DNA of 64,000 nucleotides, taken from positions 397,501-461,500 of the forward strand of contig NZ_CP072865.1 in assembly GCF_017948245.1 (NCBI RefSeq), given 5' to 3'. The notes under the pieces were generated by a model. That model made no database searches. It was not told the origin of the DNA and saw only the letters and a program-made list of their open reading frames with translations. Both the position numbers and the translations under genes were made by a program. This stretch comes from Rhizobium sp. NLR16a. GTDB lineage: Bacteria > Pseudomonadota > Alphaproteobacteria > Rhizobiales > Rhizobiaceae. Below are positions 1-64,000 of this stretch, one piece after another; the first letter of the stretch is position 1; each line of letters begins with the position of its first letter.

Positions 1-1883
<1,883 letters not shown>

Positions 1884-2094
1884 CATTGTTCATGCTCATC
1901 AGCCAGAGGCTGATGATGCCTGACCTTTGTCCTGACGCGCCAAGGGCGCTGCGGACGGCCCGCCAAACGATTGGCGACGGCCTCTGGCCTGTATGGGTGC
2001 CACAAGCACCCGCAGCCGGAAGAGATCCAAAAGACGTGTTCAAAAAAACAGGCCAACGCCTGCCAGCTTCTCAAATCAATAAGTTGCGCTTTGC
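1884..2094 (+). other. 23S-5S internal transcribed spacer
   Basis: This is 211 bases between the two rRNAs. It starts with a short hairpin-forming segment (CATCAGCC...GGCTGATG, about 1897-1914), probably part of rRNA processing. I see no gene in the rest. Confidence 0.7.
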
Positions 2095-2215
2095 CGACCT
2101 GGTGGTTATGGCGGGGTGGCTGCACCCGTTCCCTTTCCGAACACGGCCGTGAAACGCCCCTGCGCCCATGGTACTTCGTCTTAAGACGCGGGAGAGTAGG
2201 TCGCTGCCAGGTCTG
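2095..2215 (+). rRNA. rrf: 5S ribosomal RNA
   Basis: The 5' GACCTGGTGG and 3' GCCAGGTCT ends pair to form helix I. Internal 5S hallmarks CCCGTTCC (loop region) and GGGAGAGTAGG are present, and the length of about 120 nt is normal. It lies downstream of 23S and upstream of tRNA-fMet, as in rhizobial rrn operons. Confidence 0.95.
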
Positions 2216-2281
2216 CAAAACGCAACTCAGTTGATAAAAATCTTCTCTGAACAAACCCAAACGGCCAAGGCCGAAACAAAG

Positions 2282-2304
2282 GGCCGCTCACAAGCGGCCT
2301 TTCG
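2282..2304 (+). terminator. hairpin after 5S rRNA
   Basis: A perfect 7-bp stem, GGCCGCT (2282-2288) and AGCGGCC (2293-2299), with a 4-base loop is followed by a short TTTCGTGTT tract. It looks like an intrinsic terminator or processing stem, but an intact tRNA-fMet follows 140 bases later. Confidence 0.6.
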
Positions 2305-2318
2305 TGTTATAATAGTTC

Positions 2319-2394
2319 CGCGGGGTGGAGCAGCCCGTTCGGCCTAAGATCGATCCACCGGATCGATCTCCAAACGGCCTCACCTCGTCAGGCT
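2319..2394 (+). pseudogene. broken second copy of tRNA-fMet
   Basis: Bases 2319-2337 are identical over 19 nt to the first 19 nt of the intact tRNA-fMet at 2438. After a 46-base unrelated stretch, 2384-2394 (CTCGTCAGGCT) again matches the tRNA (2461-2471). The rest of the tRNA, including anticodon, T arm and acceptor 3' strand, is absent. This is best read as a relic of tandem tRNA duplication disrupted by a small palindromic insertion. It cannot fold as a tRNA. Confidence 0.7.
2347..2369. repeat. 10-bp perfect inverted repeat inside the tRNA relic
   Basis: AGATCGATCC (2347-2356) and GGATCGATCT (2360-2369) are perfect reverse complements around a 3-base loop. A second short palindrome, GTCAGGC-TAC-GCCTGAC, follows at about 2387-2403. 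They lie in the segment that interrupts the duplicated tRNA. Confidence 0.75.
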
Positions 2395-2437
2395 ACGCCT
2401 GACATCGCTCCCGGGCATAACGTCCGGAATGAAATAT

Positions 2438-2516
<79 letters not shown>

Positions 2517-2522
2517 CTTCCC

Positions 2523-2551
2523 AAAAAGCCCGCCTCGTGCGGGCTTTTTGT
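2523..2551 (+). terminator. strong intrinsic terminator of the rRNA operon
   Basis: The stem AAAAAGCCCGC (2523-2533) and GCGGGCTTTTT (2539-2549) is an 11-bp perfect inverted repeat whose right arm ends in a T run. It lies 8 bases after the tRNA CCA end. Confidence 0.9.
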
Positions 2552-2630
2552 TTGGTAACAGCTCGAGAATTTGACGCCTCATCTGCGGCCCGCAAGAAGG
2601 AAAAGCCGACGCAGCCCGGACACAAAAACC

Positions 2631-2654
2631 CCAAATCTTGACCCCGCGACCAAT
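2631..2654 (+). repeat. diverged copy of the tRNA-fMet 3' end (possible att-site relic)
   Basis: Over 24 bases this segment matches the tRNA 3' end plus CCA and following AAT (2493-2516) at 20 positions, in the same orientation, 138 bases downstream. Such 3'-end duplications are what site-specific integration into tRNA genes leaves behind. No integrase gene is in the intervening DNA, so if it is an att relic the element is gone or has decayed. Chance similarity cannot be excluded. Confidence 0.45.
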
Positions 2655-2660
2655 TCAACT

Positions 2661-2735
2661 TGCAAATTTACCCATGCAAATCGCTTGGCAGAAGCACTCG
2701 ACATAACCCTCGACGAGCTTTGCGTTTCTGCTGGG
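2661..2735 (+). pseudogene. remnant of an XRE-type helix-turn-helix regulator
   Basis: One frame reads THANRLAEALDITLDELC, which matches the last helix of XRE/Cro-type DNA-binding domains (consensus LAEALGVSLDEL). There is no start, recognition helix or further domain around it, so only about 25 codons remain. It sits immediately after the tRNA 3'-end duplicate, a position where phage or island regulators often lie. Confidence 0.45.
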
Positions 2736-3039
2736 CGTTCAACTCCCCGGACGCCGACTGATCTGCCGCGGAACTTTCATTCGGCAGCCATGAGAGCCTC
2801 GGCGGTTTTTGATAAGCAAGATGGCGCGGTGTAACCGGCGGAAACGCGAAGCCTTCATCTTGCACAGCGAGCTACTCTTCTCAAAACGTCCTATGCAGAA
2901 CGCATCACGCCCAGCGACGGCATTGTATGGGGTGCGTCGCCGTTGTACCATGTAGCCTGACAAGTGTGCGCAGTGCTCATTGTAGAGCGGAGCCAAAGCC
3001 CCGTCGCGCGCTTCAACCCGATGAATAAGTAGCCGGATC
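2736..3039. other. intergenic region upstream of nuoH, no gene recognised
   Basis: About 300 bases with several in-frame stops on both strands. No clear -35/-10 pair was picked out, although the nuoH-nuoI-CBS promoter must lie here or further upstream. Coding-like but interrupted sequence suggests decayed DNA. Confidence 0.4.
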
Positions 3040-4041
3040 ATGGAACTTATCGTCGCCCTTGGCCTGATCGTCTTGAAGGTCGCGTTCCTGATTGCGATCC
3101 TGCTGTTGCTACCCTTGCCGCTCACCTGGCTGGAACGCAAGGTTGCCGGGCACATGCAGCAGCGGATGGGGCCGATGCGCGTGGGATGGCACGGGCTGTT
3201 GCAGCCGGTGGCGGACGGAATCAAGCTCCTGACGAAAGAGGATCACATCCCGGCTGAGGCCGACCGGTTTCTGTTCAAACTGGCGCCAATCCTGGCACTC
3301 GCCCCACCCTTTGTGGTGTTCGTCGCGATCCCCTTCGGCGAAACTGTCTCGGTCCTCGGCCACGGGATCACGCTCTACGTCTCCAACATGAATGTGGCGC
3401 TCCTTTTCGTCTTCTCGGTGATCGGGATCGAGGTTTATGGCGTCATCTTCGGCGGTTGGGCCTCCAACAGCAAATACGCTGTCCTGGGCAGCCTCAGAAC
3501 CTGCGCGCAGATGATCAGCTACGAAATCCCCATGGGGTTCGCGGTCATCGGCGTGGTCATGCTGGCGCAATCCATGAGCCTTCTCGAGATCGTGCGGGCG
3601 CAGGCCGATGTCTGGAACATCGTCTACCAACCGATCGGATTCTTCGTGTTCTTCGTCGCCGGATTGGCCGAAGCGCAGCGCATCCCCTTCGACTTGGCGG
3701 AAGCGGAAGGCGATCTGGGGGCCGGGTTCCATACCGAATACAGCGGTATCCGCTTTGCCTTCTTTATGGTCAGCGAATATGCCATCGTATTGCTTGTGTC
3801 GGTTTTGGTGGTGATCCTGTTCTTCGGCGGTTGGAACGGCGTTCTGGTTCCTTTGCCACCGCTCCTGTGGTTTGCTCTCAAGGTCGCGTTGTTCGTCTAT
3901 GTGTTTATTTGGTTTCGCTTCACTTTCCCCCGCTACCGCTACGATCAGTTGATGGCGATCGGATGGAAAGTCTTGCTTCCTCTGTCGATGGCGAACATAA
4001 TTGTAACTGGTGTACTTTTAGGGGCCGTAACGGGTCCATAG
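3040..4041 (+). CDS. nuoH: NADH-quinone oxidoreductase subunit H
   Basis: A 333-residue integral membrane subunit that forms the quinone-binding site at the junction of the peripheral and membrane arms of complex I. About eight hydrophobic segments are visible. The NuoH signatures LERKVAGHMQQRMGP near the N-terminus and the conserved acidic quinone-loop region around RIPFDLAEAEGDLGAGFHTE (about residues 208-227) are present. Length is normal for the family. It is the first gene of a rightward group with nuoI 10 bases downstream. The upstream ribosome binding site is weak. It is unusual that nuoH and nuoI are on the opposite strand to the other twelve nuo genes. Confidence 0.96.
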   Translation: MELIVALGLIVLKVAFLIAILLLLPLPLTWLERKVAGHMQQRMGPMRVGWHGLLQPVADGIKLLTKEDHIPAEADRFLFKLAPILALAPPFVVFVAIPFGETVSVLGHGITLYVSNMNVALLFVFSVIGIEVYGVIFGGWASNSKYAVLGSLRTCAQMISYEIPMGFAVIGVVMLAQSMSLLEIVRAQADVWNIVYQPIGFFVFFVAGLAEAQRIPFDLAEAEGDLGAGFHTEYSGIRFAFFMVSEYAIVLLVSVLVVILFFGGWNGVLVPLPPLLWFALKVALFVYVFIWFRFTFPRYRYDQLMAIGWKVLLPLSMANIIVTGVLLGAVTGP

Positions 4042-4051
4042 CGAGGCGGCG

Positions 4052-4618
4052 ATGTCGCGCGCGCAGGACAGAGTTGGAACATGGATTGGCTGGACGTTTT
4101 TTGCCGATCTGGCGAGCGCCTTGGCTCTGACCTTCGGCTACATGTTCTCCAAATCCGTGACCATGCAGTATCCGGACAACGAAAAATGGTTGCCTTACTC
4201 GCGTTACCGAGGGCATCACTTTTTGAAGCGTGATGAAGAGGGCGAGATCAAGTGCGTGGCCTGCGAACTCTGCGCGCGGATCTGTCCCTGCGACTGCATC
4301 GAAGTCGTCCCGTACGAGGACGAGAAGGGCAATCGCCATCCGGCCAAATTTGAAATCGACACAGCACGCTGCCTGTTCTGCGGGTTGTGCGAGGACGCCT
4401 GCCCGGCGGATGCAATCGCGCTTGGGCAACAATACGAATTTTCCAGTTTTTCCTCCGCTGACCTGGTGATCGGGCGCGACGATCTGCTCGTCAAGCCGGG
4501 TAAGGCGGCAACCGGCGGCGGCGTGGTTGCCGCGCGCCTCAATACGAAGAAGGACGTAATTGTCGAGACCAACGAGACGCAGGGCTACAACTGGTGGCGG
4601 AATATCCGGCGAACATGA
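4052..4618 (+). CDS. nuoI: NADH-quinone oxidoreductase subunit I (two 4Fe-4S ferredoxin)
   Basis: A 188-residue peripheral-arm subunit carrying clusters N6a and N6b, which pass electrons toward NuoB. Two ferredoxin motifs are clear: CVACELCARICP at about residues 68-79 and CLFCGLCEDACP at about 107-118. Start ATG follows a GAGGCGGCG ribosome site 10 bases after nuoH. It has about 25 residues after the canonical C-terminal region, ending in an aromatic stretch (NWWRN). It is co-transcribed with nuoH and probably the CBS gene. Confidence 0.96.
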   Translation: MSRAQDRVGTWIGWTFFADLASALALTFGYMFSKSVTMQYPDNEKWLPYSRYRGHHFLKRDEEGEIKCVACELCARICPCDCIEVVPYEDEKGNRHPAKFEIDTARCLFCGLCEDACPADAIALGQQYEFSSFSSADLVIGRDDLLVKPGKAATGGGVVAARLNTKKDVIVETNETQGYNWWRNIRRT

Positions 4619-4663
4619 ACGCGCGCCAGCCATCAAACCGAAGCGCTCAAACAGGAGGCTCAG

Positions 4664-5104
4664 ATGTTTGTCGGTGAAATCATGAAGAACAAGGGTGTCG
4701 GTGTCATCGCAGTCGCCCCCGATCAGACGATGGTGGAGGTACTGAGGTTGTTTCGAGACAACAATATCGGCTTCGTCGTCGTGAGCCGCTCGAACAGCAA
4801 ATACCTGGGTACACTGTCGGAGCGCGATTGCTGCAATGCGATGGCGGAATATGGGGCCGAGGCGGCGGCGATGCGGGTCGCGGACATCATGAACCGCAAT
4901 GTGGCGATGTGTTCGACACAAGATTTGCTGCCCGTCGCGATGGGGATCATGACCCAGCGGCGCACGCGCCATGTGTTGGTCACGGATGGAGGCAACGTGG
5001 TCGGCGTGGTCAGCATCGGAGATGTGGTTAAGCACAGGCTCGACGAAGCGCAGCGTACAGAGCAGGAGCTGCAGGATTACATATGCGGGGCCAGGTATCA
5101 CTGA
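4664..5104 (+). CDS. CBS-domain pair protein linked to the nuo cluster
   Basis: 146 residues made almost entirely of two CBS modules (about residues 5-62 and 72-130), ending in a short charged tail. CBS pairs bind adenine nucleotides and usually sense energy state. Recognisable motifs are GTLSERD in the first module and GVVSIGDVV in the second. An AGGAGG site lies 8 bases before the ATG. There is no attached enzyme or transporter domain, so a stand-alone regulatory role is likely, and its place 45 bases after nuoI suggests a link to complex I or respiration. That functional link is inferred from position only. Confidence 0.85.
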   Translation: MFVGEIMKNKGVGVIAVAPDQTMVEVLRLFRDNNIGFVVVSRSNSKYLGTLSERDCCNAMAEYGAEAAAMRVADIMNRNVAMCSTQDLLPVAMGIMTQRRTRHVLVTDGGNVVGVVSIGDVVKHRLDEAQRTEQELQDYICGARYH

Positions 5105-5172
5105 CGCCGCCAACTCGATGTGATGACGCTGGGGCGGGCAGCTTGCCGCGGAGCCTTGCGGTGCCCCGATCC

Positions 5173-5273
5173 TAGAGCAATTCCAGGAAAAGTGCGAAGT
5201 GGTTTTCCGTCCGGAATTGCGTAAAAACAAAAAGTTAGAGCGGTTCAGCGCTTCCGTGAAAACCTGAACCGCT
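5173..5273. repeat. 101-bp rhizobial double-hairpin repeat, copy 1
   Basis: Two consecutive palindromes: GCAATTCC...GGAATTGC, and AGCGGTTCAG...CTGAACCGCT. The element matches the copy at 20598-20698 in the same orientation at 90 of 101 positions by direct comparison. It lies between the convergent CBS and nuoG genes, where the hairpins could serve as a two-way terminator. Confidence 0.85.
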
Positions 5274-5281
5274 TGAGATAT

Positions 5282-7861
5282 TCAAACCCCACGCCAGATC
5301 CGGCCTGGGCGGTCGACGTCAGGAGTGGGATGCGCCTTCTGGACTTCCACCGCGCATGGATATTCGCCCCGCCGCAGCAGGCTGTTGAGACGCAAGGCTC
5401 CATAGTTTTCCGGAACGAAGACGAGGCCCTTGGGAAACCGCCTGTCGACCTTGAGCTGCGCCGACAGTTCGCCTTGGCCGGAACGCACGATTACCCGATC
5501 GCCATCCGAAAGGCCAAGCTCCGCAGTATCCTGCGCGCTCATCGCGACATAGGGATCGTTGGCGACCGTGTTCAGCGTGTCCGACCGTTCGGAAAGATAT
5601 CCGTTGTGGAACAGGCAGTCGCCGGTGATCAGCATGAGCCGGTCGGCTGCTGTTGGAACGGACGGCGGCGCAAGGAACACGCCAGCCGATAATGTCGGTA
5701 CCGCCCTGGTGAATGCGCCGTCGGCGCCAAGTCCGTCCTGCGTCAACCCCTGATAGGCCGGAACCAGCCGGGCAATCTCGTCGAAAATTTCGCCTCGCGT
5801 CGATGGCCGCAGCGCCTGGTTGCGTAGCGCGGCGACGAAGTCGATAATCGCCAGATTGCCTCGCGCCTCGAAAACGGGCTCACGGAACTTGCGAACATTC
5901 TGGATCCGGCCTTCGTTGTTGGTGAACGTTCCAGATTCCTCGCCATAGCCCGCCGCGGGCAAGACGACCTCGGCCATGCCCGCCGTCTCCGTGAGGAACG
6001 CGTCCTGCACGATCAGGAGATCAGCCGCGCCAAGCGCCCGCGTCACAAAATCCCGGTCGGGATAGGCGACCAGGGGGTCGGTTCCGACGATGTAGAGCGC
6101 GCCCATCCGGCCACCGACGCAGAGCTCCAGCATGGCGTCGAGATTCGCGCCGGGTCCGGACGGGATTTGGGCGTCCCAGTTTCGGGCAAGAGCTGCGCGC
6201 GCCGCGTCATCGGCGACCGCCCGCAGCCCCGGCAGAGCCGCCGGCAGGACCCCCATGTCCCAGGCACCCATCTGGTTGGCACGGTCGAAGAGAAACTGCA
6301 TCGCCGGGCCCTTGCCTAGCAGGCGCAGGCCCTGCAGGAGGTTGTTGAGCTGCAGCAGCGTCGCGCGCGCTTCGGGTGATCTCAGGAGGTCGACGCTGAC
6401 AAGCACGGTGACGCTACGGGCTTCCTTGAGCGCGGTGGCGAGACGATCCGGCCCGTCGCCGCCGGTGCCCGCTGCCGGCCAGCCGATCGTCGCACCGATG
6501 TCCGCAATTGAGTCGCCCGGCAAGGTCTGACCGGCCGCCGCCATGAGCGCGGTTACCACCGCCGCAAGGCTTGCCTCTTCTCCGCCCGGCGGCACGCGAA
6601 CCACCACCCTGGCATCGGCGTCCAGACGCGAGGGCCGCGCCGAAAGCATCAGCAATCCGGCCTGCCGTCGCCGCACGGCGTCTCGCAGCAGGTATTCGGT
6701 GACGGGATTCTCCTCGGTCACGTTGCCGCCGACGACGAGCACGCAGTCGTTGCCGATTACGTCGTCCAGCGGTGCGCGGCTGTAGAAAGTTCCCAATAGC
6801 GGGCCGAGCGTATCGAAGGGCGCGGCCCAGCGTGACGAACAATCAATGTTGTTGGTCCGGAATACTGTTCGCATCAGCTTCTGGAACTGATAAAGCACCT
6901 CGTTGGGCAGGCGAGGCGAGGCCAGCCCGCCGGCATTCTTGGCTTCGACAGCCAGCAGTCGCCGGCGCAGATAGTCCCCCGCTTCGTCCCAGGAAACCGG
7001 AACCAGGGCGCCATCCTGACGGATCATTGGCTGCTTGATCCGGTCCCGGCTTGCAACGAAATCGAGGCCGAAGCGTCCTCGCACGCAGAGAGTTTCGTGG
7101 TTGACACCTTCGTCCCACTTCGAGCGCACCCGCATGAACTCGCCCTTGCGCGTGCCCACTGTCAGCTGGCAACCGGTGCCACAATGCGGGCAGATCGTGT
7201 CGGTCTCTACGAGATCCCAGGGGCGCGCCTTATAGCGGTAGGGGAAGCTCATCAGCGCGCCGACCGGGCAGACCTCGACGCAATTGCCGCACTGGTCGCA
7301 ACTCGCCAGACTGCCCTCGAAGCCGGTGACGGCGGTATCCATGCCTTTCTCGACGGTGCCCAGCGCCACCGCGCCGACGACCTCCTCGCACATCCGGACG
7401 CAGCGCTGGCACTGGATGCAGCGGTTGACATTCATGATGATAACCGGGCTCAGGCGAATGTCCTCGGAGTGGAACACACGTTTGTCATCGCGGAACTGGC
7501 TTTCGCGGGGCCCATAGGCCATTACCATGTTCTGAAGCTCGCATTCTCCGCCCTTGTCGCAGATGGGGCAGTCGAGGGGGTGGTTGGCGAGCAGCATGTC
7601 GAGCATGGAAGAGCGCGTTTCCTCGATCAGAGGCGTATTCGTCCGCACGACCATGCCATCGGTGACCGCAGTAGCGCAGGACGGCTGCAGCCGCCGCAGG
7701 CCCTCGATCTCCACCAGACACATGCGGCAAGAGGCCAGCGGCGGCAGACGCTTCAGATAGCAAAAGGTCGGGATATCGATGCCCAAACGCCGGGCGGCCT
7801 GCAACACTGTCGAGCCAGCCTCAACCTCCAGCGTTTGTCCATCGATCGTGACTTTAAGCAT
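5282..7861 (-). CDS. nuoG: NADH-quinone oxidoreductase subunit G
   Basis: An 859-residue iron-sulfur subunit of the peripheral arm. The N-terminal 2Fe-2S domain (CYLKRL...CRMC...) is followed by the histidine-type cluster segment CPICDKGGEC, two 4Fe-4S motifs (CIQCQRC and CDQCGNCVEVCP) and a CPHCGTGC motif with a fourth cysteine 27 residues later (cluster N7 type). A long molybdopterin-oxidoreductase-like domain follows, with a dinucleotide-binding fold at the C-terminus. The start at 7861 follows GAGGAAACC, so I reject the nine upstream codons. It is much longer than the roughly 690-residue NuoG of the usual alphaproteobacterial operon and resembles the E. coli-type long form. It is last in the leftward operon, 33 bases after nuoF. 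Confidence 0.95.
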   Translation of the reverse strand: MLKVTIDGQTLEVEAGSTVLQAARRLGIDIPTFCYLKRLPPLASCRMCLVEIEGLRRLQPSCATAVTDGMVVRTNTPLIEETRSSMLDMLLANHPLDCPICDKGGECELQNMVMAYGPRESQFRDDKRVFHSEDIRLSPVIIMNVNRCIQCQRCVRMCEEVVGAVALGTVEKGMDTAVTGFEGSLASCDQCGNCVEVCPVGALMSFPYRYKARPWDLVETDTICPHCGTGCQLTVGTRKGEFMRVRSKWDEGVNHETLCVRGRFGLDFVASRDRIKQPMIRQDGALVPVSWDEAGDYLRRRLLAVEAKNAGGLASPRLPNEVLYQFQKLMRTVFRTNNIDCSSRWAAPFDTLGPLLGTFYSRAPLDDVIGNDCVLVVGGNVTEENPVTEYLLRDAVRRRQAGLLMLSARPSRLDADARVVVRVPPGGEEASLAAVVTALMAAAGQTLPGDSIADIGATIGWPAAGTGGDGPDRLATALKEARSVTVLVSVDLLRSPEARATLLQLNNLLQGLRLLGKGPAMQFLFDRANQMGAWDMGVLPAALPGLRAVADDAARAALARNWDAQIPSGPGANLDAMLELCVGGRMGALYIVGTDPLVAYPDRDFVTRALGAADLLIVQDAFLTETAGMAEVVLPAAGYGEESGTFTNNEGRIQNVRKFREPVFEARGNLAIIDFVAALRNQALRPSTRGEIFDEIARLVPAYQGLTQDGLGADGAFTRAVPTLSAGVFLAPPSVPTAADRLMLITGDCLFHNGYLSERSDTLNTVANDPYVAMSAQDTAELGLSDGDRVIVRSGQGELSAQLKVDRRFPKGLVFVPENYGALRLNSLLRRGEYPCAVEVQKAHPTPDVDRPGRIWRGV

Positions 7862-7894
7862 GGTTTCCTCACAACCCTTATTCAGCACACTCCT

Positions 7895-9160
7895 TCAGTG
7901 AAACGGGCACCTCCGCTCCTCGACATGGGCGACGAATTCATCTCGGAAATGCGCGAGTGCTGCCCGCAATCCCATCGCTGCACCGTCACCCAAGGCACAA
8001 AACGTATTGCCGAAAATGCCCTTGCAGAGCATCTCCAGCTGCTCCAGATCGCCGGGCGCTCCATCCCCGCCTTCAACCCGGCGCAGGACCTTCACAACCC
8101 AGTTCAATCCTTCCCGACAGGGCGTGCACTTGCCGCAGGACTCATGGTGGAAGAACTCGACGATCCTGGTGGCGACCTTGACCATGCAGGTGCTATCGTC
8201 GATCACGATAACGCCAGCCGAACCGAGCATCGAGCCGGCGGCAGCCAGCGAGTCAAAATCCATTCTCACCTCCAGCCCGTGCTCAGGGATGACCGGCGCG
8301 GAGACCCCGCCCGGGATCACTGCCTTGATCTTGCGTCCCGGCAAGGCCCCGCCGGCATGTTCCTCGACCAGCTCGCGCAGCGGTATGCCCATCGGCAACT
8401 CGTAGAGGCCGGGTTTGCGCACCTGCCCACTGAGGCAGTAGAGCTTCGGGCCGGGGCTCTTGTCCGGGCCGATGCCGCGGAACCAGTCCGCGCCCCGCAT
8501 CACGATATGCGGCACGCAGGCCAGCGTCTCGACATTGTTGATTACAGTCGGGCTGGCGTAGAGCCCAGCCACGGCCGGAAACGGCGGCTTCAATCGCGGC
8601 TGCGCCCGCTTGCCCTCAAGCGACTCGAGCATCGCAGTCTCCTCGCCGCAGATATAGGCGCCGGCGCCGCAGTGGATGTGGACGGCGAAATTGAAATCCG
8701 AGCCCAGAATGCGCTTTCCGAGATAGCCCCTTGCGTGGGCCTCGGCGATCGCCTGCTCCAGACGACGGATCGCCGTCACATATTCTCCGCGAATGTAGAC
8801 ATAGGCGGTTTCAGCCCCAATCGCGTAGGCACTTACCGCCAGCCCCTCAATCAGTTGATGTGGGTCACGCTCCATGATGATCCGGTCCTTGAACGTGCCC
8901 GGTTCGCCTTCATCGGCGTTGCAGCACAGATATGTCGGCTTGCCGGCGCGCTTCGGCACGAAACCCCATTTCATGCCCGTCGGGAATCCGGCACCGCCGC
9001 GACCGCGCAGGTTGGACCGTTTGACAAGGTCGATAATCTCGTCAGGCGTGTACTCGCGCAGCGCCTTCGCCAGCGCCTGATAGCCGCCTCCAGCCTCGTA
9101 GGTCGACACCAAATGACCATCCGCCACATCGACATTTTTGAGAAGAACCGGCTCGAACAT
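7895..9160 (-). CDS. nuoF: NADH-quinone oxidoreductase subunit F (NADH/FMN)
   Basis: A 421-residue flavoprotein subunit that oxidises NADH through FMN. The glycine-rich NADH/FMN motif RGRGGAGFPTGMKW lies at about residues 51-64. The N3 cluster ligands are SCGKCTPCREG (about 347-357) plus a later conserved cysteine in GNTFCALGDG. Length is typical. It starts 4 bases after nuoE, showing tight coupling within the operon. Confidence 0.97.
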   Translation of the reverse strand: MFEPVLLKNVDVADGHLVSTYEAGGGYQALAKALREYTPDEIIDLVKRSNLRGRGGAGFPTGMKWGFVPKRAGKPTYLCCNADEGEPGTFKDRIIMERDPHQLIEGLAVSAYAIGAETAYVYIRGEYVTAIRRLEQAIAEAHARGYLGKRILGSDFNFAVHIHCGAGAYICGEETAMLESLEGKRAQPRLKPPFPAVAGLYASPTVINNVETLACVPHIVMRGADWFRGIGPDKSPGPKLYCLSGQVRKPGLYELPMGIPLRELVEEHAGGALPGRKIKAVIPGGVSAPVIPEHGLEVRMDFDSLAAAGSMLGSAGVIVIDDSTCMVKVATRIVEFFHHESCGKCTPCREGLNWVVKVLRRVEGGDGAPGDLEQLEMLCKGIFGNTFCALGDGAAMGLRAALAHFRDEFVAHVEERRCPFH

Positions 9161-9164
9161 GGCG

Positions 9165-9683
9165 CTACTCTCCCGGCAGCCGCGCAGAGGCGTGCTCGAC
9201 GCTCGCGGCTCCCGCTATCGCCCGCAGGTTGTCCAGCAGTGCGTTTATCCGCATCACATCAAGGTGGGCGTGGTAATCGTCGCCGACTTGCATCACCGGA
9301 GCCATCTCGCAGGCGCCGAGGCATTCGACAGTCGAGAGCGTGAACAGCCCGTCCGGGGTGGTGCCGCCTTTCCTGATCCCCAGCACTGTTTCCAGATGGT
9401 CTAGCAGGTCCTGCGATCCGCACAGCATGCAGGAAACATTGTTACAGAGCTGCAGGTGGAACATCCCCACCGGTTCGGTATGGAAGAGGGTGTAGAAGGT
9501 CGCCAACTCGTAGACCCAGATCCGCTCGACTCCGAGAATGTCGGCGATCTCTTCCAACACTGGCCCAGGCAGATGGCCATGTACTTCCTGCGCGATCAGG
9601 AGCGCGGGCATGATCGCAGAGCGCTGGTCGGGATACCGCGCCGCCGCCTCTTCGATCTTTTCGCGCATGGTCATCGCATTCAA
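9165..9683 (-). CDS. nuoE: NADH-quinone oxidoreductase subunit E (2Fe-2S)
   Basis: A 172-residue thioredoxin-fold subunit holding cluster N1a beside NuoF. The four cysteine ligands are seen in CNNVSCMLCG and CLGACEMAP (spacing C-x4-C and C-x3-C of the family). Residues 1-70 form the helical part typical of NuoE (YPDQRSAIMPALLIAQE). It starts 7 bases after nuoD. Confidence 0.95.
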   Translation of the reverse strand: MNAMTMREKIEEAAARYPDQRSAIMPALLIAQEVHGHLPGPVLEEIADILGVERIWVYELATFYTLFHTEPVGMFHLQLCNNVSCMLCGSQDLLDHLETVLGIRKGGTTPDGLFTLSTVECLGACEMAPVMQVGDDYHAHLDVMRINALLDNLRAIAGAASVEHASARLPGE

Positions 9684-9690
9684 ATCCTTG

Positions 9691-10905
9691 CTACTTGTCC
9701 ACCTCCGCCATCACGGGATCAAGGCTGCCGAGCACGGCGATCATGTCCGCCAGATAGCGGGCGTTCGTGACCCCGAAGAGGGCCTGAAGATTGACGAACG
9801 AGGGGGCCCGCACCTTCATGCGGAACGGTTTTGGAGACCCGTCGCTGATGATGTAAAAGCCAAGCTCGCCCTTTGGCGCCTCGATTGCCGAATAGACCTC
9901 GCCCCTCGGCACCTTGAAGCCGTAAGCCGACAGGTCGAAATGCTGGATCAGCGCCTCCATCGAGCAGTGCACCCGATCCTTGTCCAGCGGGAAGGCGATT
10001 GTCGGTATGTCGATCTGGAACGGCCCCTCAGGCATCTGGTTGATGCATTGTTCGATGATCCCTATGCTCTCGCGCATCTCATCGACGCGGCATCGCCAGC
10101 GTGCATAGCAATCGCCCTCGTCACGGGTGATGACGTTGAAATCGAGCCGGTCGTAGATCTCGTAGGGCTCGTCGCGCCGGATGTCCCAGTCGACACCGGA
10201 AGCTCGCAGGTTCGGGCCGCTGAGGCCGAGATCGACAGCATCCTCTGCGGAGATCACGCCGATCCCCTTCGTGCGATTGAGAAACACCCGGTTATCTTCG
10301 AGCAGTCGCTCATAGTCGCGGATACGGTTCGGAAAGATGTCGCAAAACTCCCGGATCCTGGGGAAGAACCCATCAGGCAGATCCTCGCGCACCCCGCCAA
10401 CCCGGCAGAAGGACGTGTGCATGCGCGCACCGGTGATCATTTCCAGGAGGTCCATGATCATTTCACGCTCGCGCATGACGTAAAGCAGCGCGGTCATGGC
10501 GCCGAGATCCATCGGCAGCGCGCCGGTGATCAGGAGGTGACCGGAGATCCGTGCTAGCTCGGCCATCATCACGCGGATATATTGCGCTCGGATTGGGGCT
10601 TCTATGCCGAGGAGTTTCTCGACCGCCAGCGCGAAGGCGAGGTTGTTCGAGGGCGGACAGAGATAGTCGAGCCGATCCGTCAGCGGGAAAATCTGGGTAT
10701 AGGTGAAGCTCTCCGCCAGTTTTTCAGTGCCACGATGGAGATAGCCGATATGCGGATCGACGCGCTCGACGAACTCGCCGTCCAGTTCGAGGACGAGCCG
10801 AAGAACCCCATGGGTGCTGGGGTGCTGCGGACCGAGGTTGAGAAGCACTTCTCTGGTATTGAGCGCTTCACCCTCAGGCCTGCTGAGCTCGGTGACTTCA
10901 GTCAT
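9691..10905 (-). CDS. nuoD: NADH-quinone oxidoreductase subunit D
   Basis: A 404-residue 49-kDa-type subunit that forms the quinone cavity with NuoB and NuoH. The family signature LNLGPQHPSTHGVLRL is near the N-terminus (about residues 26-41). The conserved segments PHIGYLHRGTEKL and the C-terminal PSFVNLQAL are present. NuoC and NuoD are separate genes here, unlike the fused E. coli form, as expected in alphaproteobacteria. Confidence 0.97.
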   Translation of the reverse strand: MTEVTELSRPEGEALNTREVLLNLGPQHPSTHGVLRLVLELDGEFVERVDPHIGYLHRGTEKLAESFTYTQIFPLTDRLDYLCPPSNNLAFALAVEKLLGIEAPIRAQYIRVMMAELARISGHLLITGALPMDLGAMTALLYVMREREMIMDLLEMITGARMHTSFCRVGGVREDLPDGFFPRIREFCDIFPNRIRDYERLLEDNRVFLNRTKGIGVISAEDAVDLGLSGPNLRASGVDWDIRRDEPYEIYDRLDFNVITRDEGDCYARWRCRVDEMRESIGIIEQCINQMPEGPFQIDIPTIAFPLDKDRVHCSMEALIQHFDLSAYGFKVPRGEVYSAIEAPKGELGFYIISDGSPKPFRMKVRAPSFVNLQALFGVTNARYLADMIAVLGSLDPVMAEVDK

Positions 10906-10934
10906 CTCAACGTTCCGGCGTAGAACGGCCTCCC

Positions 10935-11471
10935 TTACGGAATGTCCCTGGTGGCAAGGTCGGGCTGTGTTGGCGGCGGACCCTCGGCACCGAAGGGGTT
11001 CAACTTGTCCTTATAGCCCCTGAGGGGGAAATCCTTGCGTTGCGGAAAGCCCTCGAAGCCTTCCCACATGTAGATCCGGCGCAGATCGGGATGTCCCTCG
11101 AACCGGATACCATACATGTCCCAGGCCTCACGCTCATGCCAGTTGGCGGTACGCCAGACGCCCGTGACCGAAGGCACTTCAGGAGGATCGCCAAGTCGGC
11201 ACTTGATGCGGACCCGCCACCTGTTGGGCAGCGAGTAAAGATGGTAGACCGCCTCGAACCGCGGCATTTCGGGATAATGATCGACGCCGCAAATGTCCGA
11301 GAGGAAATTGAACTGCAGCGCCGGATGCTCTTTCAGGAGCCGGCAGAACTCAACGATCCTCTCGGGCGCAACGGCAAAGGCTTCGATACCGTGCGCAGTG
11401 CCGAGGTCCTCGATTGTTTCTCCGAAGCGCTCCAGGATCGGAGCGCGATTGAGGGACGGCTCCGCATTCAT
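10935..11471 (-). CDS. nuoC: NADH-quinone oxidoreductase subunit C
   Basis: A 178-residue 30-kDa-type peripheral subunit without cofactors. The signature [20 protein letters not shown] lies at about residues 115-134, followed by FPLRGY. The start at 11471 overlaps the nuoB stop by four bases (ATGA), which fixes the frame. The much longer upstream open frame is only the nuoB region in another frame. Confidence 0.95.
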
Positions 11472-11971
11472 GACGCTATAACCCGATCCAGAGGTGTGCC
11501 GGCGAGCGCCCGGGACCTCTTGATCTTTTCTTGAAGCAGAAGGAAGCCGTGCATCAGCGCCTCGGGCCGGGGCGGACAGCCAGGCACATGCACATCGACG
11601 GGCACGAAGGTTTCCGACCCCTGCACCACGGCATAGGTGTTGTAGACCCCGCCCGAAATAGCGCAGGTGCCCATGGCGATCACCCAGCGCGGTTCCGGCA
11701 TCTGGTCGTAGAGTCGCCGCACGACGGGCGCGAATTTCCGGGTCACGGTGCCGGCGATGATCATGACGTCGGATTGTCTCGGCGAAGGGCGGAACACCAC
11801 GCCGAACCGGTCGAGATCGTAGCGGGCACAACCGGCCGAGATCATCTCGATGGCGCAGCAGGCAATGCCGAAGGTCTCCGGCCACAGCGCCGATCTCCGG
11901 CTCCAACTGATGATGCTGTCGGCCGTGGTGAACAGCACGCTGTCGCGGATCGCGTTGTTTACGCCTCCCAT
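11468..11971 (-). CDS. nuoB: NADH-quinone oxidoreductase subunit B
   Basis: A 167-residue subunit carrying cluster N2, the last iron-sulfur cluster before quinone. Ligands are CC in [11 protein letters not shown] in GTCAISGG and C in [11 protein letters not shown]. The ATG at 11971 lies inside the end of nuoA (13-base overlap), and the residues before it in the open frame are nuoA read out of frame. The C-terminus overlaps the nuoC start. Length is normal for NuoB. Confidence 0.96.
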
Positions 11972-12324
11972 TCCAGCGCTCCTTTCAGCCAGGCGTAGGC
12001 GAAGCCCACGAGAAGCAGCAATATGAAGACGATCATCTCGATATAGCCGACCAGCCCGATCTCTTTCAGGACGACGGCCCAGGGAAAGAGGAACATCGCT
12101 TCGACATCGAAAACGACCAGCAGGATCGCGAGGATAAAGAACGGCACCCTGAAGCGGCCCGCCGCCGCCTCGCCCGCTGCGTCCATGCCGCATTCATAAG
12201 GCATGTTCTTGGCGGGATAGGGATTGGATGGGCGCAGCAGCGAGGAAACCAACAACGTCACCCCCGCCACCAGAACGACTCCGGCGATCATGAAAAGAAC
12301 CGGCAAGAATTCCATTGCAGTCAT
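11959..12324 (-). CDS. nuoA: NADH-quinone oxidoreductase subunit A
   Basis: A small membrane subunit of about 121 residues with three hydrophobic segments. The signature [18 protein letters not shown] precedes [21 protein letters not shown], typical of NuoA. The start is uncertain. I chose the ATG giving MTAMEFLP (12324), because no strong ribosome site marks the ATG ten codons upstream (12354) and another possible start is at 12315. About 100 bases separate it from nuoN upstream, and no terminator was seen there. Confidence 0.92.
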
Positions 12325-12424
12325 ATCACTGCACCGGTTGCCCACCGACCTCATCCCGACTTGGGCAATCCTTCCTTCTCTTTCAAGTCTATTCCGTCGG
12401 TGTGATCATTGCAAATCCAATCGC

Positions 12425-13864
12425 TCACCCGCCAAAGACCGAGTCTTGGGCAAGCTTCAGAAACCACGACGGAAATAGGCCGATGCCGATGGTGCCGGCA
12501 GCGGTGACGGCGAGTGTCGCGCCCACCAGAGGCGTCAGCGCCGGGGCGAACGCCCTCTTCGGCTCGTGCATATAGATCACCATGACGATGCGGATGTAGA
12601 AATAGGCGGCGACCGCGCTGAACAGCACTGCGATGACCGCCAGCATGACGAAACCATGCTCGACGAGGGCGACCAGCACGTAAAACTTGGCGAAGAACCC
12701 GGCGGTCGGCGGAATGCCGGCCAATGAGAAGAGATAGAGCAGCATCAGAAGCGCCAGCCCCGGATGTGACTTGGCGAAACCCGCATAGTCTTCGATGACC
12801 TCGCCCGAGAAATCGCCGTTCCGCATCATGACGACGGCGCCGAAAATGCCGAGATTCATGAAGGCGTAGATCAGCAGATAGAGCATCACGCTGGCGATCC
12901 CATCGGCGCCGCCAGCGGCCACGCCGAAAATGGCGAAGCCGGCATGGGCGATACTGGAATAGGCCAGGAGACGCTTGAAATTATCCTGCACCAGCGCCAC
13001 GAAGCTGCCAAGCGCCATCGTCACCACCGCGATGACGGCAACGATGATCCAGACGTCCGAGGCTGCGACCAGAGGGTTGAGGAACACCCGCAGAATCACC
13101 GCGAACCCCGCCGCCTTGGGGCCTACCGACATGAAGGCGGTGATCGTTGTCGGCGCGCCTTCATAGACGTCCGGCAGCCACATGTGGAAGGGAACCGCGC
13201 CGACCTTGAAGACCAGCCCGGCGACGATGAAGACCACCGCCAGCAACAATCCTGGATCGAGCGGATCGCCAGTCACGGCTGCAGCCATCCCGTCCAGTTG
13301 CGTTGTGCCGGTGAGCCCGTAGACCAGCGAAACGCCGTAAAGGAAAATCCCGGTCGAGACCGCGCCGAGGATGACATATTTCAGCGCTGCTTCGTTCGAC
13401 CGCCGCTCACGCCGCAGGAAGCCGGTCAGCACATAGGTGCAAATCACCATCAGTTCGAGGCCTGCATAGATCGACAGGAGATCGGTCGCCGAGGCCATGA
13501 TCATCATGCCCGAAAGCGCAAAGAGCAGCAGGACATAGTATTCGCTGCTCCCGATCCCTTCGATATCGGCATATCTTCGCGAAAGGAGGAATGTCAGAAC
13601 GGTGGCTAGGTAGAAAACGAACTTGAAGAAGACCGCGAAGCGGTCGGCGACGAACATGCCCGTGTAGGCCGGCCGTACCTCGCTCGCCAGCATGAGCGTC
13701 GCCAAGGCGGCAATCAATATGATCGCGACCGACGCCCAGACAAGGAAATCTTCCTGTCCCCTTCGCACAAACTGTCCCAGGATCAGCAGGATGCAGGCGC
13801 CGGTGATCACCACGATCTCGGGCAGGCTCGCTAGGGCCGACTGGAAAAGCGCGGCGGCGGTCAT
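12425..13864 (-). CDS. nuoN: NADH-quinone oxidoreductase subunit N (antiporter-like)
   Basis: A 479-residue proton-pumping subunit with about 14 membrane helices. The helix-7 lysine and following motif are present (LVFKVGAVPFHMWLPDVY), as is the second central lysine (SVGPKAAGF). The N-terminus lacks the two extra helices as in other bacterial NuoN. ATG overlaps the nuoM stop by four bases. Confidence 0.95.
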   Translation of the reverse strand: MTAAALFQSALASLPEIVVITGACILLILGQFVRRGQEDFLVWASVAIILIAALATLMLASEVRPAYTGMFVADRFAVFFKFVFYLATVLTFLLSRRYADIEGIGSSEYYVLLLFALSGMMIMASATDLLSIYAGLELMVICTYVLTGFLRRERRSNEAALKYVILGAVSTGIFLYGVSLVYGLTGTTQLDGMAAAVTGDPLDPGLLLAVVFIVAGLVFKVGAVPFHMWLPDVYEGAPTTITAFMSVGPKAAGFAVILRVFLNPLVAASDVWIIVAVIAVVTMALGSFVALVQDNFKRLLAYSSIAHAGFAIFGVAAGGADGIASVMLYLLIYAFMNLGIFGAVVMMRNGDFSGEVIEDYAGFAKSHPGLALLMLLYLFSLAGIPPTAGFFAKFYVLVALVEHGFVMLAVIAVLFSAVAAYFYIRIVMVIYMHEPKRAFAPALTPLVGATLAVTAAGTIGIGLFPSWFLKLAQDSVFGG

Positions 13865-15336
13865 TGGCCGCTCCCCCTACTGTGCACATGTGTCACCAGA
13901 TGCTTCACCGAGGCATCGATGACGTTGAGAAAGGGTTTCGGATAGAGCCCGACCCAGAGCACGAAGACGGCCAGCGGCAGGATCGCAGCCATCTCACGGG
14001 CGTTCACGTCGCGTATCGTTAACCGGGCGCTTGCGCTGGCCGGGCCCAGCGCGACCTTCCCATACATGCCGAGCAGATAGGCAGCCCCCAGCAATGCGCC
14101 CAGAACGGCGGCCGAGCCAAAGACCAGGTTGGCCGCAAATCCCCCTGACAGCACCAGCAATTCGCCCACGAACGAATTCGTTCCCGGCAACGCCATCGAC
14201 GACAGGGTAAACAGTGCCAGAAACGTGGTGTAGACCGGCGCCACCTTCATCAACCCGCCATAGTCGGCGATGCTGCGGGTATGGGTCCGCTCGTAAATCA
14301 GCCCGACGAACAGGAAGAGGGCGCCTGTCGTCACGCCATGATTGAACATCTGCAGGATGCCGCCCTCGAGCCCGCGGAGGTTCAGCGCAAAAATCCCCAG
14401 TGTTACGAAGCCCATGTGGCTGATGCTGGAATAGGCCACCAGCTTCTTCAGATCGTCCTGCGCCAGCGCGAGCAACCCGCCATAGACGATCGCAAGCACC
14501 GAAAGCGCGAGCATCAGCGTCGAATAATACATCGATGCCTCCGGCAGCATCGGCAGCGAGAACCGCAGGAATCCGTAGGCGCCCATCTTCAGGAGCACGC
14601 CGGCGAGGATAATGCTGCCCGCCGTCGGCGCCTGCACATGGGCGTCCGGCAGCCAGGTATGGAGCGGCACCATCGGCACCTTGACCGCAAAAGCGATCAG
14701 GAAGGCGAAGAACAGCCAGGACTGGATCCGGAACGGCAAGTCCTGCTCTGTCAAGGCGAGGATATCGAAGGTCCTGCCACCGTAGAAATAGAGCACGATG
14801 ACACCGATCAGGAACAGGAGGCTGCCCGCCAGCGTGTAGAGGAAAAACTTGATCGCCGCATAGACCCGACCCTCGCCGCCCCACACGCCGATGATGAGGT
14901 ACATCGGGATCAGCATCGCCTCCCAAAAGACGTAGAAAAGGAACAGATCGAGCGCACAGAAGACGCCGAGCATCAGCGCTTGCATGAAGAGCAGGCAGAT
15001 CATGAATTCCTTCACCTTGCTGTCGATCGCGACCCAGGAGGCGAGCACGCAGATCGACCCCAACAGTGCGGTCAGGAACACGAAGAGCGCGCTGATTCCG
15101 TCGATGCCAAGGGCATAATTGATCCCGAGCGCGGGTACCCACGGGTGCGTCTCGGTGAACTGCATGGCATGGGTCGTGGTGTCGAAGCTGACCAGCATGG
15201 CGATGCAGAGCGCAAGGTCGAGGACGGTGAAAGAGAGCGCAGTCCACCGCACCGCATCGGCACCGCGCAGGAACATCAGAATCGCGGCCCCGACAACGGG
15301 TGTGAATATGATGAGGCTGAGCAGCGGGAAGCCCAT
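13861..15336 (-). CDS. nuoM: NADH-quinone oxidoreductase subunit M (antiporter-like)
   Basis: A 491-residue proton-pumping subunit. The helix-5 glutamate (YVFWEAMLIPMYLIIGVWGG) and helix-7 lysine (FAVKVPMVPLHTWLPDAH) are intact. Start at 15336 follows AGGGGG, 8 bases after the nuoL stop, so I reject the six upstream codons. It is in the canonical L-M-N order and is therefore taken as the ordinary NuoM. A second NuoM-like gene lies at 17364-18827. Confidence 0.95.
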   Translation of the reverse strand: MGFPLLSLIIFTPVVGAAILMFLRGADAVRWTALSFTVLDLALCIAMLVSFDTTTHAMQFTETHPWVPALGINYALGIDGISALFVFLTALLGSICVLASWVAIDSKVKEFMICLLFMQALMLGVFCALDLFLFYVFWEAMLIPMYLIIGVWGGEGRVYAAIKFFLYTLAGSLLFLIGVIVLYFYGGRTFDILALTEQDLPFRIQSWLFFAFLIAFAVKVPMVPLHTWLPDAHVQAPTAGSIILAGVLLKMGAYGFLRFSLPMLPEASMYYSTLMLALSVLAIVYGGLLALAQDDLKKLVAYSSISHMGFVTLGIFALNLRGLEGGILQMFNHGVTTGALFLFVGLIYERTHTRSIADYGGLMKVAPVYTTFLALFTLSSMALPGTNSFVGELLVLSGGFAANLVFGSAAVLGALLGAAYLLGMYGKVALGPASASARLTIRDVNAREMAAILPLAVFVLWVGLYPKPFLNVIDASVKHLVTHVHSRGSGQ

Positions 15337-15344
15337 GGCACCCC

Positions 15345-17120
15345 CTATCGCCACGCCACGACGAAGACGGCGGTGGCTGCGATAAGACCGACGATCATCG
15401 CTAGCACGTAATGGGTCACGACACCCGTCTGGAGCCGCCTGAGCCGCCCGCCGCCGTTCAGGATCGAATGCGCAATGCCATTCACGACGGCATCCACGCC
15501 GGCAAGATCGAGCCGGAGTCCTGCCCGCGCCGCGCCGCGCAGCAAGGGCAGCGCCGCGGTCTCGGAGACATTGCTCACCGCCTGCTCATAGCGCGCCAGC
15601 GGTCTTTCGGCGAGCCACATGAAGGCCCGCGCACCCTTGCGGTAAAACCAGTCAGTGTCGAGGCTGATCGTGTTCTCGGGATCGAGCGCCCAGAGGAACA
15701 GCACGAACCCCAGGGCGGTGAACATCAGCAGCCCGAGGCTCTCCATCACATGCAAACCCGTATAGGGTTCGAAATCAACCGGATAGGGCAGAAGCGCATA
15801 AAGCGGCTGGGGGAACACCCCGATCGCAATGCAGAGCACCGCCGCCATGCCCATGGCAATCAGCATGTTGCGCGGCGGCTCCCGCGCCTCCAGTTTCCGG
15901 TCCGTCCCGAAGAACATGTAATAGGGAAGCTTGAGGCCAGTGTGCAGGAACGTCCCGGACGATGCCATGGTCAGCGCCAGCACCACCAGTGCGCGGTGAT
16001 CCGCTCCTGCAGCCGCTATCACCATCGATTTGGTGACGAACCCCGAGAAGAACGGGAAGGCCGAGATCGCGAAGGCGCCGACCATGTAAAGCGCCACGGT
16101 CAGCGGCATGGTTTTGTAAAGCCCGCCAAGCTCGGTGAGCTTGCGTCGGCCGGTAACGTAGATGACGGCGCCGGCACCCATGAACAGCAGCGCCTTGTAG
16201 AGGATATGCGCGAAGGCGTGGCTGGTGGCTCCGTTCACCGCCATCTCGGTCCCGATGCCGATACCCGCGATCATGTAGCCCACCTGGCTGACGATGTGAT
16301 AGGCGAGAAGCCGCCGGCAATCGTTCTCCAGCACGGCGTAGATGACGCCGTAGAGCGCCATGATGGTGCCGAGCCAGACAAGAAGCTCGGTCCCCGGAAA
16401 CGCCCGCGCCATCACATAGACGGCGGTCTTGGTGGTAAACGCGCTCATGAACACCGCCCCGGTGACGGTCGCCTCCGGATAGGCATCGGTCAGCCAGGCA
16501 TTGAGCGGCGGCACGGCCGCGTTGAGGATGAAGCCGGCGAGGATCAGGTAGTCGCCGACCCCCATTCCTCCGTTGGTGAGGGCCCCCGCGATCGGGCCGA
16601 AAAGCAGTGAACCGGTGGCGAGCCCGTGGGAAATGATGCCGCCGAGCAGGACGACGCCGCCGGTGATATGGACCATGAGGTAACGGAACCCGGCCCGGAT
16701 CGCCGGCCCACCATGCTGCGCGAAGACCAGATAGGCGGAGGCGAATGCCATGCCCTCCCAGAACAGGTAGAGGGTCAGGTAGTCACCGGCAAACACCACG
16801 CCAAGTGCGCTGCCGACATAGACGAATGCCGCCACGTGCTGGCCGGCATCCGTCAGGTGCAGCGCGTAGACCATGCCGATCAGCGCCATGATGGTGAAAA
16901 CGGTGGCAAAGACGATGCTGAGCTTGTCCACTTTCGCGATCAGGATCTCCTGCCCGATGAACCGCGCTTCGCCATAGCTGCCCGGCTCCATCGCAAGCAC
17001 GGCAAGGATCGCCAGCGCAGGGATCAGAAGCAGATAGGCCTTGCGGACCCACCCGCCGAGGAAAGGGATCGGCAGGGCGCCAAGAATAAAGAGCAGAGCC
17101 GGATGGATGAAGTCAGTCAT
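15345..17120 (-). CDS. nuoL: NADH-quinone oxidoreductase subunit L with lengthened lateral helix region
   Basis: A 591-residue distal antiporter-like subunit. The core has the helix-5 glutamate (LFWEGMAFASAYLV, E122). The position of the usual helix-7 lysine before the PxxxWL motif is asparagine (N200 in FILNAAVPPLNAWL), while a lysine follows in TTKTAVYVMAR. After the core comes a long charged amphipathic stretch (about residues 488-570) and a last membrane helix, the NuoL lateral-helix arrangement. From the DWFYxK motif to the C-terminus there are about 103 residues, against about 73 in E. coli NuoL as I recall it. This fits a complex with an extra antiporter module to span. It overlaps the small gene upstream by 8 bases. 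Confidence 0.9.
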   Translation of the reverse strand: MTDFIHPALLFILGALPIPFLGGWVRKAYLLLIPALAILAVLAMEPGSYGEARFIGQEILIAKVDKLSIVFATVFTIMALIGMVYALHLTDAGQHVAAFVYVGSALGVVFAGDYLTLYLFWEGMAFASAYLVFAQHGGPAIRAGFRYLMVHITGGVVLLGGIISHGLATGSLLFGPIAGALTNGGMGVGDYLILAGFILNAAVPPLNAWLTDAYPEATVTGAVFMSAFTTKTAVYVMARAFPGTELLVWLGTIMALYGVIYAVLENDCRRLLAYHIVSQVGYMIAGIGIGTEMAVNGATSHAFAHILYKALLFMGAGAVIYVTGRRKLTELGGLYKTMPLTVALYMVGAFAISAFPFFSGFVTKSMVIAAAGADHRALVVLALTMASSGTFLHTGLKLPYYMFFGTDRKLEAREPPRNMLIAMGMAAVLCIAIGVFPQPLYALLPYPVDFEPYTGLHVMESLGLLMFTALGFVLFLWALDPENTISLDTDWFYRKGARAFMWLAERPLARYEQAVSNVSETAALPLLRGAARAGLRLDLAGVDAVVNGIAHSILNGGGRLRRLQTGVVTHYVLAMIVGLIAATAVFVVAWR

Positions 17121-17367
17121 AATAGTCCTCGCGCCGCATCAGCCCGACCCGATGGCCGAGAAACTTGGAAACGAAGATAAGCAGGACACAGGAGACGAAT
17201 CCGTAGACGGCGGACCAGCCCGGCAGACTGTCCCACAGATATTCGGCGTGCTCGCGGAAGACCAGAAAGTCGGCGACGACGATCAGGACGAGCACGAGGT
17301 AGAACAGTCGGCGCCGCCGCCTCGCATATTGCTCGGCACCAAAGAAGTCGACGACACGCTTGATCAT
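17113..17367 (-). CDS. small two-helix membrane protein inside the nuo operon
   Basis: 84 residues. A basic N-terminal stretch (YARRRRR) precedes a hydrophobic segment (about residues 21-37). A soluble loop and a second segment (about 53-70) follow, with an acidic end (REDYYD). I do not recognise a family. It overlaps its neighbours on both sides (ATGA with the NuoM-like gene and 8 bases with nuoL), so it is translated as part of the operon. Its place exactly between the extra antiporter-like subunit and NuoL suggests an accessory or assembly subunit of the enlarged complex. That is an inference from position. Confidence 0.75.
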   Translation of the reverse strand: MIKRVVDFFGAEQYARRRRRLFYLVLVLIVVADFLVFREHAEYLWDSLPGWSAVYGFVSCVLLIFVSKFLGHRVGLMRREDYYD

Positions 17368-18827
17368 CGGATCACTCCGTCTGCCAGGGTAAGAAAATAG
17401 CTCGGGAAAATGCCCATCAGCACCGACAGGATCGCCGTTGCGACCAGCGGAATCGTCACCAGTGGAATTTCACGGACCGTCGTGCGGCTCTCCTGCGTCT
17501 CCGCCTGGAAGAAGGCGGCATAGCTGACCGGCAGGAAATAGGCGGCGTTCAGGATTGAGCTCACCAGGAGCACGACCAGGAACGCGGTCTCTCCCGCCGC
17601 CACGGCCCCCTTCGCCAGATACCACTTGCTGACGAAGCCCGCGGTCGGCGGTATCCCGATCATGCTGAGCGAGGCGACGAAAAATGCCCCCATCGTCCAG
17701 GGCAGCCTGCGGCCGATACCGGCCATGTCGCTGATGTTGCGCTTGCCCGACGCGCAATAGATCGACCCGGCGCAGAAAAAGAGCGTGATCTTGGAGAATG
17801 CGTGCGCCGCGATGTGGATGATCCCGCCGACCATCGCGACCGGCGACAACAGAACCGCGCCCAGGACGATGTAGGAGAGCTGGCTGACCGTCGAATAGGC
17901 GAGCCTGGCCTTCAGGTCGTCCCGCGTCAGGGCGTAAACCGACGCCATCAGGATCGTGAACGAAGCCAGATAGGCCGTGGCGATGCCGAGACCCAGCCCA
18001 CCCACTAGTCCGGTGCCGAAAACATGGAACACCACCCGCAGAACGCAGAACACGCCCATCTTGACCACTGCCACTGCATGCAAAAGCGCGCTGACCGGTG
18101 TCGGCGCGACCATCGCGGCGGGCAGCCAGGCGTGCATCGGCATCACGGCGGCCTTGGCGAAGCCGAAAAGATAGCAGAAATAGACGACCGTCAGCAGCGC
18201 CGCCGAGGCATCGCTCCCCGCCAGCAGTCCCCCCGCGACAAAGTCGAGCGACCCCGCAATATGGTAAGTCAGCGCCAGTGCGGCGAGCAGCGCGCTTTTC
18301 GAGGCGCCCATCAGATAAACGAGGTACTTGCGGCCACCCCTCCATCCCTCCTCGTCCTCGTGGTGGTAGACGAGCGGATAGGTGACGAGGCTGAGCACCT
18401 CGTAGAAGATCACCAGCGTAAACAGATTGGCGGCGAAGGCGCCCCCGGCGGCGGCCGCAAGACTGCTGGCGAAGCAGGCGAAGAACCGGGTCTGCGCATG
18501 CTCGTTCAAATGCCGCATGTAGCCAATGGAATAGATCGCCGCCACGATCCATAGCAGCGACGAGACGGTGGCAAACACCATTCCGAGCGCATCGACCCGG
18601 AAAGCAAAGTCGATCCCCGGCAGAATCTCGAACAGGCGCAATTCGACCGTCCCGCCCGCCAGCACCGTGGGCGCCATCGACAAGACAATCGCGAACATGG
18701 CGATCGCGGCCAATGGCGAGACCAGATTGCGAAGTCTCTCGCGGTTATTCAAAAGGAGAACTGCAAGGGCGGCCAGACCGGCGACGGCGATGGCAAGCAA
18801 CGGCCGGATCGATACAACCGGGTCCAA
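17364..18827 (-). CDS. extra NuoM/MrpD-like antiporter subunit of complex I
   Basis: 487 residues, about 14 membrane helices. It has the helix-5 glutamate (LVIFYEVLSLVTYPLVYHH), the helix-7 lysine (LFGFAKAAVMPMHAWLPAAM) and the second central lysine (AVVKMGVFCVLR), so it looks like a competent proton channel. It is the fourth antiporter-like subunit in this operon, placed between nuoK and the small membrane gene. The start is a TTG at 18827, 8 bases after AAAGGA and 5 bases after the nuoK stop. Longer upstream reading is nuoK in another frame and is rejected. Lack of a lateral helix separates it from NuoL. An Mrp-type antiporter subunit is the alternative reading, but no other mrp genes are nearby. 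Confidence 0.88.
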   Translation of the reverse strand: MDPVVSIRPLLAIAVAGLAALAVLLLNNRERLRNLVSPLAAIAMFAIVLSMAPTVLAGGTVELRLFEILPGIDFAFRVDALGMVFATVSSLLWIVAAIYSIGYMRHLNEHAQTRFFACFASSLAAAAGGAFAANLFTLVIFYEVLSLVTYPLVYHHEDEEGWRGGRKYLVYLMGASKSALLAALALTYHIAGSLDFVAGGLLAGSDASAALLTVVYFCYLFGFAKAAVMPMHAWLPAAMVAPTPVSALLHAVAVVKMGVFCVLRVVFHVFGTGLVGGLGLGIATAYLASFTILMASVYALTRDDLKARLAYSTVSQLSYIVLGAVLLSPVAMVGGIIHIAAHAFSKITLFFCAGSIYCASGKRNISDMAGIGRRLPWTMGAFFVASLSMIGIPPTAGFVSKWYLAKGAVAAGETAFLVVLLVSSILNAAYFLPVSYAAFFQAETQESRTTVREIPLVTIPLVATAILSVLMGIFPSYFLTLADGVIR

Positions 18828-18832
18828 AGCCG

Positions 18833-19135
18833 CTATCCTTTCATCACCGTCACGTCGTCGATCTTGAGGGTGGATTTGTTCCTCACGAGGGCAACCAGGA
18901 TACCGAGGGCGACGGCAACTTCCGCCGCGGTGATTGCGATGACGAAGATCGCGAAGATCTGCCCGCGGAAATCGGCGTGGTAACGCCCGAAAGCGGTGAA
19001 ATTGATGTTGACCGAGTTGAGCAGCAGCTCCAGCGACATCAGTACGACAAGAATATTGCGCCTGAGCAGCACGCCCGCCGCTCCGATCACGAACAGGACC
19101 ACTCCGAGCACAATATACCACCAGAGCGGAACCAT
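18833..19135 (-). CDS. nuoK: NADH-quinone oxidoreductase subunit K
   Basis: 100 residues with three membrane helices. The motif [20 protein letters not shown] carries the conserved helix-2 glutamate, and a second conserved glutamate lies in [13 protein letters not shown] overlaps the nuoJ stop (TGATG), preceded by AAGGAG inside nuoJ. An upstream GTG is possible but overlaps nuoJ more. Confidence 0.95.
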
Positions 19136-19635
19136 CACCCCTGCTCCTTCCGCGCCAGCATGATGGCGCCGACCAAGGCCGCCAGCAGGATTACGGAGGC
19201 GGTTTCAAACGGCAGGAGATAGTCGGCGAAAAGTGCTGTGCCAAGCTGCCTGACCTCATCGCCGCCGCCCATCGCGACGGGCTCCACGACCGAAAAGCGG
19301 TCGCTCCAGAGCACCAGCACGAGCATCTCGACCCCGAGCAGGACGAGCAGTATCAGAGCCGGGAGGTTGCCGCCCGGCAAGAACCGCTGCAACACCGCTT
19401 CGCGCACATCGATCATCATGATCACGAACAGGAACAGGACCATGATCGCGCCGATATAGACGAAGATCTGGATGACCGCGAGCAACGGCGCCTCGAGCAA
19501 GACGAAGATTGCGGAGATCTGCAGAAAACACGCCATCAGCGCCAATGCGCTGTGAACCGGATTGCGCGCCAGGACCACCGTCAGGGCCGTGATCACGGAT
19601 ACCGCAGCGAACAGAAGAAAGAACCCCTGATCCAT
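19135..19635 (-). CDS. nuoJ: NADH-quinone oxidoreductase subunit J
   Basis: 166 residues with five hydrophobic segments. It has NuoJ features: [20 protein letters not shown] followed by [20 protein letters not shown], the pi-bulge helix region. The start at 19635 (MDQGFF) follows GGAGG by 10 bases. It is the first gene of the leftward operon J-K-M-like-small-L-M-N-A-B-C-D-E-F-G, so the main promoter should lie in the region to its right. Confidence 0.95.
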
Positions 19636-20060
19636 CGACGCCGACCCTCCGACGCGAACTGCCACTCGGCGCGAGACGGCCGGGTTCGAGACTGCGCCGC
19701 AACTTCAGATGCCTTCGCAAATTGTGCCCTAGTATCGGATTTTTCACAAGATTATTGTCATCGGGGGAGCAAGATCGAGTCCGTCCGGATGTGGCGAAGG
19801 TCGCTTGCCAAGCGCGCGCTTTCGATGGGGCCTGCAAGCAGGCGAAGCCGACGACGCGGGACAGAAAACAACAAATCCTGCTTCCCAAATCAACATTCGC
19901 CAAGCCGCCAATAGGCGCATTGGTATAAGCTCGGGGCCGAGAAGGTAGAGCATGGACGGGCGAGAAATTCCTCTTGCAGGCCATCTTCGTCTCCCGGTTG
20001 AATGGTGGTCGACGAGGCTGGAGCGGCTGTCTCGATTGCCTTCTTGACATCCGTGGGCGC
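19636..20060. promoter_or_regulatory. upstream region of the leftward nuo operon
   Basis: About 425 bases between nuoJ and the DUF305-like gene, both leftward. It must contain the nuo promoter. I could not pick out a convincing -35/-10 pair, and I found no clear FNR-type TTGAT-N4-ATCAA site. Short reading frames here have no recognisable domain. Confidence 0.5.
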
Positions 20061-20555
20061 TTACCGCGCACCCTGATCCAGGCGCGTGCGGATCGCGTTC
20101 ATCTGCTCGATCTCCGCACGCTGGCCGCGCGAGATATTGGCGCAGAGCGCGACCAGTTCAGGATCGTTGAGGGCGGCTTCCCGGCACATGAGGATTGCAC
20201 CTGAATGATGAGGCACCATGGAGGCGATGAATTGGCGGTCGCCTATGAGAGCCTGTGTGCGAGTGCCTGCAAATGCCGCGACGAACAGGATCACAAGGCC
20301 GACATGGATTGCGGCGTTCAGCTTCCTGTTCCGGTACATGCCGCCCATGGTGGCGAGCATGATGATGCCCATCGGGGCCACCATCGTCAGCGCCATGTAG
20401 AGCATGTTGAGATTGTTCCGGAAATCGCTCCAGCCATCGATCATCGAAAACATCACGAAGTACATGACGATGAGGCTGAGGATCATGTTGACAGCGAACA
20501 TGGAATAGGGATGCCTGCTCATCTCCTCATGTCGGGAATTATGGTGGTCGCGCAT
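20061..20555 (-). CDS. membrane-anchored DUF305-like protein
   Basis: 164 residues. After a His-rich start (MRDHHNSRHEE), three hydrophobic segments (about residues 20-42, 52-75 and 83-101) are followed by a C-terminal domain reading MVPHHSGAILMCREAAL, typical of DUF305 proteins, whose His and Met residues are thought to bind metal. DUF305 genes often travel with copper-handling genes, and a multicopper-oxidase remnant lies close by. The start at 20555 follows GGAAGGAAG. The longer upstream frame is only the palindromic repeat. Function is not established. Confidence 0.8.
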   Translation of the reverse strand: MRDHHNSRHEEMSRHPYSMFAVNMILSLIVMYFVMFSMIDGWSDFRNNLNMLYMALTMVAPMGIIMLATMGGMYRNRKLNAAIHVGLVILFVAAFAGTRTQALIGDRQFIASMVPHHSGAILMCREAALNDPELVALCANISRGQRAEIEQMNAIRTRLDQGAR

Positions 20556-20597
20556 CGCTAACTTCCTTCCGGCCTCCGGACCGAGTCGGAAGGCGGT

Positions 20598-20698
20598 TAA
20601 AGCAATTCCAGGAAAAGTGCGAAGCCGTTTTCCCTCCGGAATCGCGTCAATCCAAAAGGTTAGAGCGGTTCTGCGCTTCCGTGAAAAGCTGAACCGCT
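20598..20698. repeat. 101-bp rhizobial double-hairpin repeat, copy 2
   Basis: Same element and same orientation as 5173-5273 (11 mismatches in 101). It lies just upstream of the DUF305-like gene. The two copies bracket 15.4 kb that contain nuoJ to nuoG. Confidence 0.85.
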
Positions 20699-20832
20699 CC
20701 AGATATTTCCGAGGCAACAACTCGGAGGCATATCGCCTTAACCTTGCATGGGCGGGTTGGTTCCCGGGTTACCAGAGCTTGCCGGATGCGGGAGCCCGAG
20801 CTTGCTGATCAGATCGCGCCGTCATAAGCGAT

Positions 20833-20941
20833 CTACGTCATCATCCCCGTCGCCATGTGGTCCAGGTGGTGGCAGTGCAGCGGCCAACGGCCGGGATTGA
20901 CGGTATCGAGCTGTGCCAGGTGGCTTCGTGTGATTGCCTCG
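20833..20941 (-). pseudogene. C-terminal remnant of a multicopper oxidase (CopA/laccase type)
   Basis: The minus strand reads VNPGRWPLHCHHLDHMATGMM then a stop at 20833-20835. This is the C-terminal copper-site signature of multicopper oxidases (HCHxxxH plus axial Met). Only about 34 codons remain, starting directly at the stop of gcd, with no N-terminal domain in the window. The gene appears to have been lost by a deletion joining its tail to the end of gcd. Confidence 0.7.
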
Positions 20942-23260
20942 CTAGTTCCCGTCTTTCAGGGAGAAGGCGAGTACATAGTCGCCGACATCAGTCGAATTTG
21001 CTGCTCCGCCAATCGAGACCAGAACATATTGCTTGCCTGTCTTCGGTGAGACGTAGGTCATCGGCGTCGCACTCGAGCCGACCGGCAGAGGAAATTTCCA
21101 GAGTTCGTTGCCGTTCTCGGCGTCATAGGCGCGGATGTAGTAGTCCTGGAAGCCGGCAAAGAAGACGACGCCGCCGGCGGTCGTAGATGTGCCAGCATAG
21201 GTCGGCAGGCCCATCGACATGGGTAAATTCATCTTGATCTTGAACGGTCCGAGCTGTTCAGCAGTCCCGGCCGGCACCTGCCATGCGATTTGGCGTGTGT
21301 TCAGATCCACGGCCGTCAGCGTGCCCCATGGTGGTTGCGTACAGGGAATGCGCAGTCTCGACGTCCATTTCTCGGTCGTCATACCATAAGGTGTGCCGCG
21401 CTGTGGGGCGGAGGGGCCGTGCGCGGTCGTGACGAGGGCGAAATCGACGTAATCGGCCCGCGGAACGAGGGCGAAGATGCTGGGAACGCGAATGTCGTTC
21501 ATGAAGACGCGGTTGTTGGCCAGGTCGACCGAGACGCTTCCCCAGTTGAGACCGCCCAGATTTCCCGGCTGCTGAAGTGCGGGATGCGTGCCGATCGGGG
21601 TGAAATCGCCGTCGTAGCGCATCTTGCGAAAGGCGATGCGGCAGGCCAGCTGATCGAACATCGTCAGGCCCCAGGCCCGCTGCTCCGTGACACGTTCCGC
21701 ACCGATCGTCGGCATGCCGACGGAATAAGGCTGTGTCGGTGACAGTTTCTCCTCCGGCGCGCCGCCCGTTTGCGGCACCGGCTTTTCCTGAACTTCGGCG
21801 AGGGGAAGGCCGGTCTGGCGATTGAGCAGGAAAAGCTGCCCACGTTTGGTGGTCTGCAAGATGGCCGGCACGGTGGCGCCATTGCCATCGGGCAGGTCGA
21901 TCAACAGCGGTTGGGCCGGCAGATCATAGTCCCAGATATCGTGATGCACGGTCTGGAATTTCCATCTCTCCCTGCCGGTCGTCACATCGAGCGCCACCAA
22001 TGTCGCGTTGTACTGATCGGCGAAAGCCGGACGACTGGCGCCGTAATAATCCGGCGTGGTATTGCCGAGCGGGGCATAGATGAGGCCGAGTTTGTCGTCG
22101 AAGGCGGCTGTCGTCCACATATTGGGCGTGGCGCGGGTGTAGGTCTCGCCTGCTGGCGGAAGCTTGGTGATCGCAGGATTGCCGAGATCCCAGGCCCATT
22201 CGAGCTCACCGGTCACCACGTTGAATGCGCGGATCACGCCTGACGGCTCGCCGACCTCCTGATTGTCGATGACCCAGCCTCCGATGACAATCAGGTTGCG
22301 GGCAATCAGCGGAGCCGATGTCTGGAAATAGTAGCCGGTCTTGATTTCACCCATGCCCTGAGAGAGCTGCACGGTGCCGTTGTCGCCGAAGCCCGTGCAT
22401 GGCGCGCCGGTCTTGCTGTCGATCTCGAGGAGGCGGGCATCGATGGTCGTCTGTATCAGGCGCTCGTTGCAGAGGCCATCGGGCGATCGGCTCTCCTCCG
22501 GCATCTTGTAATAGCCGAGGCCGCGGCAACGCTGCCAATAAGGCGCCGACGCCTTCGGATCGAAGGTCCAGCGGGGTTTTCCGGTATCGGCATCAAGGGC
22601 GGCGATCACATCCGTCGGCGTGCAGGTGTAGACCGTATCGCCGATCTGCAAAGGCGTGTTCTGGTCGACGCCGTCGCCTCTTCCGGTGCGATATGTCCAG
22701 GCAAGGTCAAGCTTGGCAATGTTGCCGCGATTGATCTGGTCGAATGGGGAATAGCGATCTCCGGCCGTGCTGCGGCCGTAGGATGTCCAATCGGAGGGGG
22801 AGTTGTCGCCTCTGACCGTCTTGTAGGCAGGAATATCGCCGGAGGGGCGGATCACCTGATGCGGCGTGAAAGCAAGGGCAAAGCCTGCGGCAAACAGAAT
22901 GGCGGCAAGCAGGGCGCCGCCGTGGAAGAGCTTCCGGCTGGCGGTCGGCAAACGCGCTGGTGCAAAAAGAAGCGCAAATCCCGCCAGCGCGATCGGGGAC
23001 ATCAAGCGTGCGAAGAGCCCCCAGAAATTGGTGCCGGACTCCCATAATGCCCAGGGAAGGGTGAAAACGGCGATAAGCAGGATGATGAGTGCGCCCAGTC
23101 GCTTGCGGCGCCATAGCAGAACGGCCGCAATGAGGTAGGCAAGCCCTGTGATTGCGTAATAGGGCGAGCCGCCGAGGCTGAGCAGCAAGGCGCCGCCTCC
23201 CATCAAGCCCAGTCCGATAAAGGCGAGAACGATACAGAACAGAGCGGCCAGAAATTTCAT
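20942..23260 (-). CDS. gcd: membrane-bound PQQ-dependent glucose dehydrogenase
   Basis: 772 residues. It oxidises glucose to gluconolactone in the periplasm and passes electrons to ubiquinone. The N-terminal 130 residues form about five membrane helices. The rest is a PQQ-type beta-propeller beginning WTSYGRSTAGDRYSPFDQIN, with repeated tryptophan-docking motifs (GKPRWTF, GRERWKF, ELEWAW). Length is near the roughly 800 of E. coli Gcd. Start at 23260 follows GAGGAACGA. PQQ synthesis genes are not in the window. In soil bacteria this enzyme underlies phosphate solubilisation by gluconate. Confidence 0.92.
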   Translation of the reverse strand: MKFLAALFCIVLAFIGLGLMGGGALLLSLGGSPYYAITGLAYLIAAVLLWRRKRLGALIILLIAVFTLPWALWESGTNFWGLFARLMSPIALAGFALLFAPARLPTASRKLFHGGALLAAILFAAGFALAFTPHQVIRPSGDIPAYKTVRGDNSPSDWTSYGRSTAGDRYSPFDQINRGNIAKLDLAWTYRTGRGDGVDQNTPLQIGDTVYTCTPTDVIAALDADTGKPRWTFDPKASAPYWQRCRGLGYYKMPEESRSPDGLCNERLIQTTIDARLLEIDSKTGAPCTGFGDNGTVQLSQGMGEIKTGYYFQTSAPLIARNLIVIGGWVIDNQEVGEPSGVIRAFNVVTGELEWAWDLGNPAITKLPPAGETYTRATPNMWTTAAFDDKLGLIYAPLGNTTPDYYGASRPAFADQYNATLVALDVTTGRERWKFQTVHHDIWDYDLPAQPLLIDLPDGNGATVPAILQTTKRGQLFLLNRQTGLPLAEVQEKPVPQTGGAPEEKLSPTQPYSVGMPTIGAERVTEQRAWGLTMFDQLACRIAFRKMRYDGDFTPIGTHPALQQPGNLGGLNWGSVSVDLANNRVFMNDIRVPSIFALVPRADYVDFALVTTAHGPSAPQRGTPYGMTTEKWTSRLRIPCTQPPWGTLTAVDLNTRQIAWQVPAGTAEQLGPFKIKMNLPMSMGLPTYAGTSTTAGGVVFFAGFQDYYIRAYDAENGNELWKFPLPVGSSATPMTYVSPKTGKQYVLVSIGGAANSTDVGDYVLAFSLKDGN

Positions 23261-23477
23261 TCGTTCCTCATCCAATTCGCTGCGCGATCGCCCGTATTCG
23301 TCTCCGACCGTGAAACGGCGCCTCGGGCAGCACAGCGCCATTGGACCGATGGTCAGCTATTCGTCCCGAAGCGGGCAGTCCCTCAAATTTTTCCTGATGT
23401 AGCTCTGGTCACTGACACGTGTCCCCGAGCCGGCAATGATGCTTGCGATTGCGTCAAAACTTCTGAAAGGGTCACTG

Positions 23478-24587
23478 ATGGTTCTCGGCGAAAAGCTTGA
23501 TCTGGCGAAGGGGCGGCCGACAGGATTTGACTACATGCGATTGCTGTTGGCCTTTTCGGTGCTTTGGATACATACGGCTCGCGTCACCTATGGCGATGAT
23601 CTGTTTTTGTGGGAAACGCCCCTGCGTCCTTTTATCAAGTCGGTGCTGCCCATGTTCTTTGCCTTGAGCGGGTTCCTGGTCGCCGGCAGTCTCGGGCGGT
23701 CGAAGACGTTGATCTCCTTTCTTGGCAATCGATTTATCCGGATTTACCCCGCCCTGGCAGTGGAAGTGTTTCTGGCTGCTTTTATACTTGGAGCGATCTA
23801 TACCGAGTATGACCTCAGTAACTACTTTACCGACCCCCAGTTTTTTGCATATCTGCTGAATGTCACCGGGCACATTCACTTCAATCTTCCGGGGGTGTTC
23901 CCGAGCAATCCTGACGCCGCGATGGTGAACGGGCAGCTCTGGACCGTGCCCTTCGAACTTGAATGCTACGTCGCGATTGCCGCGCTTTTCCTGCTCGGCG
24001 TGGTCAGGCGGCGCGTGCTCGCGCTCATCGCAACGACGGCGTTGATCGTGGGTTTTGGGCTTGCGAGATATTGGAAGCATGAAAGCAACTGGGCATCCAT
24101 GCCTACGACCGCGTCGGGGAATCTGCTGATCGGCGCCTTCCTCGTGGGCGTGACCATCTATCTCTATAGGGACAAGATTCTGTGGGATGTCCGCATCTTC
24201 ATCGCTGCTGTGGCCGTCATATTGTGGGCTTATTGGTTCAGCTCCTTTGGGGACTTCGTTGCCATTCCGGCTATTGGATATGTAACGGTCTTTCTCGGCC
24301 TGACCTCGCCCCGCAAGCTCGGAGTGCTTCAGGGGGCCGACTACTCCTACGGCGTATTCCTCTATGGCTATCCCATCCAGCAGGCCTTCGTCGCGCTCGG
24401 ACCCTGGGCGCATAACTGGTGGCTGAATGGGATCGTCTGCAGCATCATTGTCACTTGTTTTGCCGCCTTCTCATGGCGATTCATCGAAAGGCCGGCGTTG
24501 GAATTGAGGAAACAGGTGACCTGGCTCGAGAACCTCTACCTGCAGCGCGGCACAAGACGGGAATTGGCCGGCGCGGTTTTGAAATAG
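23478..24587 (+). CDS. acyltransferase family 3 (OafA/ExoZ-like)
   Basis: 369 residues, about ten membrane helices. The N-terminal FDYMRLLLAFSVLWIHTARV matches the family start, with the catalytic-type His, and FFALSGFLVAGSL follows. Such enzymes O-acetylate or otherwise acylate surface polysaccharides at the membrane. The start at 23478 lies 6 bases after AAAGGG, though an ATG 14 codons upstream is possible. It sits at the edge of the exopolysaccharide locus, so substitution of that polymer is a fair guess. Confidence 0.88.
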   Translation: MVLGEKLDLAKGRPTGFDYMRLLLAFSVLWIHTARVTYGDDLFLWETPLRPFIKSVLPMFFALSGFLVAGSLGRSKTLISFLGNRFIRIYPALAVEVFLAAFILGAIYTEYDLSNYFTDPQFFAYLLNVTGHIHFNLPGVFPSNPDAAMVNGQLWTVPFELECYVAIAALFLLGVVRRRVLALIATTALIVGFGLARYWKHESNWASMPTTASGNLLIGAFLVGVTIYLYRDKILWDVRIFIAAVAVILWAYWFSSFGDFVAIPAIGYVTVFLGLTSPRKLGVLQGADYSYGVFLYGYPIQQAFVALGPWAHNWWLNGIVCSIIVTCFAAFSWRFIERPALELRKQVTWLENLYLQRGTRRELAGAVLK

Positions 24588-24766
24588 GCTTCTCGACCGC
24601 CCATCCGGGAGTGTGCGTGACCAGCAGAGAGATCATCGGGGTTTGCGGTCGCCGCGAGCCTTGTTGATGCGCGGCGACTATTCCAGATGAAAGGCTTATG
24701 CCGACCGCAACATGACTTTTCGGATGTTGCTGCACCGAGTGCGCTGCATGTCAGCGCTGGAACCGT

Positions 24767-25789
24767 TCAGATTTCGCTACTGGAGATATTCTTCCAATCT
24801 TTCCAGCCTTCACCCTGAATGAGCCCGTGATCGGACAAGTCCTTCCAGTTCGTGTAAGTGCCCGTATCGTCATGGACGAAGTCAGTCATGTCCTTGCCGG
24901 AGGAGTAAACGGTGTATTCATCAGTATGCTGAGAACGATGCGCGGCATCGGAAACCTTATGCACGAAGGTCGATAGGAACTTGAAGTGGAGAAGGGCGCC
25001 GGATACGCAAAGTGCGCCGCGCATCTCGCCCAGATTCAGGGAAAGCGGCCAGACCTGGTGCGATGATTTGAGAAACAGCCGTTCACCTGTCACATAGACG
25101 AGAGGGATCTTGTTGAGCGCCGGCCCGTCCCACAGCCGATCGTGAAAATAGATGCGTCCGCGAACGCCGCCTTTGATCCATATTGTCCAGTTGCGTTCGT
25201 CGAAATGTGCGACATAGCCGGATCGGTCGAAAAGGTTGCAGACTTCGAGCGGGTTGCGGCCGGGTTCACATATGTTTTCGAGAACCGGACGCGGGCTGTA
25301 CATGTCGATCATGACCGAGCGGAGGGAATGGCCGCCAGTGGCTTCCATGTAGGCGGTCAGCTGATCGATCGGGCGGGTGTCGCAATGCGGATAGACCAGG
25401 AACTCGTCTGCATCGACATAAAGGACCCATTTCTCCCGGCAGTGCCGGTTGATGACCTCGTTGATCCAGTCGTTTCCGAACCTTGCCGCCTTGTAGGAGC
25501 CATGCGCCGAAAGGAGCGAGACATCGTCGAAGCCGGACAGCAATTCGGCCGTTCCGTCCGTCGAGCCGTTGTCGATGCAGATGAAATGCTCGAAGCCGAG
25601 ATCACGATAATATTGCAGGAAAAATGCCAGCCGATGGCCTTCGTCACGGATGACGCAGATGACCACGTGACGCGCCTGCCTGAGGCCGCTGCGCAACCGG
25701 TCGTAACGAACCTGCCGAGCCTTGAGCGACCGGCGCAGGCGAGCTTTTGCGTAATGCGAGATACTGGCCACGGAAACCCGATAACTCAT
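24767..25789 (-). CDS. glycosyltransferase family 2-like protein
   Basis: 340 residues. VVICVIRDEGHRLAFFLQYY and IDNGSTDGT are the nucleotide-sugar binding part, and WVLYVDADEFLVYP gives the DxD motif with the DEF extension of the Glyco_tranf_2_4/GT92-like group. No membrane helix, so cytoplasmic. It is followed on the left by no further leftward gene. The GT8 gene lies about 100 bases upstream on the same strand. The sugar donor and acceptor cannot be told from sequence. Confidence 0.85.
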   Translation of the reverse strand: MSYRVSVASISHYAKARLRRSLKARQVRYDRLRSGLRQARHVVICVIRDEGHRLAFFLQYYRDLGFEHFICIDNGSTDGTAELLSGFDDVSLLSAHGSYKAARFGNDWINEVINRHCREKWVLYVDADEFLVYPHCDTRPIDQLTAYMEATGGHSLRSVMIDMYSPRPVLENICEPGRNPLEVCNLFDRSGYVAHFDERNWTIWIKGGVRGRIYFHDRLWDGPALNKIPLVYVTGERLFLKSSHQVWPLSLNLGEMRGALCVSGALLHFKFLSTFVHKVSDAAHRSQHTDEYTVYSSGKDMTDFVHDDTGTYTNWKDLSDHGLIQGEGWKDWKNISSSEI

Positions 25790-25895
25790 ATTCCATCCTG
25801 AACATTATCCGTTCCCGGATTCATTAGGCTTGCTTCGAGAAGCCCGACAGACGGAGCGCAGAGCAATTTCGGCTGGTGGGAACAATGTGCGGTCA

Positions 25896-26807
25896 TCATA
25901 CGGCGTAATCGCCAACCAGCAGGCTCTGGATCCGCGGGTGGGGGCCGTTCCTCTCGATCGCGTGTTCGATACGTGCCCGCATCGACCGATATTTATAGAG
26001 CATCTTCCGATCGAAGCTTACTCCGCGATAGAGCGCGTTGTAGATCGGATGGGCTTTGCGCAGATCGATATAGACTTGGCTTTCCCGATCAGTCCATGGA
26101 AAGAAGGTTCCATGCCATGGCTTCGGATGCGCCATGTAGTGGACGATCGCCAGCGACGACATGTTCACCAGATGCAGAAACTGCTTGGGAAAGTTCCAGC
26201 GGTTGGACACGAGGATGAGCGATGAACCGCAAACGTAGTTCAATGCGCCCTGATCATGTTTGCCCTCGCAAGCCCCGGGATTGCTGGCAAAAAGCTCAAG
26301 CGCTTCCTGCCCGATCCAGCCGTTGCGATGGAACTTCAGGACCCCTGCATTGAAGTAGTGGTTGTCCTTTCCAGTGTTGAGGAAGTCCTGGACTGCCGTG
26401 TAATCGCGGGCGGCGAAAAACCGGCCCTCAGGCACGGTGGCGTTTTCGAGTTTGCCGAGATCGCTGACGATCTGGGTATCGCCATCGAGATAGATGATCT
26501 GGCTGTAATGGGCAGGCAGGATCTCGCAAAGGACAAGTTTGGCCATCGTGCTGACGCTGATGCGCCCCCTAAAATGCGAAGGGTCGAGCTTGCCGAGCGA
26601 ATCTTGCAGCGCGTCGGTCGCATCGACCAATTCGACTCCGCTCGCGGTGAGGAGGGCTCTCAACTCATTGAAATTGTCGAGACGTTCAGACATGAGCACG
26701 CAAACGTCGCTTGCGGGGCTTGCGAATTTGCGAGCCTGAAGCGCGGAAAGGATAGTTGGAAATGAATATTCGACATCCGTGACGTAGACGACGCATTGAT
26801 TGTTCAT
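25896..26807 (-). CDS. glycosyltransferase family 8
   Basis: 303 residues. It has the GT8 features: an N-terminal VVYVTDVEYSFPTILSAL, the metal-binding DxD in IIYLDGDTQIV (about residues 104-114), FNAGVLKFHRNGW, and the C-terminal HYMAHPKPWHG corresponding to the HxxGxxKPW motif. GGAAGGG precedes the ATG. GT8 enzymes are retaining galactosyl- or glucosyl-type transferases, probably acting here on the exopolysaccharide repeat unit. Confidence 0.87.
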   Translation of the reverse strand: MNNQCVVYVTDVEYSFPTILSALQARKFASPASDVCVLMSERLDNFNELRALLTASGVELVDATDALQDSLGKLDPSHFRGRISVSTMAKLVLCEILPAHYSQIIYLDGDTQIVSDLGKLENATVPEGRFFAARDYTAVQDFLNTGKDNHYFNAGVLKFHRNGWIGQEALELFASNPGACEGKHDQGALNYVCGSSLILVSNRWNFPKQFLHLVNMSSLAIVHYMAHPKPWHGTFFPWTDRESQVYIDLRKAHPIYNALYRGVSFDRKMLYKYRSMRARIEHAIERNGPHPRIQSLLVGDYAV

Positions 26808-27115
26808 GTCTTCACCCTTCCGGTACTCTTCAATGCGAGTGAGTGACTGCTCCCTTCAGGATAGCGGGAACAGTTGTTGATCGATCCGGCAGACCTGTCG
26901 TATGACAGGCTGGTCCGGTATATATTTCGGATCGCTGGACCGCTCGTTTGTTGAAACAGCATCCGGCCGCTGGCGGTTTTTGTGTGTTCCATTGTTGAGA
27001 CGCTCATCATGAAGAATGCCGTGCCTGTCACAGGGCCCCCTTTCGACATTTTGATCCGCGGCAGGACGATGGATTCCGGAAGCCTTATCGAAATGCAGAG
27101 GGAGGGAGGATCGTC
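26808..27115. promoter_or_regulatory. divergent intergenic region between GT8 and the ExoX-like gene
   Basis: 308 bases between genes transcribed away from each other, so promoters for both should lie here. A short inverted repeat, CCTGTC-N4-GACAGG (26894-26909), stands out. No gene was recognised. Confidence 0.4.
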
Positions 27116-27415
27116 ATGCTGATCACCACCTTGGTGGCGGCCGTGATTTCGATAGCTGCCGGCGCTTCGATCCGCGCCTGGGCCTTCGCGATTTTCGGAA
27201 TACTTGTGGCAATCGGCTTCGGCAGTGTGGCTTTCGCCGACGGGTCTTCGCTGATCGGGGCGATCGTTTCCGGTATCGCTTTCCTGATGCTCATGGAGAT
27301 CGGGTATCTGGCGGGCGTGTTCCTGTCCGGTTTTGCGCGCCGTAGCGCCAGATCGCGACAGAACAATTCCGCCGCCGATAACGTCGCAGCCACCAGCGAG
27401 CGCCAGCAGGGCTGA
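27116..27415 (+). CDS. small membrane protein, ExoX/SyrA-like
   Basis: 99 residues with two to three hydrophobic segments (about 5-18, 22-42 and 49-70) and a basic polar tail. A very strong ribosome site (GGAGGGAGG) lies 7 bases before the ATG, which argues for a real gene. The segment ending MEIGYLAGVFL resembles the VGYFLAVL-type second helix of the ExoX/SyrA family, small proteins that reduce exopolysaccharide synthesis by acting on the ExoY-type transferase. Lying within an exopolysaccharide locus supports this, but the match is weak, so the assignment is tentative. Confidence 0.55.
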   Translation: MLITTLVAAVISIAAGASIRAWAFAIFGILVAIGFGSVAFADGSSLIGAIVSGIAFLMLMEIGYLAGVFLSGFARRSARSRQNNSAADNVAATSERQQG

Positions 27416-27549
27416 CGGCGAAACAGGATCGGTCGCCCGTCCTTTCCACGGATGCGGCGCGGGCGATTGGCTGCGAAGCCACCCGGGCAGGCGCATGGCC
27501 GCAACGGCGTCCCGCCCTTGGCCTCGAACGAAACTCACGACTGAGGTCA

Positions 27550-29016
27550 TCATGTTGCAAACACCGGCGCTCTCCTGAGAGATGCCGATGCCTCCGGGGC
27601 AAGTTGATTTGCGCCAGATCGGGCCACCCGATGCTGCGAGACACAGGGGGCGGCCAGACAACCGGCAGCCAAACCCGCCGTGGTGCTGAACAGCAGACCG
27701 AGATCGGTGCCGCTTCCTGAAATCGCAGCAGAGGCGATCTGTGAGATCGATGCCACAATGGCGGCATTTCCGATGGCATGCGTCTCCCGATTGCCGGAGA
27801 CGTGCCGGCCGGAGGCTCTGACAAGGCTGTGCAGGAAGGCGACGAAGAGAAGCGTGCCGGTCAATCCGACGTTGGACAGCAATGCGGCGAGGAAACTTGA
27901 AGCCCGAACCGTTCCGAGGCCGGCGCCGAAAGTGGCCGTATCGACGAATGCGATCAATGCCAGCGTGTTCCAGGCGGTGCGCTCTTCGCCGGATTGCGAT
28001 TGGAGTTTGTCCGACACGGTGGTGTTGACGAGGCTGGTGATGGAATTCCACGCATCGGGGACAAGGCTGAGAGCGATGATGGCGCAAGGGATCAGGAAGA
28101 GAGTTATCGCCAGGAAAGTCACGTGCGAGGTCTTGGCCGATCCTGCGATCATACGTTTGCAGCAGAACAGCACGAGCATGCAGACAACGAAAAGCCCGGC
28201 GATATAAGCGGTTGTCGATGTGCAGAGCAGGATCGTCGGGCCGATGAGAAGCGTTGCCATACCGGCCATACGGCTTCGAACACGCTCCAGCCAGAGCAGA
28301 AGCGTGAACGAAAAATAGGCCAGTGCGACCGTCCCATAAATGCTTGCTTCGGGAAAGGCGCCGACGATGCGTTTGAAGCCGCTGATCGTCTCGGCCGTAT
28401 GCATGGTATAATTCGCGTTTCTGATGACATCGAGCAGATAGGACTGGCCGGTCAGGAACGTTCCGATATCAAGCAAAGCCAGAGCAAAACATGCGATGGA
28501 CGCGAGGATCAACTGCTGTGCGATGAAACTCGCATATCCGAGCCTCGCAAGTCCCGCGACCACGGCAAAGCAGGCGAGGTCGCCAAGCAGATAGACAGAT
28601 TGACTAAGATTGGATGAGCCTGGCGACAGGGGCGCGGCGACAGTCGACATCATGCCCGTCGCATCTCTCGCAGAGGAGTAGACGAGGGTCGCGCCTGCAA
28701 AAATGCGCGGCAGGAAAAACGACGACACGACGGAAAACAGGACGTAGGCGGCAAACCAGAAGCCGGGACCCGGATAGGCGATGCTAACCAGCGCCGCTTG
28801 CGTCTGGACCGGACGCAACAAGGTGGCGGCGACGATAAACAGGAGCAGAAGATGGCTTGGCTGAATACTGCTGCCGCCGAGCGCAGGCAATTGCAGAGCC
28901 GCCGCGGCTCCCAGCAGCGTCAACAGGCAGAGGGTTGTCACGGCAAAGCGCGCTCCTTTGACTGTGGTGATCAGGCCAAGCAGGAGAACGATGAAACCGA
29001 GCGGCTCTATCGACAT
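27550..29016 (-). CDS. polysaccharide polymerase, Wzy/O-antigen ligase-like
   Basis: 488 residues with about eleven to twelve membrane helices and a long periplasmic loop (about residues 320-365 after the start), as in Wzy polymerases. No sharp sequence motif exists for this family, so the call rests on topology and context. It is the last gene of the leftward exo block. The start at 29016 follows AGGATT, though an ATG 21 codons upstream is possible. Confidence 0.78.
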   Translation of the reverse strand: MSIEPLGFIVLLLGLITTVKGARFAVTTLCLLTLLGAAAALQLPALGGSSIQPSHLLLLFIVAATLLRPVQTQAALVSIAYPGPGFWFAAYVLFSVVSSFFLPRIFAGATLVYSSARDATGMMSTVAAPLSPGSSNLSQSVYLLGDLACFAVVAGLARLGYASFIAQQLILASIACFALALLDIGTFLTGQSYLLDVIRNANYTMHTAETISGFKRIVGAFPEASIYGTVALAYFSFTLLLWLERVRSRMAGMATLLIGPTILLCTSTTAYIAGLFVVCMLVLFCCKRMIAGSAKTSHVTFLAITLFLIPCAIIALSLVPDAWNSITSLVNTTVSDKLQSQSGEERTAWNTLALIAFVDTATFGAGLGTVRASSFLAALLSNVGLTGTLLFVAFLHSLVRASGRHVSGNRETHAIGNAAIVASISQIASAAISGSGTDLGLLFSTTAGLAAGCLAAPCVSQHRVARSGANQLAPEASASLRRAPVFAT

Positions 29017-29137
29017 GCTTCTAATCCTGAACCGGGCAAACAGCTGAAATAGCGCTTTGGCCGAATGCGGCATCGACAAGCCGATATGATGGACGAGGCG
29101 AAGGCCGCCAGCTGTCGTCGCTGATCATCATCGCCTC

Positions 29138-30514
29138 CTAATTCGATCCCGTCTGGGATATCCAGCTGCGGCCCGTTGGATTATCCCTGGCCACATCAGA
29201 TGACGAGAGTGTCGAGCTCTGCGTCCGGGGTGAGGGCTGCAGCGGCGACGTTGACGCCTGAAGGTTGGTGTCCAAACCGACCTCGATGAGATCATGCGGC
29301 AGCAATGCGGTTTGCTCGTCGGCCACGATGTTGCTGGAGGTTCCGTCGTTATTGCGGCGCACAATCCTGTAGTTCTTCTGCGTTCTGCCAAGTCCCGGCG
29401 CGTCCGCGTTCATCTGAGCAAGCTGAGCGTCGTAGCCGGCCTGTTCGCCCAGAAGCTGGGCTACCTGGATATCGATTGCCGCCCTGCCGATCGCCAGATT
29501 GACCTGGTTGAGCAGCTCCTGGTTTTCGCTATTCTGCCTGTTGACGATATTGATCTTGGAACGGTCGGCCTCACTGAGGCCTTGGCGAGCCGTGGTCAGG
29601 GCAACTTCGAGATCGATCAGGGTACCCTGTGCATCCGCAACCCAGCGGTCGACAGACACCTGGCGGGAATTGCTGACCAATCCCTTGCTTACCAGGCTGT
29701 TGACGTTGTCCAGTTCCTTCTGGGCAAGGTCAATCTGCCGCTTTTGCGAGCTGATCTTGGCCTCGAGTGACTCGACCTGCTGGCCATAGAGGCGGGTGAG
29801 GTCATTCGCCGCTTCGATCTGGCTATCGATATCGACGCGGCGCAGCCGCATCAGGTTCAATTCCTGTGCCTTCAGCTTGTCCATATCGGGCGTTCCGACG
29901 AGTTCGGCGGGAACCTCGAAACTCTGCTCACCGGCGATTTCCGCCCGCAGCCGCGCCTGCCGCATCAGGAGGTCGCGCCGGTTGAGGACGGCGGTTCGAT
30001 AGGCCCCGGCTGCCTGAATCCGGTCGCGCTCGAAAGTATTGTCTTCGCGTTCCCGCAGAAAGCCGCCAGCGATGCTGATGGCCTTCATGACCGTCATCCG
30101 CGGTTCAAAAGGATAGCGTCCCGGGGTTTGAACGGTGCCGGTCACAAAAATCGGCGCATGCTCGGCAACCTCCAGGGCGATGTATGGCTTGCCAGGAAGT
30201 GCCGCCTTTTCCGCGAGCGCGCTGGCGATGGCAGCGGCGAGTTCTTCGGTTGTTCTTCCGGCCGCCTGTACATGGCCAGCGATCGGGATCGACAAGTCGC
30301 CGGTATCGTCGATGGTGTAGACACCATCGAGAGCTTCCCAGCTGGCATAGCGGGAGTCCGCTGAACGCCATTCAACGACGCGCAGTCTTACCTTGTCTTC
30401 CGGCACGAGGGTGAATGTTTGCGCGTGGGCGACGCTCCAGCCGGCGAGGCAGCAGAAAACCAGCAGGGCGAGGGCCGCGGAGATGACGCGATCGGGCAAG
30501 AATGTGCGCTGCAT
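29138..30514 (-). CDS. outer-membrane polysaccharide export protein, ExoF-like
   Basis: 458 residues with a signal peptide (cleavage probably after AHA, about residue 31). The polysaccharide-export domain follows (LVPEDKVRLRVVEW...YTIDDTGDLSIPIAGHV), then an SLBB-type segment (IFVTGTVQTPGRYPF). A long coiled coil (about residues 180-350) leads to a second short beta region (LLPHDLIEVGLD). This is the ExoF architecture of rhizobial succinoglycan loci. Start follows GGAGATAGATCA, 4 bases after the preceding glycosyltransferase stop. Confidence 0.88.
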   Translation of the reverse strand: MQRTFLPDRVISAALALLVFCCLAGWSVAHAQTFTLVPEDKVRLRVVEWRSADSRYASWEALDGVYTIDDTGDLSIPIAGHVQAAGRTTEELAAAIASALAEKAALPGKPYIALEVAEHAPIFVTGTVQTPGRYPFEPRMTVMKAISIAGGFLREREDNTFERDRIQAAGAYRTAVLNRRDLLMRQARLRAEIAGEQSFEVPAELVGTPDMDKLKAQELNLMRLRRVDIDSQIEAANDLTRLYGQQVESLEAKISSQKRQIDLAQKELDNVNSLVSKGLVSNSRQVSVDRWVADAQGTLIDLEVALTTARQGLSEADRSKINIVNRQNSENQELLNQVNLAIGRAAIDIQVAQLLGEQAGYDAQLAQMNADAPGLGRTQKNYRIVRRNNDGTSSNIVADEQTALLPHDLIEVGLDTNLQASTSPLQPSPRTQSSTLSSSDVARDNPTGRSWISQTGSN

Positions 30515-30518
30515 TGAT

Positions 30519-31538
30519 CTATCTCCGTTTCGTTTCGATCGACGGCGAGGGCATTGCGCGGGACGGCGGATTGCCGAATTCGAGAATGCGGGACGGTGCG
30601 GCGCGGCCGGCAAGGAGATCGGTGAGCGCCAGCAAATTGCCGCTCAAACGTCCCCATCGGTCGATCAAGCGGTCGTTGAACACTATGCCCGACGCGTTGG
30701 CCAGAATGTTGCGGCCGATCTGCGCTATCGCCCGGCCTTTCGAGATCGTGCCCTTGCGGATCAGGTAGACAGGATTGGCAACCTGCGAATATCCGAGTCT
30801 GCGGCCAGGCTGTCGCCCGGATCTGACGCCGAGATGTACTCCACGGGCGCCTTCAACGCGCACGGATCTGCCGTAGCGGGCGATGGACCTGCTGAAATCG
30901 ACATCCTCAAGCCAGCCATAGAGCGGCAGTTGCTCGTCAAACGTCAGTGCGTGTTTGAGGACGGGAGCGAGGCGAACTGCCATATTGCACCCATATGCAT
31001 TATAGACATCCGTCACCCGCTCGGACACTTCGCCGGCAGTGTGAAGAACCTGCAGCGCCTTCGACATGTCGAGCCCCCCAATGAGGACGCCGTCGGCCAG
31101 GACCTCACCGGTGGCAATCGCGATGGCAGGATTGGCTGCAAAGACGGCTGTCATCCGTGCCAGGAAGGTTGGGGCCGGAATGAAATCGTCGTCCAGGAAG
31201 ATCAGAACATCGGTATCGGCCGCGGCCGCCCGGATAATGCTGTTGCGCTGGGAGGTGAGGCCACGGCTGCCGATAATGACTTCCACGTCGAGACGGTCGG
31301 CGAGCCCGGCGGCATCGTCGATCCCTGGTACGCAGACGATCAATCGCGGCGGCTGGTCGGGCAGGCCGGCGAGATAATCGACCGTTTCCAGCAGGATCGA
31401 AGGGCGGCCCGCCGAAGCAATTCCGACGGCGATCCGCAATGGCCGGCTCGCGCGCCGCGCCGTCGCTTCGGTGTCGCAAGAAACAGGCGCCGACCTCAAG
31501 CTGTCCTGCCTGGTCGTTTTTGCCGAATGCGCGATCAT
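30519..31538 (-). CDS. glycosyltransferase family 2
   Basis: 339 residues. The GT-A fold is shown by VGIASAGRPSILLETVDYL, the switch region RGLTSQRNSIIRAA, and the metal-binding DDD in VLIFLDDDFIPAP (about residues 111-123). It is followed by GWLEDVDFSRSI, the acceptor-side ED motif of GT2 enzymes. ATGA overlap with the upstream copolymerase gene shows translational coupling. It likely adds one sugar of the repeat unit. The substrate is unknown. Confidence 0.87.
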   Translation of the reverse strand: MIAHSAKTTRQDSLRSAPVSCDTEATARRASRPLRIAVGIASAGRPSILLETVDYLAGLPDQPPRLIVCVPGIDDAAGLADRLDVEVIIGSRGLTSQRNSIIRAAAADTDVLIFLDDDFIPAPTFLARMTAVFAANPAIAIATGEVLADGVLIGGLDMSKALQVLHTAGEVSERVTDVYNAYGCNMAVRLAPVLKHALTFDEQLPLYGWLEDVDFSRSIARYGRSVRVEGARGVHLGVRSGRQPGRRLGYSQVANPVYLIRKGTISKGRAIAQIGRNILANASGIVFNDRLIDRWGRLSGNLLALTDLLAGRAAPSRILEFGNPPSRAMPSPSIETKRR

Positions 31539-33295
31539 GGCTGCATGCTCCTCGGAGCGTGATTGATAATCGCGCCGAGGATCTCCGCGCCGACGTTCCG
31601 CATCGTCTCGATGACGCGCATGGCGTCGTCGATCGATGTGCGTCCGTGCGAGGCGACCACGAGAACGCCGTCCAGCTCCGGCGCGATGGCGTTGGCATCC
31701 GGTGACGCGGAGAATGCGGAAATGTCGACGAATATGGTGTCGAACTCTTTTTTCAGCTCGGCAAAGCTCAATTGCGTGCGGCGGGAACTCAGGCGAATGG
31801 CCGGTGTTACCGCATCCACCTTGCCGAGCGGCAGGAACTTCAGCGTCGGGGTGAGCGGCAGGGCCGCCGTCTGGATGAGGTCGCCGTTGTCGAGGACGTC
31901 GACGAGGCCGCTGGCACTATGAGGCGCGATCGCCCTGCTGAGCGATGATTTCTGCGCGGCCGCATCAATCAGAAGCGTCTTCGCTCCAGATACCGACGAC
32001 AGCACGGCAAGTTCGCTTGCGATGGTCGATGCGCCGTTGCCGGGATCGACGGCGACCACTCCGATGACGATCCGGCGCTTGCGCCGAAGCCCGACGACTG
32101 TTGCGCTCAATTCCGTCATGCCTGGAATAACCGAATAGGCGGGTGAACTGCTGCCCGTGCCGGTGGCGAGAAAAGATGCCGGCTGGCCGTTGCGTGTCCT
32201 CTTTGATGTCGCCAGCACAGTGACGAAGGGCAGGCCACAGGTTTCGGCGATCTGATGCGGGCGGACGAGCCGGCGGTCGCTGGCATGTCTTATCATCGCG
32301 AGTGCGAAACCGGCTCCAAGGCCGATGGCCGCCGCAAAGGCGGCGATGAGCGTGCTGCGCGGTCTCGCCTTCGAAAGAGGCAGTGTGGCTCGCGAGACGA
32401 TCGTGGCATCGGACATCGGATAGGTAATGCGCTGCTTTGCTTCGGTTAGCTGGTTCAAGGTGTTTTCATAGAGAGAGCGGCGCGCGTCCGTTGCGCTCTG
32501 CAACTCCGCAAGCTTGAACTGGTCGCGCGGATTGCTCGTGAAACTGGCCAAGGCGCTGGCGGCTTCCGCCAGCCCTCGCTGTTGCTCGGCTATGAATTTC
32601 GCCAGCCAGTCGCTGTATTGGCGGGCGGCGTTGGCCTTCATCGCGATATTCTTCTGGATATATTGTCCGGCGAGCGTGTCGGCGATATCGACGGCCTTCT
32701 GAGGGGTCGATGCCGCAGCCGATATCTCGATGATCGTCGAGCTTCCGATCCGGCGGATGTCCATCATGCTCAGCAGTTTGGCGGTTGCCCAGTCGTGGAG
32801 CCGCTCCTCCTCCGCCTGCGGCCGCGCTTCGCTCGCTCCCTTGCCCGCCGTATCCTGCGATGGCGTGTCCGGTTGTGAAGAAAACCCCATCAGCCAATTC
32901 TTCGCTCTGTCCTGCAGCGAAGGCGTCTGATCGACAAACTCCGGATCATGAACGAGATCAAGCGCCGCCACGGTTCCGCCGACGACATCGCTCGATCTGG
33001 CGATCTCCAGCTGTCCTTCGATGAAGGCATCTTCGGCGAAAGCCCTCTGTGCTTCAGAGCCGCTCACCTGGGGGAAGATCACAAGCTGCGTGCTGGCAAC
33101 GAAAGTCGGTTCGGCGGTCAGCATGTAGCTTCCGGCGATCGCCAGGAAAGCGATGGTGGTCACGACGATCCAGTGCCAGCGCATTCTCAAAAAGAAGAGC
33201 ATATCCCGTATGGTCAGCGGTGAATTCCCGCCGCCTGTGGCTGCTGCTGCCAGGGATATGGGAGAGACACCGCTGAAGATCGTGCTGGAGGTCAT
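31535..33295 (-). CDS. Wzc/ExoP-like polysaccharide copolymerase with degenerate kinase domain
   Basis: 586 residues. The N-terminal Wzz part has a membrane helix at about 41-60, a long periplasmic coiled region and a second helix at about 318-337. A cytoplasmic domain resembling bacterial tyrosine kinases follows from about residue 400. Its P-loop reads DPGNGASTIAS, where the invariant lysine of GxGKST is replaced by alanine. The Walker A' (LLIDAAAQ) and Walker B-like (IFVDISAF) segments are also weakened. There is no tyrosine-rich tail (it ends PRSMQP). It probably controls chain length without autophosphorylation. AGGACG precedes the ATG. Confidence 0.88.
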   Translation of the reverse strand: MTSSTIFSGVSPISLAAAATGGGNSPLTIRDMLFFLRMRWHWIVVTTIAFLAIAGSYMLTAEPTFVASTQLVIFPQVSGSEAQRAFAEDAFIEGQLEIARSSDVVGGTVAALDLVHDPEFVDQTPSLQDRAKNWLMGFSSQPDTPSQDTAGKGASEARPQAEEERLHDWATAKLLSMMDIRRIGSSTIIEISAAASTPQKAVDIADTLAGQYIQKNIAMKANAARQYSDWLAKFIAEQQRGLAEAASALASFTSNPRDQFKLAELQSATDARRSLYENTLNQLTEAKQRITYPMSDATIVSRATLPLSKARPRSTLIAAFAAAIGLGAGFALAMIRHASDRRLVRPHQIAETCGLPFVTVLATSKRTRNGQPASFLATGTGSSSPAYSVIPGMTELSATVVGLRRKRRIVIGVVAVDPGNGASTIASELAVLSSVSGAKTLLIDAAAQKSSLSRAIAPHSASGLVDVLDNGDLIQTAALPLTPTLKFLPLGKVDAVTPAIRLSSRRTQLSFAELKKEFDTIFVDISAFSASPDANAIAPELDGVLVVASHGRTSIDDAMRVIETMRNVGAEILGAIINHAPRSMQP

Positions 33296-33412
33296 GTCGT
33301 CCTAATCCGGAATGGGAAATCAAGGAATAACCAGGTGATGGTAGCTTGGAGGGGACGTGGGAGCGGCGCATTTTCCGATCCCGGCACGGTTGGCTGTCTC
33401 CCCTTTGAAGGC

Positions 33413-34114
33413 TCAGTACGATCCGCGCTGCGAAAACAGCGCAGGAATGGTCTTGGCGATGATCAAGAAGTCTCGAGCGAGCGACCAGTTGTTGAGATAG
33501 TGGACATCGAGAGAAACCCTGTACTCGTAACTGACGTCGTTGCGCCCGCTGGTTTGCCATTGACCGGTCAGTCCCGGACGGACTGCCATATAGGCCCACA
33601 TGTGTTCGCCGTAGCGCGGCAGTTCCTCGGCTGTGACCGGGCGGGGTCCGACGAGGCTCATTTCGCCACGTACGATATTGATCAGCTGGGGAAGCTCGTC
33701 GATGCTCGAGCGCCTGAGAATATCGCCGACGGCGGTGATCCTCGGATCGTTCTTCAACTTGCGCGTCGCTTCCCATTCGCTGCGGGCGGCCGGGTTGTTT
33801 TGCAGCAATTCCGCGAGCTGAGCGCTCGCATCGGGCTTCATCGTGCGAAATTTGAGGCATCCGAACGGCGCTCCGCCGAAGCCAATGCGCGTATGGGAAT
33901 AGAAGACAGGGCCGCGGTCGGAGAGTTTCACGATCATCGCGACGATCAGCAGAAGCGGAGAGAGCAGGATCAGAGCGGTGATCGCGACAAGAATATCTAT
34001 CGCACGCTTCGACGACCTGCTCGCTGCACGAGGCCGGGAATCGGGGGAATCGTCACCCTTCGCGGCCCGTTCGACGCGTGACCAAGCCTCAAAACTATGT
34101 GCTTCCCATGCCAT
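33413..34114 (-). CDS. undecaprenyl-phosphate sugar phosphotransferase, ExoY-like
   Basis: 233 residues. It starts repeat-unit assembly by moving a sugar-phosphate (galactose in ExoY) onto undecaprenyl phosphate at the inner membrane. One N-terminal membrane helix (about 40-62) precedes the catalytic core with [26 protein letters not shown] and [20 protein letters not shown]. The start at 34114 follows GGAGACC, in preference to an ATG 10 codons upstream. It is first in the leftward exo block, facing the AT-rich region. Confidence 0.9.
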
Positions 34115-34144
34115 CGCGGTCTCCAAAACATTGCCCGTCAACAA

Positions 34145-34583
34145 CCGTTGAGAGCTTGCTGCGCCGCACCCAGATTGTCTGTTACCAAGGTCATAATCCT
34201 TAATTAATTCTTCATGCTAGGAAATCTCAGACAGATTTCAGAGTACAGATCCGTGTCATCAATTCTTTTAATTTGTTCTATAATCTGCTTTTGTCGGTCG
34301 TTCTGTGTGAATTCAATCATTATTTTTATATCGGAATTTCAATATCTGCTTGTTTTTAATTCAATAAGTCTTTTTTATATGCAGTTTTGTTCGATGTGGC
34401 CAATGGTACTCGTGTATTTTAGAAAGTTTGATTTTATACCGGTGGGTATTATGATTTTTTCTGAAGTAGACTTAAATTTTACGTTAGATTTGCGCGGATG
34501 TTATTTGACTAACGTAATAATCCAATATAATTGATGCAGTGCAGCATTAGTGAGAGACCATTCTAGTATCAGGAGTGAATTGC
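34145..34583. promoter_or_regulatory. AT-rich divergent control region of the exopolysaccharide locus
   Basis: About 440 bases between the ExoY-like gene and the Crp-type regulator. The stretch 34200-34545 is strikingly AT-rich (bases 34321-34380 contain only 11 G or C), unlike the GC-rich genes around it. It must hold promoters for both exo blocks. AT-rich, T/A-step-rich DNA is what the rhizobial silencer MucR/Ros prefers, so it is a candidate silencing region. A rightward 106-codon frame here has no ribosome site and odd composition and is not called a gene. Confidence 0.65.
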
Positions 34584-35321
34584 ATGGACGGGATCACACA
34601 TGCATCAGATCGCAGGATCGGCATCAGCAAAGGCGCGATCTCGGCCAGCGGCGGAATTCACCTCAACAGTCGCATCGTCATCGATGACGAATTCCTCTCC
34701 TGCCGCTCGAGCGTACGGCGTTTCCGTCGTGGCGAGATCATTGCCGGGGCCGGGGTCCTTGTCGATATGTTCGCGCGCGTGCATTCGGGGTTGGTCAGTG
34801 CAAGTACGATGCTGCCCGACGGCAGGGAATTCATCGTCGAAATCATTCCGAAAACAGGTCTGATCGGCGAGCTTGAAGTCTTGCGCCGGCAGACACTGAA
34901 CCTCGAATACCGAGCCAGTTCCAATTGCGAGCTGCATTTCTTCGAAGGCCGGCTGCTGCGCGACATGTATGCTAGCGATTCGTGCTTCCGCGAAAAAGTC
35001 TTCTCAAGGGCCTTGGCGCGTGTCTCGGAGCTTGAAGATAGGATCATCGCCAACGCGGCGTCGACCCTTCAGGCAAGACTGGCGAGCACGTTGCTGCGGC
35101 TCTCGGCTGTTTACGGAAAAGATGCCGCAAACAGTGGCAACGAAGTGATCATCTCGCAAAACGATCTGGCCGCAACGCTGCCGGCGTCCCGCGAGAAGGT
35201 CAATCAATGCCTGCGGCGCCTGCGGGAATGCAAGATTGTCGACGGAGGGCAGGGCAAGATCCGAATACTTAACCGCAAGGCGCTCGAGGCCTGTGCGAAT
35301 GGCGCGTTTTCGGCGAAGTGA
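34584..35321 (+). CDS. Crp/Fnr-family transcriptional regulator
   Basis: 245 residues. A cyclic-nucleotide-binding-type beta barrel (about residues 35-140) includes RRFRRGEIIAGAG and GLIGELEVL. A dimer helix and a C-terminal winged helix follow, with ISQNDLAATLPASREKVNQCLRRLRE as the recognition region. The PxxPRTxxx cAMP pocket residues are not evident, and there is no FNR-type cysteine cluster, so the ligand is unknown. AGGAG lies 8 bases before the ATG. It heads the rightward exo block and overlaps the next gene by one base (TGATG), so it probably controls this locus. Confidence 0.9.
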   Translation: MDGITHASDRRIGISKGAISASGGIHLNSRIVIDDEFLSCRSSVRRFRRGEIIAGAGVLVDMFARVHSGLVSASTMLPDGREFIVEIIPKTGLIGELEVLRRQTLNLEYRASSNCELHFFEGRLLRDMYASDSCFREKVFSRALARVSELEDRIIANAASTLQARLASTLLRLSAVYGKDAANSGNEVIISQNDLAATLPASREKVNQCLRRLRECKIVDGGQGKIRILNRKALEACANGAFSAK

Positions 35322-36667
35322 TGAGCCTGTCGTTTCCTGGGGCCCTCCGATCCGCCGCAAATGTCAGCCGCTTTGCCGGCCGCGGCACGACGATGATTGA
35401 TCGCGTGGTCGTCATCGACGACTACTCGGTGGCCAGGGGCGGCGCGACGGGGCTGGCGGTGCTCTCGGCCAAGCTTTTTCGCGGCCTGGATATTCCCGTG
35501 ACTTATATTTGTGGGGATGACGCCGCCAATGCGGAACTTGCTGCTCTCGGGGTCGCCATGGTCGGATTGAACAGCCGCGACCTGCTTAGCGCCGAGCGTG
35601 CGAAGGCTTTCGTGACCGGCATTCACAATGGTGCGGCTGCCCGCATGGTCGCGAACTGGATTGCCGCGAAGGATACGGCGAATACCGTCTATCACGTCCA
35701 TGGCTGGCATCAGATCCTGTCCCCCGCGCTTTTCAGGGCACTGGCTCTGGTCGCAGGACGATGCGTGATTCACGCGCATGACTTCTTCACTGCCTGTCCC
35801 AACGGCGCCTTTTTCGATTACCAGGCGCAAGAGATCTGCCTTCGGCGTCCGCTCGGTGCCGGCTGCATTGCGACGGCTTGCGACAAGAGAAGTTATTCGC
35901 ACAAATTGTGGCGGCTCGCCCGCGGCTCGAATATCCTCCGGCTGCTGAGGGCTGAGGCCGATTTCGGCCGGATCATCTTGCTGCATGAGAAGATGGCTGG
36001 GTTTCTCGTCGGCGCCGGCTATCGGGCCGAGCGGTTGACGACGATCCGCAATCCCGTCGCCCCCTTGTCGATAGGGCGTGTCGAGGCGGAGGCGAACGAC
36101 GAATTTGTCTTCATCGGGCGGCTCGACGCGGAAAAGGGCGTGGAGGATGCCGTGGCCGCCACACGCAGAGCCGGCGCCAGGCTCTGCGTGATCGGGGACG
36201 GCCCGCTGATGCCGTTGGTCGCCGCTTCCGGCGATCACGTCAGGGCCGTCGGCTGGCAATCGCATGCGGAGATCGGCACCACCATCCGCAAGGCGCGCGC
36301 CCTGTTGATGCCATCGCGTTATCCCGAGCCTTTCGGCCTGGTGGCGATCGAAGCGGCCAGGAGCGGTCTGCCGGTCATCATGTCGCGCAGCGCCTTTCTC
36401 GCCGAGGAAATGGAACGAGCCGGTATGGCGTTTGCCTGCGACACGGCTGATGAAGCTGCCTTTGCCGACACATTGACGCGATTTAGCCAAATGCCGAGGC
36501 ACGAAATCCGCGCCATGAGCGAGCGGGCCTTCCTGATGTCGCCAGATCTCGCCTCGACGCATGAGGAATGGCGCGACGCTCTCCTTGCCGAATATTGCAG
36601 CCTGCTTTCGACGAATGCAGTTCGCGAACTGACAGATGGTGTGGCGACACAAGGAGTATTCCGTTGA
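35321..36667 (+). CDS. glycosyltransferase family 4
   Basis: 448 residues, GT-B fold. The C-terminal half shows FVFIGRLDAEKGVEDAV and the retaining EX7E motif EPFGLVAIE (about residues 336-344). The N-terminal acceptor domain begins after a basic leader at VVVIDDYSVARGGATGL. The start ATG overlaps the stop of the Crp gene. The end overlaps the next glycosyltransferase by 4 bases. It is probably a sugar-adding enzyme for the exopolysaccharide. Its specificity cannot be read from sequence. Confidence 0.88.
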   Translation: MSLSFPGALRSAANVSRFAGRGTTMIDRVVVIDDYSVARGGATGLAVLSAKLFRGLDIPVTYICGDDAANAELAALGVAMVGLNSRDLLSAERAKAFVTGIHNGAAARMVANWIAAKDTANTVYHVHGWHQILSPALFRALALVAGRCVIHAHDFFTACPNGAFFDYQAQEICLRRPLGAGCIATACDKRSYSHKLWRLARGSNILRLLRAEADFGRIILLHEKMAGFLVGAGYRAERLTTIRNPVAPLSIGRVEAEANDEFVFIGRLDAEKGVEDAVAATRRAGARLCVIGDGPLMPLVAASGDHVRAVGWQSHAEIGTTIRKARALLMPSRYPEPFGLVAIEAARSGLPVIMSRSAFLAEEMERAGMAFACDTADEAAFADTLTRFSQMPRHEIRAMSERAFLMSPDLASTHEEWRDALLAEYCSLLSTNAVRELTDGVATQGVFR

Positions 36668-37908
36668 CCTTTAAAGCAACAACCTCTCTTTCCGACGCAA
36701 GGGCATTTCTCGGCGACGCGCCCGTGATGGCGAAAAGACGCGTGGCCGAGGCGGGAAGCGTCAAGGAAACCAGGCAACTGCGCGTCGCCATCGTGCATTA
36801 CTGGCTCGTCTCAATGCGCGGCGGCGAAAAGGTTGTTGAAGAATTGTGCCGCATGTTTCCGCAGGCTGATATTTTCACCCTCGTCTGCAACCGGGATCGC
36901 ATCAGCGATTTTCTCAAGACGCGGAACATCCACACGTCCTTTCTGCAGAAGATACCCGGGGCGCAGCGGCACTACACCAAAATGCTGCCGCTGATGCCCT
37001 TCGCGCTCGAGCAATTCGATCTGCAAGACTACGATCTCGTACTGTCGAGCGAATCCGGGCCCGCCAAGGGCATCATTACACGCGCCGACGCTCTCCATGT
37101 CTGTTACTGCCATTCGCCGATGCGCTACATCTGGGATCAGTTCCACGTCTACCGCCATGGCCTGCCGTGGATGGGACGGGCCTTGATGTCGGTCACCGCG
37201 CCGATGCTGCGTGCCTGGGACGTGACGACGTCTTCTCGCGTCGACGTGTTCGTCGCCAATTCCGACTATGTCGCAAACCGCATTCGCCGCTTCTACGATC
37301 GGGATTCCATCGTCATCCACCCCCCGGTTGCCACCGATGATTTTTCGGTCGGGAAGGGGAAGGGCGAATTCTATCTCTATGCCGGCCAGCTGACGGCCTA
37401 TAAGCGGCCGGATATCGCCGTTCGCGCCTGTACCGAGACCGGGCGTAAGCTCATCGTGATCGGAGAGGGAGAACAGTTGCCTCATCTGAAATCGATCGCC
37501 GGCCCGACTGTCCAATTCCTCGGCCACCAGCCGTTCAATGTTCTGCGTGATCACCTCTCGCGATGCCGTGCCCTGTTGTTTCCAGGCACGGAGGATTTCG
37601 GCATCCTGCCGGTAGAAGCCATGGCATCGGGCCGGCCGGTGCTTGCTTTCGACGCCGGCGGCGCAAGGGAAACGGTATCTTCGCCGCAGGTCGGTTTTCG
37701 CTTCGCTCAGCAAACCACTGAAGCCCTGCTGGAAACCATCGCGGCGTTCGAAGAGGTGGAGGACGATATCGATCCGCAAGCCATCCGCGCGCATTCGCTG
37801 AAGTTTTCCTCGGCGGTTTTCCGCGATCGGATGGCCGGGCTCATCGAGCAACAGCTCTCCACCCATGCCGACCGATCGGTCGACGTCTTCAATAGACGAC
37901 CGGTCTGA
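36664..37908 (+). CDS. glycosyltransferase family 4 (TTG start)
   Basis: 414 residues from a TTG codon that overlaps the previous stop (TTGA) and lies 7 bases after AAGGAG. An internal ATG at 36727 (MAKRRVAEAGS) is the alternative. GT-B fold: the N-terminal domain starts RVAIVHYWLVSMRGGEKV, which is typical of mannosyltransferase-like GT4 enzymes (family of WbaZ). The C-terminal domain has FLYAGQ-type LYAGQLTAYKRPDIAV and the EX7E motif EDFGILPVE. It may act on mannose or a related sugar, but that is only suggested by the resemblance. Confidence 0.88.
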   Translation: MTFKATTSLSDARAFLGDAPVMAKRRVAEAGSVKETRQLRVAIVHYWLVSMRGGEKVVEELCRMFPQADIFTLVCNRDRISDFLKTRNIHTSFLQKIPGAQRHYTKMLPLMPFALEQFDLQDYDLVLSSESGPAKGIITRADALHVCYCHSPMRYIWDQFHVYRHGLPWMGRALMSVTAPMLRAWDVTTSSRVDVFVANSDYVANRIRRFYDRDSIVIHPPVATDDFSVGKGKGEFYLYAGQLTAYKRPDIAVRACTETGRKLIVIGEGEQLPHLKSIAGPTVQFLGHQPFNVLRDHLSRCRALLFPGTEDFGILPVEAMASGRPVLAFDAGGARETVSSPQVGFRFAQQTTEALLETIAAFEEVEDDIDPQAIRAHSLKFSSAVFRDRMAGLIEQQLSTHADRSVDVFNRRPV

Positions 37909-37983
37909 GGACAAGACTGGAGCTGCCTATCTTGCTGCCGCGATCGAAACCGTCTCAATCTGCCGACGAGGAATAGACAGATC

Positions 37984-39465
37984 ATGTCAAGCCTATCTCA
38001 GAGGACGGCGACGGCGAGCATCTGGACGATCAGCGGAAAATTCCTCGCGCGACTGCTGGATTTCGTCAGTCTTCTCGTCCTTGCAAGGTTGTTGAGTCCC
38101 GCGGATTTCGGATTGGTCGCCATTGCGACATCGGTTCTGGTCATCATCGAGGCGATCCTGGATCTGCCGTTGACGCAGGCCCTGATGCGTCAGCCGTCCC
38201 CTTCCGACGAGATGTTTGCGACGGCTTTCACGTTGAGCCTCCTGAGAGGGTTGGCCATCACCCTGCTGATGATGATCATTTCCTGGCCGATGGCCGTAAT
38301 CTACGACGATTCCCGACTTTTTGCGCTTGTCGCGGTGCTTTCGATCGCGCCGGCCATGCGCAGCATGATCAGTCCGCGCATGGTCCTTTTCATGCAGCGT
38401 TTCGATTTCAAACGCGAATTCGCGCTCGACCTCATCACCAAGGGATCGACGCTGCTGTTCGGGGCAGGGGTGGCGGTGGCGACGGGCAGCTATTGGGGGC
38501 TCGCGGCCGGGGCGGTCGCCGGCCCGACGGCGGCGATGATCACCTCCTATGTCTTTGCGCCGATGCGGCCGAAGTTCAGCCTGTCGGAGTGGAAGCGTTT
38601 CCAGGACATGATCAGCTGGAATACCGTGTCGCAGGTGCTGAGCGCGATTAATTGGCAGCTCGACCGACTGCTTTTGCCGCGTTTTGCCGGGCTGTCGACA
38701 TTTGGCGCCTTCAGCGTCGCCGACAACATCGCCGGCATTCCCTATCAGACCTTTGTCGGCCCGTTGCTGCGTCCGCTGATGGCGGCGTTCTCCACTGTCG
38801 AGGACCGTCGCAACCTGGTTGCCGCCTATTTGAAGGCAACGGGTGCAATCAGCTTCGTCGCGGCGCCCATTCTCATTGCACTTGCCTTTCTGGCCGAGCC
38901 GACGGTGCGTATCCTCGTCGGCGAGAAATGGGCATCCGCCGCACCAATTCTGCAATGGCTGTGCCTGCTGAGCCTGCTCGGTCTTCCGACGAACATAGTG
39001 CCGGCATTGGCGATGGTCATGGACAAGACCCGTTCCCTCGCCTTGCGGATGTTTGCCGAGTTCGCAGTCAGAGTCCCGGTCACCATCCTGGGTATCGTTT
39101 ATTTTCAGGTGGCGGGTGCGCTTGGCGCGCGTGTTGTGGCGGTTCTCGTCGCTTATGCCGTGACGCTCATCATCACTCGGCGGTTGATCGGGGCGAGTTT
39201 TGCTGCGCAGCTGAATTCCTTTTGCAGGCCTCTGGCCGCGAGCCTGCCGATGATCGCTTTCCTGCTCTGGATGGAGCCAAATCTCGCCGCCATGCCAACC
39301 GGCTTCAGCCTGATCGTCAGCCTGGCGCTTTGCGGCGCGGCGGCGGCGACAATCTTCTGGGTCTTCGCGCTATTGCTCTGGCAGGTTCTGGGAAGGCCCG
39401 ACGGCATCGAGACCATCGTCGTTCACAGGCTCGTGCCGCGACGGAGCAGAGTTGTCATTTCATGA
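37984..39465 (+). CDS. Wzx-type polysaccharide flippase
   Basis: 493 residues with about 14 membrane helices, the MATE/PST layout. The N-terminal ASIWTISGKFLARLLDFVSL and LARLLSPADFGLVAIA are characteristic of the polysaccharide transporter family (ExoT/WzxC-like). It moves lipid-linked repeat units across the inner membrane for Wzy polymerisation. It is in the rightward exo block, 75 bases after the glycosyltransferase. Confidence 0.9.
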   Translation: MSSLSQRTATASIWTISGKFLARLLDFVSLLVLARLLSPADFGLVAIATSVLVIIEAILDLPLTQALMRQPSPSDEMFATAFTLSLLRGLAITLLMMIISWPMAVIYDDSRLFALVAVLSIAPAMRSMISPRMVLFMQRFDFKREFALDLITKGSTLLFGAGVAVATGSYWGLAAGAVAGPTAAMITSYVFAPMRPKFSLSEWKRFQDMISWNTVSQVLSAINWQLDRLLLPRFAGLSTFGAFSVADNIAGIPYQTFVGPLLRPLMAAFSTVEDRRNLVAAYLKATGAISFVAAPILIALAFLAEPTVRILVGEKWASAAPILQWLCLLSLLGLPTNIVPALAMVMDKTRSLALRMFAEFAVRVPVTILGIVYFQVAGALGARVVAVLVAYAVTLIITRRLIGASFAAQLNSFCRPLAASLPMIAFLLWMEPNLAAMPTGFSLIVSLALCGAAAATIFWVFALLLWQVLGRPDGIETIVVHRLVPRRSRVVIS

Positions 39466-39515
39466 AAAAGACCCGTGCAGCCCAACGATTGTTTTAGTGG
39501 TTTCGGAGGAGCGCA

Positions 39516-40343
39516 ATGCGTTACGGCATATCTTCTAAGAGTTTTGGGTTGCTCGTTGTTCTCGGACTGGGGGCGTTGCCGAGCCGGCCTAGTGTCGCCC
39601 AGGAGCCGATCAACATGGACGCCTATCAGCTGACCTTCGAGGAGAATTTCGACAGCCTCGATGTCTCGGCGTGGGGAGAGAGAAGCTCCCGCTGGATCGC
39701 TCACACGCCCTGGAACGGCGACTTCGGCGACGCCCGCTTCACGGATCCGGCGCCCGATTTCCCGTTTGCGAACGATCAGGGAATCCTGAAGATCGAAGCG
39801 CGCAAGGGGGAGGATGGAACTTGGCGGTCGGGCCTGCTCTCGGCGGTCAACCCGAAAGGCGAAGGCTTCTCGCAGCAATTCGGCTATTTCGAAGCGCGGA
39901 TGAAGCTGCCGCCGGGCAAGGGTGTGTGGCCGGCCTTCTGGCTCATCGGGCTCGACCGGTCAAAATACACCGCCGAGATCGACGTGCTGGAATATTATGG
40001 ACGCGCGCCCTACGAGTTCAGCATGGGTTTTCATATCTGGCGCCAGGCCCATGGCGGTGAGAATTCCAATGGCGGCTATTGGAAGACCGTCCAGGACGGA
40101 ATTTTGAACAGCGAGTATCATACCTACGGCGTCGATATCCAGGCCGACAAGACGACCTTTTATCTCGATCGCCAATACCTCTGGAGCTTCGATACGCCGA
40201 AGGAGTTCCACATGCCGTTCTACCCGCTGGTGAACCTGGCGCTCGGCTCGGGTTGGCCGATCGATGAAACGCCGAACCCTTCCATCCTGCTCGTCGACTA
40301 TATCCACGTCTACAAGCGCAAGCCGGCCGACGCGGCGAATTGA
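39516..40343 (+). CDS. secreted glycoside hydrolase family 16, ExoK-like glycanase
   Basis: 275 residues with a signal peptide (cleavage likely after SVA, near residue 28). The GH16 active-site motif EIDVLE gives E154 (nucleophile), D156 and E159 (acid/base). The aromatic cleft residues in FGYFEARMKLPPGKGVWPAFWL are also present. The length and position at the end of an exo locus match ExoK, which trims nascent succinoglycan into low-mass polymer. GGAGGAGC precedes the ATG. It is the last gene of the rightward block and converges on the ABC ATPase gene 21 bases away. Confidence 0.9.
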   Translation: MRYGISSKSFGLLVVLGLGALPSRPSVAQEPINMDAYQLTFEENFDSLDVSAWGERSSRWIAHTPWNGDFGDARFTDPAPDFPFANDQGILKIEARKGEDGTWRSGLLSAVNPKGEGFSQQFGYFEARMKLPPGKGVWPAFWLIGLDRSKYTAEIDVLEYYGRAPYEFSMGFHIWRQAHGGENSNGGYWKTVQDGILNSEYHTYGVDIQADKTTFYLDRQYLWSFDTPKEFHMPFYPLVNLALGSGWPIDETPNPSILLVDYIHVYKRKPADAAN

Positions 40344-40364
40344 GCGAACGACCGTTTGACCCCT

Positions 40365-41440
<1,076 letters not shown>

Positions 41441-41444
<4 letters not shown>

Positions 41445-42370
41445 GACTGTGGCTCCTGACGAGAGTTCGTGTCGCCATAGCTGCGGGGAAGGGTGGAGAC
41501 GGCGCGCGAAGCGACCTCGGTTCCCGCCCTCAGGCAAGATATCAAAGGCTCGTCCTTTGCCAGTGCTGCGAGAAAGGCGGCGTTGAAGACATCGCCGGCG
41601 CCGATGGTATCGACCACCGTCACAATAGGCGCAGTCACCGAAACCAGTTGGCCGTCAGACCCGATCGCGATTGCGCCATCGGGGCCGCGTTTGACGACGA
41701 CGATCGCACCTTGCGGCATATGCGAGCTAATGTGCCGTGCGGCTTCGATCGGATCGGCGACGCCGGCAAGCGTCGTCGTCTCGACCTCATTGAGCAGCGC
41801 GATGCGGCTGCGGGACAGCCAAGCGCGTGTCGCAGCGCAATTCTGCTCGGTCCAGCCGTCGAGCGGCCAGCCGGTGTCGAGGGCGACGGCGATGTCATGG
41901 CTCTCGGCCCAGTCGAAGAAGGCGTCATATTGGCGCGTCAGATCGTCGGTCAGGAAGCCGCCGCAGAGAAGTGCGTAGCCGCCGCGAAGCCTTGCGCCGT
42001 CGATGACGGCGAAGACATCGGCCAGGGTGAAGCGCGGCAGGTGGCCCCGCGTCGTGAAGAAAGTGCGCTCGCCGCCAGGATGGGTAATGCCGACGGAGAG
42101 GGTCGTTTGTTCAGGGCGCACCGGCCACTTCTCGGAACGGTGGCCGAAGGCTTCGGCCAGCCAGCGGCCGAACTGATCACTGCCGATATTGGCGGCGATC
42201 TCGAATTCGATGCCGAGCGCCTGCCAGGCGAGCGCACTGTTGCCGGCGGAGCCGCCGACCCTGAGCTCGTCATGGTCGACGATGATCTCCGTCCCGGCTT
42301 TCGGCCAAGGGGCAGCCGGCCCGAGGATCAGGTCGACATTGACGTTGCCGATGACTGCAAGCGGCCGCAT
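41441..42370 (-). CDS. PfkB-family carbohydrate kinase (FrlD-like by context)
   Basis: 309 residues. The ribokinase-type fold has RVGGSAGNSALAWQALG in the substrate part and DTIGAGDVFNAAF (D254-D260, with D260 as catalytic base). It phosphorylates a sugar or sugar adduct after import. It follows the SIS gene with no gap (TGA then ATG). PfkB kinase plus SIS-domain enzyme plus ABC importer is the composition of the frl fructosamine operon, but an aminosugar or other ketose is also possible. Confidence 0.88.
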
Positions 42371-43393
42371 TCATTCGCTCCGGGTAATCTTGGTTGAACG
42401 GATCGGTGTTCCGGCATTCTCAACGCGGGTTTCGGCAAAGCCGATCATCAGTCGCTGGGCCGTCGGCAGCATGGCCAAGATCGCGGCAAGACCTGTTGCT
42501 GGAGCAAAGCGGATCGTCACTGCTCCGGTGACCGCAGCTTCTGTGGAGGCATCGAACAGGATGACGGGGGCGCCGGTCTCGACGGCGGACTGTGCCATTG
42601 CTGTAACCAGGCCGGCGGTTTCATCCTGACCGCGGAACAGCACAACGCCGATCTCCGGCCCGAGCATCTCCATCGGACCGTGGCGGAGCTGACCGCCCTC
42701 CAAAGAAAAGCACGGACGGCGCGACAGCTCGGTCAATCCGAGCGCCAATGCTTCGGCAACACCTTGCAGGCGGCGGCCCGAGGTGACGATGGTCGCGACG
42801 TTTTCGAGTGCGGCGAGGGCGGCGGCGATCTCGTGGTCTTCAGGCGATTCAAGGACAGCAAGCGCGGCTGCGGGATCTTCGCCGAGCGCGGAAAGGATTG
42901 CCAGATGCAGAGCAAAAGTCACCGTCAGACTGCGGGTGGCTGCGAAGGCAAGCTCGGTGCCGCCGCTGCCAAGGAGCGACGGGGCGGTTCTTGCCAGGAA
43001 CGAGCCGGCTTCCAGCGTCAGGCCGAAAGTTTCCGGCGTGCCGCCGGTCTCGCTGAACCAACGCACAATCTCAGCGCTTTCGCCCGATTGCGAGGTGACG
43101 AAGATCGTTCTGCCGGCGATCGGAAGCGGTTGGCCGAGCTGCTCGGACAGTGGCAGGGCAACGGCATCGATGCCAAGACCACGATAGAGCGGCTCGACGG
43201 CGCGATTGACGGCATGTGAGCCGCCCATGCCGATCAGGAGCAGCCGGCCGGTTTTCTCAAGCGAGGCGGCGGCCTTTGCTGCCATCGGCCCGGCCGTTTC
43301 ATAGGAGGCGATCGCATCGGCGTGCTGGTGGGTCATTTCGCGGTCGATCGCCGCAAGCCCGGCGGGCCGGTTTCTTTTTGTTGTCATCTTCAT
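42371..43393 (-). CDS. SIS-domain protein, FrlB/AgaS/GlmS-isomerase-like
   Basis: 340 residues with two SIS modules (about 40-160 and 195-320). The phosphosugar-binding motifs LLLIGMGGSHAVNR and IFVTSQSGESAEIVRW are clear, and the second module has CFSLEGGQLRHGPMEML, typical of GlmS-like isomerases and FrlB deglycases. There is no glutaminase domain, so it is not GlmS itself. Likely it isomerises or deglycates a 6-phosphosugar made by the neighbouring kinase. It sits directly between permease and kinase genes. Confidence 0.87.
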   Translation of the reverse strand: MKMTTKRNRPAGLAAIDREMTHQHADAIASYETAGPMAAKAAASLEKTGRLLLIGMGGSHAVNRAVEPLYRGLGIDAVALPLSEQLGQPLPIAGRTIFVTSQSGESAEIVRWFSETGGTPETFGLTLEAGSFLARTAPSLLGSGGTELAFAATRSLTVTFALHLAILSALGEDPAAALAVLESPEDHEIAAALAALENVATIVTSGRRLQGVAEALALGLTELSRRPCFSLEGGQLRHGPMEMLGPEIGVVLFRGQDETAGLVTAMAQSAVETGAPVILFDASTEAAVTGAVTIRFAPATGLAAILAMLPTAQRLMIGFAETRVENAGTPIRSTKITRSE

Positions 43394-44235
43394 CCCTTGA
43401 CGCCGCCGCTGGTGAGCCCCGAAATCAGGGCGCGTTGCATGACGAGACCGATCAGCACCGGGGGCAGGGCGGCGAGCACGCCTGCCGTCGCGATCAGCCC
43501 GTAATCGGAAACGCGGCCGCCCGCGAGATCGGCAATGGCGACGGTCAGCGTCTTGGCGCGTTGGTCCGAGGTGAAGAGCAGCGCATAGAAGAATTCATCC
43601 CAGGCAAGCAGGAATGCAAAAAGGCTCGAGGTCGCGACCACGGGGGCGGCGAGCGGCAAGGTGATGATCCGGAGCGTCTGGAACAGGCCGGCACCGTCGA
43701 TCATCGCGGCGGATTCGATCTCGCGCGGAATGGAATCGAAGCCCGACTTCATCAGCCAGGTGGTGAAGGGCGCGAGAATGGTGAGATAGACGAGGGCGAG
43801 GCCGAAGACGTTGTTCAGCATGCCGAGATGGGAGAGGCCCATATAGAGGGGAACTGCGAGCGCTACCGGCGGCAGCATGTAGGTGGCGATTACCATCGAC
43901 AGCGACCAGCCGACGGAAGGCGTACGCGACACGGCCCAGCCGGCCGGAATGGCGAGCGCGATGGCGGCGATCGTCGCCATGCCGGCCACCTCGACGCTGT
44001 TGCGCAGCGACGAGGTGAAGGCGGCGCCGGCGCTGTTTTCGAGCGTCGACAGCAGCACTTGGTATCGCGAGAAATCGACGGCTTGCGGCCACCAGCGCAG
44101 CGGCTTTGCCGCAAGGTCGGCGGCCGGCGAGATGCTCATGATGAACAGCCATAGGATAGGCGCCAGGATGACGGCGGCAAGCAGCAGCGCTGAGAGATGA
44201 ATGAAGACTGAGAAGAGCGGGCTTTGGCGTTCCAT
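43390..44235 (-). CDS. sugar ABC transporter permease (MalG type)
   Basis: 281 residues, six membrane helices, with the permease EAA loop in ESAAMIDGAGLFQTLRIITL. MER start at 44235 shares a base with the stop of the upstream permease. ATGA-type overlap with the SIS gene downstream. A longer upstream reading in this frame crosses the other permease and is rejected. Confidence 0.92.
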   Translation of the reverse strand: MERQSPLFSVFIHLSALLLAAVILAPILWLFIMSISPAADLAAKPLRWWPQAVDFSRYQVLLSTLENSAGAAFTSSLRNSVEVAGMATIAAIALAIPAGWAVSRTPSVGWSLSMVIATYMLPPVALAVPLYMGLSHLGMLNNVFGLALVYLTILAPFTTWLMKSGFDSIPREIESAAMIDGAGLFQTLRIITLPLAAPVVATSSLFAFLLAWDEFFYALLFTSDQRAKTLTVAIADLAGGRVSDYGLIATAGVLAALPPVLIGLVMQRALISGLTSGGVKG

Positions 44236-45137
44236 CAGCCGGCACTCCCGGCGGTCTTGCGCACCAGGGCCGCGTAGCCGGCAGCGAGCAGCGTCACCAG
44301 CAGCGTGACGATCAGGGCGAGCGAAGCGCCCGAGCCCGCGCGCTGGAAGGAGAAAGCTTCCTGATAGACCAGGATCGACAGCGTGCGGGTGCTGTTGGCC
44401 GGTCCGCCGCGGGTCATGACCCAGATGATATCGAACACCTTGAAGGCTTCGATCGTGCGCAGCACCAGCGCCACCATCAGCGGGCCGGCGAGATAGGGCA
44501 GGATGACGAAGCGGAAGCGGGCGAAGGGGCCGGCGCCGTCGACGAGCGAGGCGGCGGTGATGTCGCGCGGCACGGCCTGGAGTGCGGCGAGCGCGATCAG
44601 CGCCACCAGGGGGAAGTTCTTCCAGCAGTCGGCGACGATGAGGGCAGCGAGCGCCGTGCCGGGTTCGCCGAGCCAGGAGCGGTAGGCGTCGAGCAGGCCG
44701 AGCTGGGTCAGCGCGGCGTTCAGCGCGCCATATTCCGGATTGTAAATCAGCCGCCAGAGCGTGGCGTTGACGACGGTCGGCAGCGCCCAGGGCAGGATCA
44801 TCAGGGCGCGCAGCGCGGTGCGGCCGCGAAACTGCTGGTTCAGCAGCAGGGCCGCAAGGACGCCAATCACCATTTCGGCTGCGACCGAGACAATCGCGAA
44901 CCAGGCTGTGGTGATGAGTGTGCGCTGGAAATTCGAGCCGGAGAGCATCTTGGCGTAATTGTCGATGCCGACGAAGCTGCCCTCGGTGCCGACCAGTTTG
45001 GCATCGGTGAAGGAGAGGCTGACGGTATCGACCAGAGGCCAGCCGATCACCGAGATCATTACCACGAGAAGCGGCAGCATCAAAAGCCACGCGCGGGTTG
45101 TCAGCCAAGTGCCCGACATCGAGGCGACCCTTTTCAT
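44235..45137 (-). CDS. sugar ABC transporter permease (MalF type)
   Basis: 300 residues, six membrane helices. The EAA loop reads AASLVDGAGPFARFRFVILP, and TRGGPANSTRTLSILVYQEAF near the C-terminus is typical of carbohydrate uptake permeases. It pairs with the 43390-44235 permease and lies 53 bases after the binding-protein gene. Confidence 0.92.
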   Translation of the reverse strand: MKRVASMSGTWLTTRAWLLMLPLLVVMISVIGWPLVDTVSLSFTDAKLVGTEGSFVGIDNYAKMLSGSNFQRTLITTAWFAIVSVAAEMVIGVLAALLLNQQFRGRTALRALMILPWALPTVVNATLWRLIYNPEYGALNAALTQLGLLDAYRSWLGEPGTALAALIVADCWKNFPLVALIALAALQAVPRDITAASLVDGAGPFARFRFVILPYLAGPLMVALVLRTIEAFKVFDIIWVMTRGGPANSTRTLSILVYQEAFSFQRAGSGASLALIVTLLVTLLAAGYAALVRKTAGSAG

Positions 45138-45190
45138 TCACAGGTTCTGGAGACCGGGCGACGGCGGGCGCCGCCCGGGTCATGCCGGGC

Positions 45191-46429
45191 TCAGAGGCCG
45201 CTGTTTTCGGCCGCCGATTTCAGCGCATCCTCGGGAGAGGACTGGCCGAGCAGGGATTCCTGGATCGCCTGCTGCAGCGCGGTCGACAGCTCCTGATATT
45301 TCGGCGTCGTCGGGCGCGGATACATGGCTGCGAGGCCGACCTTGGCGGCGGAAATCAGCTCTTCCTGGCCCTTGGTGACTGCAGGGTCCTCATAGGAAGA
45401 GGCCCAGATCGGCAGGCTGAGCTTGGCATAGGCGTTTTGCGTCGCCTGCGAGGTCATGAAGGTAATGTATTTCCAGGCTTCGTCGGGGTGTTTGCTGGCG
45501 GAGGTGATGCCGAGGCCCATCGAGCCGTTGACGGCCGAAGCCTCGCTCTTGCCGGCCACGCCCGGGGCCGGCACGACGCCGACCTTGCCCGCGACCTTGC
45601 TGTCCTTCGGATCGTTGGCCATGTTGTACATGTAGGTCCAGTTCAGCGCGAAGGCGGCGTCGCCGTTCTGGAAGACCTTACGGACGTCTTCTTCCAGAAA
45701 TTCCTTGGAGTTCGGGTTGGTCAGGCCCGATGTATAGCTCGCGACCATGTATTTCAGCGCATCGAGACCGCCGCCGCTCTGGAAGGCTGGCTTGCCGTCC
45801 TTCAGAAAATCGCCGCCATAGGCGCTGACGAGCGTGGTGTAGTCGCAGATGGCGGCCTCGGCCTGCGACCAGCTCCAGGCGATCGGCGTGGCGAGCAGAC
45901 CCTTGCCCTTGATGGTCTTTGCCTGCTCGGCCAGTTCGTCCCAAGTCTTCGGTGGCGCCTTGATGCCCGCCTTCTCCAGGATTTCCTTGTTGTAGAAGAG
46001 GTATTTGGTGTCGAGAATCCACGGCATACCGTAATATTTGCCGTCATACTGCACGGTGGTCCAGGCGCCCGGCAGCACGCCTTTCTTCATCTCGTCGGTG
46101 ATACGGGATGAGACGTCGACCAGCACCTTGTTGGTGGCGTATTCGGCAGGCCAGATGACGTCGAAGAGGACGACGTCGTATCCGCCGCCGGAACCTTGGG
46201 CCAGCACCGTCTTATCGTGCAGGCCCTCATAGGGGACGAATTCGAGATTGACCTTGATATCGGGGTTCGCCTTGCCGAAGGCATCGGTCATGGCGCGCAC
46301 GTCGGCCTCACTGTAAGCGGCCTGCGCCATGAAGAGCGCGTTCAGCGTCGTTTCGGCGAAAGCATGCGGAGCAAAGGATGCGCCGATCAAGGCCGCACCC
46401 AGAAGCGTCTTGTTGAGAGATTTCAGCAT
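45191..46429 (-). CDS. sugar ABC transporter substrate-binding protein
   Basis: 412 residues with a signal peptide ending HAFA (about residue 25). It has the family-1 extracellular solute-binding layout: LNALFMAQAAYSEADVRAM at the mature N-terminus, YGMPWILDTKYLFYNKEIL, and a late MGLGITSASKHPDEAWKYI. Start at 46429 follows GGAGG. It is the first gene of the leftward operon, divergent from the ROK regulator. The sugar is unknown. Kinase and SIS partners suggest a phosphorylatable amino-sugar or fructosamine. Confidence 0.92.
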   Translation of the reverse strand: MLKSLNKTLLGAALIGASFAPHAFAETTLNALFMAQAAYSEADVRAMTDAFGKANPDIKVNLEFVPYEGLHDKTVLAQGSGGGYDVVLFDVIWPAEYATNKVLVDVSSRITDEMKKGVLPGAWTTVQYDGKYYGMPWILDTKYLFYNKEILEKAGIKAPPKTWDELAEQAKTIKGKGLLATPIAWSWSQAEAAICDYTTLVSAYGGDFLKDGKPAFQSGGGLDALKYMVASYTSGLTNPNSKEFLEEDVRKVFQNGDAAFALNWTYMYNMANDPKDSKVAGKVGVVPAPGVAGKSEASAVNGSMGLGITSASKHPDEAWKYITFMTSQATQNAYAKLSLPIWASSYEDPAVTKGQEELISAAKVGLAAMYPRPTTPKYQELSTALQQAIQESLLGQSSPEDALKSAAENSGL

Positions 46430-46594
46430 TGCAGCCTCCAGTTTTTGAAATTTACGCATGGCCGAGGGCGGTTTCGCCGCCATCGGTTTTCGAGAGGGCA
46501 CGCGTGAAAAAAAGCGCGCCTGGTCATCATCTCGGAGCGTCGGTGGAGGCCCTTCGCGGCCTCCTGCGTTCCCTGGAACTCTCCGGTCCCTTAT

Positions 46595-46615
46595 TAAGTC
46601 AAATGTCTTGACTTA
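46595..46615. promoter_or_regulatory. perfect 8-bp inverted repeat, candidate ROK operator
   Basis: TAAGTCAA-N5-TTGACTTA lies between the divergent binding-protein and ROK genes. Its right arm contains a TTGACT that could act as a -35 box for the ROK gene. ROK repressors usually bind such sites beside their own gene. Confidence 0.65.
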
Positions 46616-46658
46616 TTACTTCGCCAACATTCTACTGGAGTCAAGAGGCAATTGACAC

Positions 46659-47864
46659 ATGAACGACATCAGGCCGATCCGAGCCAAGAGCGGCACCAAT
46701 CACGAAGGCACCAGCGCTCATAACCGGCGCGTGATGATCGATGCCTTGAGGATCAACGGTGCGCTCTCGCGCGCCGATCTGGCGCGGGCGACGCGGCTGA
46801 CCAAGCAGACGGTGTCGAATATCATCGAGGAACTCGCGCGCGATGGCCTCGTCAGTTCGCAGGAGGCTGTGCGCAAGGGCAGGGGCCAGCCCTCGACGCC
46901 TTATGGCCTGGTGCCCGAAGGTGCTTTCGCGATCGGCCTCCAGATCGACCGGCACGTGACGCGGGCGGTCGCCGTCGACCTCGTCGGCAGCGTTCTCGTA
47001 CGCGCAGAAGCCGGGCTGCCGCCCGGAGGTCCGTCGACGGGAACGAAGGTCATTCTCGATCTCGTCGCCGGCGTGCGTTCCAGGCTTGCCGGTATCGTCC
47101 AGCAGTCGGAAAAACGCCTGGTCGGGCTCGGCGCCGCAATGCCTGGCCCGTTCGGCATGGAAGGCAGCGGCGACGATCCCTGGATGATGGAGGCTTGGCA
47201 GAAGTTTCCGCTCCTGGAAACGCTGAGCGACGGCACTGGCCTCGATGTCGGTCTTCAGAACGATGCGGCAGCGGCTGCGACCGCCGAGCGCATGGTGGGA
47301 GCCGCCCACGGCATCGACCATGCCGTCTGCCTGTTCGTCGGCTACGGCATCGGCGCCGGTTTGATCCTAAACGGCGAGCTCTATCGCGGCGCCAACGGCA
47401 ATGCCGGCGAGATCGGCATGGCGCTGCTCTTTGCCGACGGTAAAACGACACCGCTCGAACACCGTGCCTCGCTCGCCTCGCTCTACCAGCATCTCTCGGC
47501 CGATCCCGCCGATCCCGATCTCCATGGGCGCATCAATGAACTCGCCTCCAGCGGGGATCCAAGCATCGAAGGCTGGATCGAGGCGGCGGCGGCGGACCTG
47601 CGCTGGAGCATCCATCTCATCGAAACGGTCTTCGATCCGCAGACGGTGATCCTCTGCGGCAGCGCACCGGAAGCGCTGGTGAACAGGCTGATCGCGGCGA
47701 TCGGCCCGCTGCTGCCTTCGATCGCCGAGAGGCGCGGCCGGATGCTGCCACGGCTGCAGCCCGGCATGGCAGATCCCTGGTCGGTGGCGCTCGGGGCGGC
47801 AGCCGGACCCATCAGCCGTGCATTCGATCCGCAGTTTGCTGCAATCTTGAAGGATTCCCTGTGA
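46659..47864 (+). CDS. ROK-family transcriptional regulator
   Basis: 401 residues. N-terminal winged helix (about 22-80; LSRADLARATRLTKQTVSNII) is followed by a ROK sugar-kinase-like domain with VGLGAAMPGPFG and a DGTGLDVGLQNDAAAAA segment. The usual zinc motif CxCGxxGCxE of ROK proteins is absent after GNAGEIGMALL. Divergent from the ABC-kinase-SIS operon, it is very likely its ligand-controlled repressor. Confidence 0.9.
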   Translation: MNDIRPIRAKSGTNHEGTSAHNRRVMIDALRINGALSRADLARATRLTKQTVSNIIEELARDGLVSSQEAVRKGRGQPSTPYGLVPEGAFAIGLQIDRHVTRAVAVDLVGSVLVRAEAGLPPGGPSTGTKVILDLVAGVRSRLAGIVQQSEKRLVGLGAAMPGPFGMEGSGDDPWMMEAWQKFPLLETLSDGTGLDVGLQNDAAAAATAERMVGAAHGIDHAVCLFVGYGIGAGLILNGELYRGANGNAGEIGMALLFADGKTTPLEHRASLASLYQHLSADPADPDLHGRINELASSGDPSIEGWIEAAAADLRWSIHLIETVFDPQTVILCGSAPEALVNRLIAAIGPLLPSIAERRGRMLPRLQPGMADPWSVALGAAAGPISRAFDPQFAAILKDSL

Positions 47865-48225
47865 TTTTGGGCCAAAACCGGGCGTTGCACAGCAGTGCAA
47901 CGGCAAAATGCCCATGTTTTTCGCAAGTTTCGTTATCAAAGGCTGCTGGAATAGGGGTGCTCTTTCGCAATACAGATAGATATTGAAGGCGTTGAAAAAT
48001 TACAACTCTTCGAAAGCAGATGCGAAAAGCTTGAAATATATTTAATGTCTTTCCAAATATTCTCGAAATATTTCTCTTGGAGCTGTGAATAACGATTGCA
48101 TGTCACTTTTGTGACGACTAGATTTTTAACATTTCATGTCATGTAATATTCATTGGCGGCGGCAATTTGAACCAGCTAAATGGGCGTGCGCTTAAAGCGC
48201 GCCCCTTTCTACGTTGGAGGTTCTC
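47865..48225. promoter_or_regulatory. ugpB upstream region with several palindromes
   Basis: About 360 bases, AT-rich from about 47930 to 48155. In order it holds: CGTTGCAC-N4-GTGCAACG (47883-47902), just past the ROK stop, with no T run. Then AAATATT-N5-AATATTT (48055-48073) and GTCAC-TTTT-GTGAC (48102-48115). A Pho-box-like pair follows at 48136-48153, then a leader hairpin GGGC...GCGC-loop-GCGC...GCCC (48182-48204) just before the ugpB ribosome site GGAGG at 48216. No gene is seen. Confidence 0.6.
48136..48153 (+). promoter_or_regulatory. candidate PHO box upstream of ugpB
   Basis: ATGTCAT-GTAA-TATTCAT compares with the consensus CTGTCAT-N4-CTGTCAT at 6 of 7 positions in the first half and 4 of 7 in the second. 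ugpB is a known PhoB target in Sinorhizobium, so a site is expected here. The second half is weak. Confidence 0.4.
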
Positions 48226-49581
48226 ATGCAAGCCAAGCTTCTCGGCGCCGTTCGCGCCCTTCTCGCCACAGCGGTTCTTGCTGGGCCCGCTGCCGCCGCC
48301 GAAAAGACCAAGATTGATTTCTGGTTCGGCAATTCCGGTGATATCGCAAAGCGTGTCCAGGAACAGTGCGATCGCTTCAACCAGTCGCAGACCGATTATG
48401 AAGTCGTCTGCACCAGCCAGGGCAGCTACGACGCTTCCCTGCAGAACACGATTGCCGCTTTCCGCGCCGGCAAGCAGCCGACAATCGCCCAGGTTTCCGA
48501 CGCCGGCACGCTCGACATCATGCTTTCCGGCGCCTTCTACCCGGCAAACCAGCTGATGACCGACATGGGCTACACGGTCGACTGGAAAGACTACTTCTCC
48601 GGGATCGCCAACTATTATGCGACGTCGAAGGGCGAGATGTATTCCTTCCCCTTCAACTCATCGACTGCTCTGCTCTACTGGAACAAGGACGCCTTCGCCA
48701 AGATCGGCAAGGACCATGCTCCGACCACCTGGCAGGAAGCCGGTGAAGACTTCAAAGCTCTGAAGGACGCAGGTTATGCCTGCCCTCTCGGTTTTGACAT
48801 CTCCAACAACGAAGTCTGGCAGTACATCGAGCAATTTGAAGCCGTCAACGGCGAAGCGATCGCGACGAAGAAGAACGGCTTCGAAGGTCTCGACGCCGAG
48901 CTGGTGTTCAACAAGAACCCGCTTCTCGTCAGCTACGTCAAGGACCTCAAGTCCTGGTACGACAACAAGCTCGCTGTCATCAAGAACAAGGCCGTCGGCC
49001 AGACCTTCGTCGAAGCCTTTGCTGCCGGCGACTGCCAAGTCATCCTGACCTCCGTCGGTGACCATGGCAATATCGGCCGTACCGCCAAGCAGGGCATGAA
49101 CTGGGGCGTGGCAATGCTCCCGACCTACGGCAATGCAACCCGTCACAGTTCCTTCGTCGGCGGCGCTTCGCTCTGGGTCTTGAAGGGGCATACCGATGCC
49201 GAATACAAGGCTGCCGCTGCCTTCTTCAACTTCATCGCCAAGCCGGAAGAAGCGCTGACCTGGTCGACCGTCACCGGTTATATTCCGGTTCGTAACTCCG
49301 GCTTTGAATATCTGAAGAAGCAGGGTTTCTACGACAAGGCTCCTTATGCCGGCCGCGAGCTCGCCATTCAGAGCCTGACCGCATCGCCTGCTGACGATAC
49401 GGTTCCGCATGGCATCCGCCTCGGCGGCCTGCTGCAGGTCCGCACCGAGATCGCCAACGGTCTGCAGGCAATCTTCGTCAACAACGCCGATATCCAGGCT
49501 TCGCTCGACGGCGCTGCCGATCGCGGGAATCAACTGCTGCGCCGCTTCCAGCAGACCTACAAGAACGTTCAGCTTCCCTGA
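48226..49581 (+). CDS. ugpB: glycerol-3-phosphate ABC transporter substrate-binding protein
   Basis: 451 residues with a signal peptide (about 24 residues, ending AAAA). It shares with UgpB the motifs FPFNSSTALLYWNKDAF, GGASLWVLKGH, TGYIPV and the ending RGNQLLRRF. It binds glycerol-3-phosphate (and related glycerophosphodiesters) in the periplasm. First gene of ugpBAEC. Start at 48226 follows GGAGG by 5 bases. Confidence 0.92.
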   Translation: MQAKLLGAVRALLATAVLAGPAAAAEKTKIDFWFGNSGDIAKRVQEQCDRFNQSQTDYEVVCTSQGSYDASLQNTIAAFRAGKQPTIAQVSDAGTLDIMLSGAFYPANQLMTDMGYTVDWKDYFSGIANYYATSKGEMYSFPFNSSTALLYWNKDAFAKIGKDHAPTTWQEAGEDFKALKDAGYACPLGFDISNNEVWQYIEQFEAVNGEAIATKKNGFEGLDAELVFNKNPLLVSYVKDLKSWYDNKLAVIKNKAVGQTFVEAFAAGDCQVILTSVGDHGNIGRTAKQGMNWGVAMLPTYGNATRHSSFVGGASLWVLKGHTDAEYKAAAAFFNFIAKPEEALTWSTVTGYIPVRNSGFEYLKKQGFYDKAPYAGRELAIQSLTASPADDTVPHGIRLGGLLQVRTEIANGLQAIFVNNADIQASLDGAADRGNQLLRRFQQTYKNVQLP

Positions 49582-49597
49582 TCAACCGATATGAGCC

Positions 49598-49625
49598 GCC
49601 CCCGGTCCACTTGCGGACTGGGGGC
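49598..49625 (+). terminator. ugpB-ugpA intergenic hairpin
   Basis: An 11-bp stem, GCCCCCGGTCC (49598-49608) and GGACTGGGGGC (49615-49625) with one G-T pair, lies 17 bases after the ugpB stop. No long T run follows. Such hairpins commonly stabilise the binding-protein message or attenuate reading into the permease genes. Confidence 0.7.
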
Positions 49626-49705
49626 GTCCTTATACATTCATACCGGCTGCGGAGGCGAAGTCGCCGCCCGCGCCTAAACCAAACCAGGCCGAAAACGACC
49701 ACCCC

Positions 49706-50590
49706 ATGGAAAAGCGCGTCACCTTCTCCTCGACGACGATCGGACTGCTCTTCGCGTTTCCGATGCTGCTGCTGATCTTCGTCTTCTTCTATTGGCCGAG
49801 CGCGCAGGCGCTTTATTGGGCGTTCACGCTCGAGCAGCCATGGGGCGGCGGCAATGCCTGGGTCGGTTTCGACAATTTCAAGCAATTGCTCAGCGACCCG
49901 ATCTACTGGGAATCGATCAGCCGCAGCATGGTTTTCGCCTTTAGCTCGACGATCATTGCCATGGGGTTTGCGCTCATCCTGGCGCTTTTGACGGATCGTG
50001 AACTGCGCGGCCACAAAATCTATCGGTCGGTCTTCATCTGGCCTTATGCGATCGCTGCTCCCGCTCTCGGGCTCGCCTTCCGCTTCATTCTGGCGCCGGA
50101 GGCAGGCCTCCTGTCTGTTATCAACCAAGTGTGGCCCGGTCTCTGGAACCCGGCGCTCGACGGCAAAGACGCGATGATCGCCGTCATCGTCGCCTTTTCG
50201 TGGAAATATATCGGCTATAATTTCATCTTCTTCCTTTCGGCGCTTCAGGGCATTCCGCGTTCGCTGATCGAGGCCGCGGCCATGGATGGCTCCGGGCCGC
50301 TGCGCCGCATGTGGGATCTCCAGCTGCCGCTGCTCACGCCGACCCTGTTTTTCCTGCTCGTCATCAACATCACCGAAAGCTTCCAGGATTCCTTCGGTAT
50401 CGTCGACGTCATGACTCAGGGCGGTCCGGCGCGGGCGACGGAACTGATGGTCTACAAGATCTATTTCGACGGCTTCAGGGGGCTCGATTATTCGGGGGCC
50501 GCCGCCCAGTCGATCATCCTCATGGCGCTCGTCGTCCTTCTCACCATTTTCCAGTTCCGCTTCATCGAGCGGCGCGTGCACTACAAGTGA
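49706..50590 (+). CDS. ugpA: glycerol-3-phosphate ABC transporter permease
   Basis: 294 residues, six membrane helices. N-terminal LLFAFPMLLLIFVFFYWPSA and the EAA loop IEAAAMDGSGPLRRMWDLQL. ITESFQDSFGIVDVMTQGGP is typical of UgpA. 124 bases after ugpB, 10 bases before ugpE. The ribosome site is weak, perhaps part of the lower expression expected of a permease. Confidence 0.93.
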   Translation: MEKRVTFSSTTIGLLFAFPMLLLIFVFFYWPSAQALYWAFTLEQPWGGGNAWVGFDNFKQLLSDPIYWESISRSMVFAFSSTIIAMGFALILALLTDRELRGHKIYRSVFIWPYAIAAPALGLAFRFILAPEAGLLSVINQVWPGLWNPALDGKDAMIAVIVAFSWKYIGYNFIFFLSALQGIPRSLIEAAAMDGSGPLRRMWDLQLPLLTPTLFFLLVINITESFQDSFGIVDVMTQGGPARATELMVYKIYFDGFRGLDYSGAAAQSIILMALVVLLTIFQFRFIERRVHYK

Positions 50591-50600
50591 GGTCGCTGAC

Positions 50601-51515
50601 ATGATCGAACGCACGCCGATATTCAACTTCGTCTGCTACACGGTTCTGGCGCTCGGCATGGTGATCGCGCTTCTGCCTTTCGCCATCGTCATCATCGCAT
50701 CAACACTCGATCTGGAGACGGTCAATCATGTGCCGTTGCCGCTGATGCCGAGCTCGCATTTCTGGGAAAACGCGCACGAAGCCTGGGTGCGCGCCGATCT
50801 CCGCAACAAGCTGCTTCACAGCATCATCTTCGCCACGTCGGTCGCCGCCGGCAAGGTCATCCTTTCCGCGATGGCTGCCTTTTCGATCGTCTATTTCCGT
50901 TTCCGTGGCCGGTATCTGATTTTCTGGATCATCTTCATCACGCTGATGCTGCCGCTCGAAGTCCGCATCGTGCCGACCTATTCGATTGCGGCGAATGCAT
51001 TGGCGCCGTTCCAGGCGATCCTCGACATCACGGGAATTACCGGGCTCGTCGCCTGGGTGTCTGGCATCCAGATCAAGCTCGAATGGGGCCTGCTGAATTC
51101 CTATACGGGACTGGTGGCGCCGCTGGTGGCCACCGCGACCGGCACCTTCCTCTATCGCCAGTTCTATCTGACCGTCCCCGACGAGCTCGCCGAGGCCACG
51201 AAGATGGACGGCGCCGGTGCCGTCCGCTTTTTCGTCGACATACTGCTGCCGCTGTCGCGGTCGAACATGATAGCGCTGTTCACCATCATGTTCGTCTGGG
51301 CCTGGAACCAGTATCTCTGGCCGCTGCTTGTCACCACCGATCCGAATTTCGGCATTGCGGTGACGCAGCTCAAGACCCTCATCCCGTCCGAATTCGGCCT
51401 GCCCGACTGGAACGTCGCCATGGCAGGCACACTTATCATCATGTCGCCGCCGCTGGTGCTCGTCATCCTGATGCAGCGCTGGTTCGTGCGTGGCCTCATC
51501 TCCACCGAGAAGTGA
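50601..51515 (+). CDS. ugpE: glycerol-3-phosphate ABC transporter permease
   Basis: 304 residues, six membrane helices, with the UgpE features MPSSHFWENAHEAW in the periplasmic loop and EATKMDGAGAVRFFVDILLP as EAA loop. GAGGTCGC precedes the ATG. Partner of UgpA. 12 bases before ugpC. Confidence 0.93.
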   Translation: MIERTPIFNFVCYTVLALGMVIALLPFAIVIIASTLDLETVNHVPLPLMPSSHFWENAHEAWVRADLRNKLLHSIIFATSVAAGKVILSAMAAFSIVYFRFRGRYLIFWIIFITLMLPLEVRIVPTYSIAANALAPFQAILDITGITGLVAWVSGIQIKLEWGLLNSYTGLVAPLVATATGTFLYRQFYLTVPDELAEATKMDGAGAVRFFVDILLPLSRSNMIALFTIMFVWAWNQYLWPLLVTTDPNFGIAVTQLKTLIPSEFGLPDWNVAMAGTLIIMSPPLVLVILMQRWFVRGLISTEK

Positions 51516-51527
51516 AGGAACAGTCCT

Positions 51528-52637
51528 GTGGCACCGATCTCAATCCGTGATGTGAAGAAGAGCTACGGCAAGCATCCCGTCGTTCATGGCGTCGATCTGG
51601 AGATCCAGTCCGGCGAATTCATCGTCATTCTCGGCCCCTCCGGCTGCGGCAAGTCCACGCTCTTGCGCATGATCGCCGGGCTTGAGGAAATCAGCGGCGG
51701 CGAAATCGCCATCGACGGCCGCGTCGTCAACCAGCTGGAGCCGCGCGAGCGCGGCTGCGCCATGGTGTTCCAGAACTATGCGCTCTATCCGCACATGACG
51801 GTCGCCGAGAACATCGGCTACGCCTTGAAGGTGGCCGGTGTTGCGAAGGCGGAGCGCAGCCGTCGCATTGCCGAGGTCGCCAAGGCGCTCAGCCTCGAAC
51901 CCTTCCTCGACCGCCGCCCTGCCGCCCTTTCCGGCGGCCAGCGCCAGCGCGTCGCCATGGGCCGTGCGATGATCCGCGAGCCGAAGGTGTTCCTCTTCGA
52001 CGAACCCTTGTCGAACCTCGACGCCAAGCTGCGCATCGCCATGCGTGCCGAAATCCGCCGCCTGCACCGGCGCCTCGGTGCCACCTCGATCTTCGTCACG
52101 CACGACCAGACCGAGGCGATGACGCTGGCTGACCGGCTGGTGGTGATGAACGGCGGCAGGGTGGAGCAGGTCGGCACGCCGGAAGAGGTCTATCATCATC
52201 CGGTGTCGCGCTTCGTCGCCGGTTTTGTCGGCACGCCGGCGATGAACCTGCTCGAAGGCACGATCAACGATGATAGCGTCTTCGTCTACGACCAGAGCCG
52301 CAGAATCGCGCTGCCACGCGAACGGGCCGCGCTGCTGAAAGGCAAGCGCGTCGTGCTCGGCATGCGCGCCGAGGCGGCCCGGTTGGTAGCCCCGGATGCG
52401 CCCGGCGCATTGGTGGCAACGGCCGATTTCATCGAAGAGCTCGGCGCAAGCCGCGTCGTTCATGCCGATTTCGACGGGCTGCCCTTTGCTGTGGCGCTGA
52501 CCGAGGCCGTGACGGTGAAATCGGGTGATCCGATCGGCATCGCGATCGACCACAATGCGATCCATCTCTATGCCGCCGATACCGGCCGGATTATCGAGAA
52601 CCCTGCCATGAACAGCGCCGGCGCCGTTCACGCCTGA
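51528..52637 (+). CDS. ugpC: glycerol-3-phosphate ABC transporter ATP-binding protein
   Basis: 369 residues from a GTG start 8 bases after AAGGAA. Walker [10 protein letters not shown], signature [15 protein letters not shown], Walker [16 protein letters not shown], and the MalK/UgpC-type C-terminal domain ([10 protein letters not shown] onward). Last gene of ugpBAEC. It converges on the cupin gene with only 6 bases between stops. Confidence 0.93.
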
Positions 52638-52643
52638 CCGGCG

Positions 52644-53117
52644 TCAGCGGTGAATGGGATCAATCCAGCGAACGTCTTCCGGTCTCTCGACCGGTTCGAT
52701 ATCCAGATTGACGACGACCGGTTCCTGGCCTGAGCGGACGAGCACGCATTCCAGCGTCTCGTCGCGGCTGGCGTTGATCTCCTGGTGCGGCACATAGGGC
52801 GGGACATAGATAAAGTCGCCTGGGCCGGCCTCGGCGGTGTATTCGAGATGCTCGCCCCAGCGCATGCGGGCCTTGCCCTTGACGACGTAAATGATGCTTT
52901 CGAGATCGCCGTGATGGTGGGCGCCGGTCTTGGCATTGGCATGGATTGTCACCGTGCCCGCCCAGATCTTCTCGGCGCCGGCGCGCGCATGATTGATTGC
53001 GGTCGCACGGTTCATGCCCGGCGTCTGCGCGGTGTTCGGGTCGAGCGAATTGCCGGGAATGACCTTGACGCCGTGTTCGCGCCAGTTGACATGATGATGC
53101 TCGTGGTCGTCGCTCAC
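52644..53117 (-). CDS. cupin-domain protein
   Basis: 157 residues from a GTG preceded by GGAGG. The two cupin motifs are visible: HANAKTGAHHHGDLESIIYV (about 68-87; His ligands) and PGDFIYVPPYVPHQE (about 108-122). The N-terminus is His-rich (DDHEHHHVNW), suggesting metal binding. Small single-domain cupins include sugar isomerases and dioxygenase-like enzymes. I cannot say which. It is alone on the minus strand, with an AhpD-like gene divergent from it. Confidence 0.82.
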   Translation of the reverse strand: MSDDHEHHHVNWREHGVKVIPGNSLDPNTAQTPGMNRATAINHARAGAEKIWAGTVTIHANAKTGAHHHGDLESIIYVVKGKARMRWGEHLEYTAEAGPGDFIYVPPYVPHQEINASRDETLECVLVRSGQEPVVVNLDIEPVERPEDVRWIDPIHR

Positions 53118-53246
53118 GCCTTGCCTCCACTTTCGATTTCGCCAGTCTAGGCGGGAGCCCGGCGGCGGCCAAGTGGATCGCCGCGGTACCGCCGCAGATA
53201 TCTTCTGCACTCTGTAGCTTCTGTGCACAAGGAAAGAACGGACCCG

Positions 53247-53789
53247 ATGAGCCACCTCCCGCAGATCGACTACGACACCGCTTCACCAGAGGTTCGTGCG
53301 GCGCATGACGAGGAAGTCAGGCTGCGCGGGCGCATGACCAACATGAAGCGGACGCTGCTGCATTCGCCAGCGGCTCATCGCATCTATGCCGAGTGGTTCA
53401 CGCTGCGCGCCGAACTCGATCCTGCGATCAGCGACCGGGCGATCTGGATTTTCTCGCATGCGATCTCGAAGGCAGCCAGATCGAAGATTGCCGTCACCTT
53501 CTTCCGCAGGGCACTGATCAACAAGGGCTTCAACCCCGACGCGCTGGAGTTTTCCGACGAAGAGGCACTCCTCGACGATTTCGGCAAGGCGATTGTCACC
53601 GATTCCAATGCCGTTCCGACCGAACTTTGGGCGAAGCTGAAATTGCGCTACGAGACCAAGGTGCTCGTCGATCTCGTCGCCTTTGCCGGCATCATGCTGG
53701 CCACCGCCGTCTTCAACAATATCGTCGAGGTCGACTTGGACCCCGAGCTTGAAGCCTTTGCCGAGGGAGCCAGTTCATCCGCATCCTGA
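53247..53789 (+). CDS. AhpD/carboxymuconolactone decarboxylase-like protein
   Basis: 180 residues, all helical in character. The N-terminal LPQIDYDTASPEVRAAHDEE and RIYAEWFTLRAEL match the CMD/AhpD-like fold family, but the redox CxxC of AhpD is missing (no such pair is present). A catalytic peroxidase-reductase role is therefore doubtful. Start at 53247 is chosen over a GTG eight codons upstream. It is divergent from the cupin gene across about 130 bases, which could share a promoter region. Confidence 0.65.
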   Translation: MSHLPQIDYDTASPEVRAAHDEEVRLRGRMTNMKRTLLHSPAAHRIYAEWFTLRAELDPAISDRAIWIFSHAISKAARSKIAVTFFRRALINKGFNPDALEFSDEEALLDDFGKAIVTDSNAVPTELWAKLKLRYETKVLVDLVAFAGIMLATAVFNNIVEVDLDPELEAFAEGASSSAS

Positions 53790-53794
53790 AATCT

Positions 53795-53872
53795 CAGAGA
53801 ATGATGCCGAAAAGGGTAAGCGGTTTCCGACGACATCACGCTCTGACTATTAATTTAGAACAGGATTGAGGT
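53795..53872. repeat. rhizobial palindromic repeat (second family)
   Basis: GAGAATGATGCCGAAAA pairs imperfectly with a right arm ending CGACATCACGCTC, followed by ATTTAGAACAGGAT. This resembles a repeat found between genes throughout Rhizobium genomes as I recall it. It separates the AhpD-like gene from the convergent GH42 gene. Confidence 0.6.
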
Positions 53873-53905
53873 TTGTAGGCCGAGCGTGCCTAAAATGGTC
53901 CGGTT

Positions 53906-56008
53906 CTAACCATCGAGCGGAAGGATCAGCACATCGCGTGCCGGCACATCGATGCCACCGTGGCCGATATGGCCGACGGGCCAGACGGCCCGGCCTTGCG
54001 CAAGGGTCCCTCGGGCGAGCGTCAACTCCGTCTTCTGCGTGGTTCTCGTCGGATTGACGAGCCAGAGGAAGCTGCCTTTTTCACCCTCGTGGATACGGGC
54101 GAAGAGTGCGGCATTCGACAGCGTCACGTGGCGCTTCTTCCCACTCCATCTCAATAGCTCAGCGAAGAAAGCGCCGTTCGCCTTCCCCTGTGTGCGGTAA
54201 TAGGCAACGGAAGGATTGGTGCCGATCAGCAGCGTGCGACCCTTGCCATAAGCATTTTCCACGACGGCAAGACGACCGTCGGTGAAGTGGCCACGTCCCG
54301 TTCCGCCGGTCAGCCGATAAGACTGTAGGAAGCCGCCACCGTGGACCGCCGCGCCGTCGAGATCGAAATGGGTGCGGTCTCCGATATCGGGCATGAATTC
54401 GACCTCCTCCTCGCGTGCGCCGAAGACCTCGTCGAGGCCCATGTTCGGTTGCACGGTGCCGACATGGCCGCGATCGCCGAAATAGCCGGGGCATGCCTCG
54501 GCAATCAGCGTGCCGCCGTTTTCGACCCAAGCTTTCAGGCGTTTCGCCTGCTCTGAAGTGAACATGATCGGATAAGGGAAATAGAGGAAATCATAGTCCG
54601 CGAGGTCGTCGATATGCACCCAATCCGGTTGCGTACCGGTTTCGAGGAAGGCGCGATAAGCGCCCCACATCGCTTCGGGATAGGGCTTTTCCGTGCGGTC
54701 GTGGTTCAGGAGGTAATCGAACTCCTGCGTTTCGCGCACGACGAGGATGCCGACCTCTCCGCGCACGGGCTTTGCCTCCCAGAGGGGAGCCTGCGCCTTG
54801 TCATTGGCCCATCTCGCCATGGCGCTTGCCATGTCGGAGCGCGGCGTGCGCGAGCCGTCCATGCCGTAGGAGCCGAAAGCGCCGAAGAGCGGACCGTCGA
54901 GCAGCGGGCGCCAGCGCAGATTGATCACGCCGCGGGCGCCGCCGGCAAGTGAGGTCATGCTCCAGAGGCGAATATCCTCGGGCTCGGCGACGCGGCCATC
55001 CTCCTTGTCACGGCCGATCACCTGCGGCTGCAGCCAGAGCGGGCCGCCCTGGCGCTCGGCGTGCCAAAAGGGTTTGCCGCGCGCGGCGGCGCGGTTGATG
55101 TCGACGCCGTACCAGTTCTTCCAGGCTTCCGACCCCTTGCGCGCCTGGATCCAGGTAAAGCCGTAGACCTCGACCTTGGAGGCTGCAAGCCAGTCGTCGC
55201 AGCCGTTGGCAGCCATGTTGGGAATTGCGCCGGATATGCCGTGGGCAAGGACGGTGTTCTTCTGGTCGACGGCGCGGATCGTGTCGATGCGCCATTGCAT
55301 CTGATCGTAGAAGTTGTCGCGTTTGAACTGCAGCCAGTCGATACATTCAGGATAGGGTGCCATGTGCGCCGGCGGCTCGATGTCATCCCATTCGGCATAG
55401 CTGTAGCGGTACCAGGCCTTGGCCAGGACCTTCAGGCTGCCGTATTTCTTTTCGAGCCATTTGCGAAAAACAGCCTTTGCATAGGGGCTGTAATCGACGT
55501 CCGCGGAATAGTTGCACTCGTTCCAGACGTCGTAACCATAGATCGCCGGATGATCCTTGTAGCGGGTGGCGAGCGCGGTCAGGAATCTGCCCGCTGCTTC
55601 CCTCACTTCCGGGCAGTTCAGCGTCAGGGCGCCGGCGCCGCCACCATTGTTGGAGAAGCCGCCGGTCGCCGACGACACACCCATATAGGAACCGAGTTTG
55701 GTGCCGTCGGCATTGACCTGCAATGCATGAGCGTATTTGCGCACCGCCCAGTCGGGCACGGCATGAATCAACTCGGCGATAACGGTCTTGATGCCGTGTG
55801 CCGCCGCAAGGTCCATCTGACGGTCATATTCTTCCCAGTCGTAGACGCCGGGGGCGGTTTCGATTGCGCTCCACATGAACCAGTGGCGGAAGATGTTGAG
55901 GCCGTCTTGCCCGGCCGTGGCGTAGTCGCGCTCCCAATCTTCACGGGGCGGATTGGATTTGCGGAAGTAGACGGCGCCGTAGGGCAGTTGGATATCTTTG
56001 TTCAGCAT
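53906..56008 (-). CDS. GH42 beta-galactosidase
   Basis: 700 residues. N-terminal TIM barrel with the acid/base glutamate in DVWNECN (E164) and the likely nucleophile in FWHAERQGGP (E318). A trimerization domain follows (about 400-610) and a small beta C-terminal domain. No signal peptide, so it acts on imported oligosaccharides in the cytoplasm. AAGGACAGG precedes the ATG. Last gene of the leftward operon with the peptide-type ABC transporter, 104 bases after the GarR-like gene. Confidence 0.92.
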   Translation of the reverse strand: MLNKDIQLPYGAVYFRKSNPPREDWERDYATAGQDGLNIFRHWFMWSAIETAPGVYDWEEYDRQMDLAAAHGIKTVIAELIHAVPDWAVRKYAHALQVNADGTKLGSYMGVSSATGGFSNNGGGAGALTLNCPEVREAAGRFLTALATRYKDHPAIYGYDVWNECNYSADVDYSPYAKAVFRKWLEKKYGSLKVLAKAWYRYSYAEWDDIEPPAHMAPYPECIDWLQFKRDNFYDQMQWRIDTIRAVDQKNTVLAHGISGAIPNMAANGCDDWLAASKVEVYGFTWIQARKGSEAWKNWYGVDINRAAARGKPFWHAERQGGPLWLQPQVIGRDKEDGRVAEPEDIRLWSMTSLAGGARGVINLRWRPLLDGPLFGAFGSYGMDGSRTPRSDMASAMARWANDKAQAPLWEAKPVRGEVGILVVRETQEFDYLLNHDRTEKPYPEAMWGAYRAFLETGTQPDWVHIDDLADYDFLYFPYPIMFTSEQAKRLKAWVENGGTLIAEACPGYFGDRGHVGTVQPNMGLDEVFGAREEEVEFMPDIGDRTHFDLDGAAVHGGGFLQSYRLTGGTGRGHFTDGRLAVVENAYGKGRTLLIGTNPSVAYYRTQGKANGAFFAELLRWSGKKRHVTLSNAALFARIHEGEKGSFLWLVNPTRTTQKTELTLARGTLAQGRAVWPVGHIGHGGIDVPARDVLILPLDG

Positions 56009-56112
56009 TGTCCTGTCCTTCTCTTCGATGTCCGGACATGGCTTCGCCGTCCGGAAAGAAGGCTCCGGCAGTAGGCAGTCGAAGATGGCCGGCTATACTA
56101 AAAAGCGTTGAT

Positions 56113-56988
56113 CTAGCGCGGTCCTCCGGCGAGGAGTTCCAGGGTGCGGATGAGGGCGGAATGATCGCGTTCGCCGTCGCCATTGGCGACCGCGGCGTTC
56201 ATCAGTTGTTGCGTGGCGGCAGTGTTCGGCAGCGACAGATCGAGTGCGCGGGCGGCATCGACGGCAAGCGTCATGTCCTTGCGGTGCAGGCGGATGCGGA
56301 AGCCGGGCTCGAAGGTCTGATTGATCATGCGCTCCCCATGCATTTCGAGGATGCGGGAAGCGGCAAAGCCACCCATCAGCGCCGAGCGCACCTTGGCCGG
56401 GTCGGCGCCGGCCTTCCTGGCAAAGAGCAGCGCTTCGGCAACTGCCTCTATCGTCAGGCCGACGATGATCTGGTTGGCGACCTTGGCCGTCTGCCCGTCG
56501 CCGTTACCTCCGACATGGGTGATGTTCTTGCCCAACTTTTCGAAAATCGACCGGGCACGTTCGAATGCTTGCTCCTTGCCACCGACCATAATCGTCAAAG
56601 AGGCAGCCTTGGCACCCACCTCTCCGCCGGAAACGGGAGCATCGAGATAATCGCAGCCGAGGGCCTCGATGCGTTTGGCGAAAGTTTTGGTGGCGACCGG
56701 GGAGATCGAGCTCATGTCGATGACGAGCTTGCTCTGAGAAAGGCCGGAGGCAACGCCGTGTTCGCCGAAGAGGACCGCCTCGACATCTGATGTATCCGGC
56801 AGCATCAGGATGACGATGTCCGAAGCATGCGCCACCACCCTGGCGCTCGCGGCGGCTATGGCGCCCTTGTCGACAAGATGCTGCGAGGTCTCTTTCACCC
56901 GGTTCAGATGCAGCGTGTGGCCGGCATCGATCAGATGCTCCGCCATCGGGCGGCCCATGACGCCCAGTCCGATAAATCCGATGCTCAT
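56113..56988 (-). CDS. beta-hydroxyacid dehydrogenase, GarR/GlxR-like
   Basis: 291 residues. N-terminal Rossmann motif IGFIGLGVMGRPMAEHL, substrate-binding DAPVSGGEVGAKAASL, and the catalytic lysine segment GDGQTAKVANQIIVG. Members include tartronate semialdehyde reductase and L-threonate dehydrogenase. ATGA overlap with the Hyi-like gene shows paired expression. Because no glyoxylate carboligase (gcl) or sugar-acid kinase is present in the window, the exact substrate is open. Confidence 0.87.
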   Translation of the reverse strand: MSIGFIGLGVMGRPMAEHLIDAGHTLHLNRVKETSQHLVDKGAIAAASARVVAHASDIVILMLPDTSDVEAVLFGEHGVASGLSQSKLVIDMSSISPVATKTFAKRIEALGCDYLDAPVSGGEVGAKAASLTIMVGGKEQAFERARSIFEKLGKNITHVGGNGDGQTAKVANQIIVGLTIEAVAEALLFARKAGADPAKVRSALMGGFAASRILEMHGERMINQTFEPGFRIRLHRKDMTLAVDAARALDLSLPNTAATQQLMNAAVANGDGERDHSALIRTLELLAGGPR

Positions 56989-57779
56989 GCTGCCCTCGCT
57001 GACTTCAGATAGGATCTCATCCAGCCGAGGCCATCCTTGGTGCCGGATTTCGGCTTGTACTCGCAGCCGACCCAGCCGTCGTAGCCGAGGCGGTCGAGTT
57101 CGGAGAGGATGAAATTGTAATTGATCTCGCCGGTGCCGGGCTCGTTGCGCCCAGGATGGTCGGCGATCTGCACATGGGCGATTTTCTCCTTAAGTCGGGT
57201 GAAGGTGGGGATCAGATCGCCCTGCATGACCTGCATGTGGTAGAAATCATACTGGATATAGAGGTTGTCGGAACCGACCCTGTCGAGGATGCGCTCCGCA
57301 TGGGTGGTGGTCGACAGAAAGAAACCCGGAATATCCCGCAGGTTGATCGGCTCGATCAGCAGGGTGACGCCGGCGTCGGCACAACGTTTCGCAGCATATT
57401 TCAGATTGCCGACCAGCACCGTTTCCAGCGTTTGAAGGTCCGCACCTTTTGGCACCAGGCCGGAGATGACATTCACCTGCCGGCAATCGAGCGCTGCGGC
57501 ATAGTCGAGCGCCTGCTCGAGTCCATCGCGGAACTCCTCTGCACGCTCCGGCAGGCAGGCGATGCCGCGCTCGCCGCCGGCCCAGTCGCCGGACGGCACG
57601 TTGAAGAGCGCCTGTTTCAGGCCGCTTGCCTTCAGCGCCTCGGCAACCTTCTCCCTGGGTTCGGCATAGGGGCCCAGATATTCGAGGGCACCGAAGCCGT
57701 CCTTTGCAGCAGCGGCGAAGCGGTCGAGAAAGGGCAGGTCTTGGTAGAGGAAGGAAAGGTTGGCGGAAAATTTCGGCAC
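56985..57779 (-). CDS. hydroxypyruvate isomerase-like TIM-barrel protein
   Basis: 264 residues from a GTG preceded by AAGGACG. It has Hyi features: PKFSANLSFLYQDLPFLDRF at the N-terminus, LLIEPINLRDIPGFFLS, IQYDFYHMQVMQGDL and IAHVQIADHPGRNEPG, carrying the metal-binding Glu, Asp, Gln and His of AP-endonuclease-2-type isomerases. It interconverts hydroxypyruvate and tartronate semialdehyde or, in the OtnI branch, four-carbon sugar acids. The GarR-like partner would then reduce the product. Upstream in-frame codons are the ABC ATPase gene in another frame. Confidence 0.87.
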   Translation of the reverse strand: MPKFSANLSFLYQDLPFLDRFAAAAKDGFGALEYLGPYAEPREKVAEALKASGLKQALFNVPSGDWAGGERGIACLPERAEEFRDGLEQALDYAAALDCRQVNVISGLVPKGADLQTLETVLVGNLKYAAKRCADAGVTLLIEPINLRDIPGFFLSTTTHAERILDRVGSDNLYIQYDFYHMQVMQGDLIPTFTRLKEKIAHVQIADHPGRNEPGTGEINYNFILSELDRLGYDGWVGCEYKPKSGTKDGLGWMRSYLKSARAA

Positions 57780-57789
57780 GGGATCGTCC

Positions 57790-59517
57790 TTAGATATCGG
57801 CAGACGCGACGAAACGATGCCGGTGCAGCATGCGCTTGTCGCGAGGGTCGGGATTGGGAACGGCGGAGATGAGGCTCTTTGTATAGGCCCCCTCAGGAGC
57901 GGTGCAGATCTGTTCGGCCTCGCCGAGTTCGACGATCTTGCCGCGATGCATGACGGCGACACGATCGCAGAAATAACGCACCACCGAAATGTCGTGCGAA
58001 ATGAAGATGAAGCTTAGGTTCAGCCGTTGACGGATATCGAGCAGCAGGTCGAGAATCTGGCTGCGAATCGAGACATCGAGAGCGGACGTCGCCTCATCGG
58101 CGATGATGATGCGTGGGTCGAGCGCAAGCGCGCGAGCGATGCCGATGCGCTGGCGCTGGCCGCCGGAGAAGGCATGTGGATAACGCTCCATCCCCATCGG
58201 GTCGAGGCCGACAAGGCGCATCAGTTCGGCGACACGGTCCGCCAGCGCCTTGCCCCTTGCCAGCCCGTTGACAACAAGCGGATCGCCGATCACCTCCTTG
58301 ACAGTCATGCGCGGATTGAGCGAGGCGAAGGGATCCTGAAAAACCAAGCGGACTTCGCGATGGAATGTGCGGAGTTCGCGCTTGGTGAGTTTGGTGACGT
58401 CGATCTCGCCGCCGTCCTTGCCGCAATAGCTGATGCTGCCCGAGGTCGGCTCGACGGTGCGCAGGATGAGCCGACCGAGTGTCGTCTTGCCGGAGCCGCT
58501 TTCGCCGACAATACCGAGGTTTTCGCCGGGATAGAGATCGAAGCTGGCGTCGTCGACGGCGCGCAACGTGTTGGCCTTGCCGTGCCAACCATAGATCTTG
58601 CTGAGGTGGCGGACGGACAGGATCGGCTGCGGTGCCGCCGGCGACAGTGCTATGGCGGGCAGCTTGCCATCGACATGATGCGTGAGCTTGACTGTCGAGG
58701 CAAGCAGTTGGCGGGTATAGGGATGTTCGGCGGCATGGTAGATTGCATCGACGGGTCCGCGCTCGACGATGCGGCCGAAGCGCATGACGGCGACATCGTC
58801 GGCCACTTCGGCGACGATCCCCATGTCATGGGTGATGAGCAGCATGGCCATGCCGCGTTCGACCTGCAGGCGCTTGATCAGATCGAGGATTTCGGCCTGG
58901 GTGGTGACGTCGAGGGCTGTCGTCGGCTCGTCGGCGATGAGAATGTCGGGATTGCCGGCAAGCGCCATGGCGATCATGGCGCGTTGGCGCATGCCGCCGG
59001 AGAATTCGAAGGTGTAGCGGTCAGCCATCTTGTCCGGGTTCGGGATCTCGACCTGTCGCAGCAGTTCGACGGTCCTTTCGCGGGCGGCGCGATGATCGAG
59101 ATCACTGTGCAGGCGCACCGCCTCAATGATCTGCGAACCGATGGTGTGAACCGGCGACAGCGAACTCATCGGCTCCTGGAAGATCAGGCCGATGCGGCGA
59201 CCGCGGATGGCCCGCATCGCCCGATCGGACGGCTTCAAGACGGCAATATCGGTGATGCCGTTACTTCCGGTGGCCCCGTCGCCGTCCCTGAGCAGGATGC
59301 GGCCGGAAACAATACTGCCGGGGCTGTCGACGATCTGCAGCAGCGAACGGGCGGTGACGCTCTTGCCGGAGCCGCTTTCACCGACGAGGCACAGCGTTTG
59401 CCCGCGTTTCAGCTCGAAACTGACATTTTCGACGGCGTGCAGGATGTGGGTGCGCAGCCTGAAATCGATCGAGAGGTTTTCGACGGAGAGAACGACGTCT
59501 TTTGAAAGGTCGGCCAT
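57790..59517 (-). CDS. oligopeptide-type ABC transporter, fused double ATP-binding protein
   Basis: 575 residues with two ABC cassettes, a DppD-DppF-type fusion. First: [46 protein letters not shown]. Second (from about 315): [45 protein letters not shown]. Each has a C-terminal oligopeptide-type extension with YTRQLL or [15 protein letters not shown]. Start at 59517 follows GAGGAAACC. In rhizobia this transporter class often imports oligosaccharides. The neighbouring GH42 and GHL6 genes favour that. Confidence 0.93.
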
Positions 59518-59527
59518 GGTTTCCTCC

Positions 59528-60718
59528 TCAATTGTCGTAGGGGTCGGCGGCATCGCGCAGGCCGTCGCCGAAGAAATTGAAGGACAGGACGGCGATGACG
59601 ACTGCGAGCGACGGCCAGATCAAGAGCCACGGCGCGGTGGCGACGGTGCGGATGTTCTGGGCGTCCTGCAGCAGCACGCCCCAACTGACGACCGGCGGCT
59701 TAAGGCCGATGCCGAGGAAGGAAAGAGAGGTCTCGGCGACGATCATGGTCGGTACGGCCAGTGTGACGACCGCAAGGATATGGCTTGTCAGTGACGGCAG
59801 GATATGCCGAAAGATCAGCCTGGTCTCGCTGGATCCGTCGAGCCTGGCGGCAACGACGAAATCCTCACTGCGCAGCGCCAGGAACCGGCCGCGCACTTCA
59901 CGCGCCAGGCTGGTCCAGCCGAGCAGCGAGACGATGATCGTTATGACGAAATAGACATTGACCGGCGACCATGTCAGCGGGATCGCCGCCGCCAGGCCGA
60001 GCCACAGCGGGATGGTCGGCATTGCACTGACGACCTCGATGACGCGCTGGATCAGCGTATCGACCCAGCCGCCGTAGAAACCGGAGATCGAGCCGAGCAC
60101 GACGCCGAGGATCAGCGACATGGCGACGCCGACGAGGCCGATCGACATGGATACGCGGGTGCCGTAGACGAGCCGAGAGAAGACATCGCGGCCGAGCCGG
60201 TCGGCGCCGAGCAGGTACATCGGGTCGTTTTGGTTGAGCGGGCCGATCAGGTGCCGGTTCATCGGGATCACGCCCCAGAGATCGTAGGCCGCGCCTTTGA
60301 CGAAGAAGCCGATCGGGACGACCTTGGTGTCGTCGACGACGAAGGTGCGGCGTAGCGCCACCTTGTCGATCTCGACCTTGTAGCCCTTCACATGGATATT
60401 GAACTCAGAGCTGCCGTCCGGCTTTTCGACGAAGAAGCTGAAGCCCTGCGGCGGGGCATAGGTGTATTGCGGCCGCGAGGTCATCGGCAAAGCGGGCGCC
60501 AGGAATTCGGCGAACAGACCGACCAGATAGAGGCAGAGGATAATGACGCCGGCCACCATCGCCACCTTCTGGCGGATCAGCTTGCCAGCGACCAGCCGCC
60601 AGGGACCGATCGCTGCGGTCGAGACGGTCTTGCCCTGTTTCAATGGGCTGATCGAGGGGCCATCGGCAACAGTGTGAAGCGGACCAGCATGATTTCCGAA
60701 GGTCTCGTGCGTGCTCAT
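59528..60718 (-). CDS. oligopeptide-type ABC transporter permease (DppC/OppC type)
   Basis: 396 residues, longer than the usual roughly 300. After a polar leader and the first membrane helix (about 45-65) comes a roughly 110-residue periplasmic insert (residues about 70-170) before the five-helix core. The core has EAA-type VVAARLDGSSETRLIFRHIL and the OppC-type SFLGIGLKPPVVSWGVLL. The long insert is as in the microcin C/oligosaccharide (YejE-like) permease group. Start at 60718 follows GAGGGCG. Confidence 0.9.
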   Translation of the reverse strand: MSTHETFGNHAGPLHTVADGPSISPLKQGKTVSTAAIGPWRLVAGKLIRQKVAMVAGVIILCLYLVGLFAEFLAPALPMTSRPQYTYAPPQGFSFFVEKPDGSSEFNIHVKGYKVEIDKVALRRTFVVDDTKVVPIGFFVKGAAYDLWGVIPMNRHLIGPLNQNDPMYLLGADRLGRDVFSRLVYGTRVSMSIGLVGVAMSLILGVVLGSISGFYGGWVDTLIQRVIEVVSAMPTIPLWLGLAAAIPLTWSPVNVYFVITIIVSLLGWTSLAREVRGRFLALRSEDFVVAARLDGSSETRLIFRHILPSLTSHILAVVTLAVPTMIVAETSLSFLGIGLKPPVVSWGVLLQDAQNIRTVATAPWLLIWPSLAVVIAVLSFNFFGDGLRDAADPYDN

Positions 60719-60729
60719 CGCGTTCGCCC

Positions 60730-61716
60730 TCAATTGAACCGGATGCGTGGATCGAGCAGGGCCAGCAGCAGATCCGACAGCAGCATGCCGACAAGGGTCA
60801 GCGCGCTCAAAAGCAGAATGAAGCTGCCGGCGAGGTACATGTCCTGCGAGATCAGCGCGCGGAAAAGCAGGGGACCAGCGGTCGGAAGGTTCAGCACGAT
60901 GGCAGTGATCGTCACGCCCGAAACGAGATGCGGCAGCACCCAGCCGATCGCCGAGACGAAGGGATTGAGCGCGATTCTGACCGGATACTTGAGGATCACC
61001 TTGTATTCCGGCAGTCCCTTGGCGCGGGCCGTAACGACATAGGGCTTGTGCAGTTCGTCGGTCAGGTTGGCGCGCAGGATCCGGATCATCGCTGCCGTTC
61101 CAGACGCGCCAATGATGATGATCGGGATCCAGAGATGGGCGAGGAAATCGCCGACCTTGGCAAAGCTCCAGGGCGCTTCGGCATATGCCGGCGAGACCAG
61201 CCCGCCGACGCTCTGGCCAAGAAATTTATAGGCGATGTACATCAACGTCAGCGCCAGGATGAAGTTCGGCACCGCAAGGCCGATGAAGCCGAGAAAGGTG
61301 AAGACATGGTCGCCGACGGAGTGGCGGCGGACGGCGGAATAGACGCCGATCGGCAAAGCCACGATCCAGACGAAGAGCAGGCTCAAGAGCGAGATAACCA
61401 GCGTCGAGCCCATACGCGCCCAGATCAGCCCGGAGACTGGCTGACCCCACTCGAAGGAGTAGCCGAAGTCGCCGCGGCTGACGATGCCCCAGATCCATTT
61501 GAGGTATTGGACATAGAAGGGGTCATCGAAGCCGTAGATTTCCTTCAGCCGCTCGATCTGAGCGGGATCGACGGTTTGGCCGCTGTCGCTCATGGTGGCG
61601 ATCATCGAGGTCAGGTAATCACCTGGCGGCAGCTGGATGATCAGGAACGAGATCAGCGACATGCCGAACAAGGTCGGGATCATGTAGAGTACGCGCTTGA
61701 AGATATAGCCAAGCAT
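60730..61716 (-). CDS. oligopeptide-type ABC transporter permease (DppB/OppB type)
   Basis: 328 residues, six membrane helices. N-terminal FKRVLYMIPTLFGMSLISF and the EAA loop VTARAKGLPEYKVILKYPV are typical. GGGAGGAG precedes the ATG. It is 11 bases before the DppC-type gene, and 104 bases after the GHL6 gene. That spacer holds a small hairpin (TCGGCC-N5-GGCCGA, 61779-61795). Confidence 0.92.
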   Translation of the reverse strand: MLGYIFKRVLYMIPTLFGMSLISFLIIQLPPGDYLTSMIATMSDSGQTVDPAQIERLKEIYGFDDPFYVQYLKWIWGIVSRGDFGYSFEWGQPVSGLIWARMGSTLVISLLSLLFVWIVALPIGVYSAVRRHSVGDHVFTFLGFIGLAVPNFILALTLMYIAYKFLGQSVGGLVSPAYAEAPWSFAKVGDFLAHLWIPIIIIGASGTAAMIRILRANLTDELHKPYVVTARAKGLPEYKVILKYPVRIALNPFVSAIGWVLPHLVSGVTITAIVLNLPTAGPLLFRALISQDMYLAGSFILLLSALTLVGMLLSDLLLALLDPRIRFN

Positions 61717-61820
61717 CGAAACGTTTCTCCTCCCGTCGGGAACGCTGTGACGCGCCTCCCCCGGATCTTCACGCGCCGTCGGCCCTTCAGGCCGAAAGCG
61801 CTCCTCCGTCGCCTGTCACT

Positions 61821-63938
61821 TCATTTCCAGGTGAGATGCAGGACTTCCAGCCGGTCGATACCGGGCACCTCCACCTGCGCACGGCCGTTCGCAAGGCTGA
61901 AGCTTGCGGCGCGGTCGGCAACGACGAGCCATGCCTTCGCCACCGATCGGCCCTCCGGAATCTCCACCGAAATGGTCTGCGCTGCCAGAGGGTAATTGTC
62001 GCGGATCGGGCCTTTCATCATCATCGGGTTGGTGAGGTTGAAGAGGCTGACTGCCATGCCCTCACCGTTTTCGCGTAGCGCCAGATCGATGACGCCCTTG
62101 CCCTCGATGGTGACGCGTGGTGTCTTGCCGAGTGCCCAATGGACGGCGTTGGCGAGGAGCCGCGCATGATCGACGGCATAGACCTCCCAGAAGATCTCAC
62201 CGATATTCCAGGGAATATAGACTGTGCGGCCACCCTTGCCAGTCTCGCGGGCGATGACGGCAGCACCTTTTGGTTCTTCTCGCGGATAGACCTCTTCCAT
62301 CGGCAGATCGGGAAAGTCGGGAACGTAGAGGAAGGGCGCCTTCGCATCGGCCGACGGTACGGCGTGGATCAGGCGAGTGCCGCCCATGATGCGCTCGGCG
62401 CCGTCGAAGCCCCGGTTGATCGGGTGATCGCCGGAAAGTGCGACATAGGTGTTCTTGACGATGCCGCGCGGGCCGGAGACGTAGCTGGCACCCAGCACGT
62501 CGGCGAGGCCGAAGTCGGGGCGCTTCTTGCCGAATTCGTCGCGCAGCGACGTCTCGTAAGAGGCAATCATGCTGCCACCGCGATCGACATAGGCGCGGAT
62601 CGCCGCGTTCTGCGCATCCGAAAGGCAGGAAGCGTTGGCAAGGATGATGAGCTTGAACCGATCGAGGCTCTCGTCGGTCAACACCTGGTCCGAAAGCAGC
62701 TCGAAGGGCAGGCGGGCCTCGACGAGGGCATGGTAGAAACCGAGGTCGTGCTTCTCGGCGGAATGCCGTTCTTCCGGCGCCCAGTGGCGCAGCGTCGTCG
62801 AGGGATCGATGACGGCGATTTCGGCGGTCGGCTTCATGCTTTCCAGCACCGGCTCGATGGCTGCCTGCAGGGCGAATGCGTCGGCCACCGGCTCGACCCA
62901 GCGTTTGTCAGGCACGACGCCGTTGAACTTGGTGAACCAGGCGTAGAGGCCGTGGGCGGTGCCGTCATTGATCCAGAGCTGCATCTCCTCGCCCGAGGTG
63001 ACGGCATCCTTCCAGCGATATTCCTCCTCGGGGCCGATCGAGGTGATCAGCACGACCGGGCGGTCGGGGAAGGTGGCTCGGATGCGCTTGCCATTGCGGC
63101 CTGCCGACCAGCCGAGCTCAAGGCCCTTGCGGCCCTGATGGTCGACGACGAGGAAGGGGCAGTGTTTGGCGATGACCGAGAGATCGAATTCCATCAGCGA
63201 AGCGCCACCCATGTTCGGAATGAAGCTCGCATGCGGGCGGATCGCTTTGACGGCATCGTCCCACTGCGCGATCATGTCGGTGAGCACGCGGCGGCGCCAC
63301 TGCACCCAGGCCTGCCAGGCGGGATCCTCGGCATCGGGTCTTGCAGGAAGGGCATAGCCGAACATGTCCTTGAAGCGGCGGGCGCTGTCTTCGCTGTAAT
63401 CGACGCCGTGGCCCTGCCAGCGATTGGCGAAGACCGCGTCGATATCGTATTTGCGGACGATCTCCTTGACCACCTCAGGCATGAAGACGGTGTTGTAGTC
63501 GCCATAAGCATTGGTGACCCAGACATCGGGATAGGCCCAGTGGCGGCGCGGCGTGCCGTCGGCATTGATCATCACCCATTCCGGATTGGCTTTGGCGGCA
63601 TCGTCATGGACCGCATGCGGGTCGACGCGGGCCATGACGTGCATGTCGAGCTTGCGGGCGGCATCGACGAGCGCGCCGAAGATATCCTTGTCGCCGAGAT
63701 ATTTGCTGACATAGTGGTAAGGCACTTCGCTCGGATAATAGGCGATATAGCCGCCGGCACTGAGGCAGACCGCGTTCGATTTCGTGCGTTTGAAGACGTC
63801 GATCCAGAAGGCCGGGTCGTATTTCTCCGGGTCGTCTTCCACGAAGGTCAGCTGGGTCCAGCGGGTCGCGGTCTTAAACCAGTCCGGCGTCCTCAGCGTG
63901 TGGGTGTTCTGTCTCCTGGCGTCGAGCATCGTCTTCAT
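61821..63938 (-). CDS. putative glycoside hydrolase (GHL6-type barrel plus GH42-like trimerization domain)
   Basis: 705 residues. The N-terminal part (about 20-350) resembles the GHL6 family of predicted alpha-amylase-like barrels: WTQLTFVEDDPEKYDPAFW, NAVCLSAGGYIAYYPS, ARVDPHAVHD, VFANRWQGHGVDY. The middle (about 390-580) looks like a beta-galactosidase trimerization domain (AYVDRGGSMIASYETSL), and a beta domain ends the protein. No signal peptide seen. The catalytic residues are not established for this family. It is the first complete gene at the right edge of the leftward oligosaccharide operon. The start codon is uncertain by a few codons (ATG at 63938 or 63929). Confidence 0.78.
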   Translation of the reverse strand: MKTMLDARRQNTHTLRTPDWFKTATRWTQLTFVEDDPEKYDPAFWIDVFKRTKSNAVCLSAGGYIAYYPSEVPYHYVSKYLGDKDIFGALVDAARKLDMHVMARVDPHAVHDDAAKANPEWVMINADGTPRRHWAYPDVWVTNAYGDYNTVFMPEVVKEIVRKYDIDAVFANRWQGHGVDYSEDSARRFKDMFGYALPARPDAEDPAWQAWVQWRRRVLTDMIAQWDDAVKAIRPHASFIPNMGGASLMEFDLSVIAKHCPFLVVDHQGRKGLELGWSAGRNGKRIRATFPDRPVVLITSIGPEEEYRWKDAVTSGEEMQLWINDGTAHGLYAWFTKFNGVVPDKRWVEPVADAFALQAAIEPVLESMKPTAEIAVIDPSTTLRHWAPEERHSAEKHDLGFYHALVEARLPFELLSDQVLTDESLDRFKLIILANASCLSDAQNAAIRAYVDRGGSMIASYETSLRDEFGKKRPDFGLADVLGASYVSGPRGIVKNTYVALSGDHPINRGFDGAERIMGGTRLIHAVPSADAKAPFLYVPDFPDLPMEEVYPREEPKGAAVIARETGKGGRTVYIPWNIGEIFWEVYAVDHARLLANAVHWALGKTPRVTIEGKGVIDLALRENGEGMAVSLFNLTNPMMMKGPIRDNYPLAAQTISVEIPEGRSVAKAWLVVADRAASFSLANGRAQVEVPGIDRLEVLHLTWK

Positions 63939-64000
63939 CCAATCATTGGCAAAAGAGAGCGCCTCAGCGCCAACCGGAGGGGCCGGCGCCTGAGAAGGCA
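63939..64000. other. window edge upstream of the GHL6-type gene
   Basis: 62 bases remain with no recognisable gene. The oligopeptide-type binding protein expected for the transporter at 57790-61716 probably lies beyond this edge. Confidence 0.4.

What the first reader, a model, noticed from the sequence alone, without database searches (positions are those of the whole stretch)
3040..19635. Complex I cluster with four antiporter-like subunits
All 14 usual subunits (nuoA-N) are present, plus a second NuoM/MrpD-like gene at 17364-18827 that keeps the helix-5 Glu and both central Lys residues. Ordinary complex I has three antiporter-like subunits. Enlarged forms with a fourth pump have been described from genome surveys (the 2M-type complex I, reported in rhizobia and nitrite oxidisers among others) and proposed to move a fifth proton per turnover. 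Here it is next to an rRNA operon, so probably chromosomal.
Basis: partly seen in the sequence, partly recalled or inferred. Interest (0 to 1): 0.8.

Follow-up and report, generated by a model that had tools for sequence, protein, structure and literature searches.

The report
Rhizobial complex I with fourth pump-like subunit
This is a known second version of the respiratory enzyme complex I found in root-nodule bacteria, in which two antiporter-like proteins take the place of one; the added one has lost a lysine thought to be essential for pumping, so whether it pumps an extra proton is doubtful and can now be tested.

Summary
The four antiporter-like subunits (APLS) are real, but the filing is off. 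This is not a 2M complex (canonical NuoL plus a second NuoM). No gene in the cluster reaches the NuoL cut-off. Two Mrp-named proteins, D1 (17364-18827) and D2 (15345-17120), sit where nuoL would be, with an overlooked 84-aa ORF between them. That is the "green complex I" described from rhizobia in 2016; gene order equals a Sinorhizobium meliloti plasmid copy. The genome also has a canonical complex I.

New relative to the passages I could read: (1) the arrangement is not only rhizobial; record titles span eight phylum-level groups, and the same D1-S-D2 trio ends free-standing Mrp operons; (2) D2's lateral helix is 75-78 residues in 67 of 69 cases, against 52 in 30 of 30 canonical alphaproteobacterial NuoL and 76 in 14 of 14 2M NuoL; (3) D2 lacks the TM7 lysine in 69 of 69, and the extra NuoM of 2M and five-APLS clusters lacks it in 17 of 17. 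Nearly all enlarged complexes read keep three APLS with that lysine, so a fifth proton is doubtful. Chadwick 2018 and Degli Esposti 2016 could not be read.

The parts
19135..19635 (-). nuoJ
   Evidence: NCBIfam NuoJ models, best 131.5 bits, under that model's cut-off of 154; same place in S. meliloti
18833..19138 (-). nuoK
   Evidence: NF004320 109 bits, cut-off 57
17364..18827 (-).
   Evidence: PRK08375.1-1 834 bits, cut-off 663; PF00662; E143, K225, H250, K256, K401; tree
17113..17367 (-). S: 84-aa ORF with two hydrophobic stretches, overlapping the end of D1 and the start of D2
   Evidence: read from DNA; hydropathy; an S-like ORF lies between D1 and D2 in 44 of 44 fully readable complex-I loci and in Mrp operons; no Pfam family over its cut-off
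15345..17120 (-). D2: APLS with NuoL-type lateral helix; TM7 Lys replaced by Asn200
   Evidence: PRK12668 780 bits, cut-off 564; E122, N200, K231, K364; 73-residue helix 491-563 in the AlphaFold2 model
13861..15354 (-). nuoM (the only NuoM of the cluster; start uncertain)
   Evidence: TIGR01972 644 bits, cut-off 263.8
12425..13864 (-). nuoN
   Evidence: TIGR01770 515 bits, cut-off 332.6
11959..12354 (-). nuoA (start uncertain: 12354 or 12324)
   Evidence: NuoA models, best 106 bits, under that model's cut-off of 163
11468..11971 (-). nuoB
   Evidence: TIGR01957 240 bits, cut-off 142.7
10935..11471 (-). nuoC
   Evidence: TIGR01961 157 bits, cut-off 122.5
9691..10905 (-). nuoD
   Evidence: TIGR01962 619 bits, cut-off 459
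9165..9683 (-). nuoE
   Evidence: TIGR01958 189 bits, cut-off 142
7895..9160 (-). nuoF
   Evidence: TIGR01959 654 bits, cut-off 559
5282..7888 (-). nuoG (start uncertain)
   Evidence: TIGR01973 498 bits, cut-off 470
3040..4041 (+). nuoH
   Evidence: NF004741 364 bits, cut-off 305
4052..4618 (+). nuoI
   Evidence: TIGR01971 166 bits, cut-off 113
4664..5104 (+). CBS-domain protein linked to the cluster
   Evidence: PF00571, two stretches; same place in S. meliloti

Best explanation
The cluster encodes a rhizobial green complex I: an NADH:quinone oxidoreductase whose membrane arm holds NuoN, NuoM, D1 and D2. SHOWN from sequence: four APLS; no NuoL over its cut-off; D1 is a NuoL/MrpA-like core without the lateral helix; D2 carries the lateral helix and closing helix and has no TM7 lysine. 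INFERRED: D2 sits at the far tip, D1 between NuoM and D2, and D2's lateral helix, about one APLS longer than in NuoL, runs back along D1, M and N to clamp the arm. Redox energy drives the NuoN-NuoM-D1 chain as in ordinary complex I (three APLS with the TM5 Glu/TM7 Lys pair, plus the E-channel), about 4 H+ per NADH. D2 is mainly a structural or stabilising end piece, not a full fifth pump. S probably seals the D1-D2 contact.
For: Profiles and domains. Gene order identical to an S. meliloti plasmid cluster and shared by six same-genus loci. Anchor-to-anchor lateral-helix length: 76 in the window; 75-78 in 67 of 69 complex-I D2; 52 in 30 of 30 alphaproteobacterial NuoL (own genome included) and 47 in E. 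coli; 76 in 14 of 14 2M NuoL, an unrelated carrier of the helix; 102 in D2 of both five-APLS clusters L192 and L193. The helix anchor register agrees with one structural superposition: model residue 510 against E. coli NuoL 562 in 7z7s (end of the aligned range), offset 52, which puts W491 on W543; other E. coli entries give offsets near 49. TM7 pattern D1/D2/M/N = K/N/K/K in 43 of 44 fully readable loci. Controls keep TM7 Lys: 30 of 30 alphaproteobacterial NuoL and the 30 best-scoring Nitrospirota NuoM. In P. denitrificans the TM7 change K232Q in ND4 leaves the purified enzyme unable to catalyse NADH:quinone reduction (PMC9802314, passages); MrpA-K223 and MrpD-K219, by my recollection the same position, are called extremely important for antiport (PMC5703873, passages).
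Against: No biochemistry. The order N-M-D1-D2 is inferred from helix length. The helix rule has exceptions: L201 (=L079) has 102 with four APLS (L089 has the same helix but its contig ends in nuoM), and L253 has 76 with three APLS. Mrp-operon D2 measure 57 where the end anchor is kept (8 of 16), 65-92 otherwise and not comparable. TM7 Asn is not special to complex I: 12 of 18 Mrp-context D2 in the tree have it. D2 keeps TM5 Glu, TM8 Lys and TM12 Lys, so some proton path may remain. The lateral-helix stretch of the model has only middling confidence (pLDDT about 51-75).
Confidence: 0.62

Rival explanations
1. Four full pumps: D2 moves protons without a TM7 lysine (using TM8/TM12 Lys or water), giving five protons per NADH as proposed for enlarged complexes I.
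Against: TM7 Lys absent in 69 of 69 complex-I D2 and in 17 of 17 extra NuoM, though kept in 30 of 30 NuoL and 30 of 30 NuoM controls; the equivalent change stops P. denitrificans complex I.
Confidence: 0.25
2. The D1-S-D2 module adds a cation (Na+ or K+) path to complex I, so the enzyme couples NADH oxidation partly to cation movement, as in its Mrp relatives.
For: D1, S and D2 homologues end free-standing operons with mrpE, F, G, MbhD/E-like, B, C and D0 and D1 and D2 group with them at SH-aLRT 100.
Against: No mrpE, F, G or B among the cluster genes scanned; NuoH, J, K and A are present as in other complexes I.
Confidence: 0.08
3. D1, S and D2 are a separate antiporter that merely shares the operon, and the redox complex has only NuoM and NuoN.
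For: Mrp kinship of D1 and D2.
Against: No other NuoL in the cluster; D1, D2, M, N in that order in 43 of 44 fully readable loci; NuoL-like lateral helix of a length that fits four APLS.
Confidence: 0.05

Closest known systems
Green complex I of rhizobia (Degli Esposti & Martinez Romero 2016, not readable here; described in PMC9040806 and PMC7415380, passages)
   Same: Two MrpD-like subunits in place of NuoL; second complex I besides the canonical one; same gene order as the S. meliloti plasmid copy, with I and the CBS gene (and H) divergent.
   Different: Here chromosomal. The S ORF, helix length against NuoL and TM7 loss are not mentioned in the passages I saw.
2M complex I (Chadwick et al. 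2018, not readable here; described in PMC6606698, passages)
   Same: Fourth APLS; lengthened lateral helix (76 residues in both); extra APLS without TM7 Lys.
   Different: 2M has a true NuoL and a NuoM-clade second M; here NuoL is replaced by D1 plus D2.
Complex_I_3 of Ca. Manganitrophaceae (PMC9040806, passages) and the similar five-APLS clusters L192 and L193
   Same: D1 and D2 as here.
   Different: Five APLS (also M2); lateral helix 102; in L192 and L193 no S hit between D1 and D2.
Free-standing Mrp operons ending in D0, D1, S, D2 (L032, L033, L202)
   Same: D1 47-53%, D2 43-52%, S 30-40% identical to the window's over the eleven loci compared (S not found in one).
   Different: mrpE, F, G, MbhD/E-like, B, C and D0 instead of nuo genes (L032's contig ends inside the operon); lateral helix 57 in these three.

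Membership tests
Green complex I | Two MrpD-named APLS replace the single NuoL | tested here: met
   PRK08375.1-1 and PRK12668 over cut-off, no NuoL over cut-off
Green complex I | Rearranged gene order as in rhizobia | tested here: met
   identical to CP050559.1; six same-genus loci as far as the stretches reach
Green complex I | Second complex I in a genome with a canonical one | tested here: met
   canonical L, M, N at C1:2303-2307k
Green complex I | Raised expression in nodules | not testable with these tools
   reported in PMC7415380 (passages); no TTGATN4ATCAA site with up to 1 mismatch in the window
2M complex I | Second gene of the NuoM family | tested here: not met
   D1 173 and D2 130 bits against 263.8 for TIGR01972; D1 TM12 Lys, not Glu. 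The tree alone does not reject D1 with NuoM (AU p 0.358)
2M complex I | Lengthened canonical NuoL | tested here: not met
   no NuoL over cut-off; the lengthened helix is on D2
Free-standing Mrp antiporter | mrpE, F, G, B genes beside the APLS | tested here: not met
   the cluster genes scanned read as nuo, CBS, S or the APLS
Complex I, any | NADH and quinone modules complete (B, C, D, E, F, G, H, I) | tested here: met
   all eight over at least one NCBIfam cut-off

The most novel reading that the evidence does not exclude
In enlarged complexes I, whether enlarged by D2, by a second NuoM, or by both, the number of antiporter-like subunits that keep the TM7 lysine stays at three (43 of 44 fully readable D1-D2 clusters, 14 of 14 fully readable 2M clusters, 2 of 2 five-APLS clusters). 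Enlargement therefore does not add a pump: it adds a non-pumping module plus 24-26 residues of clamp helix, and the stoichiometry stays near 4 H+/2e-, against the current 'fifth proton' (or 'sixth') proposal.
Probability: 0.45. Interest if true: 0.75.

Novelty: new member of a known kind. Interest (0 to 1): 0.5.

Why it matters
How many protons complex I moves, and whether each antiporter-like subunit moves one, is a central question of bioenergetics. Enlarged complexes have been proposed to move a fifth (or sixth) proton, and this enters models of nitrite and manganese oxidisers (PMC6606698, PMC9040806, passages). If the added subunits lack the TM7 lysine, those models need measurement before use, and these enzymes become natural test cases: they carry an APLS without the residue whose removal stops ordinary complex I. 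The D1-S-D2 type is also far more widespread than rhizobia.

Tried and rejected
2M membership: rejected by profiles and residues; the tree alone cannot do it (AU p 0.358 for D1 with NuoM; D1 with NuoL/MrpA has SH-aLRT 79 only). The AU test for D2 with NuoL did not finish. Idea that D2 sits in NuoL's place with D1 as outer cap: set aside because D2's helix is 24 residues longer than NuoL's. Idea that TM7 Lys was lost on joining complex I: not supported, 12 of 18 Mrp D2 in the tree also have Asn, and the paired test had only 2 independent pairs. I first took the genome's two further APLS for Mrp; they are hydrogenase-4 subunits B and F by NCBIfam. FixK/FNR-type box search: none. Paper searches, seen as listings only: for an extra APLS with lysine terms (the two on-topic papers in it hold the word lysine 0 times), for a fourth or additional APLS, and for this arrangement in sulfate reducers (where two sulfate-reducer genome papers were listed and not opened); none of the listed titles is about a missing TM7 lysine. 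Chadwick 2018 and Degli Esposti 2016 are not held, so either may already report some of this. The extra-APLS lineages number only two (D2, and one M2 clade at SH-aLRT 99), so '17 of 17' and '69 of 69' are not independent counts.

Dropped rows: one search sorted 96 D2 rows into 69 complex I, 16 Mrp and 11 unclear; the unclear ones are in no count of helix length or TM7 above. In one search, D1 was readable in 59, M in 56 and N in 47 of the 63 complex-I loci of L052-L131; the totals 62, 61 and 50 add the window, L192 and L193. In L127 NuoN reads Arg at TM7 (the one miss in 44). One search left out five further same-genus rows, the L106 rows, L109, L119 (Mrp, Ser at TM7), L126, L128 and L131, and eleven near-identical rhizobial rows. 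Own NuoL stood twice (L139 is the same protein), so the count is 30, not 31. Only 6 of the 19 same-genus loci and 11 of the 15 other-family loci were opened.
Full report
WHAT IS THERE. The window lies on a 4.06-Mb contig of a 6.58-Mb genome whose 23S is 97-98% identical to Rhizobium and Ensifer records and whose D1 and D2 are nearest to named Rhizobium proteins (98-99%). Behind a 23S-5S-tRNA-Met block lie nuoH, nuoI and a CBS gene on the plus strand, and J-K-D1-S-D2-M-N-A-B-C-D-E-F-G on the minus strand. The genome has nine PF00361 genes: canonical L, M and N, four here, and two hydrogenase-4 subunits (B and F).

THE FOUR APLS. NCBIfam names M and N without doubt (644 and 515 bits over cut-offs of 264 and 333). 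D1 and D2 hit Mrp-named equivalogs (PRK08375.1-1, 834 over 663; PRK12668, 780 over 564) and reach no NuoL or NuoM cut-off. D1 carries PF00662, the ND5/NuoL N-terminal domain; D2 does not. D1 has E143, K225, H250, K256, K401; D2 has E122, N200, K231, K364. The TM8 His is the mark of MrpA and NuoL according to PMC7419157 (passages). In a 95-row quick tree D1 and D2 each form one group with their Mrp-operon homologues (SH-aLRT 100 each), apart from NuoM (100, M2 included), NuoN (100) and NuoL with MrpA (99); the deep joins between these groups are weak, and D1 with NuoM is not rejected (AU p 0.358).

WHAT IT IS CALLED. Yu et al. 2022 (PMC9040806, passages) list two forms with a fourth pump: Nitrospira 2M, and the rhizobial green complex I in which two MrpD-like subunits replace NuoL. 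The order here equals an S. meliloti plasmid cluster. Of 100 relatives searched, 33 have PRK12668 over cut-off and 19 have PRK08375.1-1 over cut-off; within the 60 same-genus genomes (own included) the same 19 have both. I opened 6 of those 19, all complete as far as the stretch reached. A review says the green complex was always upregulated in symbiosis in strains that have it (PMC7415380, passages).

BREADTH. I classed 63 of those 80 loci as complex I. In the 44 where D1, D2, M and N were all readable, S lies between D1 and D2 in 44 and the order D1-D2-M-N holds in 43 (L084 has M first). Record titles of complex-I loci fall in eight phylum-level groups: proteobacteria (alpha, beta, gamma), Desulfobacteraceae and relatives, Acidobacteria, Planctomycetota, Nitrospirota, Nitrospinales, Marinimicrobia and Verrucomicrobia (grouping of titles is mine). 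Among Mrp-type loci, L033 and L202 show Pfam MNHE, MrpF and, in L033, PhaG, MbhD/E, MnhB and Oxidored_q2 genes before D0-D1-S-D2; L032 shows MnhB and Oxidored_q2 and then its contig ends. So the trio occurs in two kinds of machine; the D2 tree needs at least four context changes, and the direction of transfer is open.

THE HELIX RULER. Residues between the conserved start and end of the lateral helix: E. coli NuoL 47; 30 of 30 alphaproteobacterial NuoL 52; complex-I D2 75-78 in 67 of 69, 102 in two; 2M NuoL 76 in 14 of 14, from Nitrospirota (8) and Acidobacteriota or Verrucomicrobiota (6); 102 in D2 of the two five-APLS clusters. Each added APLS goes with 24-26 residues, about 36-39 A at 1.5 A per residue (recalled). 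Two unrelated carriers, NuoL and D2, reach the same 76. This supports four APLS in a row with D2 outermost. Exceptions: L201/L079 (102 with four APLS) and L253 (76 with three; a wider stretch, L271, shows no second nuoM). Yu et al. saw helix inserts in other complexes of Manganitrophaceae too and called them possibly transitional. Of seven single-M Nitrospirota NuoL used as controls, six measured 46-52 and L253 76. A regex count agreed with the alignment count in 57 of 60 rows with both motifs, of 96. AlphaFold2 (54 sequences, mean pLDDT 85.4) makes residues 491-563 one helix, with middling confidence there.

THE MISSING LYSINE. TM7 is Asn in D2 of 69 of 69 complex-I rows and in both five-APLS clusters; three further four-APLS clusters met later (L250, L254, L262) agree. 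D1 has TM7 Lys in 62 of 62, NuoN in 49 of 50, NuoM in 59 of 61, the two misses being the M2 of the five-APLS clusters. In nine Nitrospirota 2M clusters the second NuoM has Ile in 9 of 9 while the first keeps Lys in 9 of 9 (NuoL readable in 8). In six Acidobacteriota or Verrucomicrobiota 2M clusters it has Leu in 6 of 6, with Lys in L, M and N. These second NuoMs are one clade (SH-aLRT 99), so the losses represent two lineages, D2 and M2. Controls: NuoL 30 of 30 and Nitrospirota NuoM 30 of 30 Lys. In Mrp operons D2 is mixed, 12 Asn and 6 Lys of 18 in the tree, so the loss is not special to complex I.

WHAT IT MEANS. In P. denitrificans the TM5 Glu-TM7 Lys pair is described as conserved in each APLS; purified E141Q and K232Q variants could not catalyse, and all active variants pumped four protons (PMC9802314, passages). 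The simplest reading is three working pumps (N, M, D1) plus a non-pumping end piece D2. For 2M the place of M2 within the chain is unknown; an in-line subunit without the Lys would be expected to block coupling, which is unexplained. Direct measurement is needed.

LIMITS. Trees are quick ones without bootstrap. No multimer model. Two key papers unread.

Noticed in passing
window 17113-17367 (-): Unannotated 84-aa ORF S with two hydrophobic stretches, conserved between D1 and D2 in complex I (44 of 44 readable loci) and Mrp operons; not found in the two five-APLS clusters; no Pfam family over cut-off.
   Followed up: partly
L268-L270 (contig of the genome behind L106, Methanophagales archaeon): An mrp operon with twelve APLS genes in about 34 kb: five D2-like, three D1-like, three D0-like and one other; the D2 have TM7 Asn, the rest Lys.
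   Followed up: partly
L049 8543-15711 (own genome, C4): Hydrogenase-4-type locus (subunits B and F over NCBIfam cut-offs); a HyfB-like gene also lies beside the green cluster in L053, Rhizobium freirei.
   Followed up: partly
window 1-3040; L048 218-1031: The cluster starts right behind a 23S-5S-tRNA-Met block here and behind a 5S-tRNA pair in another genome of the same genus.
   Followed up: no
L196 6833-9046: NuoL of 737 aa whose lateral helix contains, by eye, a near-perfect tandem repeat of about 26 residues, a possible way such helices grow by one step.
   Followed up: no
L264-L267 (genomes from the Acidobacteriota search): Another complex type: three APLS, the middle one with a NuoL-like tail by eye, beside NuoB-, C-, D- and H-like genes; all three keep TM7 Lys in all four loci.
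   Followed up: no
window 20061-20720 (-) and 20942-23341 (-): A DUF305-domain membrane protein and a membrane-bound PQQ-dependent dehydrogenase (TIGR03074, 929 bits, cut-off 833) upstream of nuoJ.
   Followed up: partly
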